Shown here: positions 1 to 64,000 of the stretch, one piece after another
How the letters are laid out: each line of letters opens with the position of its first letter
Numbering within the stretch: the stretch's first letter is position 1
From: Alphaproteobacteria bacterium
GTDB lineage: Bacteria; Pseudomonadota; Alphaproteobacteria; Rhizobiales; Rhizobiaceae
DNA length: 64,000 bases
Direction: 5' to 3'
Assembly: GCA_024742485.1 (NCBI GenBank)
Contig: JANSYK010000004.1
Coordinates: 124,001 to 188,000, forward strand
The notes under the pieces: model-generated
What the model saw: the letters and a program-made list of their open reading frames with translations, nothing else
Told to the model about the DNA's origin: nothing
Databases searched by the model: none
Position numbers and translations under genes: made by a program

Positions 1-2
1 AC

Positions 3-185
3 GAAAAGATGCAGAACCACCTCAAAGCTCTTTATGCCCGCCACGGAATCATCGAAGCCAAAATCCATGGTGAGCAGTCCCGACCCCGACCCGACAGCCT
101 CCGCGTCCGCGCGCTCAAGAAGATGAAGCTGAGATTGCGCGACCAGATCAGAACCGTCGAACGCCAGCTGGTTCCCGCCCACTAG
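3..185 (+). CDS. DUF465 (YdcH-like) small protein, 5' end at window edge
   Basis: An open frame enters at the left window edge and ends at TAG 183-185. The visible product (60 residues) is charged and helical and carries the P-D-S/D-L-R...LK-x-x-K-L-x-L-x-D-x-I pattern typical of DUF465/YdcH proteins, which are short helical-hairpin proteins of unknown function, usually 55-75 residues long. An ATG at position 9 would give 58 residues, so the gene may be almost complete, but no upstream sequence is available to find a ribosome binding site. Family assignment is by pattern recognition. Confidence 0.7.
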   Translation, partial: EKMQNHLKALYARHGIIEAKIHGEQSRPRPDSLRVRALKKMKLRLRDQIRTVERQLVPAH

Positions 186-266
186 GTCGGTTCGTCGGAC
201 GGTCGAGCGAAGATTCGCCGACAATCCGATGGACAGACCAGACGACACACCGTCAAGGAGATTGAA

Positions 267-476
267 ATGGTGTCGATACTTGAAATCATCGTGCTGCTGA
301 TCGGAGCTTCGGTGATCTCCGTTCTGCTTTACGGCGCCTATAAGTTCTGGACAGAAACGCCGGAAGACGAAGCGGCCACACAACCCGCGAAAAAGGTGCG
401 GAAAAACAAAGCCCGCTCGGTCCTGCCAAAGACCGATTGGCCCATCGAAGCGGTTTCAGGACGCCGATCGTCCTGA
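267..476 (+). CDS. small single-pass membrane protein, hypothetical
   Basis: The product has 69 residues. Residues about 4-26 form one hydrophobic segment, followed by an acidic stretch (TPEDEAA) and a Lys/Arg-rich tail, which suggests an inner-membrane protein with a cytoplasmic basic C-terminus. A strong ribosome binding site (AAGGAG) lies about 6 bases before ATG 267, which supports it as a real gene despite its size. It follows the DUF465 gene by 81 bp on the same strand. I recognise no family and assign no function. Confidence 0.6.
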   Translation: MVSILEIIVLLIGASVISVLLYGAYKFWTETPEDEAATQPAKKVRKNKARSVLPKTDWPIEAVSGRRSS

Positions 477-670
477 CACGCCACTGTCTCGGCACCCCTG
501 CCGGCCCCAATCGCGGCTATGCCACGATACGGATAAGGCAGGTCCCGGCCTCAAACGGATGCTCCCCCTCCCCCTCCAAGGACTCCGAATGAGGCCGGTA
601 GCCGGTGACGGTTCCTCAACGCCAGCCCCACATCAAATGTCGCGGATCGACGACCAGTTGCCTTGGTTGG

Positions 671-1714
671 TCAACCGGTCAAAATCTGTTCAAGTGCATC
701 GGCCGCACGGTCAATGTCGGCTGCCTCGATATCGAGATGCGTAACGGCGCGAATACGCCTGTCGCTTTGCACATGCAATCGAATGCCCTGCCTCAGCATT
801 CTGGCGCCAATTTCTTCGGCGTGAAGACCGGTTCCGCCGACATCGAAAAACACCAGATTGGTTTCTACCGGCGATGTAATGAGCACAATGCCCGGCACCT
901 GCTCGATACGCGCGGCGAAGCGCCGCGCATTGTCATGATCTTCAGCCAGCCGGTCGACATGATGATCCAGCGCATGGCAACCGGCCGCAGCAACAATACC
1001 GGCCTGCCGCATGGCACCGCCGAAACGGTGCTTCCAGACATCCGCTTCCTCGATGAAGGCCCGCGATCCGGCGAGGACGCCGCCGATCGGACATCCGAGC
1101 CCCTTTGACAAGTCCAGCCAGACACTGTCGAGCAAAGCCGTGTAGGACGATGCGGCTTCCCCGGACGCCACGACGGCGTTCATCAGCCGGGCGCCGTCCA
1201 TGTGCAGAGCCAGCCCTTCCTGACGCGCCACATCAACCACGGCGACTATCTCATCGCGCCGCCAGACCGATCCGCCGCCCCGATTGTTGCTCTGTTCCAG
1301 GGCAACCAACCGGCTGCGTGGTATCTTGGCATGGCGCATCCGCAGCGCCGAGCGGATATCGTCCGGTGTGAAGATGCCGCGCCCACAGGCGATGCGACGA
1401 ACGAAGCTACCGGCAAAAACGGCAGCACCGGCGCCCTCCGCACCATCGACATGCGCTCCTTCCGCGGCGATAATCTCATCACCGGCCCGGCAATGGGTCG
1501 CAATGGCAACCTGGTTGCACATGGTCCCCGATGGCAGGAACATGGCCGCCTCCTGGCCCAGCAGGTCAGCCACCCGTTCATTCAGCGCATTGACAGTCGG
1601 ATCTTCACCGCGTTGCTCGTCGCCGACCGGTGCTTCAGCCATGGCGCGGCGCATGTCTTGTGTCGGCCTGCTTGCTGTGTCGCTGACAAGATCGATCAAA
1701 ATGGGTTTGGGCAT
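671..1714 (-). CDS. ltaE: low-specificity L-threonine aldolase
   Basis: The 347-residue product matches the PLP-dependent threonine aldolase family, which splits L-threonine/allo-threonine into glycine and acetaldehyde in the cytosol. Visible family features are the N-terminal [11 protein letters not shown] segment, the [12 protein letters not shown] stretch, [10 protein letters not shown], the HMDGAR segment near the cofactor and [11 protein letters not shown], which holds the Schiff-base lysine. The frame is open further upstream, but ATG 1714 (MPKPILIDL) is where family homology begins, and length from there is normal. The gene lies downstream of, and in the same direction as, the MarR gene, 68 bp away. 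Confidence 0.9.
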
Positions 1715-1782
1715 GAAGCGTCTCGCAACCGGGTTTTGGCCTGATGAGTTAGAACGGCTCCCATTTGATGATGCAAGTCCGA

Positions 1783-2226
1783 TCACGTATCGGACGACAA
1801 AAGTTTTGCCAGTACCCGTTGAAGTAGACGCATCTCGCCCGGCGTCAATTTCTCGCCGACGGCCTGCTCGATGGCGGCGCCATAGACCGGCCACATGGAC
1901 TGCCGCAATTTCCGCCCTGTATCCGTGATCGTCAGGACATGACCGCGCGCGTCTTCCATGCAGATCTGCTTTTGCAGATAGCCGGCCTTTTCGATCCGGT
2001 CGATCAGCCGCGACACGCCATATTGCGGCAGCAGCAACGCCGCCTGTAGTTCGAAAGGTCGAAGTCCGGCGGGACCGATCCGGTCCAGTTCAAGCAAGAC
2101 ATCGTACCAGGCGAGCGGTGGAAATCCGGCCTCCTTCAGACCTCTCTCCACCGTCAAAAGGGCGGTATCATGGGCCCGTACCAGCGATATCCAGGTCTCC
2201 ACTGTGCTGTCGGATGGCAAGGACAT
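1783..2226 (-). CDS. MarR-family transcriptional regulator
   Basis: The 147-residue protein has the winged-helix layout of MarR regulators: an N-terminal dimerisation helix, a recognition region ([22 protein letters not shown], about residues 64-85), and a wing with the D-x-R-G-x-x-L-T-x-T-G motif ([14 protein letters not shown]). It is divergent from a glutathione S-transferase gene. The 82-bp gap holds a strong promoter bracketed by two copies of an ATGCA-type palindrome, so it very probably represses the GST gene and possibly itself. The ligand is unknown. Confidence 0.88.
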
Positions 2227-2239
2227 GATATCAATTTAC

Positions 2240-2251
2240 ATGCATTTGCAT
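2240..2251. promoter_or_regulatory. putative MarR operator copy 1
   Basis: ATGCATTTGCAT is a near-palindrome one base away from the perfect copy at 2281-2292. It lies directly upstream of the -35 hexamer of the GST promoter and just before the start of the divergent MarR gene. Its role as an operator is inferred from position and symmetry. Confidence 0.6.
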
Positions 2252-2279
2252 TGACTATCAAGAACGAAAAACATATATT
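2251..2279 (+). promoter_or_regulatory. sigma-70 promoter of the GST gene
   Basis: TTGACT (2251-2256) and TATATT (2274-2279) are separated by exactly 17 bases, close to the consensus for a housekeeping promoter. The expected transcription start falls near 2286, inside the palindrome at 2281-2292, so a bound MarR protein would block initiation. Confidence 0.7.
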
Positions 2280-2280
2280 A

Positions 2281-2292
2281 ATGCAATTGCAT
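2281..2292. promoter_or_regulatory. putative MarR operator copy 2 (perfect palindrome)
   Basis: ATGCAATTGCAT is a perfect 12-bp palindrome two bases downstream of the -10 hexamer and 16 bases before the GST start codon. With the near-identical copy at 2240-2251 it brackets the promoter, the usual geometry of a MarR-repressed divergent promoter. Confidence 0.65.
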
Positions 2293-2308
2293 CTTAGTGG
2301 AAATAATC

Positions 2309-2968
2309 ATGCTTGATCAACATCTTATCAGTCACCACCTTTGTCCCTATGTTCAGCGGGCGGTCATCGTCCTCAATGAAAAGAACATTCCTCACCGGCG
2401 AACCTATATCGACCTGGCCGACAAACCCGACTGGTTCCACGCACTGTCTCCCACCGGGCGCGTACCCATCCTGCAAACAGAAGAAGCCGTGCTTTTTGAA
2501 AGCCAGGTCATCGCCGAATATCTGGATGAGATCACACCGGGCACCCTCCATCCCGCAGACCCGCTCAACAGGGCACGCCACCGTTCCTGGATCGAATTCG
2601 GTTCACAGACATTGGGCGCGATCAGCGGCTTTTACAACGCTCCGGACGAAGCGACCTTTGCCCAGAAACGCAATGCTCTGCGCCGGAACTTCGAGCGCAT
2701 CGAATCCGAAATCACGGGACCCTTTTTCGCCGGACCTTCATTCCACATGATCGACGGTGTCTGGGGAACCATCTTTCGTTACGTCGATGCATTCGACGAC
2801 ATTGAGGACTTCGGACTGTTGACCGGTTTGCCAAAAGCCAGCCTTTGGCGCGAGGCGGTATCGGCCCGCCCCTCCGTCATGAACGCACCACATGAGGGCT
2901 ATCCGGAACGGCTGCGATGGTTTCTGCTGGCGCGCCATTCGCACATCACCAGCCTGATCGACGCCTAG
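2309..2968 (+). CDS. glutathione S-transferase family protein
   Basis: The product (219 residues from ATG 2309) has a thioredoxin-fold N-terminal domain with SHHLCPYVQRAVIVL near the glutathione site, a cis-proline region (GRVPIL), the E-S-x-x-I-A-E-YLDE motif that binds the gamma-glutamyl group, and an all-helical C-terminal domain. An SCPY-like catalytic segment (HLCPY) suggests an Omega/Beta-like or dehydroascorbate-type enzyme. A GTG at 2297 is in frame, but ATG 2309 has AGTGGA upstream and fits the family start better. It is divergent from, and probably controlled by, the MarR gene. Its stop codon lies inside a CTAG shared with the convergent VOC gene. Confidence 0.88.
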   Translation: MLDQHLISHHLCPYVQRAVIVLNEKNIPHRRTYIDLADKPDWFHALSPTGRVPILQTEEAVLFESQVIAEYLDEITPGTLHPADPLNRARHRSWIEFGSQTLGAISGFYNAPDEATFAQKRNALRRNFERIESEITGPFFAGPSFHMIDGVWGTIFRYVDAFDDIEDFGLLTGLPKASLWREAVSARPSVMNAPHEGYPERLRWFLLARHSHITSLIDA

Positions 2969-2977
2969 CGCAATTCC
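2965..2977 (+). repeat. fragment of the CTAG-ended intergenic repeat
   Basis: CTAGCGCAATTCC matches the left end of the dispersed repeat seen in full at 30133-30236 and as a fragment at 49796. Here the CTAG gives both the TAG of the GST gene (2966-2968) and, on the other strand, the TAG of the VOC gene (2965-2967). Confidence 0.45.
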
Positions 2978-3618
2978 ATCGACGGCAAGTGTAAGGTCGA
3001 AACACCGCCTTCTGTCTTTTCGATTGCAATGGTCATGGCATAGTCGCGATTGACCGACGTATCGAGATCAAGCAGCGTATGGTCAGCCAGCCAATGGAGG
3101 GCGGGTGAAGCCGGAACATTCGCCGGCATGTGGAGCTGCAGGCCGGTCACAGCACCAAAACCACCAGACCTTTGCAGCGTGCCCCGACGCTCTGCCGGCC
3201 ATTCAGCGGGACCGACCGTCCCGGGAGAGCAAAACATCATCGGCTGCCTGGGATCATCACTGTCCGTCGCAACCGGGATGCTGGTGCCGGCAGGAAGGTA
3301 GGGCGGCCGATAGGGCCAGGTCGGCTCGCCGAATGCCGGATTGTCACCGTGCCAGGCGAGCCCGAAAGGACACGCACCATTATCGCGCCACAGAGACCGC
3401 TCCAGGAGATGTGTCCGTGCAATCGGCGCACTGCCAACGGCGTCCCGGTCATCAACCCACAGCAGTTCAAGATAGAGATTGTCGAAACAATAGCACATAT
3501 TGGCGGTACCCTGCCCCGGATGCGTCCGACGATAGGTCTCGACAAAACCCAGATGGGCGAGAGGTGACACGGCCGAACCGTCCGGCGGCACAAACAGGAA
3601 GACGTGGTCTATTTCCAT
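2965..3618 (-). CDS. VOC superfamily (glyoxalase-like) protein
   Basis: The 217-residue product begins MEIDHVFLFVPP, the typical first beta strand of a vicinal-oxygen-chelate fold, and keeps an NMCYCFDNLYLELLWV strand that resembles the metal-ligand strand of glyoxalase-like domains. A second half-domain follows after a proline-rich middle (WPYRPPYLPAG). No substrate can be named. The start ATG 3618 has GGAACC upstream. The gene is convergent with the GST gene and the two share four bases at their ends. Confidence 0.7.
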   Translation of the reverse strand: MEIDHVFLFVPPDGSAVSPLAHLGFVETYRRTHPGQGTANMCYCFDNLYLELLWVDDRDAVGSAPIARTHLLERSLWRDNGACPFGLAWHGDNPAFGEPTWPYRPPYLPAGTSIPVATDSDDPRQPMMFCSPGTVGPAEWPAERRGTLQRSGGFGAVTGLQLHMPANVPASPALHWLADHTLLDLDTSVNRDYAMTIAIEKTEGGVSTLHLPSMELR

Positions 3619-3787
3619 GGTCAGGTTCCTGCCATCAATGTCCGTCTGGAGGGCTTTGCATCAGCGAACACCCTTGCAATCAATGGCACCATGTCACCTG
3701 TCTTCCAAGCCCCATGCCCACTGGGCAATTCCTGTTTTCCGGAAATCGGTCAATCTTGAATGCGTTGACGAGAATTTCTCCACATTG

Positions 3788-3814
3788 TTGTCGCGCTTCC
3801 AATGGACGCGACAA
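3788..3814. other. inverted repeat (8-bp stem) upstream of tRNA-Arg
   Basis: TTGTCGCG and CGCGACAA form a perfect 8-bp stem around an 11-base loop. There is no T-run, so it is not a classical terminator. It lies in the 276-bp gap between the VOC gene and tRNA-Arg, which otherwise holds only the tRNA promoter. A role as a protein-binding site is possible but unsupported. Confidence 0.35.
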
Positions 3815-3854
3815 CGGTTCGTGATCGGTGGCGAATTGCACTGGATCTTTCAAT

Positions 3855-3882
3855 TTGAATTCGCATCCCGGTTTGCTATGAA
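3855..3882 (+). promoter_or_regulatory. probable promoter of tRNA-Arg
   Basis: TTGAAT (3855-3860) and TATGAA (3877-3882) are spaced by 16 bases and end about 12 bases before the mature tRNA 5' end, a normal leader distance for a single tRNA gene. Confidence 0.4.
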
Positions 3883-3894
3883 AGCAAGAAGGAT

Positions 3895-3971
3895 GGTCCC
3901 GTAGCTCAGCAGGATAGAGCATCAGATTCCTAATCTGAGGGTCGCGCGTTCGAATCGCGCCGGGATCACCA
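3895..3971 (+). tRNA. tRNA-Arg (anticodon CCT)
   Basis: All arms fold. The acceptor GGTCCCG pairs with CGGGATC, the D arm is GCTC/GAGC, the anticodon stem is TCAGA/TCTGA with loop TTCCTAA (anticodon CCT, reads AGG), the T arm is GCGCG/CGCGC around TTCGAAT, the discriminator is A, and CCA is encoded (3969-3971). The reductive-dehalogenase-like gene starts 150 bp downstream. Confidence 0.95.
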
Positions 3972-4121
3972 CCAAGATCAAATTCACGCTTCCAGCCCGA
4001 CACCCAGGCGCCGTCCCGGTCCGCTCGAAGGACCACGACTGGTTATCAATCACACTGGCCAATGCTAGTCTCGAATGATCGGGGTTCTGACCCCAGACCA
4101 ATAGGATACCCCGGAGCGCCC

Positions 4122-5459
4122 ATGGCCGAATTGAATACCGACAGCAAAAGCCGAACATTGTTCTGCCATGACGCCACCGCACCGCAACGCGAAGAGGTTT
4201 TCGCGGATTCGCGGAACATCCGCATCACGCCGGAGTTCGAACCGTTCTTCCAACCCGACGACATGTTCAGCCGAGGGTTTTGGGATCGGGGATTTGCCAA
4301 CAAGCTGACCATGCGGTTCTTCCGCTCCTTCGTCAAACCGAAAGAGCGGGAGCGCGATGAGGAGGGCTTTACACAGCAGGATTTCGCGCTTCGCAACGGG
4401 CCATGGGTGGTCACCGAGATGTTCGCGGAAATGCACAAGGCCAGGGACCGGCGCGACGGTTTTACAGATGATTTCACACCGCATCTGCCCCCGAAGGTCG
4501 AGCCCGCCGACATGGGAACACCGCAGGAAGCCGCCCGACGGATCAAGAAGGTCGCCAAACTCTACGGGTCAGACCTGGTCGGCATCACTGCCTATGATCC
4601 GCGCTGGACCTACCGATCGAAATTCAGCGCCCGCAGCCTTTCCTCCAAACCGGTGGAGCTGCCGGAAGGGCTGACCGGTGTCATCGTTCTTGGCAAGGCG
4701 ATGGACTATGACGTCATTCGCATGTCACCGACAGCGACGGCCAGCACCGGCCCGGCGTCCGGCTATGCGGAGGACGCAACCACCTTGCTCGGACTGGCCC
4801 AATATATTCGCAGCCTCGGCTATCTCGCGGTTGCCACGCAGAACGACACAAACCTGGCGATCCCCTACGCCATCCAGGCCGGACTTGGCGAATATGGCCG
4901 CAACGGCCTGTGCATTACACGGGACTATGGTCCCCGTATCCGCTTCGGACGCATTTTGACCAACATGCCTCTGGCCTTTGATCGCCCTGTTGCCTTTGGG
5001 GTCGAAGAGACCTGCCGGATTTGCCGGCGATGCGCCAACAATTGCCCGCCCCAGGCCATCGACCACGGGAACCCCAGCACCTACAGGTTCAACCGCTCCA
5101 ATATCAGGGGTGTGAAGAAATGGACGACCGACGGCGAAAAATGTTTCAAATTCTGGGTTTCCCGCGGTACCGATTGCGCCAATTGTGTCCGCACCTGTCC
5201 GTATAACAAGGACTACAATCGTCTCTGGCCCAAAATCATGCGGCGCCTCCTGGCAACGCCCCTTCGCCGTCTGGCTCTCATGATCGACGATCGGCTGCGC
5301 CTCCACGATCAGATCAAACCATCCAGCTGGTGGCATTCGGAAAACGGCAGATATGATGTTCTGGAACGCGCCCGGGATCACCCATTCGACGCCGATCTCA
5401 AAGCCCAGCAGGACCGTGTCAAGGAGATTCGCGACAACAGGAACAAGCCCGCCGATTGA
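4122..5459 (+). CDS. reductive dehalogenase (RdhA)-like Fe-S protein, cytosolic type
   Basis: The 445-residue product matches the cobalamin-dependent reductive dehalogenase family: YGSDLVGITAYDPRW, the GEYGRNGLCITRDYGPRIR segment, and two Fe-S cluster motifs. These are C298-xx-C301-xx-C304-xxx-C308-P and C341-x10-C352-xx-C355-xxx-C359-P, the latter matching the long-spaced second RdhA motif. There is no twin-arginine signal peptide and no RdhB anchor gene beside it, and it lacks the C-terminal reductase module of self-sufficient aerobic enzymes such as NpRdhA, so it would need a separate electron donor. Queuosine enzyme QueG shares the fold but is shorter, with different spacing. ATG 4122 has CGGAGC upstream. 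The substrate is unknown. Confidence 0.8.
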   Translation: MAELNTDSKSRTLFCHDATAPQREEVFADSRNIRITPEFEPFFQPDDMFSRGFWDRGFANKLTMRFFRSFVKPKERERDEEGFTQQDFALRNGPWVVTEMFAEMHKARDRRDGFTDDFTPHLPPKVEPADMGTPQEAARRIKKVAKLYGSDLVGITAYDPRWTYRSKFSARSLSSKPVELPEGLTGVIVLGKAMDYDVIRMSPTATASTGPASGYAEDATTLLGLAQYIRSLGYLAVATQNDTNLAIPYAIQAGLGEYGRNGLCITRDYGPRIRFGRILTNMPLAFDRPVAFGVEETCRICRRCANNCPPQAIDHGNPSTYRFNRSNIRGVKKWTTDGEKCFKFWVSRGTDCANCVRTCPYNKDYNRLWPKIMRRLLATPLRRLALMIDDRLRLHDQIKPSSWWHSENGRYDVLERARDHPFDADLKAQQDRVKEIRDNRNKPAD

Positions 5460-5633
5460 CCGGACATCGAACCTTCTCCGGGACAGTGCTCATTCAACTC
5501 ATCCGTTCTGCGCTGCTGTCTCATCCCGGGTGGCGCAATGGTCATGTGAGTTGACCAAACAGAATTGCATGACATTGGTGGGTTCCGGCCCTAGATAACA
5601 ACTGGACGTGTTGAAAACACCAAAGGCACATCC

Positions 5634-5936
5634 ATGAAACACCTGTCTATCCTGCTCATTCCCCCGATCATCGCCGCGACAATGGTTGCCGGCCCTGTTG
5701 ATGCTCAAGCCCAGCAATTGACCAATTCCATGACCTGCGAGCGCGCGAAAGCAACCTATGAACGTCAGGGCCGCGTCACGACCCGCACCCGTTCGGGTTC
5801 GGTCCTTCCGATCTATGGTGGCGTGCCGGCCAGCGAGGGGCGAACGCTCTATTGCGGACAGGAACGTGTTCGAAACACCGTCCGGGTCATCACTTCGGAC
5901 AACAAACGTTGCGTCATTGCCTACCGGTGCTCATGA
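5634..5936 (+). CDS. small secreted protein, hypothetical
   Basis: The product has 100 residues, with a signal peptide (basic MKHLS start, hydrophobic core, cleavage expected after AQA near residue 26). The mature part of about 74 residues has four cysteines (CERAK, LYCGQ, RCVI, YRCS) that could form two disulfides in the periplasm. Short four-cysteine exported proteins of this shape are common and unassigned in rhizobia. It stands alone between the dehalogenase-like gene and the AT-rich leader of the EAL gene. Confidence 0.6.
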   Translation: MKHLSILLIPPIIAATMVAGPVDAQAQQLTNSMTCERAKATYERQGRVTTRTRSGSVLPIYGGVPASEGRTLYCGQERVRNTVRVITSDNKRCVIAYRCS

Positions 5937-6253
5937 CATAACGGCGCGCACGTCTTGATGAGTGTCGTGACAGCAACCCGGCGCGGATAGCGGCCGATAT
6001 GTCGGCGGTGAGAAGAACATCATTCTGATCGTTCTTTCTTGCGGCACAACAAGAAGAGTAGCCATTTAAAATATATATATAGATAAATCAAATGCGTTGG
6101 AAAACAAAATGCTTTCTTTCCATGGTTAAACAAATATACACCAAATAATTGAAATGTTATATTTTTAAAACCAGAATATTGCTGACGCCAGCGGGACATT
6201 GGTCTGGCTGTGGAGAGCGTCAAGATGACAATTGACAAGTCGCGAGATGGCTT
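5937..6253. other. 317-bp gene-free, AT-rich region before the EAL protein
   Basis: No plausible gene is seen on either strand. The middle (about 6060-6180) is strikingly AT-rich compared with its GC-rich surroundings and includes an alternating AT run near 6070-6082. It probably holds the promoter and leader of the downstream gene. Open frames on the minus strand here have no ribosome binding site and no family features. Confidence 0.5.
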
Positions 6254-7873
6254 TTGAACGAAAAGAACTTCAAGAACGGACTGGTTCAAGATTGGCTCCC
6301 GTACATTGCCGTGATTGTCGTCAGCATGATGCTGGCTTTGATCCTGATGAATTATGACGCTTTCGAGCGCCTCTTCTTCTTCACGCGAACCCATGAGAGC
6401 TGGGAGCTCGATGAACTGCTCATAGCCGGATTTTCTGCGCTCGTCGCCTTGCTCGCCATGATGATCATCCGCGTTCGGCGCGAGATAGAACGGCGGCAAC
6501 ATGAAGAAATTCGACTGCACAACCTTTTGCGCCACGATCCCCTGACGGGACTCCCCAATCGCCTGTATCTCGAGGAAGAATTACAGCGAAGAACAGGAGC
6601 CGATCGAAACCTCAAAAAGCGGTTTGCCGTTGTCATTCTTCATCTCGACGACATGGAGCAAATCGTCGACCTCAATGGTCATCGGGCCGGTGACGAGGTG
6701 CTGCAGACAATGGCAATCCGCTGGCGCAGGGCAATGGGTTCAAGTGATTTGGTCGCACGCCTGCCGGGCAATGAATTTGCCCTAGTCGTCGCTGATGATG
6801 ACGATCGCGGACGCTTGTCCCAGGTCACCGATCATATCCTCGACCTTGTCAGGAACCCGATCAGGTTCGATTCATTTACTGCAAAGCTGACCGTTCGTCT
6901 GGGTGTCGCAATTTATCCGGCCCATGCAACCGGACGCGACAAACTGCTTCAACAGGCCAGCATCGCAGCCCATCAGTCACGGGCCGACAGTGGCAGTGCA
7001 GTAACCCTCTATGACCCGCAACTCGACGCGGTTCAGCGCAGGCAGGCCCGGTTGAAGGCCGATATTTCCGTTGCACTGAATGATGGCCAATTCATACCCC
7101 TGTTTCAGCCCCTGGTGTGCCTGGGAAACGGGAGGTTGGCCGGCTTCGAGGTGCTTGCGCGCTGGAAGCATCCTGAACTGGGCCTGCTCACTCCACGTGA
7201 ATTCATTTCACTGGCCGAAGAAACCGGGCAGATCGGCGACATCTTCTGGGATCTGCTGCGTCAAACCAGCGAAGCGACACTCGGATGGCCCGACGCCGTG
7301 CCCATCGCCATGAATATATCACCGGTTCAACTCTTCAACGAGCAATTTGCCCCTACATTGCTGACAATGCTCCACGCCGAAGCCTTCGATCCGAACCGGC
7401 TCATCATTGAGATAACGGAGAATGCCCTTCTTGGCGACATGATCGCCGCACGGGACACGATGATGGCTCTGAAGGGCCACGGAATCCGGTTTTCACTGGA
7501 CGATTTCGGCACCGGCTATTCGTCCCTGCAATTCCTGAATCAACTGCCCTTTGACACGATCAAGATCGACAAATCCTTTGTGACGAGCTTTCAACAGCAC
7601 AACGGCAACTTTCAGATCGTGTCCTCAATCATCCAGCTTTGCCGAAGCCTTGGATTGAAAACCACCGCAGAAGGCGTCGAAACCCTGGAGGAGGCCACCG
7701 AACTCCAGAATCTGGGCTGCACATACGGCCAGGGTTATTTGTTTTCAAAGCCTATCTACCCCGCCCAGGCAGGGCGGATTGTCGAACAAAGCATCAGGCA
7801 AAGTGCCCAGACACCCAGTCAAAGCAGCGCGCCGACAGTTTCGTCGATGCTGCCGATCATGCGTACAAAATAG
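6254..7873 (+). CDS. membrane GGDEF-EAL protein, probable c-di-GMP phosphodiesterase
   Basis: The 539-residue product has two membrane segments (about residues 14-34 and 55-72), a GGDEF domain and an EAL domain. The GGDEF signature is degenerate (PGNEF), so cyclase activity is unlikely. The EAL domain has EVL for EAL but keeps the glutamate, the N of MNISPVQL, E of ITENALL, the DDFGTGYSS loop and the K of TIKIDKSF, so c-di-GMP hydrolysis is plausible. The start is TTG 6254, because an in-frame TGA at 6233 excludes an earlier start and later ATGs would remove the first membrane segment. It lies at the edge of the stress island, convergent with the DksA-like gene. Confidence 0.85.
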   Translation: MNEKNFKNGLVQDWLPYIAVIVVSMMLALILMNYDAFERLFFFTRTHESWELDELLIAGFSALVALLAMMIIRVRREIERRQHEEIRLHNLLRHDPLTGLPNRLYLEEELQRRTGADRNLKKRFAVVILHLDDMEQIVDLNGHRAGDEVLQTMAIRWRRAMGSSDLVARLPGNEFALVVADDDDRGRLSQVTDHILDLVRNPIRFDSFTAKLTVRLGVAIYPAHATGRDKLLQQASIAAHQSRADSGSAVTLYDPQLDAVQRRQARLKADISVALNDGQFIPLFQPLVCLGNGRLAGFEVLARWKHPELGLLTPREFISLAEETGQIGDIFWDLLRQTSEATLGWPDAVPIAMNISPVQLFNEQFAPTLLTMLHAEAFDPNRLIIEITENALLGDMIAARDTMMALKGHGIRFSLDDFGTGYSSLQFLNQLPFDTIKIDKSFVTSFQQHNGNFQIVSSIIQLCRSLGLKTTAEGVETLEEATELQNLGCTYGQGYLFSKPIYPAQAGRIVEQSIRQSAQTPSQSSAPTVSSMLPIMRTK

Positions 7874-7906
7874 CCATGCTCAGCCGCGGCGCCACGGGTC
7901 CGGCCC

Positions 7907-8224
7907 CTAGCGCATGCAGTTCCTGCACAAGGCCGCATGGGGAACCGCATCCAGTCGCGCCCTGGAGATCGGCTCCGAACACGACAGGCAGGTTCCGTAC
8001 ATTCCGTTCTTGATCCGCGCCAACGCGGCATCAATGGCGGTCAGTTCCTCCTGACCGGCGAGACCCTGGATTTCATAGACCTCGTCCGACTCCCGCTCGG
8101 TCGCACGCTCTACTGCATCCGGGTTTGCCGGATCATCCAACCAGTCTTCCAATTGATTCAGTCTTTCGACAAGTTCCGCTCGCCTGGTCTCAAGGCGCAC
8201 ACGATAGGTATCCGTTTCGATCAT
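7907..8224 (-). CDS. TraR/DksA-family zinc-finger protein
   Basis: The 105-residue product has a long N-terminal coiled-coil (residues about 5-75) and a C-terminal C4 zinc finger, C-x2-C-x17-C-x2-C (CLSC...CRNC). It is shorter than classical DksA and has no clear DxxDxA tip motif, so it belongs to the short TraR/DksA group that binds in the RNA polymerase secondary channel. ATG 8224 has GGAG 8 bases upstream; a longer in-frame extension to 8275 has no such site. A perfect FNR-type box (8341-8354) lies 117 bp upstream, pointing to induction under low oxygen. Confidence 0.82.
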   Translation of the reverse strand: MIETDTYRVRLETRRAELVERLNQLEDWLDDPANPDAVERATERESDEVYEIQGLAGQEELTAIDAALARIKNGMYGTCLSCSEPISRARLDAVPHAALCRNCMR

Positions 8225-8340
8225 GCAAATCTCCAATTCCGCCTGTGCAGAGCAACGGAGGTTGGGTTGTCTCACGGGGCTGCAACGGGCATGACAAGGC
8301 TTAACGGGTTGGATTATCCCGCAAATTCCGCCATTCGTTC

Positions 8341-8354
8341 TTGATGTCGATCAA
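8341..8354 (-). promoter_or_regulatory. FNR/FixK-type box, perfect
   Basis: TTGATgtcgATCAA matches the FNR/FixK consensus at every conserved base. It sits in the 158-bp gap between the FNR-type gene's stop and the DksA-like gene's start, suitably placed to activate the latter. Confidence 0.75.
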
Positions 8355-8382
8355 CCAGATCCCGGTCCAGACGACCCGTTTG

Positions 8383-9066
8383 TCAGGCTCGCTCGGCAAG
8401 AGCGCGCAATCCGGGCACATTGCAGACATGAACCCGGTGCTTCTTTGGCAACTCGATGACACCGTCTTCGCGAAGCTTCGTCAGGGTTCGACTGATGGTC
8501 TCGATGGTCAGGCCGAGGAAATCCGCAATATCCGATCGGCACATGGGCAAATCGAAACAGGTTTTGCAGTTTTTTGGTTCGCCCACACGATCGAGCAGCG
8601 TCAGCAGAAACGATGCTACTTTCTCCGTCGCGGATTTGCGACCGAGCATGATGAAGTGCTCCTGCATATTGTTAACCTCGGACGCCGCGAATTTCAGCAA
8701 TTTCTTGGCAAATTCGGGTTCCGATTCAATGGAGGCATGACAGGCATTCTTGTGATGGACGCGCAGCTTGACATCACACACAGCCTCGCAATCACTGTGG
8801 TAGAAACAGTCATGGCTCAGACCCACCAGATCTCCCGGATAGCCGAAGGACAAAATCTGCCGTCGCCCGTCGAACAACAGTTTGGAGGTGCGCACGACGC
8901 CCTCCAGGATCTCGTATATATAGATCGCATCATCGCCTTCGCAGAACATCCGGTGACCGGCTTCAGCCGTGCTGAAATGGGAGTGTTTTGCCGTTTCCGC
9001 TTCCACGAAGTGCGGCAATCTGATCTCGGAATGTTCGAAGATACCGATGGGTGACGTGACATACAT
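8383..9066 (-). CDS. CRP/FNR-superfamily regulator, FixK/FnrN type
   Basis: The 227-residue product has a cyclic-nucleotide-binding-type beta-roll (residues about 15-125), a dimer helix (about 130-160) and an HTH whose recognition helix carries E189, S192 and R193 (LTIETISRTLTKL), the residues with which FNR reads TTGAT. It therefore should bind the boxes listed here. It lacks the N-terminal Fe-S cysteine cluster of FNR, but has nine cysteines, including C87/C93/C97 in the beta-roll and C167/C170/C176 just before the HTH. GAGGAG lies 6 bases before ATG 9066. It is divergent from the response-regulator gene. The oxygen link is inferred. Confidence 0.88.
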   Translation of the reverse strand: MYVTSPIGIFEHSEIRLPHFVEAETAKHSHFSTAEAGHRMFCEGDDAIYIYEILEGVVRTSKLLFDGRRQILSFGYPGDLVGLSHDCFYHSDCEAVCDVKLRVHHKNACHASIESEPEFAKKLLKFAASEVNNMQEHFIMLGRKSATEKVASFLLTLLDRVGEPKNCKTCFDLPMCRSDIADFLGLTIETISRTLTKLREDGVIELPKKHRVHVCNVPGLRALAERA

Positions 9067-9262
9067 GCCGGGCTCCTCTCATTCGCTGGTGAATGTTTGA
9101 AGCCATACAATCCTATGTAGGTAATCCCTTTATGGCAGCCATGTAGCGTTGTGTATCAGAATGTCGCTTTGCGATGATGGACATGTGCTCTATAAAACTC
9201 TCACGGCAATGGCGTGTGCCGTAAGTGGGCAATTTGTGAACCTCTCGAAATTTGGGTGCTTT

Positions 9263-10021
9263 GTGTCCGAACGTGCGAAATCAATCTTGGTCGTGGACGA
9301 CGATCCGAAGGTTCGTCTGCTGCTTCGCCGCTGCCTCGAGACAGAGAATTATCAGGTCCTGGAGGCCGATTGCGAAGCTGCCGTTCATCGATGCCTTGAT
9401 GAAAATACCGTCGACCTGATCACTTTGGATCTCAATCTCGGGGTCGAAAGCGGCCTGACCATTGCGGCCGGCCTGCGTGCCAATTCCGATATTCCGATCA
9501 TCATCGTCACCGGCAAGGGCGATGTTATCGACAAGGTGGTCGGCCTGGAAATGGGTGCCGACGACTATATATCGAAACCATTCCATGTCCGGGAAGTCCT
9601 GGCGCGCATCCGCTCCGTATTGCGACGCAGCGACACGCGATCCGATCCACCATGCGAACCGGCTTCGCCGGAGACGGGGCCAAACAGCGACACCGTTTTC
9701 CGCTTTGGTGACTGGATTGCCGATCCAAACAAATTTGAACTGACGCGTGTCGGAAGCAATTCGCCGCAGGACCTGACAACAGCCGATTTCCGGCTGTTGA
9801 CCGTTTTTCTTGAAAACCCCAGACGGGTGCTGTCCCGCGATCAGATAATGGACAGACTCAGCGGACAGGAATGGACCCCCTATGACCGGGCGATCGACAA
9901 TCAGGTGGCCCGTCTGCGCAAGAAAATCGAGCCCGATCCAACCAACCCGACGATCATCAAAACCGTCCGGGGCATTGGCTACACGCTGGTCGCCGAAGTC
10001 ACTGCCATCGAAGCGGACTGA
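9263..10021 (+). CDS. OmpR/PhoB-family response regulator
   Basis: The product (252 residues from GTG 9263) has a receiver domain with the acidic VDDD pocket, phospho-acceptor aspartate in LITLDLNL, the threonine of IIIVTGKGD and the lysine of SKPFH, followed by a winged-helix DNA-binding domain ending TVRGIGYTLVAE. The frame stays open to 9149, but receiver homology begins only at SERAKSILVVDDD, so the start is uncertain and no strong ribosome binding site is seen. It is convergent with the haem-PAS hybrid kinase, its likely partner, and divergent from the FNR-type gene. Confidence 0.88.
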   Translation: MSERAKSILVVDDDPKVRLLLRRCLETENYQVLEADCEAAVHRCLDENTVDLITLDLNLGVESGLTIAAGLRANSDIPIIIVTGKGDVIDKVVGLEMGADDYISKPFHVREVLARIRSVLRRSDTRSDPPCEPASPETGPNSDTVFRFGDWIADPNKFELTRVGSNSPQDLTTADFRLLTVFLENPRRVLSRDQIMDRLSGQEWTPYDRAIDNQVARLRKKIEPDPTNPTIIKTVRGIGYTLVAEVTAIEAD

Positions 10022-10042
10022 GCGGCGTGCAATTTGCGCCGC
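10022..10042. terminator. bidirectional hairpin between response regulator and kinase
   Basis: GCGGCG (10022-10027) pairs with CGCCGC (10037-10042) around a 9-base loop, directly after the response-regulator stop and 8 bp from the convergent kinase stop. T-runs are weak, so the terminator call is tentative. Confidence 0.4.
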
Positions 10043-10049
10043 AAGTGCT

Positions 10050-11603
10050 CTAGCCCCCGCGGCGATGTGTCTCCAGCACGTCGCGCAGCAGCCGCGCCAG
10101 ATCGATCTGTTTATAGGGCTTGCGCAGCAATTGAATGGAATGCGAACCAAGCCTTTGGGCGTTCATCAGGTCTTCCGCATAGCCCGACGTCAGCAACACC
10201 GCGATACCAGGATGGTTGCGGTGCACATGATCAGCAACATCATATCCCGAGATTCCGCCGGGCATTGCCAGATCGGTAAAAACGAGATCAATGCCATCCG
10301 TCCTGCCCAGAATTTCCAGAGCCTCGCCTCCATTTTGGGCCGCAAGCGTGCGATAGTTCAATAACTTCAGGCGCTCAAGCGTTAGCCGGCAGACCCGCGG
10401 ATCGTCCTCGACAACAAGAACCAGTTCGCCTGAACCCTGCAATTCATCGTCGGGGAGGCTGCTCCGTTCGATCCTGGTCGTCTCATCTTCAACCTCGTGG
10501 CGCGGCAGGTAAATATTGACCGTCGTGCCGATCGACTCCTCCGAATAGATCGTCACATTGCCACCGGACTGCTTGGCAAATCCGTAGACCATCGACAGTC
10601 CGAGACCGGTTCCCTGTCCCGCCGGCTTTGTCGTGAAAAAAGGTTCGAATGCCCGCTGCAGGGTCGTATCCGCCATCCCGGACCCGGCGTCCGAAACCGA
10701 AATTCGAACATAGTCGCCGGCCTCTACTCCGACCTCGATGGCCGAATAGGGCGCATCAATGACGACATTGCTGGTTTCTATTATCAGACTGCCAAGATCG
10801 GGCATCGCGTCCCGGGAATTGATCGCGAGATTGAGCAGTGCGTTTTCAAATTTGCCCGGATCGATACGGGTGGTCCACAGATCGGAAAACAGCACCGTTT
10901 GCAGTTCGATGTTTCCATCCAGCGTCCGCTTCAACATGCTGGTCAGATCCCGAACGATCCGATTGACATCAACAACTTCGGGCTGCAAGACGCTGCGGCT
11001 GGCAAAAGCAAGAAGCTGACTGGTGAGGTCGGCACCCATTTCCGCCGCGGCTTGCGCTTCCTCCAGCAGCGCCCGTTGTTCGGGTGCGTCGATGTTCAGC
11101 TCGAGCAATTCGAGATTGCCGGTGATGACGGTCAGAAGATTGTTGAAATCATGGGCAACGCCACCCGTGAGTTGACCGGCGGCTTCGAGCCGTTGCGACC
11201 GCTCCAATGCGCGCTCGGTGTTCTTTCTGGCCGTCAGATCATGAATGATCCCGCAAAAATAGACCCCGTCTTCGGCCCAGAATTCGGTCACCGTGAGATG
11301 AATGGGGAAGGTCGAGCCGTTCTTTTTCAAGCCCTCCGCTTCACGGCCTTTTCCGATGATCCGCTTTTCTCCGGTTTCCAGGTAACGGCGAAGATATTCG
11401 TCGTGTTGCGAAGCCCACGGCTCGGGCATCAGAATGCTGATATTGCGTCCGATCATCTCGTCGATCGCATGGCCAAAAAGCAATTCCGCCGATTTGTTCG
11501 CGGACTGAATAATCCCATGACGATCGATGCTGACAATGGAATCGACCGCGGCATCCAGCAACGCCTCCAATTTGCTTTTCTTTTCGGATTCGTCGGTGCT
11601 CAC
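10050..11603 (-). CDS. FixL-like haem-PAS hybrid histidine kinase with C-terminal receiver
   Basis: The 517-residue soluble protein has a PAS domain (about 15-125), a HisKA/HATPase kinase (phospho-His H151 in GGVAHDFNN; G-rich TGLGLSMVYG) and a receiver (about 385-505; phospho-Asp in FTDLAMPGG). The PAS domain reads ILMPEPWASQHDEY...IIGKGR, closely like Bradyrhizobium FixL ILMPEPDRSRHDSY...IIGIGR. H67 aligns with the haem-ligand His200 and R87 with the distal Arg220, at the same 20-residue spacing. Haem-based oxygen sensing is therefore likely, though not shown. The start is GTG 11603. An FNR-type box lies 38 bp upstream, shared with the BON gene. Confidence 0.85.
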   Translation of the reverse strand: MSTDESEKKSKLEALLDAAVDSIVSIDRHGIIQSANKSAELLFGHAIDEMIGRNISILMPEPWASQHDEYLRRYLETGEKRIIGKGREAEGLKKNGSTFPIHLTVTEFWAEDGVYFCGIIHDLTARKNTERALERSQRLEAAGQLTGGVAHDFNNLLTVITGNLELLELNIDAPEQRALLEEAQAAAEMGADLTSQLLAFASRSVLQPEVVDVNRIVRDLTSMLKRTLDGNIELQTVLFSDLWTTRIDPGKFENALLNLAINSRDAMPDLGSLIIETSNVVIDAPYSAIEVGVEAGDYVRISVSDAGSGMADTTLQRAFEPFFTTKPAGQGTGLGLSMVYGFAKQSGGNVTIYSEESIGTTVNIYLPRHEVEDETTRIERSSLPDDELQGSGELVLVVEDDPRVCRLTLERLKLLNYRTLAAQNGGEALEILGRTDGIDLVFTDLAMPGGISGYDVADHVHRNHPGIAVLLTSGYAEDLMNAQRLGSHSIQLLRKPYKQIDLARLLRDVLETHRRGG

Positions 11604-11640
11604 GCAATTCCGCCCGTTCGGTGTTCAAACTTATTCCTGA

Positions 11641-11654
11641 TTGATGCACGTCAA
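11641..11654. promoter_or_regulatory. FNR/FixK-type box between kinase and BON gene
   Basis: TTGATgcacGTCAA has one deviation (G for A) that is common in FixK/DNR sites. Its centre is 69 bp from the BON start codon and 45 bp from the kinase start codon, so it could serve either. Confidence 0.7.
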
Positions 11655-11715
11655 TTGGCAACTCTGCAACTTTGACACGCTGATTCCACCACCACATCAA
11701 TTGCAGGAGGATGAC

Positions 11716-12366
11716 ATGATTCCCGATTCGACATTGAAGCAACGGGTTCTGGACGAACTGCGTTGGGACACCAAAGTAAACGACGCCCATATTGGCGTGA
11801 CCGCCTCGGACAGTTCTGTGACGCTCAGCGGTCATGTGACCAACTTCCCCGAAAAGTTTGCTGCGGGAGAAGCTGCGAAAAGAGTGCGCGGTGTCAAAGC
11901 CGTCGCCGATGAGATCAAGGTCCATCTCCCGGTTGAGCACCGTCGCGACGACAGCGACATTGCCGAGCGTATCGCCCATGTGCTGGAATGGAATATCTCT
12001 ATCCCGAACAACAACATCCAGGCCAAGGTACGGAAAGGATCCGTCACATTGAGTGGCGAAGTTGAATGGCAACACCAACGTTCCCATGTCGAGCAACAGG
12101 TTCGTCACGTTGGCGGCATCAGGGATGTTTCGAACCACATCACGGTCAAGAAAGAGGTGACCACCGCCGAGATCAAGAAGAAGATTGAGGATGCTCTGCA
12201 AAGAAACTCCGAGAGGGAAGCAGAGCAGATCAACGTCTCGGTGTCCGGCGATACGGTAACACTGGAGGGTCAGGTCAAGGCATTCTACGAACGCGATCTG
12301 ATAAAACGCGCGGCCTGGGCAGCGCCCGGTGTGCGCCGCATCGTCGACAATATTCGCGTTTCGTGA
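11716..12366 (+). CDS. triple BON-domain protein
   Basis: The 216-residue product contains three BON domains (about 5-70, 78-145, 150-215), each with the VTLSGHV/VTLSGEV/VTLEGQV strand and a conserved GVRxVxxxI ending (GVKAVADEI, GIRDVSNHI, GVRRIVDNI). BON domains bind membranes or ligands. No signal peptide is visible, so it is probably cytoplasmic, like three-BON stress proteins of other proteobacteria. AGGAGG lies 5 bases before ATG 11716. It follows an FNR-type box. Confidence 0.88.
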   Translation: MIPDSTLKQRVLDELRWDTKVNDAHIGVTASDSSVTLSGHVTNFPEKFAAGEAAKRVRGVKAVADEIKVHLPVEHRRDDSDIAERIAHVLEWNISIPNNNIQAKVRKGSVTLSGEVEWQHQRSHVEQQVRHVGGIRDVSNHITVKKEVTTAEIKKKIEDALQRNSEREAEQINVSVSGDTVTLEGQVKAFYERDLIKRAAWAAPGVRRIVDNIRVS

Positions 12367-12534
12367 TGTCGCGTTTCTTGCGATTGGTCCATATCACCGA
12401 CCGTTGAAGACAGCCACGCCAACCGCGCCCGCGATCCAGTGACAAACGCATCCCGGGCGCAAAATGTGCCTGATTTGAACAGGCGGATTACCGGATATCG
12501 GCGTCCGGCCACCCGTCGGTTTTCGTGTCGTCTG

Positions 12535-12548
12535 TTGATCTGGCTCAA
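12535..12548 (+). promoter_or_regulatory. FNR/FixK-type box upstream of VIT1-like gene
   Basis: TTGATctggCTCAA has one mismatch in the second half-site. It lies 63 bp before the TTG start of the transporter gene, within a 244-bp gap that has no other recognised feature. Confidence 0.5.
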
Positions 12549-12610
12549 CCCGGTCGGAACTGTTTCGGTCGAAAATTCCGCTGATCCCTCATCAAGGCAG
12601 GCACGGGCGA

Positions 12611-13327
12611 TTGGAACACAGTCATACACCGGAAGACATTCGCGAGCGGTTGGCCAAACCGTCGGCCACCAGCTACCTGCGCGATTGTGTCTATGGCGGG
12701 ATAGACGGCGCGGTCACGACATTCGCCATTGTGGCCGGTGTCGAGGGGGCCGGCTTTTCGCACACGGTGATCATTGCTCTCGGCATTGCCAATGTTCTGG
12801 CAGATGGTTTTTCGATGGCTGCCGGCAACTATTCGGCCACCAAGACGGACCTCGACAATTTGAAACGGCTGCGTGAAATCGAACGGAAACACATCCGGGA
12901 AATCCCCGAGGGCGAACGCGAGGAGATCAGACAGATCCTGCGGCTCAAAGGCTTGCGCGGTGACGTGCGCGAACAGGCGATGGAGGCCATCACCGCCGAT
13001 GAAACGGTTTGGATCGATATGATGGTTGCCGAGGAATACGGCATCGCGACCACGATCCCCAAGCCGCTTCCGGCGGCTTTCGCAACTTTCCTGTCCTTTC
13101 TCCTATGCGGTTCCGTTCCCCTGCTTCCCTTCGTGTTGCGCATGGCGGACCCGTTTACCACGGCGATCATCGCAACCGGCGTGACGTTCTTTGCAATCGG
13201 CGCCATGAAGAGCCGCTGGTCCTTGTCAAGTTGGTGGCGGTCAGGATCGGAAACACTCCTTATTGGTGCCGTGGCAGCGGCCATCGCCTTTGTTGCAGGA
13301 TATTGGATCGGCCTGATCACCGGCTGA
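12611..13327 (+). CDS. VIT1/CCC1-family iron/manganese transporter
   Basis: The 238-residue product has the VIT1/DUF125 pattern: YLRDCVYGGIDGAVTTFAIVAGVEGAG in the first helix, ADGFSMAAGNYSATKT in the second, a charged central segment rich in Glu (about 85-140), and three C-terminal membrane helices. The family moves Fe2+ or Mn2+ out of the cytosol in exchange for protons. The start is TTG 12611 with only a weak ribosome binding site (no upstream ATG is usable). It lies between two FNR-type boxes and may limit free iron under low oxygen (inference). Confidence 0.85.
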   Translation: MEHSHTPEDIRERLAKPSATSYLRDCVYGGIDGAVTTFAIVAGVEGAGFSHTVIIALGIANVLADGFSMAAGNYSATKTDLDNLKRLREIERKHIREIPEGEREEIRQILRLKGLRGDVREQAMEAITADETVWIDMMVAEEYGIATTIPKPLPAAFATFLSFLLCGSVPLLPFVLRMADPFTTAIIATGVTFFAIGAMKSRWSLSSWWRSGSETLLIGAVAAAIAFVAGYWIGLITG

Positions 13328-13328
13328 T

Positions 13329-13342
13329 TTGATCGCGGTCAA
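13329..13342 (+). promoter_or_regulatory. FNR/FixK-type box upstream of host-attachment-family gene
   Basis: TTGATcgcgGTCAA begins two bases after the VIT1-like stop codon and lies 53 bp before the next start codon. The same 14 bases recur exactly at 30282-30295. Confidence 0.7.
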
Positions 13343-13394
13343 AGGGCTTGGCGCCATCGCGGATAATGTTCCGCCCATGGGAGGATAGAAGCAA

Positions 13395-13832
13395 ATGAAA
13401 CCCATCAAGACCTGGATCCTGATTGCCGACAGCAACCGCGCGCATATGGTCGAAAACACAGGACCGGGCCACGGACTCCGGCAACTACCGGATATCGGGT
13501 GGTCCGCTCCGCAACAGGCCGGGCACAAGGACGACTCCGGCCGATCCTTCAACAGCGTCGGGTCGATGCGCCACAAGATGGAACCAAATCAGCGGACCGG
13601 AGAACATGGTGAGGCTTTTGCCAGGGCAATGTTTGCGGATCTGGTCAGATTGAAGCAGAGGGGCGGGTTCGACCGCCTGATTCTCTGCGCCCCGCCTGCA
13701 ATGCTCGGCCACCTGCGCAAACAGCTGCCGGACCAGTTGAAATCCGACGTCACAGCGGAAGTCGCAAAGGATTTGACGCAAATCGCGCTGGCCAGATTGC
13801 CGGCACATTTTTCCGATGTTCTGGCGATATAG
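13395..13832 (+). CDS. host attachment family protein
   Basis: The 145-residue cytosolic product begins with TWILIADSNRAHMVEN and has an HGEAFARAMFADL helix and a F-D-R-L-I-L-C-A-P-P strand. This matches the Host_attach family, named after an Agrobacterium attachment locus and related to the archaeal eRF1-like fold. Biochemical function is not established. ATG 13395 follows GAGG at about 10 bases. It has its own FNR-type box and sits among stress genes, consistent with a stress role rather than attachment. Confidence 0.8.
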   Translation: MKPIKTWILIADSNRAHMVENTGPGHGLRQLPDIGWSAPQQAGHKDDSGRSFNSVGSMRHKMEPNQRTGEHGEAFARAMFADLVRLKQRGGFDRLILCAPPAMLGHLRKQLPDQLKSDVTAEVAKDLTQIALARLPAHFSDVLAI

Positions 13833-13840
13833 AACGATAC

Positions 13841-13854
13841 TTGATTCAACTCAA
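13841..13854 (+). promoter_or_regulatory. FNR/FixK-type box upstream of hsp20
   Basis: TTGATtcaaCTCAA has one mismatch in the second half-site. It begins 8 bp after the host-attachment gene's stop codon and lies 72 bp before the Hsp20 start codon. Confidence 0.5.
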
Positions 13855-13926
13855 ATGGCCACAATGCCAGTCGGCTATGACTTCCCGTGGCTGCACTGTG
13901 GCAGCCGGAAAACATGGAGATGAAAA

Positions 13927-14418
13927 ATGACACGCTCTTTCCTTCCCTCCCTGTTCAGCAATGAAAAATCGGACGCGCCGGTTTTTCACTCATTGCATAA
14001 GGAGATCGACCGCGTCTTTGATGAGTTTAAAGGTCTGGTTCCCCGTTTCGACCCCGAACGGTTCCCCGGATTCAACGGTCAGATCGTTCCGCGTCTGAAT
14101 CTGAGCGAGACGGAGGATGCCGTCGAGATTACCGCCGAATTGCCCGGCGTCGGCGAAGACGAGGTCGATGTATCCGTATCGTCCAATGTATTGACCCTGA
14201 AGGGTGAAAAATCGGCGAAGAAGGAAGAAAAGGATAAGGACTATCACGTTGTGGAACGATCCTATGGCAGTTTTGCCCGCACAATTCCTTTGTCCTTTGA
14301 CATCAATCCCGACGAAGTCGATGCCAAATTCAGCAATGGTGTCCTGACCATAACCATCAGGAAACCACCGGAAATCGCAGCCAAGACAAAGAAGATTGCG
14401 GTCAGCAAGGACAATTGA
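13927..14418 (+). CDS. Hsp20/alpha-crystallin small heat-shock protein
   Basis: The 163-residue product has an N-terminal arm, an alpha-crystallin domain (about 55-150) with ELPGVGEDEVDVSV, ERSYGSFARTIPL and the A-x-x-x-N-GVLTITIRKP motif, and a short basic tail. It is an ATP-independent holdase that binds unfolding proteins. ATG 13927 follows a GGAGATGAAAA leader (ribosome binding site GGAG). An FNR-type box lies upstream, and a universal stress gene follows by 125 bp. Confidence 0.93.
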   Translation: MTRSFLPSLFSNEKSDAPVFHSLHKEIDRVFDEFKGLVPRFDPERFPGFNGQIVPRLNLSETEDAVEITAELPGVGEDEVDVSVSSNVLTLKGEKSAKKEEKDKDYHVVERSYGSFARTIPLSFDINPDEVDAKFSNGVLTITIRKPPEIAAKTKKIAVSKDN

Positions 14419-14543
14419 TTGATGCGGACGATCGCATTGCTGCGGGCGCATGGAAATGGCATGCGTCCGCACTTCGCGGTGCCTCAAGCCTCAATCGGAG
14501 ACATCGACGACACCGCCACGCATCTGCAAAAATGGAGGACTTC

Positions 14544-15386
14544 ATGTCGTTTAAAACAATACTCGTCTGTCTGACGACCGAAACCAATGCCGAACGGCTG
14601 ATGAAAGCGGCCTGCTCCCTTGCCCGCAGATTCGATGCCCATCTGATCGGATTGCATACGCGGCAGGCCATGCTGGTTCATCCGGGTGTTGCCGTTCACC
14701 TCACACCCCAGTCCATCGAGGCTTTTCATGATGCTCAAAACCGCCAGGCTGAACAGATCCGGAAGATCTTCGAGCAACAGACAGCAAAGGAACCATTCGC
14801 CAATGAATGGCGGCTGGTGAATGCCGATGCCGGCAGTGCCAGTGAGCAGCTTGTCGAGCAGGCGCGCCGCGCTGACCTGGTGATCATGTCCCAGGCCGAT
14901 CCCGAACATGACAGGGCCGATCAGTCGGACATTCAAAGGGATGTGATCCAGGGTGCGGGCCGCCCGGTGATCGTCATACCGAATGTCGGAGAATATACAG
15001 AGTTCGGCAACAGGATCATGATCGGCTGGAGCGCCACCCGGGAAGCAACACGCGCATTGCACGACGCAATCCCGTTCGTACGTGACAAGGGCGAGGCAAC
15101 CGTCATGTGGGTCACCCACTCGGAAAAGGATGCCGACTATCTGGGTCGGTCGGCGGCGGAAGTCGCCAGCGGACTGGAGCGACACGGGATCAACACAACG
15201 GTCACCCATTGGCAAAATGCCGATATCAAGATCGGTGATGCCCTGCTGAACGAGGCCGCCGAGAACGGTGCCGACATGATCGTCACCGGCGCTTTCGGCC
15301 ACTCCCGTTTCTATGATTTTGCCATCGGAGCGACGACCACGCATCTGTTGAAACACATGACCGTACCGGTTCTCTTCTCCAATTGA
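14544..15386 (+). CDS. universal stress protein (tandem UspA domains)
   Basis: The 280-residue product has two Usp-type halves. The N-terminal half starts FKTILVCLTTETNAERLMKAA, and the C-terminal half ends GAFGHSRFYDFAIGATTTHLLKHMTVPVLFSN, a Gx2Gx9G ATP-loop pattern followed by A-T rather than S/T. ATG 14544 has ATGGAGG about 10 bases before it, and the longer open frame upstream overlaps the hsp20 end without homology. It probably belongs to the hsp20 transcript. It is convergent with the M50 protease gene 12 bp away. Confidence 0.88.
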   Translation: MSFKTILVCLTTETNAERLMKAACSLARRFDAHLIGLHTRQAMLVHPGVAVHLTPQSIEAFHDAQNRQAEQIRKIFEQQTAKEPFANEWRLVNADAGSASEQLVEQARRADLVIMSQADPEHDRADQSDIQRDVIQGAGRPVIVIPNVGEYTEFGNRIMIGWSATREATRALHDAIPFVRDKGEATVMWVTHSEKDADYLGRSAAEVASGLERHGINTTVTHWQNADIKIGDALLNEAAENGADMIVTGAFGHSRFYDFAIGATTTHLLKHMTVPVLFSN

Positions 15387-15398
15387 CCGAGTATCACC

Positions 15399-16577
15399 TC
15401 ACAGCGCAATGAGGCCGGACCGATGTCCACGGGGCCTGTCCGGTTTACCGGACAGGCCCAGACCCTGCCGGATCGCCAGATAGGAGACGAGATCGGCCAG
15501 GGCGATCACCCCCTCCAGCGTGCCACCCTGTCCGACCAGCATCTTGCGCCGGCCACTCCTGACCATTTTTTCGAACAGCACGTCCGTCGGCATGTCCGCC
15601 GGAACAGTGTTCTCCTCACTGACCGGAACGAGAATGTCGCCAAGGCGGGCCGCCGACCAGTTTTCGCGGTCGATTTCCTGAATGAGTGACGTGTCGACAT
15701 AGCCCAGCAGGTGCTCGCCCTCGAGCACCGGGACAAAACTCACATTCCTTGCCAGCATCACATCGTCCACCAGGGTGGCGACATCGTCATGGACATCTGC
15801 GGTCCGCGGCGACTTTGTCATCAGCGATCGCACCGTCTGATCCCTGAGCGCCGTTTTGATCTGCAGCTGCCTGAAGCTGCCGGTCGATGCATTGATGACG
15901 AAAAATCCGATGAGAATCTGCCACAGACCGCCAACCGCGTTGGCCGAAAAGAGAGACAGCACGCCGGAGATGATCAACAAGGCCCCGAAACCGGTTCCCA
16001 GATTGCTGGCGATCCGCGTCGCCCACAAAAGATCATCCTTGATCCACCACAATACGGCCCGCAAGACCCGCCCACCATCCAATGGAAAGGCCGGCACGAG
16101 GTTGAAAAGTGCCAAGACAAGATTGATCAGACCAAGATAGGCCACAACCTCGTGCAGTGACTTTGAAACGCCACTGATGTCGAGCGCGCGAAGGGTCAAA
16201 AAGGCAAGGCCCGCAAGCGCAAAACTCATGGCCGGTCCGGCAATGGCAATCCAGAACTCCGATTTCGGATTGCGCGGTTCCTGTTCCAGCTCGGCAACGC
16301 CACCAAAGATGAAGAGCGTAATCCCGCCGATCTGCAGGTCGAATTGTCGGGCAACCAGCGCATGGGCAAGCTCATGCAGAATGAGCGACGCGAACAGACC
16401 GAGCATCGCCGCCACCGCAAGGGCAATATAGTCATATTGAGAATAGCCAGGCAGATTGATAGGGAAATAGGCGCTTGAAAGGCTCCAGACAATCAGGGCG
16501 GCAATGAGCAGCCAGCTTGGATCGATCCTGACCTTGAAGCCGAATATTTCGAACAGATTGATCGCATTCCTGAACAT
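15399..16577 (-). CDS. M50-family zinc metalloprotease with CBS domains
   Basis: The 392-residue membrane protein has an N-terminal hydrophobic region with the zinc motif HELAH (H-E-x-x-H) in the third helix, a second motif NLVPAFPLDGGR in a later helix giving the third metal ligand, and about six membrane segments. The C-terminal part (about 230-370) holds two CBS-type repeats that may bind nucleotides. It is a site-2-protease/SpoIVFB-like rhomboid-unrelated intramembrane enzyme; the substrate is unknown. ATG 16577 has GGAGAG upstream. A palindromic FNR-type box lies 73 bp upstream. Confidence 0.88.
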   Translation of the reverse strand: MFRNAINLFEIFGFKVRIDPSWLLIAALIVWSLSSAYFPINLPGYSQYDYIALAVAAMLGLFASLILHELAHALVARQFDLQIGGITLFIFGGVAELEQEPRNPKSEFWIAIAGPAMSFALAGLAFLTLRALDISGVSKSLHEVVAYLGLINLVLALFNLVPAFPLDGGRVLRAVLWWIKDDLLWATRIASNLGTGFGALLIISGVLSLFSANAVGGLWQILIGFFVINASTGSFRQLQIKTALRDQTVRSLMTKSPRTADVHDDVATLVDDVMLARNVSFVPVLEGEHLLGYVDTSLIQEIDRENWSAARLGDILVPVSEENTVPADMPTDVLFEKMVRSGRRKMLVGQGGTLEGVIALADLVSYLAIRQGLGLSGKPDRPRGHRSGLIAL

Positions 16578-16649
16578 CAATGCTCTCTCCAACGGGCCGA
16601 ATGCCACTGGCCATGCTGGAGAGTATTGACGGGATTGCGAAGACCTCTT

Positions 16650-16663
16650 TTGACTTCCGTCAA
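16650..16663. promoter_or_regulatory. FNR/DNR-type box between M50 protease and P-type ATPase
   Basis: TTGACttccGTCAA is a perfect inverted repeat of TTGAC with a 4-base spacer, 73 bp from the protease start and 168 bp from the ATPase start. Position favours the protease gene, but a site between divergent genes can serve both. Confidence 0.65.
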
Positions 16664-16709
16664 ATCCTTTCGCCGAACGGCCGAATAGTGTTCTGTTGGT
16701 GTCATCCAT

Positions 16710-16799
16710 GGTTTGACGGAATCGACAAATCCTGGATGCATCCACCAAATAACGACTAACACCGTTGTCACGTTTCCGACAAAGCATGAAACGGTCGAG
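16710..16799 (+). repeat. dispersed intergenic repeat, copy a
   Basis: This copy lacks the left end but keeps the TTTGACGGAATCG core, the GATGCATC centre, the TTGTCACGTTTCCGACAAA inverted repeat and the right end GAAACGGTCGAG. It lies between the FNR-type box and the ATPase start codon, so it is part of the ATPase leader. Confidence 0.6.
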
Positions 16800-16830
16800 T
16801 GAAACCACGCTTGAATAGGCGGAAGCGACG

Positions 16831-19458
16831 ATGACGGCGCCGGTACCAACAACCCGCGGCCTCACCAGCAACGAAGCAGCGGCCCGATTAAGGCAATTTG
16901 GTCCCAACATCCTGCAAACCAGGCATGCCACGCCGTGGTGGGTCATGTTTGCAAGACAATTCGCCAGCGCTCTGATCCTGGTGCTTTTCGTCGCAGCCGG
17001 GGTCGCGCTGGTAATGGGCCAACTGGTCGATGCAGCTGCCATTGGTGCCATAGTGGTTTTGAACGGGTGTCTTGGTTTCATTCAGGAATGGCGCGCCGAA
17101 CGAACACTGGAATCGTTGCGGGCGATGCTCACACCGCACGCCGTGGTCCTGCGCGACGGAAGGGAACAAGAAATCGATGCTGAGACACTTGTTCCCGGCG
17201 ATCAGGTGATCCTGAGTGCCGGCGACAAGGTGCCGGCAGATATTGGCCTTGAGGACGTGGCGGGCCTGCGCATTGATGAGTCGGTTCTGACCGGTGAATC
17301 CACGAGCCTCAGCAAGACGGTCGCACCGTCAGACACCGGGGACAAGCGCTCCAGCTTTGCCTATATGGGAACGAGTGTCGTCGAGGGGCGGGCACGGGGT
17401 CAGGTCATGGCGACCGGCATGGGAACGGAGTTTGGAAAAATCGCTGCAATGACGGCGGCCCTTCCTCCAAAACCGACACATTTGCAAAAAAAAGTCGGAA
17501 AACTGGGCCAGAATCTTGGTCTGGTGGCCCTTGGTTTGGCGGCACTTATCATCGCGCTCGGTTGGCTTGGCGGAAAATCTCCCGGTGACATGATCCTGAC
17601 CGGATTGTCCCTGGCCGTCGCAATTGTTCCGGAAGGCCTGCCGGCCGTGGTGACCGTCACCTTGGCGATTGGCGCCAATGCCATGGTCAAGCGGCGCGCC
17701 CTCAGCCGCAGACTTCAGGCAACCGAAACACTGGGTGCCGCATCGGTGATCTGCACCGATAAAACGGGCACGTTGACCGAAAACGAGATGACGGTAAATC
17801 GCATATGGCTCGAACCGTTCACCATCGATGTCACCGGGACCGGCTACACACCGTCGGGTCAGTTCGAAACCGCCGGTGACGTCATCGACCATGACAACTG
17901 CCCTTTGCTGAAGGAATTCCTGACCGCCGCCATGACCTGCAGCTATGCGCGCATCTTCGAGCAGGACGGCATGTGGGAGATGACCGGGCAACCGACCGAG
18001 GCGGCCCTTGTCGTGGCTGCCCGCAAGGCTGGCCTGCAGCCGCCGGACGATGATCCCATTATCCGGGAAGTTCCGTTCACGTCCGAACGCAAGCGAATGA
18101 GCGTTATGGTTCGCGACGATGACCGCTACCGCGTTTACGCAAAGGGCGCACCTGAGATTTTGCTGCGAGCGTGCACCCATATTGCCAGTGAGTCGGGACC
18201 GCTGCCGCTCGACAAAAAGCAGACACTCAAAGTCAAGCAAGCCTACGAAGACATCGCCTCACAAGGATTGCGGGTCCTGGCAGTGGCGGCCAAACAGGTT
18301 CCCTCCTCGGAGATCACCGATGACGAAATGGAAAACGGGCTCACACTGATTGGCCTGACCGGGATCATCGATCCGCCGCGGGCAGAGGTCCATGATGCCA
18401 TCGCAACCGCAACAGCCGCCGGGATCGACATCATCATGATAACCGGTGACGGCCCCGATACGGCATTGGCAATTGCCCGCATGCTCGACCTTCCGGGCGA
18501 AACAACGGTGACGGGCGACATGCTCGAAGACATGGACGACGCGACATTGTCGGATTGCCTGGACAAAAAGACAATCTTTGCAAGAACGGCGCCGCATCAC
18601 AAAATGCGCATCGTCAAGCTGCTTCAGGCACGCGGCCGGATCGTCGCGATGACCGGCGATGGTGTCAACGACGCACCGGCTCTCAAACACGCCGATATCG
18701 GAATCGCCATGGGCATTCGTGGGACCGATGTCGCAAGAGACAGTTCTGATCTCGTGCTTCTGGATGACAATTTCGCTTCGATCGTCGGCGCGATCGAGGA
18801 GGGTCGGCGGCAATATCAGAACATCCGCAAATTCGTACGCTATCTGCTGAGTTCCAATGCCGGAGAAGTGACGGCCATCGTCACCAACATACTGATCGGC
18901 GGACCGATCATCTTTCTGCCGATCCAGATATTGTGGATGAACCTGGTCACGGACGGTCTGACCGCTTTGTCGCTGGGGCTGGAACCCGGCGAGGCTGATG
19001 TCATGCGCCAACCACCACGATCGCCCAGGGAGGATATTGTCGGCGCCAATGGCCTCATCATCATCGTGCTCTTCGCCCTCTACACCGGATCGGCAAGCCT
19101 GTTCGCCTTTTATCAGGTCCTGGATCAGGGCGTGGTCATTGCGCAGACCGTAGCGTTCACCACAATGATATTTCTCGAAAAGTTCAGCGTATTCGCTTTC
19201 CGGTCCCTGACTCTGCCATGGTCGACAATCGGCTTCTTCTCAAACCCGTGGCTGTTGGGTGCACTGTTTGTCACCTTGGGGGCACAGGTGGCCGCGGTCT
19301 ATTGGCCACCGCTTCAGGCGGTCCTGCGCACGGTTGCTTTCGACGCACAGATTTGGGTCCTGATCCTGCTGGTCGTTGCGCCGGTGATCATCGTTCCCGA
19401 GGCGGTCAAGCTCATCCGGATGTGGATAACCGGCCCCAAACAGCGCGCAGCTGCCTGA
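16831..19458 (+). CDS. P-type cation-transporting ATPase (Ca2+-ATPase/CtpF type)
   Basis: The 875-residue product has the P2 ATPase layout: N-terminal cation-ATPase domain, actuator loop with the LTGEST motif, phosphorylation site D310 (ICTDKTGTLT), the hinge MTGDGVNDAPALKHAD and ten membrane helices. Transport-site residues match SERCA-type pumps: IVPEGLP in helix 4, SSNAGE in helix 5 and WMNLVTDG in helix 6. Calcium (or manganese) export is the likely activity. ATG 16831 follows GGCGGAAG. A Usp gene follows by 97 bp, as with ctpF in mycobacteria. An FNR-type box lies upstream. Confidence 0.92.
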   Translation: MTAPVPTTRGLTSNEAAARLRQFGPNILQTRHATPWWVMFARQFASALILVLFVAAGVALVMGQLVDAAAIGAIVVLNGCLGFIQEWRAERTLESLRAMLTPHAVVLRDGREQEIDAETLVPGDQVILSAGDKVPADIGLEDVAGLRIDESVLTGESTSLSKTVAPSDTGDKRSSFAYMGTSVVEGRARGQVMATGMGTEFGKIAAMTAALPPKPTHLQKKVGKLGQNLGLVALGLAALIIALGWLGGKSPGDMILTGLSLAVAIVPEGLPAVVTVTLAIGANAMVKRRALSRRLQATETLGAASVICTDKTGTLTENEMTVNRIWLEPFTIDVTGTGYTPSGQFETAGDVIDHDNCPLLKEFLTAAMTCSYARIFEQDGMWEMTGQPTEAALVVAARKAGLQPPDDDPIIREVPFTSERKRMSVMVRDDDRYRVYAKGAPEILLRACTHIASESGPLPLDKKQTLKVKQAYEDIASQGLRVLAVAAKQVPSSEITDDEMENGLTLIGLTGIIDPPRAEVHDAIATATAAGIDIIMITGDGPDTALAIARMLDLPGETTVTGDMLEDMDDATLSDCLDKKTIFARTAPHHKMRIVKLLQARGRIVAMTGDGVNDAPALKHADIGIAMGIRGTDVARDSSDLVLLDDNFASIVGAIEEGRRQYQNIRKFVRYLLSSNAGEVTAIVTNILIGGPIIFLPIQILWMNLVTDGLTALSLGLEPGEADVMRQPPRSPREDIVGANGLIIIVLFALYTGSASLFAFYQVLDQGVVIAQTVAFTTMIFLEKFSVFAFRSLTLPWSTIGFFSNPWLLGALFVTLGAQVAAVYWPPLQAVLRTVAFDAQIWVLILLVVAPVIIVPEAVKLIRMWITGPKQRAAA

Positions 19459-19555
19459 TGCCATTTTGATTTAGCGCAACTCCAACGATCCGGCATCCGG
19501 TAAATCTGACGGAAAGGCGGTTCACGGGCCGTCAAACCGCAATGAGGATGAGACA

Positions 19556-20386
19556 ATGGCCATCACGACACTTCTCGCCGCGCATTCAGTGGATGAACCG
19601 ATCGAAAACATCAAACCCATCATCGAGCTATCGGGAGATCTCGGCGCCCATCTCAATGTGGTGGTCTTCGGCATCATGAAATCCATGCCGACAGCAGTTT
19701 ACGGTGGCCTTCCGGACTTTTATCTGAGTGAAATGCATGACCGCGCGGTTCAGACAACGAACCATCGTGCGTCACAGATCGAGGAGTTGTTGCAGGAAAC
19801 CTACCTGTCGTCCTCGGTGCTCGCCGAATATATCGACAAGGGCATGATCGCGACAACCATGTCGCGCCACGCGCTTTATACCGATGTGATTGTCTTGCCC
19901 AACGGTGTCGTACCCGGTTCCGACGACGTGACCGATGCCTTTAACGGCATGTTATTCGAATCGGGAAGGCCCATCTTGATCCTGGGCACAGGCGAGAAAT
20001 CACCGCTGCCGATCAAGCGGGTCGTCATGGCATGGAATTCGGAACCCGAGGCGGCAAAAGCCATCCATCACAGCCTGTCCCTGCTTCATGACGCACAGGA
20101 GGTTCATCTCGTTCTTGTCGATCCCGACGGCAATACATCCGGACCAAATCCGGGCGATGACATGGCCGCGTTCCTGACGCGCCACAGTCTGAAAGTGACG
20201 GTCGACCAGATTCCGAGTGCCGGCCGGGACATTTCGGACGTGCTGATGCAACACGCCGTCGACAAGGATGCCGATCTCATTGTCATGGGCGGTTATGGCC
20301 ATTCCAGGCTTCGCGAATGGCTGCTTGGCGGCACCACGCGGGACCTTCTGACGAACACCACACATCCGGTCCTGATGGCGCATTAG
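19556..20386 (+). CDS. universal stress protein (tandem UspA domains)
   Basis: The 276-residue product has two Usp halves; the second ends GGYGHSRLREWLLGGTTRDLLTNTTHPVLMAH, a full Gx2Gx9G(G)T ATP-binding loop. The N-terminal half begins ITTLLAAHSVDEPIENIKPII and is more divergent. ATG 19556 is preceded by GATGAGACA, a weak ribosome binding site. It follows the P-type ATPase by 97 bp with no strong terminator, and only a poor FNR-like match (19466-19479) lies in the gap, so it is probably co-transcribed with the ATPase. Confidence 0.87.
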   Translation: MAITTLLAAHSVDEPIENIKPIIELSGDLGAHLNVVVFGIMKSMPTAVYGGLPDFYLSEMHDRAVQTTNHRASQIEELLQETYLSSSVLAEYIDKGMIATTMSRHALYTDVIVLPNGVVPGSDDVTDAFNGMLFESGRPILILGTGEKSPLPIKRVVMAWNSEPEAAKAIHHSLSLLHDAQEVHLVLVDPDGNTSGPNPGDDMAAFLTRHSLKVTVDQIPSAGRDISDVLMQHAVDKDADLIVMGGYGHSRLREWLLGGTTRDLLTNTTHPVLMAH

Positions 20387-20418
20387 ACTGATGGGCCCCA
20401 CAAAAACCCGGACGTTCA

Positions 20419-20521
20419 AGAGTATTCGAGGTTGTGACGAAATCGGCAAAATCCGAATGCATCAACTCAATCAAAGGCCGGTTCCATTGTCACGTTTCTG
20501 ACAAAACGTGAGACGATCTAG
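20419..20521 (+). repeat. dispersed intergenic repeat, copy b
   Basis: This nearly full copy runs from AGAGTATTCGAGG through GAATGCATCAAC to the TTGTCACGTTTCTGACAAA inverted repeat and the right end CGATCTAG. The terminal CTAG supplies the stop codon of the antiporter gene on the opposite strand (TAG, read from 20520 to 20518). Confidence 0.65.
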
Positions 20522-21699
20522 CGCTGATCACTGCCTTCCTTGGCTTTCAGCAGGGCTATCTGTGTCAAGACCGGTCCGATCAACTCAAAGATGATCGTTG
20601 TGCCGACGACGATTGTCAGCAGGACATCCTTGTAGGCAGGCAATTGATCACCTGCGACGAGCGCCATGCCAAGCGCCACGCCGGCCTGGGGCACGAGCGC
20701 CAGACCCATCCAGCGGCGATGCACGTCCGAAGCGCCGGCCAGAGATGCGCCTGCCCAGCCACCGATGATCCGCGAAACGAAGCGCAGTGCAATATAGGCA
20801 ACACCGACCAGACCGATGGTCTCGACGCCGCCCATATCAAGGCTGGCGCCGGCAAGCACGAAAAACAGCACCATGAAAGGCCATTCGATGTTCTCGATGG
20901 CATGGAACGGGCGGCGGTGATGGGCAGCAAGATTGGCAACGGCCACACCCGCAACCATGCCGGCCAGAAGAAACGAAACCCCAAACCAAACCGAAAGACC
21001 GGCACAAACAAACACCAGCCCGAGCGCTTCGGATTGCATCGGCTCGCCTTCCTTCAGGCGGCCGGTGAGATAGGCCGCCGGCAATCCGACCAGCAAGCCG
21101 ATGGCTATGGCACCACTGACCTCCCACAGACCCTCTCCGATGATGGACAGCGATGAATCGCCCGTGGTCGCGTTGGCAATGACCAACAGCACGCTGAAAA
21201 TGATAAGACCCCAGGCATCGTCGATGGCGACAACACCCAGAAGCGTGTCGGTGAAGGGGCCTTCCGCGCCGGCCTGCCGCACCACATCCTGCGTGGCCGC
21301 CGGCGCGGTGGCCGTGGCAATGCCAGCCAGGATCAGTGCCAGCACAAAGGGCACTCCGACCAGCATAAGACCGGAACCGACGACCAGAACGGTGGTGGTC
21401 ACCACCACCACGGATATGGTCAGAATTTCCTTTCCGTGGTCCCGCAGCGCGTCGACCGAAAGCCGGCCGCCAAGCAAAAAGGCAACCATCGTCAAGGCGA
21501 TGGTCGCGAGGAACTCATACCAGCGATGAAAGGCCTCTGGCAGAATGTCCAGTCCCGACGGTCCGATGAGGACGCCAAACACGATGAGCAGCGTCACCCG
21601 CGGCAGCCGGGTTCTGCGCCCCAATTCGTCGGCAACGAGACCGCACAGCAGCAACCCGCCGAGGATCAGCAAAATGTGATGGGATTCCATGCCGGTCAT
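20518..21699 (-). CDS. cation:proton antiporter (CPA family, KefB/NhaP-like)
   Basis: The 393-residue product is strongly hydrophobic with about 12 membrane segments and has the Na_H_exchanger pattern: GLVADELGRRTRLPRVTLLIVFGVLIGPSGLDIL at the start, the VAIDDAWG segment with paired aspartates as in CPA antiporters, and SFLLAGMVAGV. There is no TrkA-N domain. The ion (Na+ or K+) is not decided by the sequence. ATG 21699 and ATG 21690 are both possible starts. It is in the stress island, with no clear FNR-type box upstream. Confidence 0.85.
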   Translation of the reverse strand: MTGMESHHILLILGGLLLCGLVADELGRRTRLPRVTLLIVFGVLIGPSGLDILPEAFHRWYEFLATIALTMVAFLLGGRLSVDALRDHGKEILTISVVVVTTTVLVVGSGLMLVGVPFVLALILAGIATATAPAATQDVVRQAGAEGPFTDTLLGVVAIDDAWGLIIFSVLLVIANATTGDSSLSIIGEGLWEVSGAIAIGLLVGLPAAYLTGRLKEGEPMQSEALGLVFVCAGLSVWFGVSFLLAGMVAGVAVANLAAHHRRPFHAIENIEWPFMVLFFVLAGASLDMGGVETIGLVGVAYIALRFVSRIIGGWAGASLAGASDVHRRWMGLALVPQAGVALGMALVAGDQLPAYKDVLLTIVVGTTIIFELIGPVLTQIALLKAKEGSDQR

Positions 21700-21768
21700 G
21701 TCAGCTTCCGCTCCGTTTCACCGGGTGACGGGCGATCCGGCGCGGCACCAATTGACAACTGTGCGCGA

Positions 21769-22068
21769 TCAGCAAACGGCTATCCCGCACGGCCTGATGA
21801 AGAATTCCCTTTCCGGCTCCGTTCGGGAGGCATCGAACATTCGGCCATCGACGCACTGGACGCGCGCCTCGTAGGTTTTGCTCGTTCCGAGCTGTCCCTC
21901 GCGCATATTGATGAAGTAATTCACCTCGCAAGCCTCGTCCATTTCGAGCTGCATCCTGAGCGCATCAAGCCAGTCCGGATCCGAGGACTGCGCCAAGGCG
22001 GAGGAAGCCAAGCTCAAGGCGAACAATAACAGCGCGCCCGTGGAAAAAATCCTGAAAGAACCGAACAT
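21769..22068 (-). CDS. small secreted cysteine-containing protein, hypothetical
   Basis: The product (99 residues from ATG 22068) has a signal peptide (hydrophobic ALLLFALSLASSALAQ, cleavage near residue 27) and a mature part of about 72 residues with four cysteines (EACEV, VQCVD, RPCG, AVC). ATG 22068 has AAGG about 9 bases upstream; a GTG three codons earlier has none. A copy of the dispersed repeat lies just upstream. I recognise no family. A periplasmic location is likely. Confidence 0.6.
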   Translation of the reverse strand: MFGSFRIFSTGALLLFALSLASSALAQSSDPDWLDALRMQLEMDEACEVNYFINMREGQLGTSKTYEARVQCVDGRMFDASRTEPEREFFIRPCGIAVC

Positions 22069-22091
22069 GGCAAACACCTTCGCAAAATCGT

Positions 22092-22196
22092 CCAGACCGT
22101 TTCACGATTTGTCAGAAACGTGCCAACGGTGCCGGTCGTTGTTTTCGTTGATGCATTCAGGTTATGCCGGTTCCGGCAATTCCTGAATTGCTCTGG
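22092..22196 (-). repeat. dispersed intergenic repeat, copy c (reverse orientation)
   Basis: Read on the minus strand it runs CCAGAGCAATTCAGG, CCTGAATGCATCAACG, then ACGACCGGCACCGTTGG, CACGTTTCTGACAAA and GTGAAACGGTCTGG. It is the most complete copy and shares the CGACCGGCAC block with copy e at 50407. It fills most of the gap between the HlyD gene and the small secreted protein gene. Confidence 0.65.
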
Positions 22197-22273
22197 AGAC
22201 AGTGTATGCCAAGCGGCGGTGCTTTCCTTGCGGCAGATCAAACTGGCGCTGCGGAATCATCCACACCGGAGCA

Positions 22274-23482
22274 TCAGGGGGACGTCGACCGCATTTCGAC
22301 AAGGCTGCCATCCTTCAGAACATCATTGGGATAGAGCACGACAGACGTCGCGTCGCTCAAACCGTCCAGCACTTCCGCATGACTGTCACTCATCTGACCG
22401 ATCGTGATCCGACGAAGCACGGCTCGGTCACTTTCCACCATGAAGACGGACCATTCGCCATTTGACCGAAACAGGGCACTGATGGGTGCCTGCAGGGCAT
22501 GATCGTTTTCCCAGGTACGGATATGGGCCAAAACCCGGTAACCGTGGCCCAGTGCCGGCGGCACTGTCAGCGGATCGATCACGATATTGACCCGTTGCTC
22601 CTCGATTCCCAGAGACGATACCTTGGTAAATGCCGCCGGTTCGATCCGCCGCACGATACCCTGAAGATCCGACGATCCGCCCCAGTCGGTGATCCGGACG
22701 TTCGCACCGGCGCGGATCTTCGCCGCATCGCTCGACAAAAGATCAACGACAATTTCCAGGTTTTCCGGATCGCCGATTTCGGCGATCAGCGTACCCGGTG
22801 ACACCGCCTGCTCGCTGCGGGCCAGAACCTTCAGGATAACACCGTCAATCGGCGCTACAATGCTGACGCAGCAATCCTGATCGGCCTGCCGCGCACCGTC
22901 GCTGGTGGGCTGCTGCAAGCGCGCTTCGGCGCTGGCAAGTTCGGCCTCTCGTAGCCGGATCGTCGCTTCCGTGGCATCGATCTGGGCTTTCTCCAGTTGC
23001 ATTTCACTGTAGGCCCGCTCCAGCTGACTGATCGATATGGTGTTGGTCTTTTCAAGCTTTGCCGCCCGCTCGTAATTCGAACTGGCAAGTTCATGGGCGG
23101 TCCGGGCCCGCTGCAATTCGACCTTCGCCAGAGCTACGGCGGATCGGGCCGCTTCGGCAGCCGCCGTCAACTCGGCGCGTGTGCGTTGATCCAGGAACGG
23201 AGGATCGAGCGGATGGATGGAGGCAATCACCGTTTCATTGGCCTTGACCGGCTCCCCTTCATCCAGCGTGGTGCGGTCGAGATGCCCGGCAATCGGCGAG
23301 GAAACGGCATAGACGTCCTTGACGCGCGTTACCCCCTCCTCATCGATCGTCACGGTCATGGGTCCGGCCGTTACGGTCGCGATATCGACGGGAACAGGCT
23401 GCTCACGCATGGCCAGATAAAACCCGGCGCCGATAACCAGCACCAGAGCCAGCAATCCCAGTCTCTTTATCCAGATTCGCAT
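22274..23482 (-). CDS. HlyD-family periplasmic adaptor protein
   Basis: The 402-residue product has an N-terminal membrane anchor (about 8-25), a lipoyl/barrel-sandwich half (VSSPIAGHLDRTTLDEGEPVKANE), a long alpha-helical hairpin rich in Ala/Glu/Arg (about 100-195), the second lipoyl half (CCVSIVAPIDGVILKVLARSEQAVSPGTLI) and a beta-barrel C-terminus. It is the adaptor of the ABC system encoded immediately upstream, with the permease stop 5 bp before ATG 23482. Such MacA-like adaptors connect an inner-membrane ABC transporter to an outer-membrane exit. No outer-membrane factor gene is nearby. Confidence 0.88.
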   Translation of the reverse strand: MRIWIKRLGLLALVLVIGAGFYLAMREQPVPVDIATVTAGPMTVTIDEEGVTRVKDVYAVSSPIAGHLDRTTLDEGEPVKANETVIASIHPLDPPFLDQRTRAELTAAAEAARSAVALAKVELQRARTAHELASSNYERAAKLEKTNTISISQLERAYSEMQLEKAQIDATEATIRLREAELASAEARLQQPTSDGARQADQDCCVSIVAPIDGVILKVLARSEQAVSPGTLIAEIGDPENLEIVVDLLSSDAAKIRAGANVRITDWGGSSDLQGIVRRIEPAAFTKVSSLGIEEQRVNIVIDPLTVPPALGHGYRVLAHIRTWENDHALQAPISALFRSNGEWSVFMVESDRAVLRRITIGQMSDSHAEVLDGLSDATSVVLYPNDVLKDGSLVEMRSTSP

Positions 23483-23487
23483 TGCTT

Positions 23488-25851
23488 CTACTCTCTTGTT
23501 TTCAAAACACGGATCAGGTCAAGCCTGTCCACCCGCCGTCGCACGATCAGCGCCGACACAAGCGCCGCCCCCATCACCACCAGACTGGCCATGGCGAAAG
23601 TCGACGGATAAATGATCAGAGGAATGCGAAACAGGTCGCTGGCAAATCCCTGAACGACACTCCAGGACATGAAATAGCCGATCAGCCATCCCAGCGGTTG
23701 CGCGGACAGCACGATGATGCCGAGCTCGATCATCAGGACACTGGAAACCTCTGCCCGGGTGAAGCCGAACACCCTCAGGCTCGCCAGTTCCCGCGCCCGT
23801 TCGGAAAGCTGAATGCGGGCGGAATTGTAAATCACGCCGAATGTGATGATGACCGCCAGGGCAATATAGACCGTCATCATCGTATTGATGTTCTGTTCGA
23901 TTGTGTCGCGAAACGCACGCCGCGAGTTCCCCTGAAGGGCGATCGACGCCACGGCCGGCGTTTCCTTGATCACCCCATAGAGGTTTTCCATTTCATTGCC
24001 GTCAATCGAAACACGTGTGCCGGAGATCCGTGCACCGTCGCGCATCAGTCGGTCGAGTGCCTCCAGCCGCATATAGGCGGTCAGCCCGACATAGCTTTGC
24101 GCCAATCCACTCACGGTGACCGTTTCGGTTCGGCTGTCCCTTTCAAGCAGCTCGACCTCGACGGGCATGCCTGGACGCAGTTGCAGTTTTTCCGCGACCC
24201 GTTCCGACAATATGAGACCCTGCGCCGTCGGTGGCAGGGGATTGAAATCAAGATCCAGAATGCGCGACAGGTCGGTCTCATAGGGCAATCCGATAATGGC
24301 CATACGCAATTCGCGATGCCCGTTGCGCAGATTGACGGCCGTTTGCCGGAACGGTTCCGCGCGCAGGACCCCCGGCAGTCTTGTGGCGGCCTGAAGCGCT
24401 TCCGGAGCCCGATCGGCAACAAAGGTCAGCGTCGCGTCCTGCCGGTCCGCCTGAAAGAAAATCGTGTCGATCATGTGATCGATGGAGTCGTATGAGAATA
24501 GTGACGTAATCAAGAGCGCCACCGACATGGAAGTACCGAGCGCTGTCAGAAAAGAGCGGACAGGCCAGCGAATGAGATGGCGAAGGGCCATGATCGCGAG
24601 TTGGGAGAAGAGACCGAGCCGCTGTATCTGATCGAGAAAGAAGCTGCGATAGGTCGAGGGCGCAGGAGGACGCATCGCGACCGCGGGGGGCAAGGTGACA
24701 ATCGTCCAAATCGCCTTGGCCGCACCGGCAAGGGCCGCCGCCACGGTCACACCTCCTGCCAGGACATAAAGATCGATGCTCTGGCGAAAGATCAGGAACG
24801 GAAAGGAAAAGAAACCGGCATAGAGGCGGGTCAGTCCGCGCCCCAGCCACAGACCGGTCGCCGAGCCGATCACCAGCCCGACCAGTGCGATCGCCACGAC
24901 CAGTTTGGCGTAATGTCCGCCAATGGCGATATTGCCGTATCCGAGCGCCTTGAGAAGACCGACCTGCTCGCGCTCCAGTGCAATGAGCCGCGACAGGATC
25001 ATGTTGACGAGAAAGGCCGCAACCAGCAGGAAGATGGGCGGAATGATGGAGGACATTGCCTGCAACTGATCCAGCTCAGCGTCGATGAAGGCATGCGAAA
25101 ACTGGTCATCGCGGTCATAGGCCCCCGACCCGCCATAGGGTTTGAGGATATCATCCAGTGCATCGATGATCTGCCGGGTGTCGGCATTTCTCAGGGTCGT
25201 CAATGTGACATCGTTGAACGCGCCATCCAGATCGAACAGGCCTGACAGGCCTTTCAATGACATGAAGAAGATGCCGTATCGCCTGGCGTCGGGCACCATG
25301 TCACCGGGGCCGATTGCATAAATGAACTCGGGAGACAGAACGACACCGACAATGTTCATCTTTTGCTTGCGGCCGTTCAAGATGGCGTCGAACGTATCGC
25401 CTGGGCGAAGCCCGTGCGCATCGGCAAAGGGCTCAACGACCACCACTTCATTTTCGCGGTCCGGTTCAGGCATGCGGCCATAGCGAAGATACAGCCGGTT
25501 GACGGAGGGTTCCTTGAAATCCGGAACGGATACGGCCAGGCCCGATCCCGGCTCGGTCATTCCGGCAACATCGATCAGCACCGGCTCGACAACCCGCAGC
25601 TCGGCCGAGACAACGCCGGAAATGTTTTCAATCCGCGGCTTGAGATGCCGCGGCGCCCGGATCGCCGACGCAAACACCGAACCGAACCGGTAGCGATCAT
25701 AAAATGCCGTGCGGGTGTCTTCCAATGACCGGTAGGAGCCAACTGAGATGATGATCGTTGCAACACCGCAGGCCATGACCAGCGCGATAGCCAAGGCCTG
25801 CGCCCATAGTCGGCCGAGATCACGCACGAGTTTTCTGTCGAGGACACGCAT
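23488..25851 (-). CDS. ABC transporter permease, FtsX/MacB type
   Basis: The 787-residue product has an N-terminal membrane helix, a large periplasmic domain, and two FtsX-type membrane blocks (around residues 260-400 and 680-780), each with three or four helices. It is a long permease with two FtsX units, as in LolC/E- or YknZ-like exporters of lipids, peptides or lipoproteins. ATG 25851 is chosen; a GTG at 25857 overlaps the stop of the ATPase gene and could also start it, so the two are translationally coupled. Cargo is unknown. Confidence 0.87.
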   Translation of the reverse strand: MRVLDRKLVRDLGRLWAQALAIALVMACGVATIIISVGSYRSLEDTRTAFYDRYRFGSVFASAIRAPRHLKPRIENISGVVSAELRVVEPVLIDVAGMTEPGSGLAVSVPDFKEPSVNRLYLRYGRMPEPDRENEVVVVEPFADAHGLRPGDTFDAILNGRKQKMNIVGVVLSPEFIYAIGPGDMVPDARRYGIFFMSLKGLSGLFDLDGAFNDVTLTTLRNADTRQIIDALDDILKPYGGSGAYDRDDQFSHAFIDAELDQLQAMSSIIPPIFLLVAAFLVNMILSRLIALEREQVGLLKALGYGNIAIGGHYAKLVVAIALVGLVIGSATGLWLGRGLTRLYAGFFSFPFLIFRQSIDLYVLAGGVTVAAALAGAAKAIWTIVTLPPAVAMRPPAPSTYRSFFLDQIQRLGLFSQLAIMALRHLIRWPVRSFLTALGTSMSVALLITSLFSYDSIDHMIDTIFFQADRQDATLTFVADRAPEALQAATRLPGVLRAEPFRQTAVNLRNGHRELRMAIIGLPYETDLSRILDLDFNPLPPTAQGLILSERVAEKLQLRPGMPVEVELLERDSRTETVTVSGLAQSYVGLTAYMRLEALDRLMRDGARISGTRVSIDGNEMENLYGVIKETPAVASIALQGNSRRAFRDTIEQNINTMMTVYIALAVIITFGVIYNSARIQLSERARELASLRVFGFTRAEVSSVLMIELGIIVLSAQPLGWLIGYFMSWSVVQGFASDLFRIPLIIYPSTFAMASLVVMGAALVSALIVRRRVDRLDLIRVLKTRE

Positions 25852-25853
25852 GA

Positions 25854-26561
25854 TCACCAGACCACATCTTTGGGCTGCTTGCGGGTCGCATTGGTATGGG
25901 TTTGGGAAACGGCGCCGTCGATAAAGGAGACAACGCGATGGGCTATCTCCTGAATGCCCGCATTGTGGGTGATGATCGCTGTTGTCGTACCAAGCTCCCG
26001 GTTGATCCTGGCAAGCGCCTCCAGCACGATGATGCCCGTCTTGGAATCAAGGGCGCCCGTTGGCTCATCGCACAGCAACACTTCCGGATTCTTCGCAATG
26101 GCACGGGCAATGGCAACCCGTTGTTGTTCACCGCCCGACAATTGGGCGGGAAAATGCGTCTTGCGGTCTCCCAGATCCACCAGTGCCAGCGCCGCGTCAG
26201 GGGTCATCGGTGTCGGTGAAATCTCCGTCACCAGAGCCACGTTTTCCCAGGCTGTCAGGCTGGGGATGAGATTGTAGAACTGGAACACGAATCCGACATG
26301 GTCGCGCCGGTACTGCGTCAGGCGTCGCTCACTGAACGAGGTCAACTCCATGTCCTTGAAATGCACCGTTCCGCTGGTGGCCGTATCCAGCCCGCCGATA
26401 ATGTTCAGGAATGTCGACTTGCCGCTGCCCGACGGGCCCAGCAGAACGGTCATTTCGCCGCCATGGAGCGTGATGTCGACGCCATTCAGCGCCCGGACCT
26501 CGACGTCACCCGTACGGTATATCTTGGTCAGTCCTTCGGTTCGAAAAACCGGATTGTCCAT
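25854..26561 (-). CDS. ABC transporter ATP-binding protein, LolD/MacB type
   Basis: The 235-residue ATPase has Walker [11 protein letters not shown]-loop [18 protein letters not shown], signature [14 protein letters not shown], Walker [13 protein letters not shown] and a switch histidine in IITHN. The [12 protein letters not shown] pattern is typical of LolD-type subunits that pair with FtsX permeases. It is the first gene of the ATPase-permease-HlyD operon. A perfect palindromic FNR-type box (26616-26629) lies 55 bp before its start codon. Confidence 0.93.
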
Positions 26562-26615
26562 GTTCGCTCACCCATTGCAGCTGGATTTGAATAGGAAGGT
26601 GAACCTGGCAACGCA

Positions 26616-26629
26616 TTGACCCGTGTCAA
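26616..26629 (-). promoter_or_regulatory. FNR/DNR-type box upstream of the ABC operon
   Basis: TTGACccgtGTCAA is a perfect inverted repeat of TTGAC with a 4-base spacer. It is one of two such boxes in the 195-bp divergent gap and is nearer the ABC operon. Confidence 0.65.
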
Positions 26630-26684
26630 ATCAGGCCGCGCGCGGCCTGATGTCTCAGAGAAAACGGACTGAATGCGCCAACGA

Positions 26685-26698
26685 TTGACCACGATCAA
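26685..26698 (+). promoter_or_regulatory. FNR/FixK-type box upstream of PEP synthase
   Basis: TTGACcacgATCAA has one mismatch to the FNR consensus (C for T). It lies 59 bp before the PEP synthase start codon, a suitable distance for class II activation with a short leader. Confidence 0.65.
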
Positions 26699-26756
26699 TA
26701 CACTTGGCTCTGGCCCTCCTATCATCGATATCCACAACGATGGAGGAATGGAATTC

Positions 26757-29213
26757 ATGCCGACACAGGGGCTCGAAGAAAAACAGGTGGTTTGGCTGGC
26801 CGAATGCGGGCGTGGCGATGTCGCCACGGTTGGCGGCAAGAACGCCTCTCTTGGGGAAATGCTGAACAGTTTGACGAAGAAGGGCATTCAGGTGCCGGAC
26901 GGTTTTGCAACCACGTCCGATGCCTATTGGTCCTTTATTGATGACAATGCACTGCGGCCGGTGATAACCGACGCCTTGAATGACCTTCAGAACGGTTCCG
27001 TTTCATTGGCGGAAACCGGAAAACGCATTCGCAGCGCCATCTTGCGTGGCACTTGGCCATCCGATACCGCAGAGGCGATCGGAGCAGCCTATGAAGAGCT
27101 GTCACGCCGCGGCGGCCGCACCGACATCGATGTGGCGGTCCGCTCCAGCGCAACCGCCGAAGACCTGCCGGATGCAAGTTTTGCCGGACAGCAGGAATCG
27201 CTGCTCAATATCACCGGCAAGGATGCCCTGCTGGTCGCCTGCCGGCGGTGCTTCGCCTCGCTGTTTACCGACCGCGCCATCAGTTACCGGATCGCCAAGG
27301 GATTCGACCACATGAAAGTCGCCCTTTCCATTGGCGTGCAAGCCATGGTGCGATCCGACAAGGGGGCGTCAGGTGTTGCATTCTCGATCGATCCGGAAAG
27401 CGGTTTCGACCGGGTTATCGTCATCAATGCCGCCTGGGGGCTTGGCGAAAACGTGGTTCAGGGCACGGTGGACCCGGATGAATATGTCACCTTCAAGCCG
27501 CTGCTCGAAACATCGGGCTATCGCCCCATCGTTGAAAAGCTGCTCGGTCGCAAAGAGCAGAAGATGATTTACGGGACCGACGGATCCGAGACCGAGAATG
27601 TGCCGACATCAAAGGCTGAACAAGCACGATATGTCCTCTCGGACGATGACATTTTGAGCCTGTCGCGCTGGATTGCGACCATTGAGGACCACTATGGCTG
27701 CCCGATGGATGTGGAATGGGCCCGGGATGGCGAAAGTGGCGAACTCTTCATCGTCCAGGCGCGCCCGGAAACCGTGCAATCACGGCGCGATACGTCGGTG
27801 TTCAAAACCTATACCGTCAAGTCAAAGGGGAAAGTCCTGACAACGGGGTCCAGTGTCGGTGGCGCCATTGTCGCTGGCAAGGTTTGCCTGCTTGACAGTC
27901 CGGACGACATTGAACAATTCGTCGATGGCAGCATTCTTGTCGCAACGAATACCGATCCCGATTGGGTACCGGTGATGAAACGTGCCGCCGGGATCATAAC
28001 CGATCATGGCGGCCGGACCTCCCACGCGGCGATCGTCAGCCGGGAGCTTGGTCTCCCGGCCATCGTCGGCACCGGTGATGCCACCCATCAGCTGCATTCC
28101 AGACAGGATGTCACGGTTTCCTGCGCCGAAGGGGCGGAGGGGTTTGTCTATGAGGGCATCGCCGATTTCGAAGCACGGGATGTCGTTCTCGACCATATCG
28201 CCAATACGCGCACAAAGGTCATGTTGAACCTGGCCAATCCGGCGGCGGCTTTCCGCTGGTGGCAAATGCCGGCCGACGGTGTCGGCCTCGCGCGGATGGA
28301 GTTCGTCATCGGCAACCATATCAGAATCCATCCAATGGCGCTGGTCCAGCACGAGACTCTGCGCGATCAGGCGGCGCGCCAGGAGATCGATGTTCTCACC
28401 CAGGGGTATGATGACAAGACCGAGTATTTTGTCGACAAATTGTCTCAGGGACTGGCCCGCATCGCTGCCACCGTCTATCCGAAACCGGTCATTGTTCGCA
28501 TGAGTGACTTCAAGACGAATGAATATGCCAATCTCATCGGCGGCACGCAGTTCGAGCCGCATGAAGACAATCCGATGATTGGCTTCCGCGGGGCGTCGCG
28601 CTACACTTCGCCGCAATATCGCGATGGCTTTGCGCTGGAATGCCGGGCCATCCGCCGGCTCCGGGACGAACTCGGATTCACCAACGTGGTCATGATGATC
28701 CCGTTTTGCCGGTCGCCAGAAGAGGCCAGACAGGTTGTCGACGTCCTCGCTGAAAACGGTCTGAAGCGCGGAGAAAGGCAGCTGGAAATTTACGTGATGT
28801 GTGAAATTCCGGCGAATGTCATTCTGGCCAAGGACTTTGCAGCCCATTTTGACGGCTTTTCGATCGGCTCCAATGACCTGACGCAACTGACGCTCGGCAT
28901 CGACAGGGACTGCGAATTGCTGGCCGATTTGTTCGACGAACAGAACGACGCGGTCAAGTGGATGATCGAAAGGGTCATCGCGACTGCCCACCCGCTGGGT
29001 GCCAAAGTTGGCATTTGCGGGCAAGCGCCCAGCGATCACCCCGAATTTGCCGAGTTTCTTGTCGATTGCGGCATCGATTCGATTTCCGTGACCCCGGACA
29101 GCTTCATCACCGTCAAAGACCATGTCGCCGCGGCGGAGCAAAGGGGAGGATCCACATCCGGCCGCGGCGCCGTTGAACCGGAAAATGCACAGATTGCGGC
29201 TGCCGAAGCATGA
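26757..29213 (+). CDS. ppsA: phosphoenolpyruvate synthase
   Basis: The 818-residue product has the three-domain PEP synthase/PPDK layout: an ATP-grasp domain (VGGKNASLGEM; VAVRSSATAEDLPDASFAGQQES), the central phospho-histidine domain (GGRTSHAAIVSRELGLPAIVG, His about 423) and the C-terminal PEP/pyruvate TIM barrel (MIPFCRSPEEA; GSNDLTQLTLGIDRD; GICGQAPSDHPE). It converts pyruvate and ATP to PEP, AMP and phosphate. ATG 26757 is 9 bases after GGAGGA; ATG 26748 abuts that site. It overlaps pfkB by 4 bp. An FNR-type box lies upstream. Confidence 0.92.
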   Translation: MPTQGLEEKQVVWLAECGRGDVATVGGKNASLGEMLNSLTKKGIQVPDGFATTSDAYWSFIDDNALRPVITDALNDLQNGSVSLAETGKRIRSAILRGTWPSDTAEAIGAAYEELSRRGGRTDIDVAVRSSATAEDLPDASFAGQQESLLNITGKDALLVACRRCFASLFTDRAISYRIAKGFDHMKVALSIGVQAMVRSDKGASGVAFSIDPESGFDRVIVINAAWGLGENVVQGTVDPDEYVTFKPLLETSGYRPIVEKLLGRKEQKMIYGTDGSETENVPTSKAEQARYVLSDDDILSLSRWIATIEDHYGCPMDVEWARDGESGELFIVQARPETVQSRRDTSVFKTYTVKSKGKVLTTGSSVGGAIVAGKVCLLDSPDDIEQFVDGSILVATNTDPDWVPVMKRAAGIITDHGGRTSHAAIVSRELGLPAIVGTGDATHQLHSRQDVTVSCAEGAEGFVYEGIADFEARDVVLDHIANTRTKVMLNLANPAAAFRWWQMPADGVGLARMEFVIGNHIRIHPMALVQHETLRDQAARQEIDVLTQGYDDKTEYFVDKLSQGLARIAATVYPKPVIVRMSDFKTNEYANLIGGTQFEPHEDNPMIGFRGASRYTSPQYRDGFALECRAIRRLRDELGFTNVVMMIPFCRSPEEARQVVDVLAENGLKRGERQLEIYVMCEIPANVILAKDFAAHFDGFSIGSNDLTQLTLGIDRDCELLADLFDEQNDAVKWMIERVIATAHPLGAKVGICGQAPSDHPEFAEFLVDCGIDSISVTPDSFITVKDHVAAAEQRGGSTSGRGAVEPENAQIAAAEA

Positions 29214-30136
29214 CGGGAATCCTGACCGTCACCCTGAATCCAACTGTCGACATCTCCTCGGATGCCGAAATGGTTCGGCCAACATTCAAGATCCGAACCA
29301 GCAATCAGAAACAGCATCCCGGCGGCGGCGGGATCAACGTTGCACGGGTCATCAACGAACTGGGCGGGTCCGCTGTAGCGCTCTATATGTCGGGTGGCGC
29401 AACAGGCGTTTTGCTGGATGAGTGCATTGCTGCTGCAGGCCTGAAAGCGCACCGTGTCGAAACAGCCGGTGCGACGCGCATCGCCTACATGGTTCAGGAT
29501 ATGCACGCGGGCCTGGAATACCGCTTTGTCCCGGAGGGACCTCTTGTCACCGAGAGCGAGTTGGATGCCATCATGGCGCTTATCGAACAATTCGACGGTG
29601 ACTATATCGTTGCCAGCGGAAGCCTGCCGCCGGGATTGCCGGACGATACCTATTCGCAGATCGGCAGGATCGCGAAACGGAAAAATGCCCGTTTCATACT
29701 GGACACGTCTGGTAATGCGTTGCGCGACACGCTGTCATCCTGTGACGTTTTCCTGGTCAAACCCAGCATCGGGGAACTTGAAAAACTGACCGGTGCCAAG
29801 TTGGATGAAGAGGGGGCCAAAGCAGCTGCGCTCCGGTTGGTCAAGGCCGGACGAACCCGTCACGTTGCCGTGTCTATGGGTCGGGGGGGTGCGTTTCTTG
29901 CCAACGATCAGGGCGTGCAGCGGCTCCCCGCAACCCACGTCAAGGTCCGGTCCGCTGTTGGTGCGGGTGACAGTTTTGTCGGGGCCATGGTGCATGCCCT
30001 GTCAACCGGAATCTCTGTCGATCTTGCTTTTCGCCTTGGCGTCGCCGCCGGCGCTGCGGCTGCGATGACGGCCGGGACACAACTGTGCCGTCGTGCCGAT
30101 GTCGAGTCCCTGTTCGCTGTGGAAATCGCACCCTAG
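29210..30136 (+). CDS. pfkB: PfkB-family 6-phosphofructokinase/1-phosphofructokinase
   Basis: The 308-residue product is a ribokinase-superfamily sugar-phosphate kinase of the Pfk-2/FruK type: TVTLNPTVD at the start, HPGGGGINVARV, the ASGSLPPGLP strand, KPSIGELEKLTG, and the catalytic GAGDSFVGAMVHAL with the base Asp. It probably phosphorylates fructose 6-phosphate. The start codon overlaps the ppsA stop (ATGA), so the two are coupled, an odd pairing of a gluconeogenic and a glycolytic enzyme. The stop codon TAG lies in the CTAG of repeat copy d. Confidence 0.9.
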   Translation: MTGILTVTLNPTVDISSDAEMVRPTFKIRTSNQKQHPGGGGINVARVINELGGSAVALYMSGGATGVLLDECIAAAGLKAHRVETAGATRIAYMVQDMHAGLEYRFVPEGPLVTESELDAIMALIEQFDGDYIVASGSLPPGLPDDTYSQIGRIAKRKNARFILDTSGNALRDTLSSCDVFLVKPSIGELEKLTGAKLDEEGAKAAALRLVKAGRTRHVAVSMGRGGAFLANDQGVQRLPATHVKVRSAVGAGDSFVGAMVHALSTGISVDLAFRLGVAAGAAAAMTAGTQLCRRADVESLFAVEIAP

Positions 30137-30236
30137 AGCAATTCCGGTTTTGACGGAATCGGTAAAACCCCAAGGCATCAATGCGTGCAATAGGCAGCAC
30201 GGATGCGTTGCTCCCGACAGAGCGTGAAGCGGCCCG
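30133..30236 (+). repeat. dispersed intergenic repeat, copy d
   Basis: This copy starts CTAGAGCAATTCCGG and continues with TTTTGACGGAATCGG, a GGCATCAATG centre and a divergent right half ending GAGCGTGAAGCGGCCCGG. The left-end CTAG provides the pfkB stop codon (30134-30136). It lies between pfkB and the FNR-type box of the next transcription unit. Confidence 0.65.
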
Positions 30237-30281
30237 GGACCAGCCCGGAACTATCAAAAAATACGATTCTTGCGCCGCCTT

Positions 30282-30295
30282 TTGATCGCGGTCAA
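30282..30295 (+). promoter_or_regulatory. FNR/FixK-type box upstream of the USP-ndvB operon
   Basis: TTGATcgcgGTCAA is identical to the box at 13329-13342. It lies 118 bp before the Usp start codon, so the transcript would have a leader of roughly 75 bases. Confidence 0.7.
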
Positions 30296-30412
30296 TTCCC
30301 GCAACCATTTTCAGATCATTGTGGCTCATCCCAAAGTTTCTCCGGCCCCGTCCGGTCACCGCTTGCGGTCTCAACTGCAAATACCTGTCTGTTTTCGTAA
30401 GGAGAAGAGTCG

Positions 30413-31441
30413 ATGCCCAGCAGTGCTGCCCGAAACGAACCCGCTGCCGGAAGGCGCGGCATGCCGTTTGTCGCGGCGAACAACCATGGACCGCGGGTGC
30501 TCGCCTGCGTTGACGACTCGACGGTATCCACCCGGGTCATTCCGCATGCCAAGACAATTGCAGACGCCCTGGGTGGAGAATTATCCCTTCTCCACGTTCT
30601 CGAGCCGGACGGACTTCACAAGCCGTTTGATCCGGTGGAATGGGACATGCGCAGACAGGAGGCACAAACCTTTGTCGCCGATCTTGCCAGCCGTTTCGAG
30701 ACCGCCGACCGTCCCATCGCCACCAAGGTGCTGGAAGGGCGCTCGGCCGAACAGATAGGCGAATGCTCCAACGCCGCTGCCGGAGACATCACCGCATTGT
30801 GCCGCAGCGATGATCATGCGCCGTGCCGGATTGGCGACACGGCGCGCCGCGTCGTGGAGATCGGGTCGGGCTCGCTTCTCCTGGTTCCCACTGGCACCAC
30901 GGAGGTGCAGAACGTTGCATATAACCGGGTTCTGGTGCCGTTGGATGGCTCGGCCCGGGCGGAAGCCGCCCTGCCCGTTGCCGTCCGTATTGCAGCCAGT
31001 CAGAACGCCGAACTGATTCTGGTCCACGCGACGCAAAAACCGCATCTGCTCCAGAGCGGCCCCCTCAACACCCCGGATGTGCAGCTTCAGCAGAAACTCG
31101 CCGGGCGGAATGAGAACACGGCGCGCGCCTATCTCGAGCGAACGAGGGACGCACTCGCCGATGCCGGCGTCGTGGTGCGCATTGTCATCCTCAGAAACGG
31201 CGATGCCCGCCGCATCCTGGCCAGTGCGATCGCCCTTCAATCCGCCGATCTGGTTGTCTTGTCTTCACATGGTCAAAGCGGCTACGCCGACGTCGCCGCC
31301 GGGGATGTCTCCAGCTTCCTGTTAAGCCACGCCGGCATTCCGGTGCTGATGATCCGTCAACCGGGAACGACACGGTCCAACCATGTCAACTCCAGTACAG
31401 AATCGAAAGGAATTCGCCGGCCGCGCGGACATGGCAGATGA
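30413..31441 (+). CDS. universal stress protein (tandem UspA domains)
   Basis: The 342-residue product has an N-terminal extension, a first Usp domain (ARVLACVDDST...HVLEP) and a second Usp domain (YNRVLVPLDGSARAEAALPVAVRIA...VVLSSHGQSGYADVAAGDVSSFLLSHAGIPVLMIR). The ATP loop is imperfect (S-x2-G-x9-G-D), so nucleotide binding is doubtful. AAGGAG lies 10 bases before ATG 30413. Its stop codon overlaps the ndvB start (ATGA), which couples a stress protein to glucan synthesis. An FNR-type box lies upstream. Confidence 0.88.
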   Translation: MPSSAARNEPAAGRRGMPFVAANNHGPRVLACVDDSTVSTRVIPHAKTIADALGGELSLLHVLEPDGLHKPFDPVEWDMRRQEAQTFVADLASRFETADRPIATKVLEGRSAEQIGECSNAAAGDITALCRSDDHAPCRIGDTARRVVEIGSGSLLLVPTGTTEVQNVAYNRVLVPLDGSARAEAALPVAVRIAASQNAELILVHATQKPHLLQSGPLNTPDVQLQQKLAGRNENTARAYLERTRDALADAGVVVRIVILRNGDARRILASAIALQSADLVVLSSHGQSGYADVAAGDVSSFLLSHAGIPVLMIRQPGTTRSNHVNSSTESKGIRRPRGHGR

Positions 31442-34400
31442 AATCCGACGTTCACTCGGAGGCACAGGACGGTTTCGGTGACCGCGCGCGAGGGCTTGCT
31501 GGATCTCTTATCACACGCAGTGACCTGCAGCCCGCTCTGGATATCTATTCCAAGGCGAACCGGCTGGCGGAATGGTTGGACAAGGTGCGGCGATACTGCC
31601 GGCAGCCCAAATCATCTGACGCCCGGGCCGCCGATTGGTTGCTGGACAATGACTACCAGGTTCTGCGCGCCATCCGCCAAATCAGAGACGGTTTTCCAAG
31701 ACAGTTCTTCGAACGCCTCACCGTCGTGGAGGCGGAAGCCGGCGAACAGTCCCCGCGCATTTTTTTACTGGCCCATGCCCTGTCTGACGGAAACAATGGG
31801 CCGATATCACTTCAAAATCTCACCCGATACATTGAATCATTTCAAGAGGTCGAAGAGCTTTCAACGGCAGAACTCTGGGCATTGCCGTCCATGCTCCGAC
31901 TGGCCAATCTTGAATTGCTCGCAACCGCCTTTCATCGCCTCGATCATGATCTGACACCGCCATTCAGGCCGAGCCGTGCACAATCGATCGGTGACCCCAC
32001 CGACATCATCGCCCGCGCCATTGTCAATCTCGCCGCCGTCCACTCCATCACATGGGCTGATTTCGTTGATCAGACCAGCCTCGTGGAGGCTGCCTTGAAA
32101 TCCGATCCGGCAGGCATCTACGCACACATGAATTTTCGCACGCGGGACAGCTATCGAAAGAGCGTGGAACGAATCGCTGAAGACTCGGATGGTTCGGAAA
32201 CCGAAGTTGCGCGATTGGCCGTCAGACTGTCCCAGTTGCAAAAGGGTGGATCACCACAGGACCATGTCGGCTACTGGCTGATTGGACAGGGACTCCCCCA
32301 ACTCGAAGACAGCGCAGTTTGTCCGATATCGTTTGGCGAGAGCCTGAACCGGTTTTTCAAGCCTTTCCGACCCGCCGGCTACGCCGCTATCCTATCCTTC
32401 TTTGTTCTTGTCGCCCTGGCGGTTCCTGCCTATCACCTGGCTTCCCATTCAGCACCACTTTGGGCCTGGATGGCTGGGCTTGTGCTGTCATTTCTTCCCG
32501 CGACCGTTCTGAGTATCACCGCAGTCCACTGGCTGATTCCGCGCCTCATATCTCCGCATGAACTACCGGCGATCGACATGACAAAGGGCATTCCGGATGA
32601 CTGTCTCACAGCCGTTGTCGTCCCGGTCATCATTTCCGATCCGTCAGAGGTCGACCCGATAACACGGCTTCTGGAGACGCGTTATCTGGCCAATTCGGAT
32701 CCCAATCTGTTCTTTGTCCTTCTGAGCGATTTTTCCGACGCCCACCAGGAGCACTTGCCTGGGGACACCGCAATCGAAGATGCCCTGGTCTCCCGGATTC
32801 AAGCCCTCAACCAGCGTCATGATCGTGACGGCGGAGATCGGTTCTTTCTCCTGCACCGCCCAAGATTGTTCAACAAAAGCGAAGGGCGCTGGATGGGGTG
32901 GGAGCGCAAGCGCGGCAAGTTGGAACAATTCAATCGGCTCGTCCAGGGCGCATCGGACGACTTTTTTTCAGTCAGCGTGGGACACCAACAAAACCTCCGC
33001 CGCGTCCGCTTTGTCATTACGCTCGATGCCGATACCATGCTGCCGCCGGGAACCGCCGCCCAGCTCATCGGCACACTTGCCCATCCGTTGAACAGCGCGC
33101 GGATCGACGAGGCAACCGGCCGTGTCGTCTCCGGCTTCACGATCCTGCAACCACGCATGGAAATTCTGCCGTCGGTGGGTTCAGAAACGCCGTTTTCGCA
33201 TCTTTGCTCCGGTGATACGGCCATCGATATCTACACCCATGCGGTTTCCGATGTGTATCAGGATCTGTTCGGCACCGGTGTTTTCGTCGGCAAGGGCATT
33301 TACGAGGTCGCTCCTCTTCAGCGCTGCCTCGATAACAAGGTGCCGGAAAACGCGATCCTCAGCCATGACCTGTTCGAAGGCCTGTTCTGTCGCACGGCGT
33401 TGGCCACCAATATCGTTCTTTATGAGAGTTTTCCCTCGAATTACCCGGAATATGCCATGCGGCTCCATCGCTGGCTGCGCGGTGACTGGCAGCTCATCCC
33501 CTGGATCGCGGGCCGGGTGCCGGGTGCCGATGGGACATTGATCAAAAATCCGTTCTCCGGTCTCGACCGGTGGAAAATCATCGACAATCTGCGCCGCAGC
33601 CTGATCGCCCCATCTATACTTCTGTTTCTCATCTCCGGCTGGATCGTCCTGCCAGGCAATGCATGGCTCTGGACCTTGCTTGCCGTGGCCGCTCCCGGAT
33701 CCTATCTTGTCGGCGATTTTGTTGCGGGCCTTCCACGCCATATCCGTCGCGGATTCACCGGCGGACTGTTGCACCGTATGAAGGAGCGAGGCGGGCGTTG
33801 GTTCCTGGCCATCACTTTCCTCGTAAGCGATGCACTGGTCTCACTCGACGCCATCCTGCGAACCCTCTGGCGGCTTTTTGTCAGTCGACGTCTGTTGCTG
33901 CAGTGGCGCTCCGCAGCACAAACCACCGTGATGGTTTCAAGCCGCAATTCGCGCCTCTCCCTATGGCGATTCATGTGGCCGTCCCCCGCCTTCTCGCTTG
34001 GCCTGGCTGTTTTTCTGGCGCTGTTTGACACACTCGCACTCCTGCCGGCGTCACCACTCCTGATTCTTTGGTTCGTCGCCCCCGAAATTGCGCACTGGAC
34101 CGGCCGGCCCCGCTCCATCCGCAAGGAACGACCCGATGCCACCCAATCGGGGTTCCTGCGCCGTGTCGCGCGCCGGACCTGGCACTATTTCGAAGCTTTT
34201 ACGGGACCGGAGGACAATTGGCTTCCCCCCGATAACATCCAGGAAAGTCCGAACACGGTCATCGCGCACAGGACCTCACCGACCAATATCGGGATGTATC
34301 TGGTTTCCGCCCTCGCAGCCCGGGATTTCGGGTTCATCGGCACCCAGGAATTCGTGTCGAGGGCCCGTCATGTGATGGAATCACTCAGCCGGATGGAAAC

Positions 34401-37400
34401 CTATCGCGGCCACATTCTGAACTGGTACGACACGCGCAATCTGGAGCCGCTGGAGCCACGTTATGTTTCAACGGTCGACAGTGGAAATCTGGCGCTGTGT
34501 CTGATCGCCATCAAGCAGGGCTGCCGGGAACTGGCCTCAACACCGGCGGTCGACCATGCGATCTGGGACGGACTTGATTGTGCCTATGACATGCTGTCAC
34601 ACGCCACAAGAAATCTCTCGGCCTGGGAGCACGGCGCCGCCGAAAAATTCGACCGCGATTTCCGCGCTCACATGGAAGAGGTAGGTCGGAACGGTGAGAA
34701 GTGGCACGCTGTCTTGACCAGATTGACAGCGGAGTTCTGGCCGGACTTCGAGCGGTGGATTGGCCGGATGATGGAAACGTCCGAAAGACCGGCACCGGAT
34801 GATCTCAGGGATCTGCACATCTGGTTGGAGCGTTTCGATCATCACCTGAAGGTCATGCGCCGCGATCTGGACATTCTGTGTCCCTGGTACGAAGCCCTCG
34901 AAAGCCCGCCGGCAGGCCAGGAGCCACTGGCCGGCGAACTGATGGACTGTCTCAATGCCCTGCAAATGTCGGATTGCAGGGACCGGGACAAGGCGCGATG
35001 CCTGTCGGTGATCGAATCGGCCCTGCATTCAGGCCAGACCGGCGAAAAAGCACGCACCTGGCTGGAATGCCTAAGGCAGCGTGTGGAGCAGGGAATCGCG
35101 CGACAGGTGGCGTTGCGGGCTGACCTGCTCGATGTTGCCGAAATTGCCGAGGACGCCGCCTTCGGCATGGATTTCACGTTTTTGTACGATCACGATGTGA
35201 GATTGTTTCATATCGGCTACGACTTGAGCAGCGGTCAGATGGACAGCAATCACTATGACCTGCTGGCCACCGAAGCGAGATTGGCGAGCTTTTTTGCAAT
35301 CGCCAAACAGGATGTGCCGATCGAGCACTGGTATTATCTTGGCAGGCCGATTACGCGGCTCCAAGGCCGGCCGTCGGTTCTTTCCTGGAACGGCTCGATG
35401 TTCGAATATCTGATGCCACCGCTGTTCCTACCGGGCAAGCGTGACACACTTCTCGGCGAAAGCGGCTCGACGGCCGTCGAGTATCAGCGGCGATATGCGA
35501 AACGGCGGGGCGTTCCCTGGGGCATATCCGAGTCGGCATTCATCGTCACCGATGCAGATGGGAACTATCAGTACCGTGCCTTCGGCGCGCCGGGGCTCGG
35601 GATCCGCAGGGGACTGACTGACGACCTTGTCATTGCACCCTATGCAAGCGCTCTGGCCCTGTGTGTCTGGCCAAACGCTGCGGTCAGGAACCTGCAGCAT
35701 CTGCAGCGCCTTGGTGCGCTGCGGAGCTTTGGCTTCATTGACGCTCTGGACTACACACCCGACCGGATTCCTCCGGAGCCGGGCTTTGCCCTGGTCAAGA
35801 CTCACATGGCGCATCACCAGGGAATGACAATCGCCGCGATCAGCAACCTGCTGGACAATGACAGAATCATCGATCGGGTTCTGAGCGAACCGCGACTGAA
35901 ACCCGTCGAATACCTCCTCCAGGAAAAAATCCCCTGGAGCCTGCCAACGGAACCCGGCCGAATCAACGAAGAATGGGACACCGGCGACGCGGCCACAAAT
36001 CTGCCCCACCTTTCCCCCTGGATCCCGACCGCCATCGCGTTCATGACCCAGACTCACCTGATCGGCAATGGCCGGATGAGCATGGCGATATCGGAAGGCG
36101 GCAGCGGCGGACTGACGTGGAACCGGATTGCCCTGACCCGCTGGTTTCCAGATCCCACCCGTGAGCAGGACGGCAGTTGGATCTATATCCGCGATGTGAA
36201 CAGCCAGAAACTCTGGTCAATCGGCCGGCAACCGACCGGTGACGCAAGCGCCGATGAAAGCGTGGTTTTCCATCAACACATGGTTGAGATGCTGCGTCGT
36301 GAAAATGGCATCACATCGCGCCTGGAAGCAACCATCGCACCCGGCGATGACGTCGAGATCCGCAATATCCGGGTGACGAATGAAGAACCGGTCGACCGAA
36401 CCATAGAATTCATCACCTATGCGGAAGTTGCCCTGGCTCACCCGCAGGATGATGAAAGGCATCCGGCCTTCAGCAAGTTGTTTGTCGGCAGCGTCCACCT
36501 GCCGGAGGAATCGGGCATCCTTTTCGAACGGCGTCCGCGCCGGCCCGAATTGCGGTATCCTGTCTTGCTGCACAAGCTTGAAACCGATGACCCGGCAATC
36601 ATGGTCACCGGTTTTGAAACAGATCGGGCCCGGTTCATCGGTCGCAATGGGAACATGCGCTCACCACAGGGCTTGAAGGACGGTCTGTCCGCGACAACCG
36701 GCTGGACTCTCGATCCGATCATGTCGCTGCAAATCCAGGTCAGATTGAAACCGATGGAGACAAAATCATTCTCCATTCTGTCCATTGCTGCCGCGTCGCG
36801 CGCGGCGGTTCTCGAGATCGCTCACCGGTATCGAATATCAAATGTCGATTGGGCGTTCCGCGATGCAGCACGCGAGATGGCGCGAGAGGTGAACCGCCTC
36901 GAACTCGATCCGCAAATTCTGCCGGACCTGCAGGCGCTGTCGTCCCTGATCCTTCACCCACATCCCGCCCTGCGCATTGCGGCTGAAACCGTTGACACCA
37001 ACACCCATGGCCAGCCGGATTTATGGCGATTTGGCATTTCCGGCGACCTGCCGATTGTTTTGATCCGCATGGGTGATGAAGATGAAACCGCGCTGCTTGA
37101 TCTGCTGGTCCGGGCCCAACAGCTCTGGAGGCGCAGTGGTCTTCAGGTCGACATCCTGGCCCTGCGGATCGGACCAGAAGGCTATGAGGAGCCCGTTCGC
37201 GATCGGATACTGTCGATCTTGCGGGACGCGCATGCCTACGGATTTCTTGGTCGATCCGGCGGCGTTCACATTCTCTCCGCCAGCCACATGGACACCCAAA
37301 GCCGACGCGCGGTCGAGGCCGCGGCCGTAGTCGTTTTGCAGGAGGGGGATGGAAGTCTCGGTCAGGCGCTGGACCGGATTCTCGACCGGCGCAAACCGAC

Positions 37401-39873
37401 ACCACCCTTCGAGCCATCAGCACCAATCCATATCGAACCGATCAGTCCGGTCAACAGACCCGAGGACCTCACATTCGACAATGGCTATGGCGGTTTCGAC
37501 ATTTTCAATGGCGAATACGTCATTCATCTTTCGCCAAACCAGTCCACACCCGCGCCTTGGTGCAATGTGCTCGCCAATGATGCATTCGGCACGATTGTCA
37601 GTGAGGCCGGCCTGGGGTTCAGTTGGGCCGTCAATAGCGGTGAAAACCGACTGACCCCTTGGTCGAACGACCCGGTTGCCGATACGCCCGGCGAGGTGCT
37701 TTACCTGCGCGATGAGGCTACCGCCAAAAAATGGACGGTCACGCCGGCGCCGCTGGGCCGGGCCGAAACCTGCCTGGTACGCCATGGTCTGGGCTACACA
37801 AGCTGGGAACAGCACAGCCATGCGCTGGAGCAGGAGATGCTGGTCTGCGTTCCGCTGGACGAACCGATCAAGATCATTCGGCTTCGGCTGAAAAACCGGT
37901 CATCACTGGATCGCAGAATAACCGCGACCTACTACGCTGAATGGCTGCTCGGAAGCCTCGGCAGCAGCGCGAAACCACATATCTGCTGCATCTATGACAG
38001 CGCCAGTCAGGCGCTTCTGGCCAACAATGGCTGGAACCCCGAATTCGCTGCCCGCATCGCCTTTTCGACCGCCACCAAAGCACCTCACTCCGTATCGGGA
38101 GACCGCTTCGGATTTCTCGGCCACGGAGGAAGTGCCGATGATCCCGCCGCGCTCGGACGGTGGAGCCTGGACGGCAATTTCACCCCAGGCGGAGACGCCT
38201 GTGCCGCCTATCAGGTCCATCTTGATATTCCTGCCGGCGGAGATGCGGAGGTCTGTTTCATCCTCGGCCAGGGCTCGGATCATGAACAGGCCGAAACACT
38301 GATTGAACACTGGCGTAACCCCCAAAACATAGAGGCGGCGATAGCCGCATTGCATGATTGGTGGGAAAACAGGCTGCACACCGTTCAGGTCGCGACACCC
38401 GATCAGGCTTTCGATCTGATGATCAATCAGTGGCTGCCGCATCAGACATTGTCCTCGCGGATCATGGCCAGAGCCGGGTTCTATCAGGCCGGCGGTGCTT
38501 TTGGGTTTCGCGACCAGTTACAGGATGTGCTGTCACTGCTGCACAGCGAACCGACCCGCGTGCGAAACCATATTCTGGAAAGCGCCCGTCACCAATTCGA
38601 AGAGGGAGATGCGCTGCACTGGTGGCATCCGCCTTCGGGTCGCGGTGTCCGCACCCGGTGTTCCGATGACTATCTGTGGCTGCCCTTTGTCACAGCCTCC
38701 TATGTCGAGGCAACCGGCGACCGTTCGTTGCTGGACGTTGAGGTTCCCTTTCTGCGCGGCGCGGAATTGCAGCCGGATCAGGCTGACCACTATGCACAAT
38801 TCGACATCGGCGAAACGGCCAGCCTTTTCGAACATTGCGCAAGGGCACTCGACCGCATGGCTGTGACCGGAAGGCATGGTCTGCCGCTGATCGGGTCTGG
38901 CGACTGGAACGACGGAATGGATCGCGTCGGCATGCAAGGAAAGGGCGAAAGCGTTTGGCTCGCCTGGTTCCAGATCGAGGTGACCGGCAAATTCGCACCA
39001 TTCGCCGCAAAACGCGGCGAAAAGGGCAGAGCCAGCCGATGGCGCAGCCATGCCCGGAAACTGAAATCCGCGGTGGATAAAAGCGGCTGGGACGGTGAAT
39101 GGTTCGTTCGCGCCTATGATGACGATGGCGAACCCTGGGGTTCGCGGACGCTGGACGAGTGCCGGATCGACTCGATTGCCCAATCCTGGAGCGTTTTGTC
39201 GGGCGCGACAAATGAGGAGCGCGCCAGAACAGCAATGGCCTCCGCCGCCAGACATCTGATCGACGCCGACAACCGGTTGGTAAAACTGCTGGACCCTCCC
39301 TTTCACGATACGCCGCGCGACCCCGGCTACATAAAGGCCTATCCGCCCGGCATCCGCGAAAATGGCGGGCAATACACCCATGCTGCGACCTGGCTCGGTC
39401 TCGCATTTGCAAAATCTGGCGACGGCGATATGGCCTGGCGCATTTTTGACATGATCAATCCGATTGGCGCGACGGCGACGCAGCAGGATGCCGACCGCTA
39501 CGCCCGCGAACCATATGTGCTGGCCGGAGATGTGAGCTCACTCGCCTCCCGGCCGGGTTTCGGTGGCTGGTCCTGGTACACGGGCGCCGCGGGTTGGGCC
39601 TGGCAATTGGGTGTCGACGGTATTCTGGGACTGACGCCGGTGGCGGGCGCGGTCCGGCTCGACCCCTGCCTGCCGAAAAACTGGGGCCGGGCGGAGCTGA
39701 TGCTGACAAACACAAGAGGCACAATCCGAATTGTCATCGAAGACCCTGATCATGTCGGAAAGGGTGTGCTTTGGATCACCGCCGATGGCAGGAAACTGCG
39801 CGGGAACAAGGTGCGTTATCCCGGCCGCAACAAAACGCGCGAGGTACTGGTGCGGCTTGGGTCAGACGATTGA
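31438..39873 (+). CDS. ndvB: cyclic beta-1,2-glucan synthase NdvB/ChvB type
   Basis: The 2811-residue product has the full family length. Order: N-terminal segment (1-320), first membrane block (about 320-375), GT84 glycosyltransferase with D530-A-D532 and RLHRWLRGDWQ, second membrane block (about 710-900), glycoamylase-like region, carbohydrate-binding folds, and a C-terminal GH94 phosphorylase domain with GSGDWNDGM (about 2485). It makes and sizes cyclic beta-1,2-glucans from UDP-glucose for the periplasm. It starts inside the Usp stop codon, and no ndvA export gene is nearby. Its link to a hypoxia-type promoter is unusual for a gene normally tied to osmotic adaptation. Confidence 0.95.
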   Translation: MKSDVHSEAQDGFGDRARGLAGSLITRSDLQPALDIYSKANRLAEWLDKVRRYCRQPKSSDARAADWLLDNDYQVLRAIRQIRDGFPRQFFERLTVVEAEAGEQSPRIFLLAHALSDGNNGPISLQNLTRYIESFQEVEELSTAELWALPSMLRLANLELLATAFHRLDHDLTPPFRPSRAQSIGDPTDIIARAIVNLAAVHSITWADFVDQTSLVEAALKSDPAGIYAHMNFRTRDSYRKSVERIAEDSDGSETEVARLAVRLSQLQKGGSPQDHVGYWLIGQGLPQLEDSAVCPISFGESLNRFFKPFRPAGYAAILSFFVLVALAVPAYHLASHSAPLWAWMAGLVLSFLPATVLSITAVHWLIPRLISPHELPAIDMTKGIPDDCLTAVVVPVIISDPSEVDPITRLLETRYLANSDPNLFFVLLSDFSDAHQEHLPGDTAIEDALVSRIQALNQRHDRDGGDRFFLLHRPRLFNKSEGRWMGWERKRGKLEQFNRLVQGASDDFFSVSVGHQQNLRRVRFVITLDADTMLPPGTAAQLIGTLAHPLNSARIDEATGRVVSGFTILQPRMEILPSVGSETPFSHLCSGDTAIDIYTHAVSDVYQDLFGTGVFVGKGIYEVAPLQRCLDNKVPENAILSHDLFEGLFCRTALATNIVLYESFPSNYPEYAMRLHRWLRGDWQLIPWIAGRVPGADGTLIKNPFSGLDRWKIIDNLRRSLIAPSILLFLISGWIVLPGNAWLWTLLAVAAPGSYLVGDFVAGLPRHIRRGFTGGLLHRMKERGGRWFLAITFLVSDALVSLDAILRTLWRLFVSRRLLLQWRSAAQTTVMVSSRNSRLSLWRFMWPSPAFSLGLAVFLALFDTLALLPASPLLILWFVAPEIAHWTGRPRSIRKERPDATQSGFLRRVARRTWHYFEAFTGPEDNWLPPDNIQESPNTVIAHRTSPTNIGMYLVSALAARDFGFIGTQEFVSRARHVMESLSRMETYRGHILNWYDTRNLEPLEPRYVSTVDSGNLALCLIAIKQGCRELASTPAVDHAIWDGLDCAYDMLSHATRNLSAWEHGAAEKFDRDFRAHMEEVGRNGEKWHAVLTRLTAEFWPDFERWIGRMMETSERPAPDDLRDLHIWLERFDHHLKVMRRDLDILCPWYEALESPPAGQEPLAGELMDCLNALQMSDCRDRDKARCLSVIESALHSGQTGEKARTWLECLRQRVEQGIARQVALRADLLDVAEIAEDAAFGMDFTFLYDHDVRLFHIGYDLSSGQMDSNHYDLLATEARLASFFAIAKQDVPIEHWYYLGRPITRLQGRPSVLSWNGSMFEYLMPPLFLPGKRDTLLGESGSTAVEYQRRYAKRRGVPWGISESAFIVTDADGNYQYRAFGAPGLGIRRGLTDDLVIAPYASALALCVWPNAAVRNLQHLQRLGALRSFGFIDALDYTPDRIPPEPGFALVKTHMAHHQGMTIAAISNLLDNDRIIDRVLSEPRLKPVEYLLQEKIPWSLPTEPGRINEEWDTGDAATNLPHLSPWIPTAIAFMTQTHLIGNGRMSMAISEGGSGGLTWNRIALTRWFPDPTREQDGSWIYIRDVNSQKLWSIGRQPTGDASADESVVFHQHMVEMLRRENGITSRLEATIAPGDDVEIRNIRVTNEEPVDRTIEFITYAEVALAHPQDDERHPAFSKLFVGSVHLPEESGILFERRPRRPELRYPVLLHKLETDDPAIMVTGFETDRARFIGRNGNMRSPQGLKDGLSATTGWTLDPIMSLQIQVRLKPMETKSFSILSIAAASRAAVLEIAHRYRISNVDWAFRDAAREMAREVNRLELDPQILPDLQALSSLILHPHPALRIAAETVDTNTHGQPDLWRFGISGDLPIVLIRMGDEDETALLDLLVRAQQLWRRSGLQVDILALRIGPEGYEEPVRDRILSILRDAHAYGFLGRSGGVHILSASHMDTQSRRAVEAAAVVVLQEGDGSLGQALDRILDRRKPTPPFEPSAPIHIEPISPVNRPEDLTFDNGYGGFDIFNGEYVIHLSPNQSTPAPWCNVLANDAFGTIVSEAGLGFSWAVNSGENRLTPWSNDPVADTPGEVLYLRDEATAKKWTVTPAPLGRAETCLVRHGLGYTSWEQHSHALEQEMLVCVPLDEPIKIIRLRLKNRSSLDRRITATYYAEWLLGSLGSSAKPHICCIYDSASQALLANNGWNPEFAARIAFSTATKAPHSVSGDRFGFLGHGGSADDPAALGRWSLDGNFTPGGDACAAYQVHLDIPAGGDAEVCFILGQGSDHEQAETLIEHWRNPQNIEAAIAALHDWWENRLHTVQVATPDQAFDLMINQWLPHQTLSSRIMARAGFYQAGGAFGFRDQLQDVLSLLHSEPTRVRNHILESARHQFEEGDALHWWHPPSGRGVRTRCSDDYLWLPFVTASYVEATGDRSLLDVEVPFLRGAELQPDQADHYAQFDIGETASLFEHCARALDRMAVTGRHGLPLIGSGDWNDGMDRVGMQGKGESVWLAWFQIEVTGKFAPFAAKRGEKGRASRWRSHARKLKSAVDKSGWDGEWFVRAYDDDGEPWGSRTLDECRIDSIAQSWSVLSGATNEERARTAMASAARHLIDADNRLVKLLDPPFHDTPRDPGYIKAYPPGIRENGGQYTHAATWLGLAFAKSGDGDMAWRIFDMINPIGATATQQDADRYAREPYVLAGDVSSLASRPGFGGWSWYTGAAGWAWQLGVDGILGLTPVAGAVRLDPCLPKNWGRAELMLTNTRGTIRIVIEDPDHVGKGVLWITADGRKLRGNKVRYPGRNKTREVLVRLGSDD

Positions 39874-39990
39874 TGCAGGCCAAAACCACACCAATCAAAT
39901 CGTGGTACTATTTTCACACAATTGGATTCTGATGCACGATTGGCAAAATCCGATGTCCCGGATATGACCAAAAACCGTTGGAGCTTGAGA

Positions 39991-41445
39991 ATGGCCAAGG
40001 GTGCCATGAGTCCGGACAGCACGGAGCATGCCTTGCTGCCCGATTTACAGCTTATCTCCCGCAACGATACGACCGGTGTTTCCAGTCACCACGTTGCGCA
40101 AGCGCTGGAACAAAACAAACGGGTGGGCCTGACATTGGCCGTGCGTGCCAGGTGGGTCGCACTGACAGTAACCGCCCTGCTTCTGGTGATGACAACGCCC
40201 ACCTGGGACGTTCTCTACTACCATGCGATCCTGATCGGACTGGCGGTCATCGGCTGGTTGCAACTGCGTATCGGCAAAGTCGGTCGGTCGCGGTGGGAAC
40301 TGGCGCTGATCTTTCTGGACATTTCACTGATGGTGTTCGGCATGTTGCTACCGAACCCGTTCCTCGACAGCGACTGGCCAAATGCAACGCAGTACAAGAT
40401 GGAGAACTTCAAATATTTCTACATCTTTCTGGCGGCAACGACACTTGGTTATTCCTGGCGGACAGTCATTTTTTACGGCGTGTGGACCGCCGCTCTATGG
40501 CTGTTCGGCATGGTAATGATCCTGTTGTTGGGCAGCACGAACGGTGCGCTGACCGAGCGGCTTCGACAGGCCGTTCAGGGTGATACGCGTCTCCTGGATT
40601 TGATTGATCCCAATCTTGTCGATGTGTTCGGCCGCATTGAAGAAGTGTCCGTCCTGTTGATCACGGCTGGAATTCTGGCGGTCAATTCCTTTCGGATGAA
40701 CCAGATGGTGCTCCGGCAAGCCGGCATAGCGCGTGAGCGTTCGAACCTTGCCCGCTATTTCCCCCCGAATATCGTTGATCGCCTGGCCGAGCGGGATCAA
40801 CCTTTGGGTGATGTCCGGGCACAGGATGTCGCTGTGATGTTTGCCGATGTGGTCGGCTTCACGCGGTTGGCCGAGCGCGACTCACCGGAGGCTGTGGTCG
40901 CCCTCCTGCGCGATTTTCACCGATTGATCGAAGAAGCCGTGTTCGAGCAAGGGGGCACGCTCGACAAGTATCTCGGAGACGGCGCCATGGTGACTTTCGG
41001 CACGCCGGAAACGGGCGACCGCGATGCCGGCGATGCCCTGCAATGTGCCGAAACGATCATCAATCGGATGGCCGCGTGGAACGCTGCACGGCAGCGGCGG
41101 GGCGAGCCAATCGTCAATGTGTCGCTCGGTCTTCACTACGGTCCCGCCATTCTGGGAGATATCGGCACCGAACGGAGAATGGAATTCGCAACGCTCGGCG
41201 ATACCGTGAATGTCGCCAGCCGACTGGAAGAATTGACGCGGCACTTCGGCACGAATTGCGTCCTGAGCGGCCAGTTGGTCGACGCAGCATTCCGTGAGGC
41301 CGGAAAGACGCATCCCCTGTTGAGGAATTACCGTCAGGAAGACAGGATGCACAATCTTCGCGGCAGGGATGTTGGCATCAAAGTGTGGGTCCGCAATGCG
41401 CCGGATGAGGGCAATTCAGCCACTGGCGGCATCAGCAAGACCTGA
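39991..41445 (+). CDS. membrane class III adenylate/guanylate cyclase
   Basis: The product (484 residues) has six membrane segments (about 45-230) and a C-terminal class III catalytic domain. Metal aspartates are D286 (FADVVGFT) and D330 (YLGDGAMVTFG); the transition-state Asn/Arg lie in GDTVNVASRLEE. The layout resembles six-helix cyclases such as mycobacterial Rv1625c. The Lys/Asp pair that selects ATP cannot be read with certainty. ATG 39991 has TGGAG about 8 bases upstream; ATG 39964 and 40006 are alternatives. It follows ndvB by 117 bp. Confidence 0.88.
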   Translation: MAKGAMSPDSTEHALLPDLQLISRNDTTGVSSHHVAQALEQNKRVGLTLAVRARWVALTVTALLLVMTTPTWDVLYYHAILIGLAVIGWLQLRIGKVGRSRWELALIFLDISLMVFGMLLPNPFLDSDWPNATQYKMENFKYFYIFLAATTLGYSWRTVIFYGVWTAALWLFGMVMILLLGSTNGALTERLRQAVQGDTRLLDLIDPNLVDVFGRIEEVSVLLITAGILAVNSFRMNQMVLRQAGIARERSNLARYFPPNIVDRLAERDQPLGDVRAQDVAVMFADVVGFTRLAERDSPEAVVALLRDFHRLIEEAVFEQGGTLDKYLGDGAMVTFGTPETGDRDAGDALQCAETIINRMAAWNAARQRRGEPIVNVSLGLHYGPAILGDIGTERRMEFATLGDTVNVASRLEELTRHFGTNCVLSGQLVDAAFREAGKTHPLLRNYRQEDRMHNLRGRDVGIKVWVRNAPDEGNSATGGISKT

Positions 41446-41472
41446 ATGCATCACGGAGACCGGCGTCGCGCC

Positions 41473-42168
41473 TCACACTCTCTTGCTGCTGGCCTCGATC
41501 CACGCACAGGCGTCGTCCCATGCAGCCGCCCTCCACGATTGAAAGACCGGCAGCCACACAAACCTCAGGGCTCTGATGCCGATTGCATAAAGTCGCAGGA
41601 CCAGGCGCCGCCACCCCCGCTGCCGGCGGCGGTGAAGAGCAATATACTCAAGAGCCGCCCGCCGGAAGGCGGCATCAGTGTCCGGGCTGACGACGGTGTT
41701 CCTGTAGCAGGTCAGATCCGGGCACGTTCCGAATTGGTGTTGAAAATCGTCGTATGCCCGGCGGACGGCCAGTGCCAAATCGTGACGCGTGTGCGCCCTG
41801 GCAGCCAGCGATATCAAGATCAGGTGGGCGGAAATCGGATGGGTGTATGTCTGCCTTTCGGCAAGGCCGAAATAAGGTTGCCAGTGGTGCGGCAGGGTGC
41901 CGGTTTGGTCCACCACATCCGACGCTTCCCGGTACAGATCGTAGAACCGCATGATCACCAGATAGGCAAACTCCGGTTGTGAATGATCCGCAAGAAAGCT
42001 CAGCCATGCCCGGGTTGTGCTCCAATACAGCCCGGCAAACAGGGAGTGAATGCGCTGGCCCGGCTCATCCGCCATCGCTTCGAACCTCTGGCGGTCACCG
42101 TCGATTTTCTCCAGAACCGACAGCGCCCTGATCCGTAGGGTTTCCTTGGCGTCTCCACACTGATGCAT
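41473..42168 (-). CDS. hypothetical protein (possibly DUF5995-like)
   Basis: The 231-residue product is rich in Arg, Trp and His, mostly helical and without a signal peptide or membrane segment. Visible stretches are EFAYLVIMRFYDLYREA, THPISAHLILISLAARAHTRHDLALAVRRAYDDFQ and a basic tail. The HPISAHL...HDLA layout recalls DUF5995, but I am not sure of this. It is convergent with the cyclase gene (27 bp) and divergent from the glycerate kinase gene. No function is proposed. Confidence 0.6.
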   Translation of the reverse strand: MHQCGDAKETLRIRALSVLEKIDGDRQRFEAMADEPGQRIHSLFAGLYWSTTRAWLSFLADHSQPEFAYLVIMRFYDLYREASDVVDQTGTLPHHWQPYFGLAERQTYTHPISAHLILISLAARAHTRHDLALAVRRAYDDFQHQFGTCPDLTCYRNTVVSPDTDAAFRRAALEYIALHRRRQRGWRRLVLRLYAIGIRALRFVWLPVFQSWRAAAWDDACAWIEASSKRV

Positions 42169-42319
42169 TTGGTTATTCTAATGAATTCACGGCCCAAATG
42201 GAATCATCCGGCCCGACTGTCCCTTGACCCGGATTTGCATTTTGGCGCAAAAGACACACCATCTGCTGAACATCGGTCGTGGTGCGTCATGCGCCGTTTT
42301 TGTCTTTGCCGGAGAAACC

Positions 42320-43579
42320 ATGAAATCCGAAGACGCATTGCTGGAATCGCTGTTTCATGCCGCTGTGGCGGCCGCGCAGCCGGAGAAAACCATAGGCCGG
42401 TACCTGCCTGAAAAACCGAAAGGGCGCACGGTTGTTGTCGGCGCCGGGAAAGGTTCGGCACAGCTCGCCAGGGCGCTGGAGGATCAATGGGACGGACCTC
42501 TCAGCGGCACCGTTGTTACCCGCTACGGATATGCCTGTGACTGCAAGCACATCACCGTTCTGGAAGCGTCCCACCCCGTGCCCGACGAGGCAGGCATGAA
42601 GGGCGCCGAAAAACTGTTCGAGACCGTCAACGGTCTGTCGGAGGACGATCTTGTCATTGCCCTGATCTGCGGCGGCGGCTCATCTTTGTTGCCCGCGCCA
42701 CCGCCCGGCGTCACCCTTGCCGACGAGAAGGCGCTGAACGAAGCCCTTCTTGGGTCGGGAGCCCCGATCGACGAAATGAATTGCATCCGCAAACACGTGT
42801 CGATGATAAAGGGCGGACGGCTGGCGCTGGCCGCCCATCCGGCCCGGGTCGTGTCGCTGATCGTATCAGATATTCCAGGCGATGTGGCTGCCCATGTCGC
42901 GTCCGGCCCGACGGTCGCCAGTCACAACACACTTGAACACGCACGCGCATTGGTGCGCCGCTACGCCCTCGCCCTGCCGGCATCGATACACACCCATCTG
43001 ATGAGCGATGCGGTAACCGCGCCCTCACCTGAGGATCCGCGTTTTGCCGGTCATGAGGTTCACATCATCGCCTCCGCGCAGATCTCGCTGGAGGCCGCTG
43101 CCTGGGAAGCCCGAAACCGGGGTTTCGAAGCCGTGATCCTGTCGGATGCAATTGAAGGCGAAGCGCGCGAGATTGCCCATATGCACGCGGCCATGGCCCG
43201 GCAAATCTCGCTCCGGGGCCAACCCTTTGCAACGCCGGTCATCCTGCTGTCCGGAGGAGAAACCACCGTCACCTTGCGCCACAACGGGCGCGGCGGGCGA
43301 AACACCGAGTTTCTGCTCTCGCTGGCGCTCGATATGGACGGCATGCCGGGTATCCATGCATTGGCTGCCGATACGGACGGCATTGACGGTTCCGAAGACA
43401 ATGCCGGGGCATTTGCCGATGGTCACACGGCAACCGCCATTCGTGAGGCCGGTGCAGACCCGGCAGAACTGCTCGCAAAAAACGATGCGTGGGGTGCGTT
43501 CGATCTGGCCGGAACGCTGTTTGTCCCGGGGCCGACCGGCACCAATGTCAATGATTTCCGGGCGATTCTCATTCGCTGA
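42320..43579 (+). CDS. ttuD: glycerate 2-kinase, MOFRL (TtuD) type
   Basis: The 419-residue product matches the class II glycerate kinase family (once called hydroxypyruvate reductase): VVVGAGKGSAQLARALE, ASHPVPDEAG, LICGGGSSLLPAPPPGVTLADEKALNEALLGSGAPIDEMNCIRKHVSMIKGG, and the C-terminal MOFRL domain GGETTVTLRHNGRGGRNTEF...ADTDGIDGSEDNAGAFAD. It phosphorylates D-glycerate to 2-phosphoglycerate with ATP. ATG 42320 follows CGGAGAAACC. An upstream in-frame extension has no homology. It stands as a single gene. Confidence 0.93.
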   Translation: MKSEDALLESLFHAAVAAAQPEKTIGRYLPEKPKGRTVVVGAGKGSAQLARALEDQWDGPLSGTVVTRYGYACDCKHITVLEASHPVPDEAGMKGAEKLFETVNGLSEDDLVIALICGGGSSLLPAPPPGVTLADEKALNEALLGSGAPIDEMNCIRKHVSMIKGGRLALAAHPARVVSLIVSDIPGDVAAHVASGPTVASHNTLEHARALVRRYALALPASIHTHLMSDAVTAPSPEDPRFAGHEVHIIASAQISLEAAAWEARNRGFEAVILSDAIEGEAREIAHMHAAMARQISLRGQPFATPVILLSGGETTVTLRHNGRGGRNTEFLLSLALDMDGMPGIHALAADTDGIDGSEDNAGAFADGHTATAIREAGADPAELLAKNDAWGAFDLAGTLFVPGPTGTNVNDFRAILIR

Positions 43580-43626
43580 CGGGCGACTGGTCCAACGTGG
43601 CGACAAACACAACTGATTTCGCCAAA

Positions 43627-43665
43627 GCATTCAGGATTTGCCACACCCGTTATAACCGGAATTGT

Positions 43666-43669
<4 letters not shown>
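43627..43669 (-). repeat. dispersed intergenic repeat, copy g (left half, MITE inserted at its end)
   Basis: Read on the minus strand it runs CTAGACAATTCCGG, then a TATAACGGGTGTGGCAAATC segment and CTGAATGC, matching the first 45 bases of the family. Its left-end CTAG (43666-43669) is the left flank of the MITE-like element. Confidence 0.55.
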
Positions 43670-45124
<1,455 letters not shown>

Positions 45125-46180
45125 CTACTCACCCATTTCTTCGATGCTGACTGTCAGATCCTGCGCCAATCGAAGCGCAGATCCCGTGGCAATGGTCATT
45201 TGCGGCAGCACCATCCATTCCAGTGTCCAGGCAGAGCCCGATCGCTCATTTTCATGCACCAGTGCCTGGTGCATGCCGGAGATCAAAGTGGCGTTGAACC
45301 GGGCAATGGCCACCAGCGTTTCCGCGGCAATCGGGTTCTGCTTGTGCGGCATGGCGGATGAACCGCCACCGCCCGTCAGCCGCACCATGCCGGTGTCGTT
45401 TTGTGCCATCAGCGCAATATCCTGCCCGACCTTGCCGAGCGCGCCGGTGATCCGCGAGAGCCAATCGGCGTACTCGGCAAGCGGTGCGCGGTCCGTGTGC
45501 CAGCACCCCCCATCGGCAAGTTCAAGTGCGTCGGCAAGGGCGGCGGATATGTCAGGGCCCTTGTCTCCCAGTTGATGCAATGTGCCGACCGGACCACCGA
45601 ATTGCAGCCGCAACACCCGTCTCCGCAGTTCCGGCAGCGCGCCAAGGACAGATTGAACCGGTCCGCGCCAGGCCGCGATCCTGTCTGCACAACGGATCGG
45701 CAGCGCCTGCTGCATCCGTGTCTGACCCATCAGTGCATGGTTGCCGAAACGGTCGTCAAGCTGCTCAAAGGCTGTGACCAGATGGCCGAGACGCTTCTCC
45801 AATTCGTCCAAAACCGATTTCAGCCGCAACACAAGTGCGGTGTCGATGACGTCCTGACTGGTCGCACCGAAATGAACATCGGCGGCATGCGCCTTCCCGG
45901 TTGCTGCACGCAATTGCCGGATGAATTCCGGCACACACAAACCATCCCGGCGCGTCGCCTGGCGCAGGGCGTCAAGGTCCGGCCGGAAAGATCGGGTCGC
46001 AAGGTGAAGCGCTTGACCGGTGCCGGCCGACACGACCCCGAACCGCTCTTCAACGTCGGCGAGCGCAATCTCGAAACGCAGCATGGCGTCGATTTCGGCC
46101 TCGATCTGAAAGTGGGCGGCGAGTTCATCGTCGCCCAGCAATGCGCCCAACAGGGGGTGGTCAAAGACCGACGCGCTCAT
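45125..46180 (-). CDS. pcaB: 3-carboxy-cis,cis-muconate cycloisomerase
   Basis: The 351-residue product is a fumarase/aspartase-superfamily lyase: FGATSQDVIDTAL, GQTRMQQALPI and the signature GGGGSSAMPHKQNP. It converts 3-carboxy-cis,cis-muconate to 4-carboxymuconolactone in the protocatechuate branch of the beta-ketoadipate pathway. It is shorter than enterobacterial-type superfamily members, in line with alphaproteobacterial PcaB. ATG 46180 overlaps the pcaD stop (ATGA). Confidence 0.93.
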   Translation of the reverse strand: MSASVFDHPLLGALLGDDELAAHFQIEAEIDAMLRFEIALADVEERFGVVSAGTGQALHLATRSFRPDLDALRQATRRDGLCVPEFIRQLRAATGKAHAADVHFGATSQDVIDTALVLRLKSVLDELEKRLGHLVTAFEQLDDRFGNHALMGQTRMQQALPIRCADRIAAWRGPVQSVLGALPELRRRVLRLQFGGPVGTLHQLGDKGPDISAALADALELADGGCWHTDRAPLAEYADWLSRITGALGKVGQDIALMAQNDTGMVRLTGGGGSSAMPHKQNPIAAETLVAIARFNATLISGMHQALVHENERSGSAWTLEWMVLPQMTIATGSALRLAQDLTVSIEEMGE

Positions 46181-47004
46181 TGCGCCAGCAAATCCGTAAA
46201 GGCGCGAATGGCATCGGTCAGCACCACCGGCTGCTCGATGCAGGGCAGATGTCCCGCATTGGGGATCGGTTGATAGCGGGCGCCGGGAATAATCTTGGCA
46301 AGTTCCCCGACAAGCTCCGGCGGCGTGGATCCGTCCTCTTCTCCGACGACGCACAAGGTCGGGACCCGTATCGCTGCAGCCTGTTGCGTGAAGTCGGTGT
46401 CCCGGATCGCTGCAGCCGTACCCACATAGCCGGCCGCCGGTGTGCGGCAAAGCATGTTGCGGTAGCCGGCCAAATCATCGGGCTTCTCGGTTCTGAAACT
46501 CTTTGTGAACCAGCGTTCCAGAATGGTGTCTGAAATGCTTTCAATGCCATCGCGTTCAATCGCTTCGATGCGGCTGTTCCACAGTTCCGCGGTGCCGATC
46601 TTGTGCCCGGTGTCGCACAGGATCATGGCGCGGACGAGATCCGGCCGCTTGGCATAGAGTCCCTGCGCGATCAGTCCGCCAACGGAAAGTCCGCAGACAA
46701 TTGCGCCATCAATCTTGAGCATGCCGAGCAGTGCTTCCAGATCGGCAACATGGTCATCCATGGTGTAGGGCGCATTGCCGATGTCGGAAAGACCGTGCCC
46801 GCGCTTGTCATAGGTCACGATGGCAAAGTCTCCGGCGAGCCGGACAATGACATCGCGCCAGATTCTGAAATCGGATCCCAGCGAATTGGCAAAGACGATA
46901 ACCGGCTTTCCTGCTGGTGCGCCGATCAACTGATAATGAAGTGTCACGCCATTCAAATGGGCAAATTGCAACGCCGTTCTCCCCGGATAGGCCTCGCCCG
47001 GCAT
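46177..47004 (-). CDS. pcaD: 3-oxoadipate enol-lactonase
   Basis: The 275-residue alpha/beta hydrolase has the nucleophile elbow GLSVGG, oxyanion region FANSLGSDFRIW, YDKRGHGLS and a catalytic histidine in PNAGHLPCIEQP. It hydrolyses 3-oxoadipate enol-lactone to 3-oxoadipate. It is the first gene of the pcaD-pcaB-pobA operon; the pcaC, pcaH and pcaG genes that usually lie between them are absent here. The 171-bp upstream gap is AT-rich and probably holds the promoter. Confidence 0.93.
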   Translation of the reverse strand: MPGEAYPGRTALQFAHLNGVTLHYQLIGAPAGKPVIVFANSLGSDFRIWRDVIVRLAGDFAIVTYDKRGHGLSDIGNAPYTMDDHVADLEALLGMLKIDGAIVCGLSVGGLIAQGLYAKRPDLVRAMILCDTGHKIGTAELWNSRIEAIERDGIESISDTILERWFTKSFRTEKPDDLAGYRNMLCRTPAAGYVGTAAAIRDTDFTQQAAAIRVPTLCVVGEEDGSTPPELVGELAKIIPGARYQPIPNAGHLPCIEQPVVLTDAIRAFTDLLAQ

Positions 47005-47175
47005 GAATTGGATTTGATGTATGCATCCGTCCCGGCGATCGGGATGATGAAAGCAAATTGATCGCTGCGGGTAAAATCAAAAAAGCCAGTTTATTGATAG
47101 CAAAACCGGCATGCTTTAGCTGAAAACAGCCCTATCGCATTACAAAAATGCATGTATATCTTGAATTGATTCCGG

Positions 47176-48417
47176 TTATGTCACGGCACCGCGTGCCTTG
47201 AATTGCGGCTGATCCCATTCGCCTGTTCGCAGGATGTCGGCGAGGTGCTCAACAGCATCAAAGACATCGACATGACGCACATAGAGCGGTGCAAAGCCAA
47301 AGCGCAGAATGTCGGGCGCACGGAAGTCGCCAACCACATCCCGAGCGATCAGCGCCTGCATGATCGCGAAGGCCTCCGCATGGGCGAAGCAGACCTGACT
47401 GCCGCGCCGCTCGGTTTGCCGCGGACTGACGAGTTGAAGATCAAATCCGGCGCACCGTTCCTCGACCAGCTCGATGAACAAGTCGCACAGGGCCCGGGAT
47501 TTGTTCCGGACATCGGACAACGAAACATCGGACCAGATATCAAGGGACGCTTCGAGAGCGACCATGGAGATCACGGGCGGCGTGCCCGTCAGGAAGCGAT
47601 GAATGGTCGGAGCGGCCTCAAAACTCGGCGCCATTGCAAACGGGTCCGCATGACCGAACCAGCCCGATAGCGGTTGCATGACGCTGTTTTGAAAGCGCGG
47701 CGCCACATACAAAAACGCTGGCGCGCCGGGTCCGCCATTGAGATATTTATAGCCGCATCCGACGGCAAAATCTGCGTCGGCACCGGCAAGATCGACCGGC
47801 AGGGCGCCGGCGGAATGAGCGAGATCCCAGACAGCCAACCCGCCGCTCTCATGGGTTCTGCGGGTGATGGCCTTCATGTCATGCATCCACCCTGTGCGGT
47901 AATTGACCTCGGTGAGCATGACGACGGCAACATCCTCGTCGATTGCGTTTTCGATCTCATCCGGTCCGTCGACCAGCCGCAGGCTATGATCGCGCCCGGC
48001 AAACCGCGCCAGTCCCTCGACCATGTAGAGATCGGTCGGAAAATTGCTGCGCTCCGATACAATCACCCTGCGGTCGGGGCGTAATGACAGGGCCGCGGCG
48101 AGAACCTTGAAGAGATTCACAGACGTTGAATCGGTCACGAGCACATCACCGGGGCCGGCGCCGATCAGCGGTGCAATCTTCTCGCCGAGCCGCTGTGGCA
48201 GCGTATACCAGCCGGCCTTGTTCCACGAAGCGATGAGATCGCGGCCCCATTCTTCCTCCAGGCATTGTCGAACCCGTTCTTCGACCCCGACCTGCAGGGG
48301 TCCGAGAGAATTGCCATCCAGATAGATGAGACCATCGCGCAGCCGAAACCGTTCACGAAATCCGGCAAGGCTGTCCTTGCGATCCATCTCCTGTGCAGCT
48401 TCGCGGTCGAGAGCCAT
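47176..48417 (-). CDS. kynU: kynureninase
   Basis: The 413-residue PLP enzyme splits L-kynurenine to anthranilate and alanine. Family features are IYLDGNSLGPL, the VTDSTSVNLFKVL segment, TEVNYRTGWMHDM, VWDLAHSAGALPVDL and GCGYKYLNGGPGAPAFLYV with the cofactor lysine. Tryptophan 2,3-dioxygenase and formamidase genes are not in the window. The divergent gap to dxr is AT-rich around 48448-48475. No regulator is adjacent. Confidence 0.93.
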   Translation of the reverse strand: MALDREAAQEMDRKDSLAGFRERFRLRDGLIYLDGNSLGPLQVGVEERVRQCLEEEWGRDLIASWNKAGWYTLPQRLGEKIAPLIGAGPGDVLVTDSTSVNLFKVLAAALSLRPDRRVIVSERSNFPTDLYMVEGLARFAGRDHSLRLVDGPDEIENAIDEDVAVVMLTEVNYRTGWMHDMKAITRRTHESGGLAVWDLAHSAGALPVDLAGADADFAVGCGYKYLNGGPGAPAFLYVAPRFQNSVMQPLSGWFGHADPFAMAPSFEAAPTIHRFLTGTPPVISMVALEASLDIWSDVSLSDVRNKSRALCDLFIELVEERCAGFDLQLVSPRQTERRGSQVCFAHAEAFAIMQALIARDVVGDFRAPDILRFGFAPLYVRHVDVFDAVEHLADILRTGEWDQPQFKARGAVT

Positions 48418-48596
48418 GGCAGTGCCTTTCCAGTATGCGGCGTAAACTATTTTATATTTAAAGTATTATCAATCGAATTGACAATGCGAAATCATTTCAT
48501 TCCGGTTTGAGGCGTCTGTAATTGGGACCAAGGTGCTTGCAAAACACTCCGAAACATTGACGCGGGGCCCGGCATCTGGTTTTTCAAGGCCGGGAA

Positions 48597-49799
48597 ATGT
48601 CGATCGGCACTCATGTGAACATAAACACCGCGCCTCGCAGCATCAGCATATTCGGATCAACCGGCTCGATCGGATGCAACACGCTTGACGTGATTGACCA
48701 TCTTGGCGGTCGGGACGCCTTTTCCATCGCTGCCATCAGCGGCCGCGGCAATATTGACCTGCTGGCAAAACAGGCACGTGACTGCGAGGCAGCGCTGGCT
48801 GTCACCGCTGACGATTCGCGCTATCGCGATCTCAAGGACGCCCTGTCCGGCAGCGGCATCGAGGCAGCGGCAGGGCCATCGGCGCTGGTAGAGGCTGCCG
48901 AACGCGATGTCGACTGCGTCATGGCCGGCATTGTCGGCATGGCCGGCCTCGCCCCGACACTGGCTGCAGCGCGGCGCGGCGCCGACATCGCACTCGCCAA
49001 CAAGGAGTGCCTGGTTTCAGCCGGCAGTCTGTTCCATCGGGAAATGGACACCGGCGGCGGACGGCTGCTACCGGTCGACAGTGAACACAATGCCATCCAG
49101 CAAGTGTTTGATTCCAATCAGCGTGACAGTGTCGAACGCATCATCCTGACTGCGTCCGGCGGCCCGTTTCGTGGGCTCAGCCTGGACGAAATGCGGCAGG
49201 TGACCCCCGCCCGGGCGGCGGCCCACCCCAATTGGGACATGGGCCTGAAGATTTCCATCGACAGCGCTTCCATGTTCAACAAGGCGCTGGAGATGATCGA
49301 GGCGATGCATCTCTTTGCCCTTCGCCCCGAACAGATCGAGGTCATCATTCATCCGCAGTCGATCATCCATTCGATGGTGGGCTACAGCGACGGCTCGGTG
49401 CTGGCCCAGTTGGGAACACCGGATATGCGGACCGCCATTGGCTACGCGCTGACCTATCCGCGCCGACCTCATCTGCCGGTGGAAAGACTGAATTTCGCTG
49501 AGCTCGCACGGCTTGATTTCGAAGCGCCGGACGAGACCCGGTTCCCGCCCTTGCGACTCGCCCGGCTGGCAATGGAAGGCGGCGGACAGCTTGGCGCTAT
49601 CCTCAACGGCGCCAAGGAGGTCGTGCTGGAGGCTTTCATCGAGGAGCGTATCGGATTTCTCGAGATGGCCGAGATTGTCGAAACGGTAATGGACAGGATG
49701 GGCCCTGGAGAAACGCCGACCGACATTCAGTCCATTTATGATGCCGACCGCGACGCCCGCAGGCATGCCGGGGAGCAGATTGCAGCCCGCGCGCGCTAG
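48597..49799 (+). CDS. dxr: 1-deoxy-D-xylulose 5-phosphate reductoisomerase
   Basis: The 400-residue product is the second enzyme of the MEP isoprenoid pathway, with NADPH motif IFGSTGSIGCNTLDVI, ANKECLVSAG, the metal-binding DSEHNAIQQ, the catalytic-loop region GLKISIDSASMFNKALE and HPQSIIHSMVGYSDGSVLAQLGTPDMRTAIGYAL. The start ATG 48597 follows GGGAA. It is a single gene here, outside the usual rseP-adjacent cluster. The TAG stop lies in a CTAG that begins a repeat fragment. Confidence 0.95.
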   Translation: MSIGTHVNINTAPRSISIFGSTGSIGCNTLDVIDHLGGRDAFSIAAISGRGNIDLLAKQARDCEAALAVTADDSRYRDLKDALSGSGIEAAAGPSALVEAAERDVDCVMAGIVGMAGLAPTLAAARRGADIALANKECLVSAGSLFHREMDTGGGRLLPVDSEHNAIQQVFDSNQRDSVERIILTASGGPFRGLSLDEMRQVTPARAAAHPNWDMGLKISIDSASMFNKALEMIEAMHLFALRPEQIEVIIHPQSIIHSMVGYSDGSVLAQLGTPDMRTAIGYALTYPRRPHLPVERLNFAELARLDFEAPDETRFPPLRLARLAMEGGGQLGAILNGAKEVVLEAFIEERIGFLEMAEIVETVMDRMGPGETPTDIQSIYDADRDARRHAGEQIAARAR

Positions 49800-49835
49800 C
49801 GCAATTCGGTGTTGCCGATCCCGTCAAATCCACCA
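49796..49835 (+). repeat. fragment of the CTAG-ended intergenic repeat (copy f)
   Basis: CTAGCGCAATTCGGTGTTGC followed by CGATCCCGTCAAATCC resembles the first 35-40 bases of copy d. The CTAG includes the dxr stop codon (49797-49799). Confidence 0.4.
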
Positions 49836-50032
49836 GCATCTGTTCACGCTGCATTCATGTTGCGGTGATAGCGTTCCTTCCGATCTTGCACCAGGGCGAC
49901 CCGAAGGCCACACCTTCCCGTAAATTGGAAGAATGCAGGCCGAAAATATGCCATGGAATAGTGCAAGCGATCGGAAATTATGTAATGTAAATTTTCCTTT
50001 CCTGCGGTGGGAAAGCAATTGGAGGCTTGGAA

Positions 50033-50296
50033 ATGAAGAAAATACTCGCGCTTTCATTCGTCGTGTTGACGATTGCCGGCTGTACACAAACCCAGCAGGG
50101 AGCGGCCGTTGGTGCGGGTGCCGGTGCTGCAATCGGAGCCATTGCCACGGGACGCCCTGAGGGCGCGCTTGTCGGTGCTGCAATCGGTGGTGTTACCGGC
50201 GCAGTGATCGGCCGTGTGGCTGAGAATTCGGACAATTGCTATTATCGCGACCGCAATGGCCGTCGCTATACGGCGCGGTGCCCGCAAAACTACTGA
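50033..50296 (+). CDS. small lipoprotein with glycine-zipper (17-kDa antigen-like)
   Basis: The 87-residue product has a lipoprotein signal (KKILALSFVVLTIAGC; cysteine 18 is the lipidation site) and a glycine-zipper stretch (GAAVGAGAGAAIGAIATGRPEGALVGAAIGG) typical of small outer-membrane-associated lipoproteins, ending in a short tail with two cysteines (NCYY, ARC). GGAGG lies 7 bases before ATG 50033. A hairpin terminator follows at 50328. Role in the envelope is unknown. Confidence 0.82.
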   Translation: MKKILALSFVVLTIAGCTQTQQGAAVGAGAGAAIGAIATGRPEGALVGAAIGGVTGAVIGRVAENSDNCYYRDRNGRRYTARCPQNY

Positions 50297-50327
50297 TTGC
50301 CGCGCCGATACGGCAATTTGTGCATTG

Positions 50328-50365
50328 AAAAGCCGCTGCCGGGAATGTCTCCCGCAGCGGCTTTT
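50328..50365 (+). terminator. Rho-independent terminator after the lipoprotein gene
   Basis: AAAAGCCGCTGC (50328-50339) pairs perfectly with GCAGCGGCTTTT (50354-50365). The stem is GC-rich, with A and T runs at its base, and starts 32 bp after the stop codon. Confidence 0.8.
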
Positions 50366-50406
50366 CCATATCACGGCCGCCGGACCGCGGCGACCACACA
50401 ATCTGA

Positions 50407-50455
50407 GTGCCGGTCGTTGGTTTTGTCGATGCAGTCAGGTTTTGCCGAATCCGCC
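50407..50455 (-). repeat. dispersed intergenic repeat, copy e (partial)
   Basis: Read on the minus strand it runs GGCGGATTCGGCAAAACCTG, ACTGCATCGACAAAAC and CAACGACCGGCAC, matching the middle of copy c. Both ends are missing. It lies just downstream of the terminator and upstream of the hpd stop codon. Confidence 0.55.
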
Positions 50456-50483
50456 AAGACCCGCATGGCTTCCTGCGCCGGCT

Positions 50484-51599
50484 TTACTCCGCTGCATCCT
50501 GTTTCAAAACGCCGCGACGGATCTGATCTTCCTCGATGGATTCGAACAAAGCGCGGAAATTGCCTTCACCGAATCCCTCGTCGCCCTTGCGCTGAATGAA
50601 CTCGAAGAAGATCGGCCCGATCACGGTTTTCGAAAAAATCTGCAGCAGAATTTTTGTCATTCCGCCATCGATGACCCCTTCACCGTCGATCAGGATGCCA
50701 TGGCGCGCCATCCGGTCAACCGGTTCTTCATGGCCGATGACCCGCTCCTGTGACTTCTCGTAATAGGCCGCGGGCGGGCCGGGCATGAAGCGCAATTCAT
50801 TGGCCGCAAGCTTGTCGGTTGCATCGTAGATTTCATCCGTACCGACGGCGATGTGCTGAATACCTTCGCCATTATATTTGCGCAGATATTCCTCTATCTG
50901 GCTCTTGTCATCGGTTGATTCGTTCAGTGGAATTCGGATTTTTCCGCACGGCGAGGTGATGGCCCGCGACACCAGACCGGTCATCTTGCCTTCGATATCG
51001 AAAAAGTGGATCTGCGTGAAGCCGAACTTTTCCCGGTAAAAGTCCCACCAGGTGTCCATATTGCCGCGAAAGACATTGTGCGTCAGATGGTCGAGATAAT
51101 AGAAACCGACACCAACCGGCCGCGGATCGCGTGCGCCGATCCAGTCGAACTCCGCATCATAGGCCGACCCTTTGGCACCATAGCGGTCGACAAAATAGAG
51201 CAGCGATCCGCCAATGCCGACAATCGCCGGAACGTCCATCACCTTGTCATCACCCTCATAGGGTGTGGCACCTTTGGAGACGGCGTGATCGAACGCGTGT
51301 TGCGCGTCGACCACCCGCCACGCCATAGACGGTGCGCAGGGGCCGTGAAGATCAATGAACCGGTCGGCAAAGGAGCCGGGTTCGGCATTGACGATGTAGT
51401 TGATGTCGCCTTGCCGCCATACGGTGATGGCTTTGCTCTTGTGCCGCGCGACGGCGGTGTAGCCCATCATGGCAAAAAGCCGTTCCAGCTTCTCCGGCTC
51501 GGGATGGGCAAACTCGACAAATTCAAATCCATCCGTTCCGGCTGGATTGTCGGCATTGATTTCGGCTGGCGGTGCATCGTGCGGAAAAGGGCCCATCAT
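50484..51599 (-). CDS. hpd: 4-hydroxyphenylpyruvate dioxygenase
   Basis: The 371-residue non-haem iron enzyme converts 4-hydroxyphenylpyruvate to homogentisate. The two VOC-type halves are visible; metal ligands are the histidine in YLDHLTHNV, the histidine in GIQHIAVGTDE and the glutamate of the FFEFIQRKGDEGFGEGNF region. The frame is open further upstream, but AAGGAG lies 4 bases before ATG 51599. It is divergent from an Lrp/AsnC gene. No homogentisate dioxygenase gene is in the window. Confidence 0.94.
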   Translation of the reverse strand: MMGPFPHDAPPAEINADNPAGTDGFEFVEFAHPEPEKLERLFAMMGYTAVARHKSKAITVWRQGDINYIVNAEPGSFADRFIDLHGPCAPSMAWRVVDAQHAFDHAVSKGATPYEGDDKVMDVPAIVGIGGSLLYFVDRYGAKGSAYDAEFDWIGARDPRPVGVGFYYLDHLTHNVFRGNMDTWWDFYREKFGFTQIHFFDIEGKMTGLVSRAITSPCGKIRIPLNESTDDKSQIEEYLRKYNGEGIQHIAVGTDEIYDATDKLAANELRFMPGPPAAYYEKSQERVIGHEEPVDRMARHGILIDGEGVIDGGMTKILLQIFSKTVIGPIFFEFIQRKGDEGFGEGNFRALFESIEEDQIRRGVLKQDAAE

Positions 51600-51724
51600 G
51601 AAACTCCTTCGGGTCATGGTTTTCTCCATTATCACGCATAACTCCTGCAAATACCTTGCATTCTCCGCAGTTCTAATCGATAATTCGCACAATCCTTGCA
51701 AAATATCGTGAGAATGCGCACAAA

Positions 51725-52186
51725 ATGCTTGATCAATTTGATCAGAGAATTCTTCAGGAACTGCAAAAGGACGCCCGGCTGACCAACAATGACCTGTCGG
51801 AACGGGTCAATCTGTCACCATCGCAATGTTCACGCCGCCGCATACAGCTCGAGGAATCCGGTTACATCCGTGGTTATTTTGCGGCGCTGGACCGCCTGAA
51901 GCTGGGATTGGGCATTATCAACATCATCACGGTGACCCTCGACACCCACAATCGCGACAATGCCAGCCGGTTCGCCAATCTGGTGAACCAGCTTCCCGAG
52001 GTTCTGGAGGCGCATGCCCTGACCGGAGAGATGGACTACATGCTCAAGGTCGTAACCTCGGACCTCAAGGCGCTTTCGGGCTTTGTCAATGACGTCTTGC
52101 TGCCGCACGATTCCGTCCGTCACGTCAAATCGGCTATTGTCCTGGACACGCTCAAGGATACCCATGCCCTGCCCCTCAACGCCTGA
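51725..52186 (+). CDS. Lrp/AsnC-family transcriptional regulator
   Basis: The 153-residue product has an N-terminal HTH (LTNNDLSERVNLSPSQCSRRRIQLEESGYIRGYFA) and a C-terminal RAM/AsnC ligand domain (HALTGEMDYMLKVVTSDLKALSGFV). It is divergent from hpd with 125 bp between them, an AT-rich stretch with repeated TTGCA/TGCAA motifs, so it probably regulates hpd in response to an aromatic amino acid or derivative (inference). The TRAP transporter genes follow downstream. Confidence 0.9.
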   Translation: MLDQFDQRILQELQKDARLTNNDLSERVNLSPSQCSRRRIQLEESGYIRGYFAALDRLKLGLGIINIITVTLDTHNRDNASRFANLVNQLPEVLEAHALTGEMDYMLKVVTSDLKALSGFVNDVLLPHDSVRHVKSAIVLDTLKDTHALPLNA

Positions 52187-52399
52187 CGGCCCTTCCATCT
52201 GCTCTTTTCTATAGACAGTTACAAAATCAACCCTTTCATAGCGCCGGCTTCGCCCTTGATCACACACATCCGGCGCAATTTTATTGCGAATGATGCAAAT
52301 AATGTGCTTTCCATAGGACTGAGCCAACCGGTCCGGAATCCATCGTGGCGTTCGGGACAAGAAAACCTAGTAACCAGATTGCTATCTCGGGAGGAAAAA

Positions 52400-53449
52400 T
52401 TGAAAAAACGCATCTTCATGAAATCATTGGCCGCCGGCGCCGTACTGGCCGTCGGAATGCTGTCGGGCGCGAGCCAGTCCCTGGCACAGGAGGTCACGCT
52501 GCGCCTTCATCAGTTCCTGCCACCGCAGGCCAATGTACCGGCCAATGTCCTGATTCCCTGGGCCGAGCAGGTTGAAAAGGCTTCCGACGGTCGCATCAAG
52601 GTCGATGTCTTCAGCGCCATGTCGCTGGGCGGTACCCCTCCGCAACTGATCGACCAGGCGCGGGACGGCGTTGTCGATATCGTCTGGACCCTGCCCGGCT
52701 ACTCACCCGGCCGCTTCCCGCGCGCCGAAGTCTTCGAACTGCCCTTCATGATGACCGATGCCGAGGCCGGATCGCGTGCCTACTGGGAACTCTTCGAATC
52801 CGACATGAAGGACACGGATTTCAAGGATCTGAAAATCCTCGGTACCTGGATGCATGGTCCGGGCATCATTCACGGCAAGGGCGACGGCGTCACCAAGCTT
52901 GAGGACATGCAGGGCAAGAAGCTGCGCGGACCGACCCGTGTCATCAACGGTCTGCTGGGCGAGATGGGCGCAACGCCTGTCGGCATGCCCGTCCCAGCCA
53001 TCCCGGAAGCACTCTCCAAAGGCGTCATTGACGGGACGGTCATTCCCTGGGAAGTCGTTCCGGCGCTGAAAGTTCAGGAACTTGTCGACACCCACACGGA
53101 ATTTTCCGGCGATCAGGCGCTCTACACGGCAGTGTTTGTGCTGGCCATGAACAAGGCCAAATATGACAGCCTGCCCGATGATCTCAAAAAGATCCTGGAT
53201 GACAATTCCGGCATGGAATTCTCGGCCTCCGCCGGTCGCACCATGCAGGAATTCGATGCCCCCGGACGCAAACTGGCGGAAGAGCGCGGCAACACCATCA
53301 TCGTGCTCGACGAAACGGAAGTTGCCCGCTGGAAGGAAGCGGCCAAGCCGGTAATCGACAACTGGATGGCCGAGATGAAGGAAAAGGGCATTGACGGCGC
53401 GGACCTTTACGAACGCGCCCAGGCGGCAATCGCCAAACACACCAAATAG
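52400..53449 (+). CDS. dctP: TRAP transporter substrate-binding protein (DctP)
   Basis: The 349-residue product has a signal peptide (KKRIFMKSLAAGAVLAVGMLSGASQSLAQ, cleavage near residue 29) and the DctP fold: EVTLRLHQFLPPQANV, the binding-pocket region KKLRGPTRVINGLLGEMGATPVGMP with the conserved arginine that pairs with a carboxylate ligand, and the VPALKVQELV helix. The start is TTG 52400, with GGGAGG 5 bases upstream. The ligand is probably an organic acid; the Lrp-hpd context hints at an aromatic or branched-chain 2-oxo acid, but this is not shown. Confidence 0.92.
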   Translation: MKKRIFMKSLAAGAVLAVGMLSGASQSLAQEVTLRLHQFLPPQANVPANVLIPWAEQVEKASDGRIKVDVFSAMSLGGTPPQLIDQARDGVVDIVWTLPGYSPGRFPRAEVFELPFMMTDAEAGSRAYWELFESDMKDTDFKDLKILGTWMHGPGIIHGKGDGVTKLEDMQGKKLRGPTRVINGLLGEMGATPVGMPVPAIPEALSKGVIDGTVIPWEVVPALKVQELVDTHTEFSGDQALYTAVFVLAMNKAKYDSLPDDLKKILDDNSGMEFSASAGRTMQEFDAPGRKLAEERGNTIIVLDETEVARWKEAAKPVIDNWMAEMKEKGIDGADLYERAQAAIAKHTK

Positions 53450-53470
53450 GGGTCGGATCCCTGGCAATGC

Positions 53471-53497
53471 GCGGCGGACGTGAACAGCGTCCGCCGC
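53471..53497 (+). other. intra-operon hairpin between dctP and dctQ
   Basis: GCGGCGGACG (53471-53480) pairs perfectly with CGTCCGCCGC (53488-53497) around a 7-base loop. There is no T-run. Such hairpins after dctP commonly protect the mRNA so that the binding protein is made in excess over the membrane subunits. Confidence 0.65.
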
Positions 53498-53571
53498 TTG
53501 AGAACATTTGGACGAGGCGCCGGAACTGACGGTGCGCCCGTCCTGGGGGCGCGGCACTTGGGGGAAGGAAC

Positions 53572-54102
53572 ATGATGGCGCAGATCGGGCGCTTCATCGA
53601 GGGGCTGGCGCGAACCATGGCTTTGGCCGGTGGTCTGGTTCTGACCATCTTGATCATCCTCACCGTTATTTCCGTGACGGGACGCGCGTTGGTTTTCGCC
53701 GGCCTGGCACCCATTCCAGGTGATTTCGAACTTGTGGAGGCGGGTACCGCATTCGCAGTTTTTGCCTTTTTGCCCTGGTGTCATCTCAATCGCGGTAACG
53801 CGGTTGTGGAAATCCTGACCATGCATTTCAACGATCATGTCAACCGCGCGATCGAAATCATCGCCAATCTGATGATGCTGGTCTTCGCCGTGCTCATCTG
53901 CTGGCGCCACTGGCTGGGCACCATCGACAAGCAGTCCTATGGTGAAACCACCTTCATCCTGCAATTTCCGATCTGGTGGGCCTATGCGGCAAGCCTGGTC
54001 GGCGCGGTTGTCTTCGTGATTGTTGCCGCCTGGTGCCTGATCCGCAGCCTCACCGAATTCAAGGCTGCGGACGGACCGACCCTGAGCGGAGAAGCGCCGT
54101 GA
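53572..54102 (+). CDS. dctQ: TRAP transporter small permease (DctQ)
   Basis: The 176-residue product has four membrane helices and the DctQ family pattern (RALVFAGLAPIPGDFELVEAGTAFAVFAFLPWCHLNRGNAVVEI). It forms the small membrane subunit of the tripartite sodium-coupled transporter with DctM. AAGGAAC lies just before ATG 53572, and its stop codon overlaps the dctM start. Confidence 0.9.
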   Translation: MMAQIGRFIEGLARTMALAGGLVLTILIILTVISVTGRALVFAGLAPIPGDFELVEAGTAFAVFAFLPWCHLNRGNAVVEILTMHFNDHVNRAIEIIANLMMLVFAVLICWRHWLGTIDKQSYGETTFILQFPIWWAYAASLVGAVVFVIVAAWCLIRSLTEFKAADGPTLSGEAP

Positions 54103-55421
54103 CGAATCTGGAAATCGGCATCTGGTCGTTCCCGGTTTTGCTGGTCCTGATCTTCCTGCGCATCCCGATCGGCTTGGCGATGCTGGCGGTCGGTGTCGGC
54201 GGCAGCTACCTGATCAATGATTCCTTCCTGATGATCTTCGGTCAGTTGAAAAATCAGACCTACGGCACCTTTTCCAGCTATTCGCTGTCCATCGTGCCGC
54301 TGTTTCTGCTGATGGGACAATTTGCACGGCTTGGCGGCATGTCGAGTGCTTTGTTCTATGCCGCCGAAACCTGGCTGGGACACCGCAAGGGCGGCGTGGC
54401 GATGGCCGCGATCGGCGCCTGTGCCGGCTTTGGCGCCATTTGCGGTTCGTCGCTGGCAACGGCGGCGACCATGGGCCAGGTCGCCTTGCCTGAGCTTCGG
54501 CGCTATGGCTTTTCCGGCCCGCTGGCCACGGGCTCGCTGGCCGCCGGCGGAACGCTCGGCATCCTTATACCGCCCTCCGTGGTGCTGGTCATCTATGCCA
54601 TCCTGACGGAACAGAACATTGCCAAGCTGTTTGTTGCGGCCGTTATTCCCGGCATTCTGGCCGCGATCGGCTATATGCTGGCCATCTCGATTTACGTGCG
54701 GATCAGACCGGGTTCGGGCGGAACCCGCGAACGCGCACCCTATCGTGAGCGCTTTCGCGCCCTGCTCGCGGTCTGGCCGGTGCTCGGCGTCTTTCTGGTT
54801 GTCGTCGGCGGCATTTATCAGGGCATCTTCACACCAACGGAAGCCGCCGCCATCGGCGCGGCCGGCACCGGCCTGATCGCCCTGGCCAATCGCGGATTGA
54901 CGATTGCGACGCTCAAATCCTCGATCCTCGACACCGCAAATTCCACCGGCATGATCTTCCTGATCATCCTGGGTGCGGCCATCTATAACGGTTTCCTGGC
55001 CCTGTCACAGCTGCCGCAGGAAGCAGCGCTCTTCGTCACGGAACAGGGCTTTTCGCCCTGGGTCGTCCTCACCGTGATCCTGCTGCTCTATCTGATTTTC
55101 GGCTGTGTGATGGATTCGCTGTCGATGATCCTGCTGACCGTGCCGATCTTCTTTCCGATCGTCATTGGCCTCGATTTCGGTCTGTCACCGGAAGAATTCG
55201 CGCTGTGGTTCGGCATTCTCGTGCTGATCGTCGTGGAGGTCGGCCTGATTACCCCTCCGGTGGGGATGAATCTCTTTGTCATCAACTCGATGGCCAAGGA
55301 CATCCCGCTATCACAAACCTATCGCGGCGTGTTCCCTTTCGTTGCGACGGATCTCATCCGCGTCGTCATACTGGCGCTGTTTCCCGTCATCACGCTGGGC
55401 ATGGTGCGCTGGCTGTATTAG
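54099..55421 (+). CDS. dctM: TRAP transporter large permease (DctM)
   Basis: The 440-residue product has about 12 membrane segments and DctM features such as FLLMGQFARLGGMSSALFYAAETWLGHRKGG, GAICGSSLATAATMGQVALPELRRYG, GGTLGILIPPSVVLVIYA and GMNLFVINSM. It is the transport channel of the tripartite system. GTG 54099 overlaps the dctQ stop codon. Only 15 bp separate it from the HD-domain gene, which is probably on the same transcript. Confidence 0.93.
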   Translation: MTNLEIGIWSFPVLLVLIFLRIPIGLAMLAVGVGGSYLINDSFLMIFGQLKNQTYGTFSSYSLSIVPLFLLMGQFARLGGMSSALFYAAETWLGHRKGGVAMAAIGACAGFGAICGSSLATAATMGQVALPELRRYGFSGPLATGSLAAGGTLGILIPPSVVLVIYAILTEQNIAKLFVAAVIPGILAAIGYMLAISIYVRIRPGSGGTRERAPYRERFRALLAVWPVLGVFLVVVGGIYQGIFTPTEAAAIGAAGTGLIALANRGLTIATLKSSILDTANSTGMIFLIILGAAIYNGFLALSQLPQEAALFVTEQGFSPWVVLTVILLLYLIFGCVMDSLSMILLTVPIFFPIVIGLDFGLSPEEFALWFGILVLIVVEVGLITPPVGMNLFVINSMAKDIPLSQTYRGVFPFVATDLIRVVILALFPVITLGMVRWLY

Positions 55422-55436
55422 ATCGTGGCTGTTTTC

Positions 55437-56015
55437 ATGAACCAGGACCGCCTTGCGCGACAGTTCGACTTCCTCATCGAAGTGGACAAGCTCAAATCCG
55501 TCCAGCGGGCCAGTTCGCTCTGCGACCGGTCCCGCCTGGAGAATTCGGCCGAGCATAGCTGGCACATCGCGCTCTACGCACTGACACTCGCCGAACACAC
55601 CAATCGGCCCATTCGCATTGACCGGGTCATCAAGATGCTGCTGATCCATGATATCGTCGAGATCGATGCCGGTGACAATCCGATTCACGGGGATCACGAT
55701 ACAGCGCAAATCGAGGCGATTGAACGGGCCGCCGCAGATCGTCTCTTCGGTCTGTTGCCAATAGACCAGGCACAGGCCTTCCGCAGTCTCTGGGACGAGT
55801 TCGAGGCGGCCGAGACCGATGACGCCATTTTCGCGAAATCCATCGACCGGGTTCAGCCGGTGGTCCACAATCTGGAGGCCGACGGGGGAACCTGGCCAGA
55901 ATTCAATGTCACGCGCGACCAGCTGGAAAGCCGTGTCGGTTTGAAAGTGCAGCGTGGTGCGCCCGCTATCTGGCAGTTCCTGACTTCACGCATCGCGGCG
56001 TATTTTGGAGGTTAG
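55437..56015 (+). CDS. HD-domain phosphohydrolase (YfbR-like)
   Basis: The product (192 residues from ATG 55437; a GTG at 55425 would add four) has the HD metal site: H of AEHSWHIAL, HD in LLIHDIVEID and a downstream D in AKSIDRVQPV. It matches the COG1896 group, whose studied member YfbR is a 5'-deoxynucleotidase. Specificity here is not known. It follows dctM closely and may be translated from the same mRNA. Confidence 0.85.
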   Translation: MNQDRLARQFDFLIEVDKLKSVQRASSLCDRSRLENSAEHSWHIALYALTLAEHTNRPIRIDRVIKMLLIHDIVEIDAGDNPIHGDHDTAQIEAIERAAADRLFGLLPIDQAQAFRSLWDEFEAAETDDAIFAKSIDRVQPVVHNLEADGGTWPEFNVTRDQLESRVGLKVQRGAPAIWQFLTSRIAAYFGG

Positions 56016-56042
56016 CGCAGAACGAACACGCCAGATCCGCAC

Positions 56043-57026
56043 TCAGTGGGTCTCGGAACGGCTCGTCAAATTGACCGCCTGTCCAGCGTGGCCGGACTTG
56101 GACAAAGCGGTTCCCGTGCCCGACGCGGCATTTGTCACATCATCCGCATCCGGTACTTCGATGCAGTCACCGCCGCTCTCGGCTGCCAGTTGAACCAGTT
56201 CACCGGCCCACTTCAAAATACTCATCCCGTCGCAGATCTCGAAATTCGCATGCGCCAAACCGATGCTGATGCTGCTCCATTCCGTTCCCTCAACGTCGGC
56301 CTGCGCCCTGACCGCCCGCATGATTCGGTCACAGGCACGCATCGATGTTTTCGGGTCGGTGTTTGGATAGACGATGGCAAACCGGTCATCGGACGTTCGG
56401 CCGATACTGTCATAGGCGCGTGTCTCGTCCACCAGTATTCTCGTCAGTTTCCTGATCAGATCATCGCCTGCTGCAGCGCCATTGGTTTGGGTGATGCGCT
56501 CGAACGCATCCACCTTGATGGCAGCAACCGACAAGGGTGAACGAAACCGGCGGTAGCGATTGAATTCGCCATCCAGAATGTTCAGCAAATGGCGCAGGTT
56601 GTGCAGACCGGTAAGGTCATCGCTCAACGATTGTGACTTCAGCCGTTTATGGGCAAATTCGAAGTCGCGCATGCTGAGCATCGCATGAAGTTTTGCATCT
56701 TCGACCACGGGAATGTGGCGAATATTCTTGCTGCTCATCGTCTCGTAGACATCATCCATCAAATCATCTGTACGACAGGTGATGACAGACGTGATCATGA
56801 CATCGGAAACCGCCTTGCTGAAGCAATGATGCGGATTGCTCGCAAAAGAGCGCACCAGATCACGTTCGGAAATGATACCGACGATTTCAGCCGCATCTCC
56901 GATGACAGGAAGCGCTCCGATATTGTTGTCCGCCAGAATGCGCGCCGCGTCGAGCAAACTCAGATTGCAGCGGATCGACGTTAACCCGGTCTGGTTTTTT
57001 TGTTCAAGCAATTCTCGGATTCTCAT
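56043..57026 (-). CDS. CBS-pair protein with degenerate GGDEF domain
   Basis: The 327-residue soluble product has two CBS domains (about 10-62 and 72-128; NNIGALPVI...GIISERDLVR and KNIRHIPVVED...MLSMRDF) followed by a GGDEF-like domain (SDDLTGLHNLRHLLNILDGEF). The GGDEF signature reads SDDRF, so cyclase activity is lost; the domain may bind GTP or c-di-GMP, or only dimerise. CBS pairs bind adenine nucleotides, so the protein may relay energy status. ATG 57026 follows GGGGA. It is a single gene. Confidence 0.82.
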   Translation of the reverse strand: MRIRELLEQKNQTGLTSIRCNLSLLDAARILADNNIGALPVIGDAAEIVGIISERDLVRSFASNPHHCFSKAVSDVMITSVITCRTDDLMDDVYETMSSKNIRHIPVVEDAKLHAMLSMRDFEFAHKRLKSQSLSDDLTGLHNLRHLLNILDGEFNRYRRFRSPLSVAAIKVDAFERITQTNGAAAGDDLIRKLTRILVDETRAYDSIGRTSDDRFAIVYPNTDPKTSMRACDRIMRAVRAQADVEGTEWSSISIGLAHANFEICDGMSILKWAGELVQLAAESGGDCIEVPDADDVTNAASGTGTALSKSGHAGQAVNLTSRSETH

Positions 57027-57220
57027 GGATGTCCCCACATCGACTGATTTACCGGGAATTGTGTGCCCGGTTGATTAACAAACGGTGCACCGAAACGGGT
57101 CAATCGGAGCATTTGTTTTCAAAGAATCGAGAAAAACCGGTATCGCCACACGCAACGATTGCCGGCTTTCATTCCTGCTCAATCAGACGTCTACTTTTGC
57201 CTGTTGCGAAGTTGAGAGAA

Positions 57221-57877
57221 TCAACTTTGCGGGACAATGAATCGTTCCAGATCGCCATAGCCGCAATACCGATACTCATAATCCAGCTTGAGCAGAGCGG
57301 CGATATCCCGGGCCTTTTTCTCCAGCGCTGCATCCTCGGTCTGCGGCATGAACACCAGCTTGGTGTAGTTGCCGAATACAAAGTCGGCCATGTCAGCGCG
57401 GCGATCCAGCCCCAGGGCTTCCCAGACGAATGTCTCGAAATGACGGCAGAAATAGTCGGTCAGGTAAAATGTGCTGATGTCATCCTCCGCGCGGGCCGCA
57501 AAAGGCGCATTGCCCATGAAGAACGAAAAGCAGTGCGGTCCTTCGATGCGCTCGACATCGCCTTCTTCCTGCAAAACCCTGTCCAGCCGGCCACCCGTAC
57601 CGCAATCGCCGTAGAGCACGTAAATCTTCTCATACCGGTCTCCGGCACCCCTGATTTTTTCGCGCACCGCCTCCGGGATCGCTTGCGGGTCATGGTGCAG
57701 CTTGGCAGGCAGGCAGATGACATCGAGATGCCGCAAGCCATTGATTTCGATGAGATCGATCACCTCCCGTGCAAGCGCGCCGCAGGCAATCAGCAGGGTC
57801 GATCCCTGTCCACGCTTGAAATCAAAGACCTTTTGTGAAGACTGCGAACTGTGGCCGCAACCGGGGTCAGATGTCAT
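57221..57877 (-). CDS. DUF1638 family protein
   Basis: The product (218 residues from ATG 57877; ATG 57886 is an alternative) has the DUF1638 pattern: TLLIACGALAREVIDLI, LDVICLPAKLHHDPQAIPEAV, YEKIYVLYGDCGTGGRLDRVL, ISTFYLTDYFCRHFE and a C-terminal LDYEYRYCGYGDLERF. Several conserved cysteines could bind metal. Members often lie near corrinoid-dependent methyltransferase genes, but none is present here. Function is not established. Confidence 0.75.
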   Translation of the reverse strand: MTSDPGCGHSSQSSQKVFDFKRGQGSTLLIACGALAREVIDLIEINGLRHLDVICLPAKLHHDPQAIPEAVREKIRGAGDRYEKIYVLYGDCGTGGRLDRVLQEEGDVERIEGPHCFSFFMGNAPFAARAEDDISTFYLTDYFCRHFETFVWEALGLDRRADMADFVFGNYTKLVFMPQTEDAALEKKARDIAALLKLDYEYRYCGYGDLERFIVPQS

Positions 57878-58346
57878 CAATCTCATCCTTTCCAGCAGAC
57901 CGCTCAATCGGGCCGGACAAGCCGAAATTCGGCATCCGTTACCCACCAGGAAAAGTGCCCCGATCAACAATGATCTCCCAAACTCTGTCCGGCCATCGGG
58001 CAGATTATCAAGATTTTACCTTGCCGTGACTGTGACCGGGTCAGCCCTGATTGGCCGTCGCAATCGCGCCATCGATCGGCACCACGACCGCCACGCACCG
58101 GAGCGAATTCGTTTGCTATTGCCTGGGATCTGTGATTTATGCCGCTCAACGCGCCGTGCGTAGACGATCGAAAGATTGCTGACGGCGTCCTTGGAAAGCA
58201 GCATATCGCCTTAGATCGTTGCCGCAAAGACAGTGCATGAAGGCACACCGAGAAACGCAGCTGATCTACGCAAGCTTGCCCAAAACAGTAATCGACGATG
58301 CAGCGCCAAAAGGCCGTTGCGTGCGTCGATGTGAGAAAGACCCTAC
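57878..58346. other. 469-bp gene-free leader region before the DEAD-box helicase gene
   Basis: I see no supported gene on either strand. It must hold the promoters of the DUF1638 gene and of the helicase-cspA gene. The part nearest the helicase (about 58200-58346) could be a structured cold-shock leader, as such genes often have long 5' untranslated regions, but no clear hairpin series or FNR-type box is visible. Confidence 0.45.
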
Positions 58347-59942
58347 TTGAAAAATTTTAGTGATGTCGGCTTGGCCGATTCCATTCTTCGCGCCGTGACG
58401 GCCGAAGGTTACACCGCTCCAACCCCCATTCAAAACGAAGTGATACCGGCAATGTTGGCCGGCAGGGATATTCTGGGCACCGCCCAGACCGGCACCGGCA
58501 AGACCGCCGCCTTTGTCCTGCCGCTTCTGCACCGGATCGCGACCGACCGGCAAATTCCCGGACCCAAGGGCTGCCGGGCCCTTATCCTGGTGCCGACGCG
58601 AGAACTCGCGACTCAGATCGCCGTCAGCATTCGCACCTACGGACAGTTTGTCCGGCCCACCACGGCCATCGTGGTTGGTGGCCTCAAACCGCGTCCGCAA
58701 ATCAAGGCCCTTGCACCGGGCGTTGACATTGTCATTGCCACCCCCGGGCGGCTCGAAGACCATATGGGCACCGGTGCGATCCGGCTGGACGGCGCCGCGA
58801 CCGTGGTTCTCGACGAAGCTGACCAGATGCTGGATCTCGGCTTTGCCCCGGCAATTCGCCGCATTCTCGGCAAGCTGCCGAAAAAACGGCAGACGGTTTT
58901 GCTGTCGGCAACAATGCCCAAACAGATACGAACCCTGGCGCGCGATTATCTTTCGCAACCCGAGGAAATCGCCGTCGCACCAGTTGCAAAGCCGATCGAA
59001 CGGATCGATCAGACTGTTCTGTGGACCGACAAGGCCGCCAAACGGGAGCGCCTCATCGAGGTCCTTTCCCAGGAAGGTGTCGAACGGGCAATCGTCTTTA
59101 CCCGCACCAAACGGGGTGCCGACAAGGTCTGCAGGCAACTCGACAAGGCCGGCCTTTCAAGCGCCGCCATTCATGGCAACAAAAGCCAGGGCCAACGCGA
59201 TCGCGCGCTCGGTGCCTTTCGCAAGGCCAATGTGACGATCCTTGTCGCAACGGACATTGCCGCACGTGGCATCGATGTCGACGGTGTCAGCCACGTGGTC
59301 AATTATGAATTGCCCAATGTGCCGGAAGCCTATGTACACCGCATTGGACGCACGGCCCGCGCCGGCGCCAGCGGCGTTGCCATATCGCTGTGCGATCCAT
59401 CGGAACGCGGATTGCTGAAAGATATCGAACGGCTGATCGGCCGACCACTCGGTGACGAGACTTCCAACAAGGGCGGTGCAACGCCCCGAACCGGTCAGCC
59501 GCAGGTCAAGACACAGGCGACACAGCAGCCGCGACGGCAACGGACCAGGCGCCAGGCGCACAATCAGAACAATCCCGCCACAGCATCGGCCAACGAAACC
59601 CCCGAAGCGGGTCTGGACCGGGTGCTTGGGAACGTCACGGCGATGCCGAAATCCCGGCGCGCAAAGCGCAACGGGGCGCGTCGCAACTCAGAAAACCAAC
59701 AAATTCGTCATGCATCAAAAGGAGATCATTCAATGCAGACTGGATCAGTAAAGTGGTTCAACGGAACCAAGGGTTATGGCTTCATCGCACCCGATGACGG
59801 CGGCGCGGACGTGTTCGTTCACATCAGCGCAGTTGAGCGGTCCGGCATGACCGGCCTCGACGAAGGCCAGAAGGTCAGCTTCGACGTGGAAGTCGATCCC
59901 AAGCGTGGCAAGTCGTCCGCTGCGAACCTGCGCGCTGCGTAA
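58347..59942 (+). CDS. DEAD-box RNA helicase fused in frame to a cold-shock domain
   Basis: The 531-residue frame holds a complete RhlE-like helicase (Q-motif [43 protein letters not shown]; residues 1-365), a low-complexity basic linker rich in Gln/Arg/Asn (about 370-460) and a full cold-shock domain (463-531; [10 protein letters not shown] and VFVHIS). There is no stop codon between the parts. An AAAGGAG site in front of the cold-shock ATG 59733 means CspA can also be made alone. The helicase start is TTG 58347 with a weak ribosome binding site. It may unwind cold-stabilised RNA. Confidence 0.88.
59733..59942 (+). CDS. cspA: CspA-type cold-shock protein (nested internal start)
   Basis: The 69 residues from ATG 59733 ([10 protein letters not shown]) are a complete CspA-size protein with RNP1 [10 protein letters not shown] and RNP2 VFVHIS, which bind single-stranded RNA/DNA. 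AAAAGGAG lies 9 bases before the ATG, although the upstream helicase frame runs straight into it. It therefore looks like a once separate gene whose upstream neighbour has no stop codon. It would be translated both alone and as the helicase tail. Confidence 0.85.
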
Positions 59943-59969
59943 CACACCAGCTCGACAATATTGACAGAT

Positions 59970-60004
59970 GGCGAGGTCGGATATGGCCTCGCCGTTTGTG
60001 TTTT
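59970..60004 (+). terminator. Rho-independent terminator after helicase-cspA
   Basis: GGCGAGG (59970-59976) pairs with CCTCGCC (59987-59993), followed by a T-rich GTTTGTGTTTT tail. It lies 28 bp after the stop codon and 15 bp before the convergent comC gene's end. Confidence 0.7.
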
Positions 60005-60018
60005 GACGGCCGGCTATA

Positions 60019-61026
60019 TCACCGGCCGATGGCCTCGATGTCCGCAATGAGGTTCACGTCAACGACGATTCCAGAAGATTGATACTCGCGCTTGAGCGTC
60101 TGCCGCCGATGGCCCGGGACCCTGGCTCCATCCATCTGCGCAATCATATCCGCCATGACGGCAAATCGCGGCAGGGCGTGGGCGCCAAAGGCCGCCGGAT
60201 CGATGGCGATCAGCGTTTGCCCGGATCCGGGCGGCGGACCGTCTGCATTCAGAAACGATGATTGCTCAAAGCTGTAATGGGCGCCGGTCAGGCCGGCGCT
60301 CAGCAATTCGACCATCAGGGCCAGCACGGTGCCCTTGGCATCACCCATCGGCGCCATTGTCCCATTGATCGCGGCCTCGGGATCAGTGGTCGGCTGCCCC
60401 TTCGAATCCAGCGCCCAACCTTCCGGTATGGGTTGCTTTTGCTGCCTCGCCGCCATGACTTTCCCGCGCGCCACCTTGGAAAGTGAAATGTCGATCGTGA
60501 TGGGATCGGATCCCGGTACCGGCACCGCAAAGGCAATCGGGTTGGTGCCGAGGATCGCCTTGCTGGCGCCCCACGGCGCCATGGCCGCCGGCGTATTGGC
60601 GAACAGAAGACCGATGAGCCCCTGTTCCGCCATCGCCTCGACGATCACCCCGGCAACCCCGCAATGATGGGACCGGGTAATGCCGGCAATCGCGATGCCC
60701 TGGCTGCGGGCAGCCTGCGGCAGCCAGTCCAGCGCAAGATCAAGAGCCGGATAGGCAAATCCGTTGGCCGCATCGACCAGTGCGGCACCGGGTTTTTTTG
60801 GCTCGAGATGTGGATGGGCGTGTCCGTCGACCTTGCCGCGGGCGGCCTGGGCAGAGTAGGACGCGACCCGGCGAAGACCATGGCCGCTCTGACCGGTCAG
60901 TTCCGCCGCCAGCAGGGCATTGGCCACGCTCCCGGCGTTGCCTGTCGAGACATTGCTGCGTTCAAGCGCCGAACGGATCAGCGCATGGACATCGGCCGTT
61001 GGCAGGCGCTTGGTTTCGGCCGTCAA
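60019..61026 (-). CDS. comC: Ldh2/malate-dehydrogenase-family oxidoreductase, (R)-sulfolactate dehydrogenase
   Basis: The 335-residue product belongs to the LDH2/MDH2 family (not Rossmann type), with SGHGLRRVASYSAQ, the catalytic-histidine region GITRSHHCGVAG, FANTPAAMAPWGASKAILGTNPIAFAVP and TIDISLSKVARGKV. In the sulfolactate operon it fits ComC, which oxidises (R)-sulfolactate-related 2-hydroxyacid to 3-sulfopyruvate with NAD(P). Its start overlaps the slcC stop by 4 bp. It is the last gene of the suyA-suyB-slcC-comC operon. Confidence 0.88.
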   Translation of the reverse strand: MTAETKRLPTADVHALIRSALERSNVSTGNAGSVANALLAAELTGQSGHGLRRVASYSAQAARGKVDGHAHPHLEPKKPGAALVDAANGFAYPALDLALDWLPQAARSQGIAIAGITRSHHCGVAGVIVEAMAEQGLIGLLFANTPAAMAPWGASKAILGTNPIAFAVPVPGSDPITIDISLSKVARGKVMAARQQKQPIPEGWALDSKGQPTTDPEAAINGTMAPMGDAKGTVLALMVELLSAGLTGAHYSFEQSSFLNADGPPPGSGQTLIAIDPAAFGAHALPRFAVMADMIAQMDGARVPGHRRQTLKREYQSSGIVVDVNLIADIEAIGR

Positions 61027-61955
61027 ACCGGTTCTCCCAGATGCGACAGGACGGTCTCGGCGATCAGTGCACTGACACGTATGTTGGATTCTTTCGTCAC
61101 CCCGGCAATATGCGGAGTCAGCACCAGATTGGAAAGGCCGTCGAATTTCCGAGCCGCCTCCGCTGTCAGCGGTTCGGTTTCGAAAACGTCCAGCGCCGCA
61201 CCGGCAAGCGCACCCGATTTCAGGGCGGCCGCCAGGGCGGCCTCGTCAATCACCCCTCCACGCGCCGCGTTGATCATGACGGCGGTTGGTTTCATGCGCG
61301 CCAGGGTTTGCGCATTGATCAGGTGGCGTGTCGAATCGTTGAGCGGCGTGTGCACGCTGACAACATCGGCCAAATCCAGAACCCCCTCCAGCGCCACATT
61401 GCGGGCCATATGCCAGGCCGGATCGTTAGCGGGGCAATAGGGATCGTGGGCAATAACCTCCATGCCGAGAGCCTGCGCACGCATGGCGACTTCCCGGGCA
61501 ATGGCACCGAAACCGACGAGCCCCATCACGTGCCCGGCAAGTTCACGGCCGATCAGCGCCTGTCGCGGCCACTGACCATCGATCATCGCCGCCGTGGATT
61601 GATAGGCCCCCCGCAGCAGCAACATAGCCGTTGAGATGACATATTCGGCAACCGACAGATTGTTGGCGCCGGTGGCCGGGAAAACCGCCACTTCTCTTTC
61701 CTTGCAGGCATCCAAATCGATATTGTCGAGACCCACACCCAACCGGCCGACGCATTTCAGATTTGGCGCCGCGTCAAGCAGCGCGGCGGTAACCTGCGTC
61801 CGGTTGCGCACGATCAGGGCGGTGGCATCGGTAAGTTTTTCCGGGATCCGGTCCTGCGCGTCGGCAAGACCTGGATCATAGAGAGTGGACAACCGGGCAG
61901 ACAGCATCGCCACCGCCGGTTCGTCCATGAACTCCGTAATCACGACCGCGCTCAT
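61023..61955 (-). CDS. slcC: D-2-hydroxyacid dehydrogenase, (S)-sulfolactate dehydrogenase
   Basis: The 310-residue product is a 3-phosphoglycerate-dehydrogenase-type enzyme: NAD motif VMGLVGFGAIAREVA, and catalytic Arg (NAARGGVIDE), Glu (FETEP) and His (TPHIAGVTKES). Placed with suyAB and comC it matches SlcC, which oxidises (S)-sulfolactate to 3-sulfopyruvate; together with ComC it racemises the substrate to the isomer cleaved by SuyAB. It lies 48 bp after suyB. Confidence 0.9.
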   Translation of the reverse strand: MSAVVITEFMDEPAVAMLSARLSTLYDPGLADAQDRIPEKLTDATALIVRNRTQVTAALLDAAPNLKCVGRLGVGLDNIDLDACKEREVAVFPATGANNLSVAEYVISTAMLLLRGAYQSTAAMIDGQWPRQALIGRELAGHVMGLVGFGAIAREVAMRAQALGMEVIAHDPYCPANDPAWHMARNVALEGVLDLADVVSVHTPLNDSTRHLINAQTLARMKPTAVMINAARGGVIDEAALAAALKSGALAGAALDVFETEPLTAEAARKFDGLSNLVLTPHIAGVTKESNIRVSALIAETVLSHLGEPV

Positions 61956-62003
61956 CGTTCGCTTCCCCGCTACGGATTATGCACCAGTCTTTTGGTCGAT
62001 TGA

Positions 62004-63170
62004 TCAGGCACTGCGGTAGAGCTTGGTCATGACAAATTCCCGGTGCCCAAGCGCTTCGGCTGCAGTATGCCGGCCATTGGCCGTGCGCACGATCATCTCG
62101 ATCAGCGAATCGCCCGCCTGGCTGATGGTCATCTCCCGCCGCAAGATGCCGGAAACGTCGACATCCACATGCTCGCTCATCGTGCGAACCGTGCGCGGAT
62201 TGCCGGTGATCTTGATCACAGGAACAATCGGATTGCCGATCACATTGCCCTGTCCGGTCGGAAAGGTATGCATCACGTAGCCGGCAGCAGCCATCAGCGT
62301 GACGCACTCGGCAGCAGCCGAAGACGTATCCATGAAATAGAGGCCCTTGCCCTTTTTCGGCTCTTCCGCCGGCCCGAGCGCATCGACATAGGTCGATGTG
62401 CGGCCGATCTTTTCCAGATTGCCGAGAGCCTTTTCCTCAATGGTTGTCAGGCCACCGAGAATGTTGCCCTTGGTCGGCTGGCTGTCGGACAGGTCCGAGG
62501 TCTTGTGCGCATCGATCACATCGTCCTGATAGGCCTGCCAGATGGTCTTGAATTTCGCCGCAGCTTCCGGATTGGCAGCGCGCGCTTCACACAGATGCTC
62601 GGCGCCTGTTATCTCCGATGTCTCGCCAAAGCAGCCATAGATTCCTTCCGGCAGCAGCTTGTCATACATATTGCCAACGGTCGGACAGGACGACAATCCG
62701 GTGGTCGTGTCGCTTTCGCCGCATTTCGTCGAAATCCACAGATCGGAGACATCGCACTCCTCGCGCATCAGCTCCGTGGCCCAGTGAACATATTCCTTTG
62801 CAACGCGCGATGCGGCAGCGACGGTTGCGATGTCGCCATTTTGCTCGATCGACAGTCCGGTGACGGGCTTGCCGGTCTCCGCGATGCCGTCAACGACAAC
62901 TTTCGTCCATTCGGGTTCGATGCCGATCACGACAACCGCGGCGACATTGGGATTGGATCCCGTGCCGATCATCGTGCGGAAATGAAGGTCGAGATCTTCA
63001 CCGAACTGCAGCCGACCATAGGCATGCGGCAGGGCCATGGTTCCCTTGATGTTGTTGGCAACCGACTCGCAAGCCGCATTGGAAATATCGTCAAGCGGCA
63101 GGATCACCACGTGGTTTCGTACGCCAACCCGGCCATTCTCGCGGCGATAGGCCATTATTTTTTGTGACAT
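62004..63170 (-). CDS. suyB: (R)-sulfolactate sulfo-lyase subunit beta
   Basis: The 388-residue product belongs to the UxaA/altronate-dehydratase large-subunit family ([88 protein letters not shown]). With SuyA it cleaves (R)-sulfolactate to pyruvate and sulfite, the desulfonation step. AGGAG overlaps the suyA stop codon and precedes ATG 63170 at about 6 bases. Confidence 0.93.
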
Positions 63171-63179
63171 TGTTTTCTC

Positions 63180-63467
63180 CTACCAGCGCTTGGTCTTGAC
63201 GTTGTGCACATGGACATGCTCGCCCTTCTTGATGGGCGCGACCACTTTGCCGATATCCTCACCATATTTGAAAATCGTGTCCCCGACATCCAGATCGGCC
63301 AAGGCCACCTTGTGGCCGATCGGCACATCATGCCGGCTCTCAAGCTCGAAATCCGAATCGTCATGGGTGACGACGCAGGTCATGTTCGTGCCTGCCTTCA
63401 ATTCTTCCACAACGACAACGCCAACATTGTCCTTGTGGTCATGGACCAGCAAATGCGGGATACTCAA
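63180..63467 (-). CDS. suyA: (R)-sulfolactate sulfo-lyase subunit alpha
   Basis: The 95-residue product is a SAF-domain small subunit (LLVHDHKDNVGVVVVEEL; SRHDVPIGHKVALADLDVGDTIFKYGEDIGKVVAPIKKGEHVHVHNVKTKRW), which pairs with SuyB as in altronate dehydratase. The start is TTG 63467, with TTGGAGG 5 bases upstream; a more upstream in-frame start would add unrelated residues. It is the first gene of the operon, behind a promoter that overlaps a 16-bp palindrome. Confidence 0.9.
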   Translation of the reverse strand: MSIPHLLVHDHKDNVGVVVVEELKAGTNMTCVVTHDDSDFELESRHDVPIGHKVALADLDVGDTIFKYGEDIGKVVAPIKKGEHVHVHNVKTKRW

Positions 63468-63518
63468 GGAAACCTCCAACGGATATTTTGGGATAGGCGG
63501 CACGCATGCCAAGTCTTA

Positions 63519-63534
63519 TATCTTATATAAGATA
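63519..63534. promoter_or_regulatory. putative SuyR (GntR) operator, perfect 16-bp palindrome
   Basis: TATCTTATATAAGATA is a perfect 16-bp palindrome in the gap between suyA and the divergent GntR gene, and it lies where the -10 region of the suyA promoter is expected. GntR-family repressors bind short palindromes of this kind. Confidence 0.65.
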
Positions 63535-63554
63535 CATAAAGCTGGATTTGTCAA
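63519..63554 (-). promoter_or_regulatory. probable suyA promoter
   Basis: On the minus strand TTGACA (63554-63549) is a consensus -35 hexamer, and AT-rich -10 candidates lie 15-19 bases downstream within the palindrome at 63519-63534. Binding there would block transcription of suyABslcCcomC. Confidence 0.5.
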
Positions 63555-63682
63555 CCGGAACACGATAATACCAGAGGCTGGGGGATTGACCCACCCGAAA
63601 CCCGTGCACCCGCGAATGATTGCGGGCTTCAATGCGGTTGATGCGGAACGCGGGACAGGGCATTGCAAGACGCTGGAGGGCA

Positions 63683-64000
63683 TTGAGTTTGGCGGCACAG
63701 GAAAACGACACGGCGATCGGATTCAAACCGCTTTACGCACAGGTCAAGGACCAGCTCATTCGCCGTCTCGTGGACCGGACCTGGCAGCCGGGCATGAGCC
63801 TGCCGAGCGAACAGGAACTGGCGCGCCAACTAAGCGTCAGCCAGGGAACGGTGCGAAAGGCGCTGGACGCGATGACAGCAGAAAACCTGCTGGTGCGCCG
63901 TCAGGGTCGGGGTACATTCGTGGCCGAACCGGAAGATTCGCGCATACTGTTCCAGTTTTTCCGCCTCGCCGCCGATGACGCCGACGCCACAGGCGCCACG
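63683..64000 (+). CDS. suyR: GntR-family transcriptional regulator (SuyR-like), 3' end cut
   Basis: The visible 106 codons encode an N-terminal winged HTH of the GntR/HutC type: YAQVKDQLIRRLVDRTWQPGMSLPSEQELARQLSVSQGTVRKALDAMTAENLLVRRQGRGTFVAEP. The effector domain lies beyond the window. The start is TTG 63683 or TTG 63689, both just after GGAGGG (63674-63679). Being divergent from suyA, with a 16-bp palindrome between them, it is very probably the operon regulator. Confidence 0.88.
   Translation, partial: MSLAAQENDTAIGFKPLYAQVKDQLIRRLVDRTWQPGMSLPSEQELARQLSVSQGTVRKALDAMTAENLLVRRQGRGTFVAEPEDSRILFQFFRLAADDADATGAT

Follow-up and report, generated by a model that had tools for sequence, protein, structure and literature searches.

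An island of stress genes in a Rhizobiaceae genome probably encodes its own low-oxygen circuit, in which a hybrid FixL-like kinase (hFixL), an FxkR-like response regulator and a FixK-type activator would act on FNR/FixK-type boxes before the genes around them. The switches of the island, most of them similar to one another, would very probably be thrown at low oxygen by sensor, relay and activator of the same block. This type of circuit is already known from root-nodule bacteria, of which the island is a new example, and the discovery mostly extends knowledge from rhizobia; it assigns to a specific oxygen cascade genes that are usually classed as general stress genes. The window analysed is a stretch of 64,000 nt (contig JANSYK010000004.1 of GCA_024742485.1, positions 124,001-188,000, forward strand). 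Genes of the window and of the genome were called with a heuristic caller, and four start codons were set by hand, at 11716 (BON), 16831 (P-type ATPase), 26751 (PEP synthase) and 30413 (USP).

Table 1. Genes and sites of the island, in window coordinates.
Feature	Position	Strand	Basis or remark
DksA-like zinc-finger gene	7907..8275	-	PF21173, PF01258; start GTG 8275 or, likelier, ATG 8224
Box TTGATGTCGATCAA for DksA-like gene	8341..8354	.	GATAAT 22 nt beyond
fixK-type regulator	8383..9066	-	PF13545, PF00325, PF00027; E189/S192/R193, Cys176
K-box-like site GATACA-CAAC-GCTACA (FxkR-type operator) before fixK	9142..9157	-	motif scan
OmpR-type response regulator (FxkR-like), divergent from fixK	9263..10021	+	PF00072, PF00486
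Hybrid FixL-like histidine kinase: PAS, HisKA, HATPase, receiver	10050..11603	-	Pfam
Box TTGATGCACGTCAA between hFixL and BON genes, -10 weak in both directions	11641..11654	.	
Three-BON-domain protein	11716..12366	+	PF04972
Asymmetric box TTGATCTGGCTCAA before VIT1	12535..12548	+	
VIT1-family membrane protein	12611..13327	+	PF01988
Box TTGATCGCGGTCAA before host-attachment/baeRF gene	13329..13342	+	
Host_attach / baeRF family 12 protein	13395..13832	+	PF10116, PF18856
Asymmetric box TTGATTCAACTCAA before Hsp20	13841..13854	+	TATGAC 21 nt beyond
Hsp20	13927..14418	+	PF00011
Universal stress protein	14544..15386	+	PF00582
M50 protease with CBS domain	15399..16577	-	PF02163, PF00571
Box TTGACTTCCGTCAA between M50 and P-type ATPase genes	16650..16663	.	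-10-like on both sides
Cation P-type ATPase	16831..19458	+	PF00122, PF00689
Universal stress protein	19556..20386	+	PF00582
Na+/H+ exchanger	20518..21699	-	PF00999
ABC exporter operon	22274..26561	-	Pfam; ATPase 25854-26561, FtsX permease 23488-25857, HlyD 22274-23482
Box TTGACACGGGTCAA reading toward ABC exporter	26616..26629	-	TATTCA 22 nt beyond
Box TTGACCACGATCAA before PEP synthase	26685..26698	+	TATCAT 21 nt beyond
Phosphoenolpyruvate synthase	26748..29213	+	PF01326, PF02896, PF00391
PfkB-family sugar kinase	29210..30136	+	PF00294
Box TTGATCGCGGTCAA before USP-NdvB	30282..30295	+	
Universal stress protein, two USP stretches	30413..31441	+	PF00582
NdvB-like giant protein with GH94 domains	31438..39873	+	PF17167, PF06165, PF10091

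The initial annotation had listed nine TTGAY-N4-NTCAA sites, all of them intergenic and 45-170 bp from start codons. All nine are present where it placed them, and the TTGAY-N5-TCAA sites of the window are indeed intergenic in nine of nine cases, with none in coding DNA, a count that depends on the four hand-set starts; with the longest reading frames instead, box 26685 falls inside the PEP-synthase frame and box 11641 at the start of the BON frame. The measured distances are 37-167 bp, with 65 bp for the DksA-like gene, or 116 bp if it starts at the likelier ATG. The assignment of boxes to genes needed correction at one end of the island: box 8341 lies past the 3' end of the regulator gene and therefore belongs to the DksA-like gene, and neither fixK nor the response regulator gene has a TTGAY box. 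The Na+/H+ exchanger unit was also without a box in the window scan. On both strands of the 64 kb, TTGAY-N5-TCAA matches 16 times, against 1.3 by chance and at most 7 in 100 shuffles, the 16 matches counting seven sites twice, once on each strand. The full palindrome TTGAY-N4-RTCAA occurs seven times (0.41 expected); boxes 12535 and 13841 carry the right half CTCAA, hence two of the nine are non-palindromic. When one core mismatch was allowed and Y and R were required, the window yielded seven intergenic sites, all known already, and seven coding ones. The whole genome holds 61 palindromes against five matches to the reversed control pattern. Seven of the 61 lie in these 22 kb, the next densest 22 kb holding five, and none of 2000 random placements reached seven.

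The boxes also have the geometry of promoters. A -10-like hexamer lies 21-22 nt past the box in 9 of 11 island readings, and the mean -10 match at these spacers is 5.55 of 9, compared with 3.01 (sd 0.45) for random intergenic DNA, where 0 of 5000 draws scored as high. For boxes outside the window (55 readings) the match peaks at spacer 22 (3.36, against 1.6-2.6 at other spacers), and in four relatives (25 readings) at spacer 21 (3.64). With predicted starts, 9 of the 11 readings thus follow the class II Crp/Fnr layout, in which the box lies about 41.5 bp before the start and the -10 about 22 nt past the box. The exceptions are the hFixL and BON readings of box 11641, which has no good -10 toward hFixL in four readings (window, G003, G005, G046) and only a weak one toward BON; feedback of FixK on hFixL through this box is accordingly a tentative reading.

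In relatives, most boxes recur before the orthologous genes. The box before M50 is found in six of six genomes, that of the ABC exporter in all five that have the exporter, the host-attachment box in five of five with the gene, the USP-NdvB box in five of five with the gene at that place, and the PEP synthase box in three of three with the gene. Box 11641 is strict in four of six genomes and has one mismatch in two. The DksA box is poorly conserved (two of five genomes), being kept in G003 and not found in G002, G004 and G005. At VIT1, the same asymmetric type recurs in G003, a site with one core mismatch in G002 and G004, and a full palindrome in none of four genomes. The Hsp20 box was not found in G003, the nearest relative; G002 has a one-mismatch site, and a strict box occurs in no other genome. 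As TTGAC resembles the sigma-70 -35 hexamer, some enrichment at promoters is expected, but it is extremely unlikely that the boxes are due to chance or to generic promoter sequence, with no common regulator, given their excess over the reversed pattern, the -10 at 21-22 nt past the end of a 14-base palindrome and their conservation in diverged relatives. Frequency, intergenic placement, -10 spacing and conservation support the view that the boxes behave like FNR/FixK-class regulatory elements.

The regulator encoded at 8383-9066 combines a Crp-type HTH with a cNMP-like sensor domain, and its best solved relative is FixK2 (4i2o, E 2.8e-32). E189, S192 and R193, named beforehand as the residues that read the boxes, stand at those positions in the alignment and form the E-x-x-S-R of the recognition helix. 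The same alignment revealed no N-terminal cysteine cluster, a feature that the genome's own FnrN has (CQACEARHRGVC). FixK proteins are missing at least one of the four cysteines of the FNR cluster, according to the portion of PMC2908626 available to us, and by its sequence features the island regulator is of the FixK type. An FNR-type direct oxygen sensor was ruled out by the missing cluster, which makes the protein itself an unlikely oxygen sensor.

The likely oxygen sensor of the island is the kinase encoded at 10050-11603, judged by its hybrid FixL-like architecture and haem-PAS residues. The kinase gene had been noted in the initial annotation, which overlooked its FixL-type PAS domain, a region that aligns with B. 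japonicum FixL (1dp6, E 6.1e-28). Residues His67 and Arg87 align with FixL; of 12 kinases read, 11 show the two residues, the twelfth, from G003, not being displayed. We take His67 to be the haem-ligand histidine and Arg87 the oxygen-contact arginine of FixL. The HisKA/HATPase core is followed by a Response_reg receiver, and both haem binding and phosphotransfer are predicted activities of the protein. The regulator at 9263-10021, which would link kinase and FixK, is of the OmpR and not the FixJ type; since an OmpR-type relative occurs in all 81 genomes searched, it is called FxkR-like by its position and the K-box alone. The K-box-like site is the sole site in the 64 kb with at most two mismatches to GTTACA-N4-GTTACA. 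It is imperfect, with 2 of 12 positions mismatched (three in G005, four in G003), and 10 of 12 fixK-relay gaps contain a K-box with no more than two mismatches. The gap at 9067-9262 has this site instead of a TTGAY box, which ruled out autoregulation of fixK through such a box. The island thus seems to encode the whole hFixL-FxkR-FixK cascade.

In the circuit that we propose, oxygen would leave the haem of the kinase, which would then signal to the FxkR-like regulator; this protein would bind the K-box before fixK and raise the level of FixK. FixK would in turn bind TTGAY-N4-RTCAA boxes whose centres lie about 41 bp upstream of the transcription start and activate the chaperone, USP, protease, exporter, ion-pump, PEP-synthase and NdvB-like genes. 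The remaining boxes of the genome would be served by FixK, FnrN or both, and near anoxia FnrN may take over. The conserved boxes and the K-box-like site make this regulon assignment testable.

The island had been described as one regulon with its regulator inside it. A FixK with the reading residues is encoded there, but a closed island regulon was ruled out, as 54 of the 61 palindromes lie beyond the window and FnrN is a second likely reader. Of these 54, 38 are intergenic, despite a coding share of 83% in the same stretches, and some are near USP, Hsp20, FtsH, LonB-like, PPK2 and oxidase genes. FnrN, encoded outside the island, joins its cysteine cluster to an E-x-x-S-R helix and could read the same boxes, as perhaps could three other Crp/Fnr proteins with E-x-x-S-R (L003, L004, L005), so FixK is possibly not the main box user. 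One box precedes fnrN and another is at the beginning of the COX1-type oxidase gene next to it, and in R. leguminosarum UPM791 an Hsp20 gene with an anaerobox depends on FnrN, as stated in an excerpt of PMC11784457. That the boxes are used mainly by FnrN as direct oxygen sensor, with the island FixK being minor or having other targets, is nevertheless rather unlikely, since the FixK triad co-occurs with the island marker in seven of eight USP-bearing genomes, and three genomes of the same genus without a close FixK lack that marker despite a Crp/Fnr homologue at 38-39% identity. A nitric-oxide regulator of the DNR/NnrR type would find nearly identical motifs (PMC2908626, in part), and L005 has two upstream boxes; against such a main user, which we consider highly improbable, stand the location of an oxygen cascade within the island and the scan of the island proteins, in which no nitrogen-oxide gene was recognised.

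A similar arrangement is present on S. meliloti pSymA at about 608-633 kb (strains 1021 and ml45), with Hsp20, ABC exporter (ATPase 69% identical), FtsX, HlyD, M50, USPs, BON and P-type ATPase, the relay/FixK/hybrid-kinase triad, palindromic boxes and a perfect K-box. It differs in gene order, in plasmid location and in the kinase following fixK in the same direction; its FixK is only 40% identical to that of the island, and the 45 kb compared gave no match to the PEP synthase, PfkB, NdvB, VIT1 or host-attachment proteins. R. leguminosarum shares the logic of sensor, relay, activator, K-box and anaerobox: the sections of PMC7888657 at hand describe hFixL-FxkR-FixK with FnrN, a chromosomal cluster fxkRc, fixKc, hfixLc whose gap has neither K-box nor anaerobox, and respiratory genes and fnrN as targets. 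By locus number, the anaerobox-bearing Hsp20 gene RL1883 lies near this cluster. The FixK2-dependent genes within bll4634-blr4655 of B. diazoefficiens overlap those of the island, a likeness by gene description and not by sequence, under FixLJ-FixK2 control with FixJ in place of FxkR. Parts of PMC9104804 report that deletion of fixK2 lowers the expression of ppsA, host attachment, USP, hspC2 and an efflux adaptor with FixK2 boxes, and that ppsA and hspC2 are activated in vitro as well. Neighbours up to blr4659, including a CBS protein and a PfkB-type kinase, are microoxia-induced, as are USP, host-attachment and ppsA genes, yet the latter are not marked as FixK2 targets in the available text of PMC6515984. 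The lxa locus of Burkholderia cenocepacia likewise clusters low-oxygen-linked USPs, heat-shock and BON proteins (PMC6127331, from an extract); likened by description and not by sequence, it belongs to a betaproteobacterium, and its proposed regulator BCAM0049 is encoded outside the locus.

The USP of 30413 was found in 8 of 81 genomes, seven of which carry the triad, on a different contig from the USP in G046 and G069; three of seven other genus members have neither this USP nor a close FixK. The relay was useless as a presence marker, with an OmpR-type match (E 1e-30 or better) in 81 of 81 genomes. Of the systems found through the exporter permease, which occurs on 64 plasmid records, the triad was looked for in pSymA and in the Tropicibacter, Sulfitobacter and R. 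etli 8C-3 plasmids. Triad and overlapping cargo occur together in Rhizobiaceae genomes, on pSymA and on the Tropicibacter and Sulfitobacter plasmids. In R. etli 8C-3, 31 kb of a plasmid contain a kinase 55% identical to that of the island and gave no FixK or relay match and no palindromic box; G067 has a FixK-like match without the triad, and fixK and the kinase gene are some 16 kb apart on the Tropicibacter plasmid. These three cases speak against the idea that the parts always move as one unit. An empty-site test by the flanks (Fer4 protein 4062, DUF4147/MOFRL protein 42224) gave no common border within the genus. It is tempting, if somewhat doubtful, to see a portable self-sensing hypoxia module, whose survival genes, tagged by boxes, would move together with sensor, relay and activator among alphaproteobacterial chromosomes and plasmids, with a Cys176-bearing FixK in part of the group. 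Triad and marker are unevenly distributed within one genus, which provides a natural experiment on the movement of such a regulon as a unit. Cys176, where present in FixK of this group, occupies the position of the FixK2 oxidation switch Cys183.

The initial annotation described nine TTGAY-N4-NTCAA boxes in the gaps of a stress-gene island, and all nine were recovered in the window at the positions listed in the table. Each lies between genes (9/9), a count that depends on four hand-chosen start codons. Seven are full TTGAY-N4-RTCAA palindromes, versus 0.41 expected from shuffles; the boxes at 12535 and 13841 have CTCAA as their right half and hence are not full palindromes. Such right halves are known in FixK2 boxes, e.g., those of ppsA and phaC2 of Bradyrhizobium described in PMC9104804. 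The whole 6.87-Mb genome contains 61 palindromes versus 5 with the pattern reversed, and when 61 sites were placed at random, 7 per 22 kb was reached in 0 of 2000 placements; the next densest 22 kb of the genome holds 5. The motif finding is correct, having survived the controls that we ran (shuffles, reversed pattern and random placement), and the box density in the island is exceptional, yet the motif is genome-wide. We fetched the stretches around all 54 palindromes outside the window and assigned genes with a codon-usage gene caller; 38 of the 54 were called intergenic though 83% of the fetched stretches is coding. A misplaced start probably explains at least one of the sites scored as coding, that in stretch L098, which falls 18 nt into the called gene.

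Features of the island and its surroundings (window coordinates)
Feature	Position	Context	Evidence
tRNA-Arg gene	3895-3971	before the island	
Box	8341	DksA	motif
Crp/Fnr protein (FixK type)	8383-9066		domain search
OmpR-type response regulator	9263-10021	beside 8383-9066	domain search
PAS-HisKA-HATPase-receiver kinase	10050-11603	beside 8383-9066	domain search
Box	11641	hFixL/BON	motif
Box	12535	VIT1	motif
Box	13329	host attachment	motif
Box	13841	Hsp20	motif
Box	16650	M50/P-type ATPase	motif
Box	26616	ABC exporter	motif
Box	26685	PEP synthase	motif
Box	30282	USP-NdvB	motif

The closest solved relative of the Crp/Fnr protein is FixK2 (4i2o, E 2.8e-32), with FNR behind at about 1e-17. The protein does have the E189, S192 and R193 residues attributed to it, and an N-terminal cysteine cluster was sought in it and is absent. 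Aligned to the haem PAS domain of FixL from B. japonicum (1dp6, E 6.1e-28), the PAS domain of the neighboring kinase has His67 where FixL has its haem ligand and Arg87 where FixL has the arginine that contacts oxygen. Kinase, OmpR-type relay and regulator match the hFixL-FxkR-FixK set known from R. etli and R. leguminosarum (PMC4999443, PMC7888657). The reported operator of FxkR, the K-box GTTACA-N4-GTTACA, has a single counterpart with at most 2 mismatches in the 64-kb window, before fixK. Such a site was present in 10 of the 12 fixK gaps examined (G005 has 3 mismatches, G003 has 4), and K-box-like sites elsewhere in the scanned stretches were rare (one in G002, one in G005 and two in L112).

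Each island box was read toward its gene or genes, giving 11 readings. The TATAAT match 21-22 nt past the box averaged 5.55/9, against 3.01 (sd 0.45) at random intergenic positions of the window, where 5.55 was reached in 0 of 5000 trials; nine of the 11 readings scored at least 5, the others being hFixL (2) and BON (4). The match peaks at spacer 22 for the boxes outside the window (55 readings) and at spacer 21 in the relatives G003, G004, G005 and G046 (25 readings). Class II Crp/Fnr promoters have the box centered at -41.5, and a 21-22-nt spacing is that of such a promoter. The likely mechanism is an hFixL-FxkR-FixK cascade working on class II promoters. The island gene set overlaps the FixK2-controlled genes of B. 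diazoefficiens, in which deletion of fixK2 lowered expression of ppsA, host attachment, USP, hspC2 and efflux adaptor genes about 10- to 110-fold (PMC9104804, Table 2), several of them being marked in PMC6515984 as microoxia-induced and not as FixK2 targets. By analogy, we infer that the island genes would respond to oxygen in the present organism.

The reading of the island as one closed regulon could not be upheld, given the genome-wide motif, the 54 outside palindromes and an FnrN in the same genome (C154:1132287). This FnrN carries a cysteine cluster, has a box upstream and adjoins a COX1-type oxidase gene with a box at its start; it is a probable second reader of the boxes. The FNR, FixK and DNR motifs of alphaproteobacteria are described as virtually identical (PMC2908626). 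Among the 21 Crp-type matches in the genome, nine were read for the motif and, besides FnrN, three more E-x-x-S-R proteins were found. Of the genes next to intergenic boxes, 30 were selected and their proteins scanned: four are USPs, and Hsp20, FtsH, a LonB-like protease, PPK2, an NADH-binding oxidoreductase, COX1 and COX2 (box 692 bp off) occur once each; the rest are mixed, including metabolic, transport and regulatory proteins, two of them without a family. Boxes also cluster at two other places: five within 14 kb close to AMP-binding, glycosyltransferase and COX2 genes (G000:C154:251437-265058, L092), and two within 5 kb close to genes for FtsH and a LonB-like protease (G000:C120:136783-141579, L088). 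Between the gene of a DNR-like Crp/Fnr protein and the neighboring MFS transporter gene lie two more boxes (G000:C154:991210-991360, L096).

Gene order was inspected in the window and nine relatives. The kinase-relay-regulator triad and much of the island are present in G003, G002 and G004 of the same genus (FixK 72-88% identical), in G005 (same genus, 59%) and in G046 (another genus, 55%). A strict palindrome precedes the M50 gene in 6/6 genomes, the ABC exporter, host attachment and USP-NdvB genes in 5/5 each, PEP synthase in 3/3, hFixL in 4/6 (one mismatch in the remaining two) and the DksA gene in 2/5. The P-type ATPase gene lies across the box from M50 in the window and G003 only. In the window and G003 the VIT1 box is asymmetric, and its counterparts in G002 and G004 each deviate at one core position; for Hsp20, no box was found in G003 and a one-mismatch site in G002. 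Across relatives the half-sites are kept and the four middle bases vary. Cys176 of the regulator occupies the alignment position of FixK2 Cys183, an oxidation-sensitive residue that is Ser in the solved chain. Cys is also found there in G003, G002, G004 and G053, Ser in G005, Tropicibacter and Sulfitobacter, Lys in G046 and G069, Thr in G052 and pSymA, and Gln in G067; the account in PMC2908626 names this FixK cysteine from Nitrobacter, Bradyrhizobium and Rhodopseudomonas only.

The USP at 30413 is present in 8 of 81 genomes; the seven of these that were checked for the triad (G000, G002-G005, G046 and G069) all have it together in one location, and G032 is the eighth. The USP is on a different contig from the triad in G046 and G069; G052 and G053 have the triad without the USP, G067 has neither, and G001, G006 and G007 of the same genus are without the USP and without a close FixK. 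On plasmids, the triad accompanies PEP synthase and P-type ATPase genes in Tropicibacter oceani (49 kb, kinase apart from the other two), USPs and cbb3 genes in Sulfitobacter, and a stress region resembling the island on S. meliloti pSymA; in R. etli, one plasmid stretch carries the kinase without the other two. This spread is compatible both with shared ancestry with loss and with transfer as a unit. The tRNA-Arg gene (anticodon CCT) lies about 4 kb before the island, and no integrase was found among the four neighboring proteins scanned (671, 2297, 4062 and 6254). The T. oceani plasmid (L112) also has a perfect K-box at 37475; it precedes a different pair of two-component genes and is some 7 kb away from fixK and the relay. 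G002 (L054, 1966-2373) has a second, truncated fxkR-like copy, covering the first 136 residues at 72% identity, about 1.3 kb from the intact gene. The pSymA relay beside fixK and hFixL may be broken in S. meliloti 1021 (L114, about 20381-21081) and 2011 (L116), because it is in two frames there versus a single frame in strain ml45 (L117, 20994-21734).
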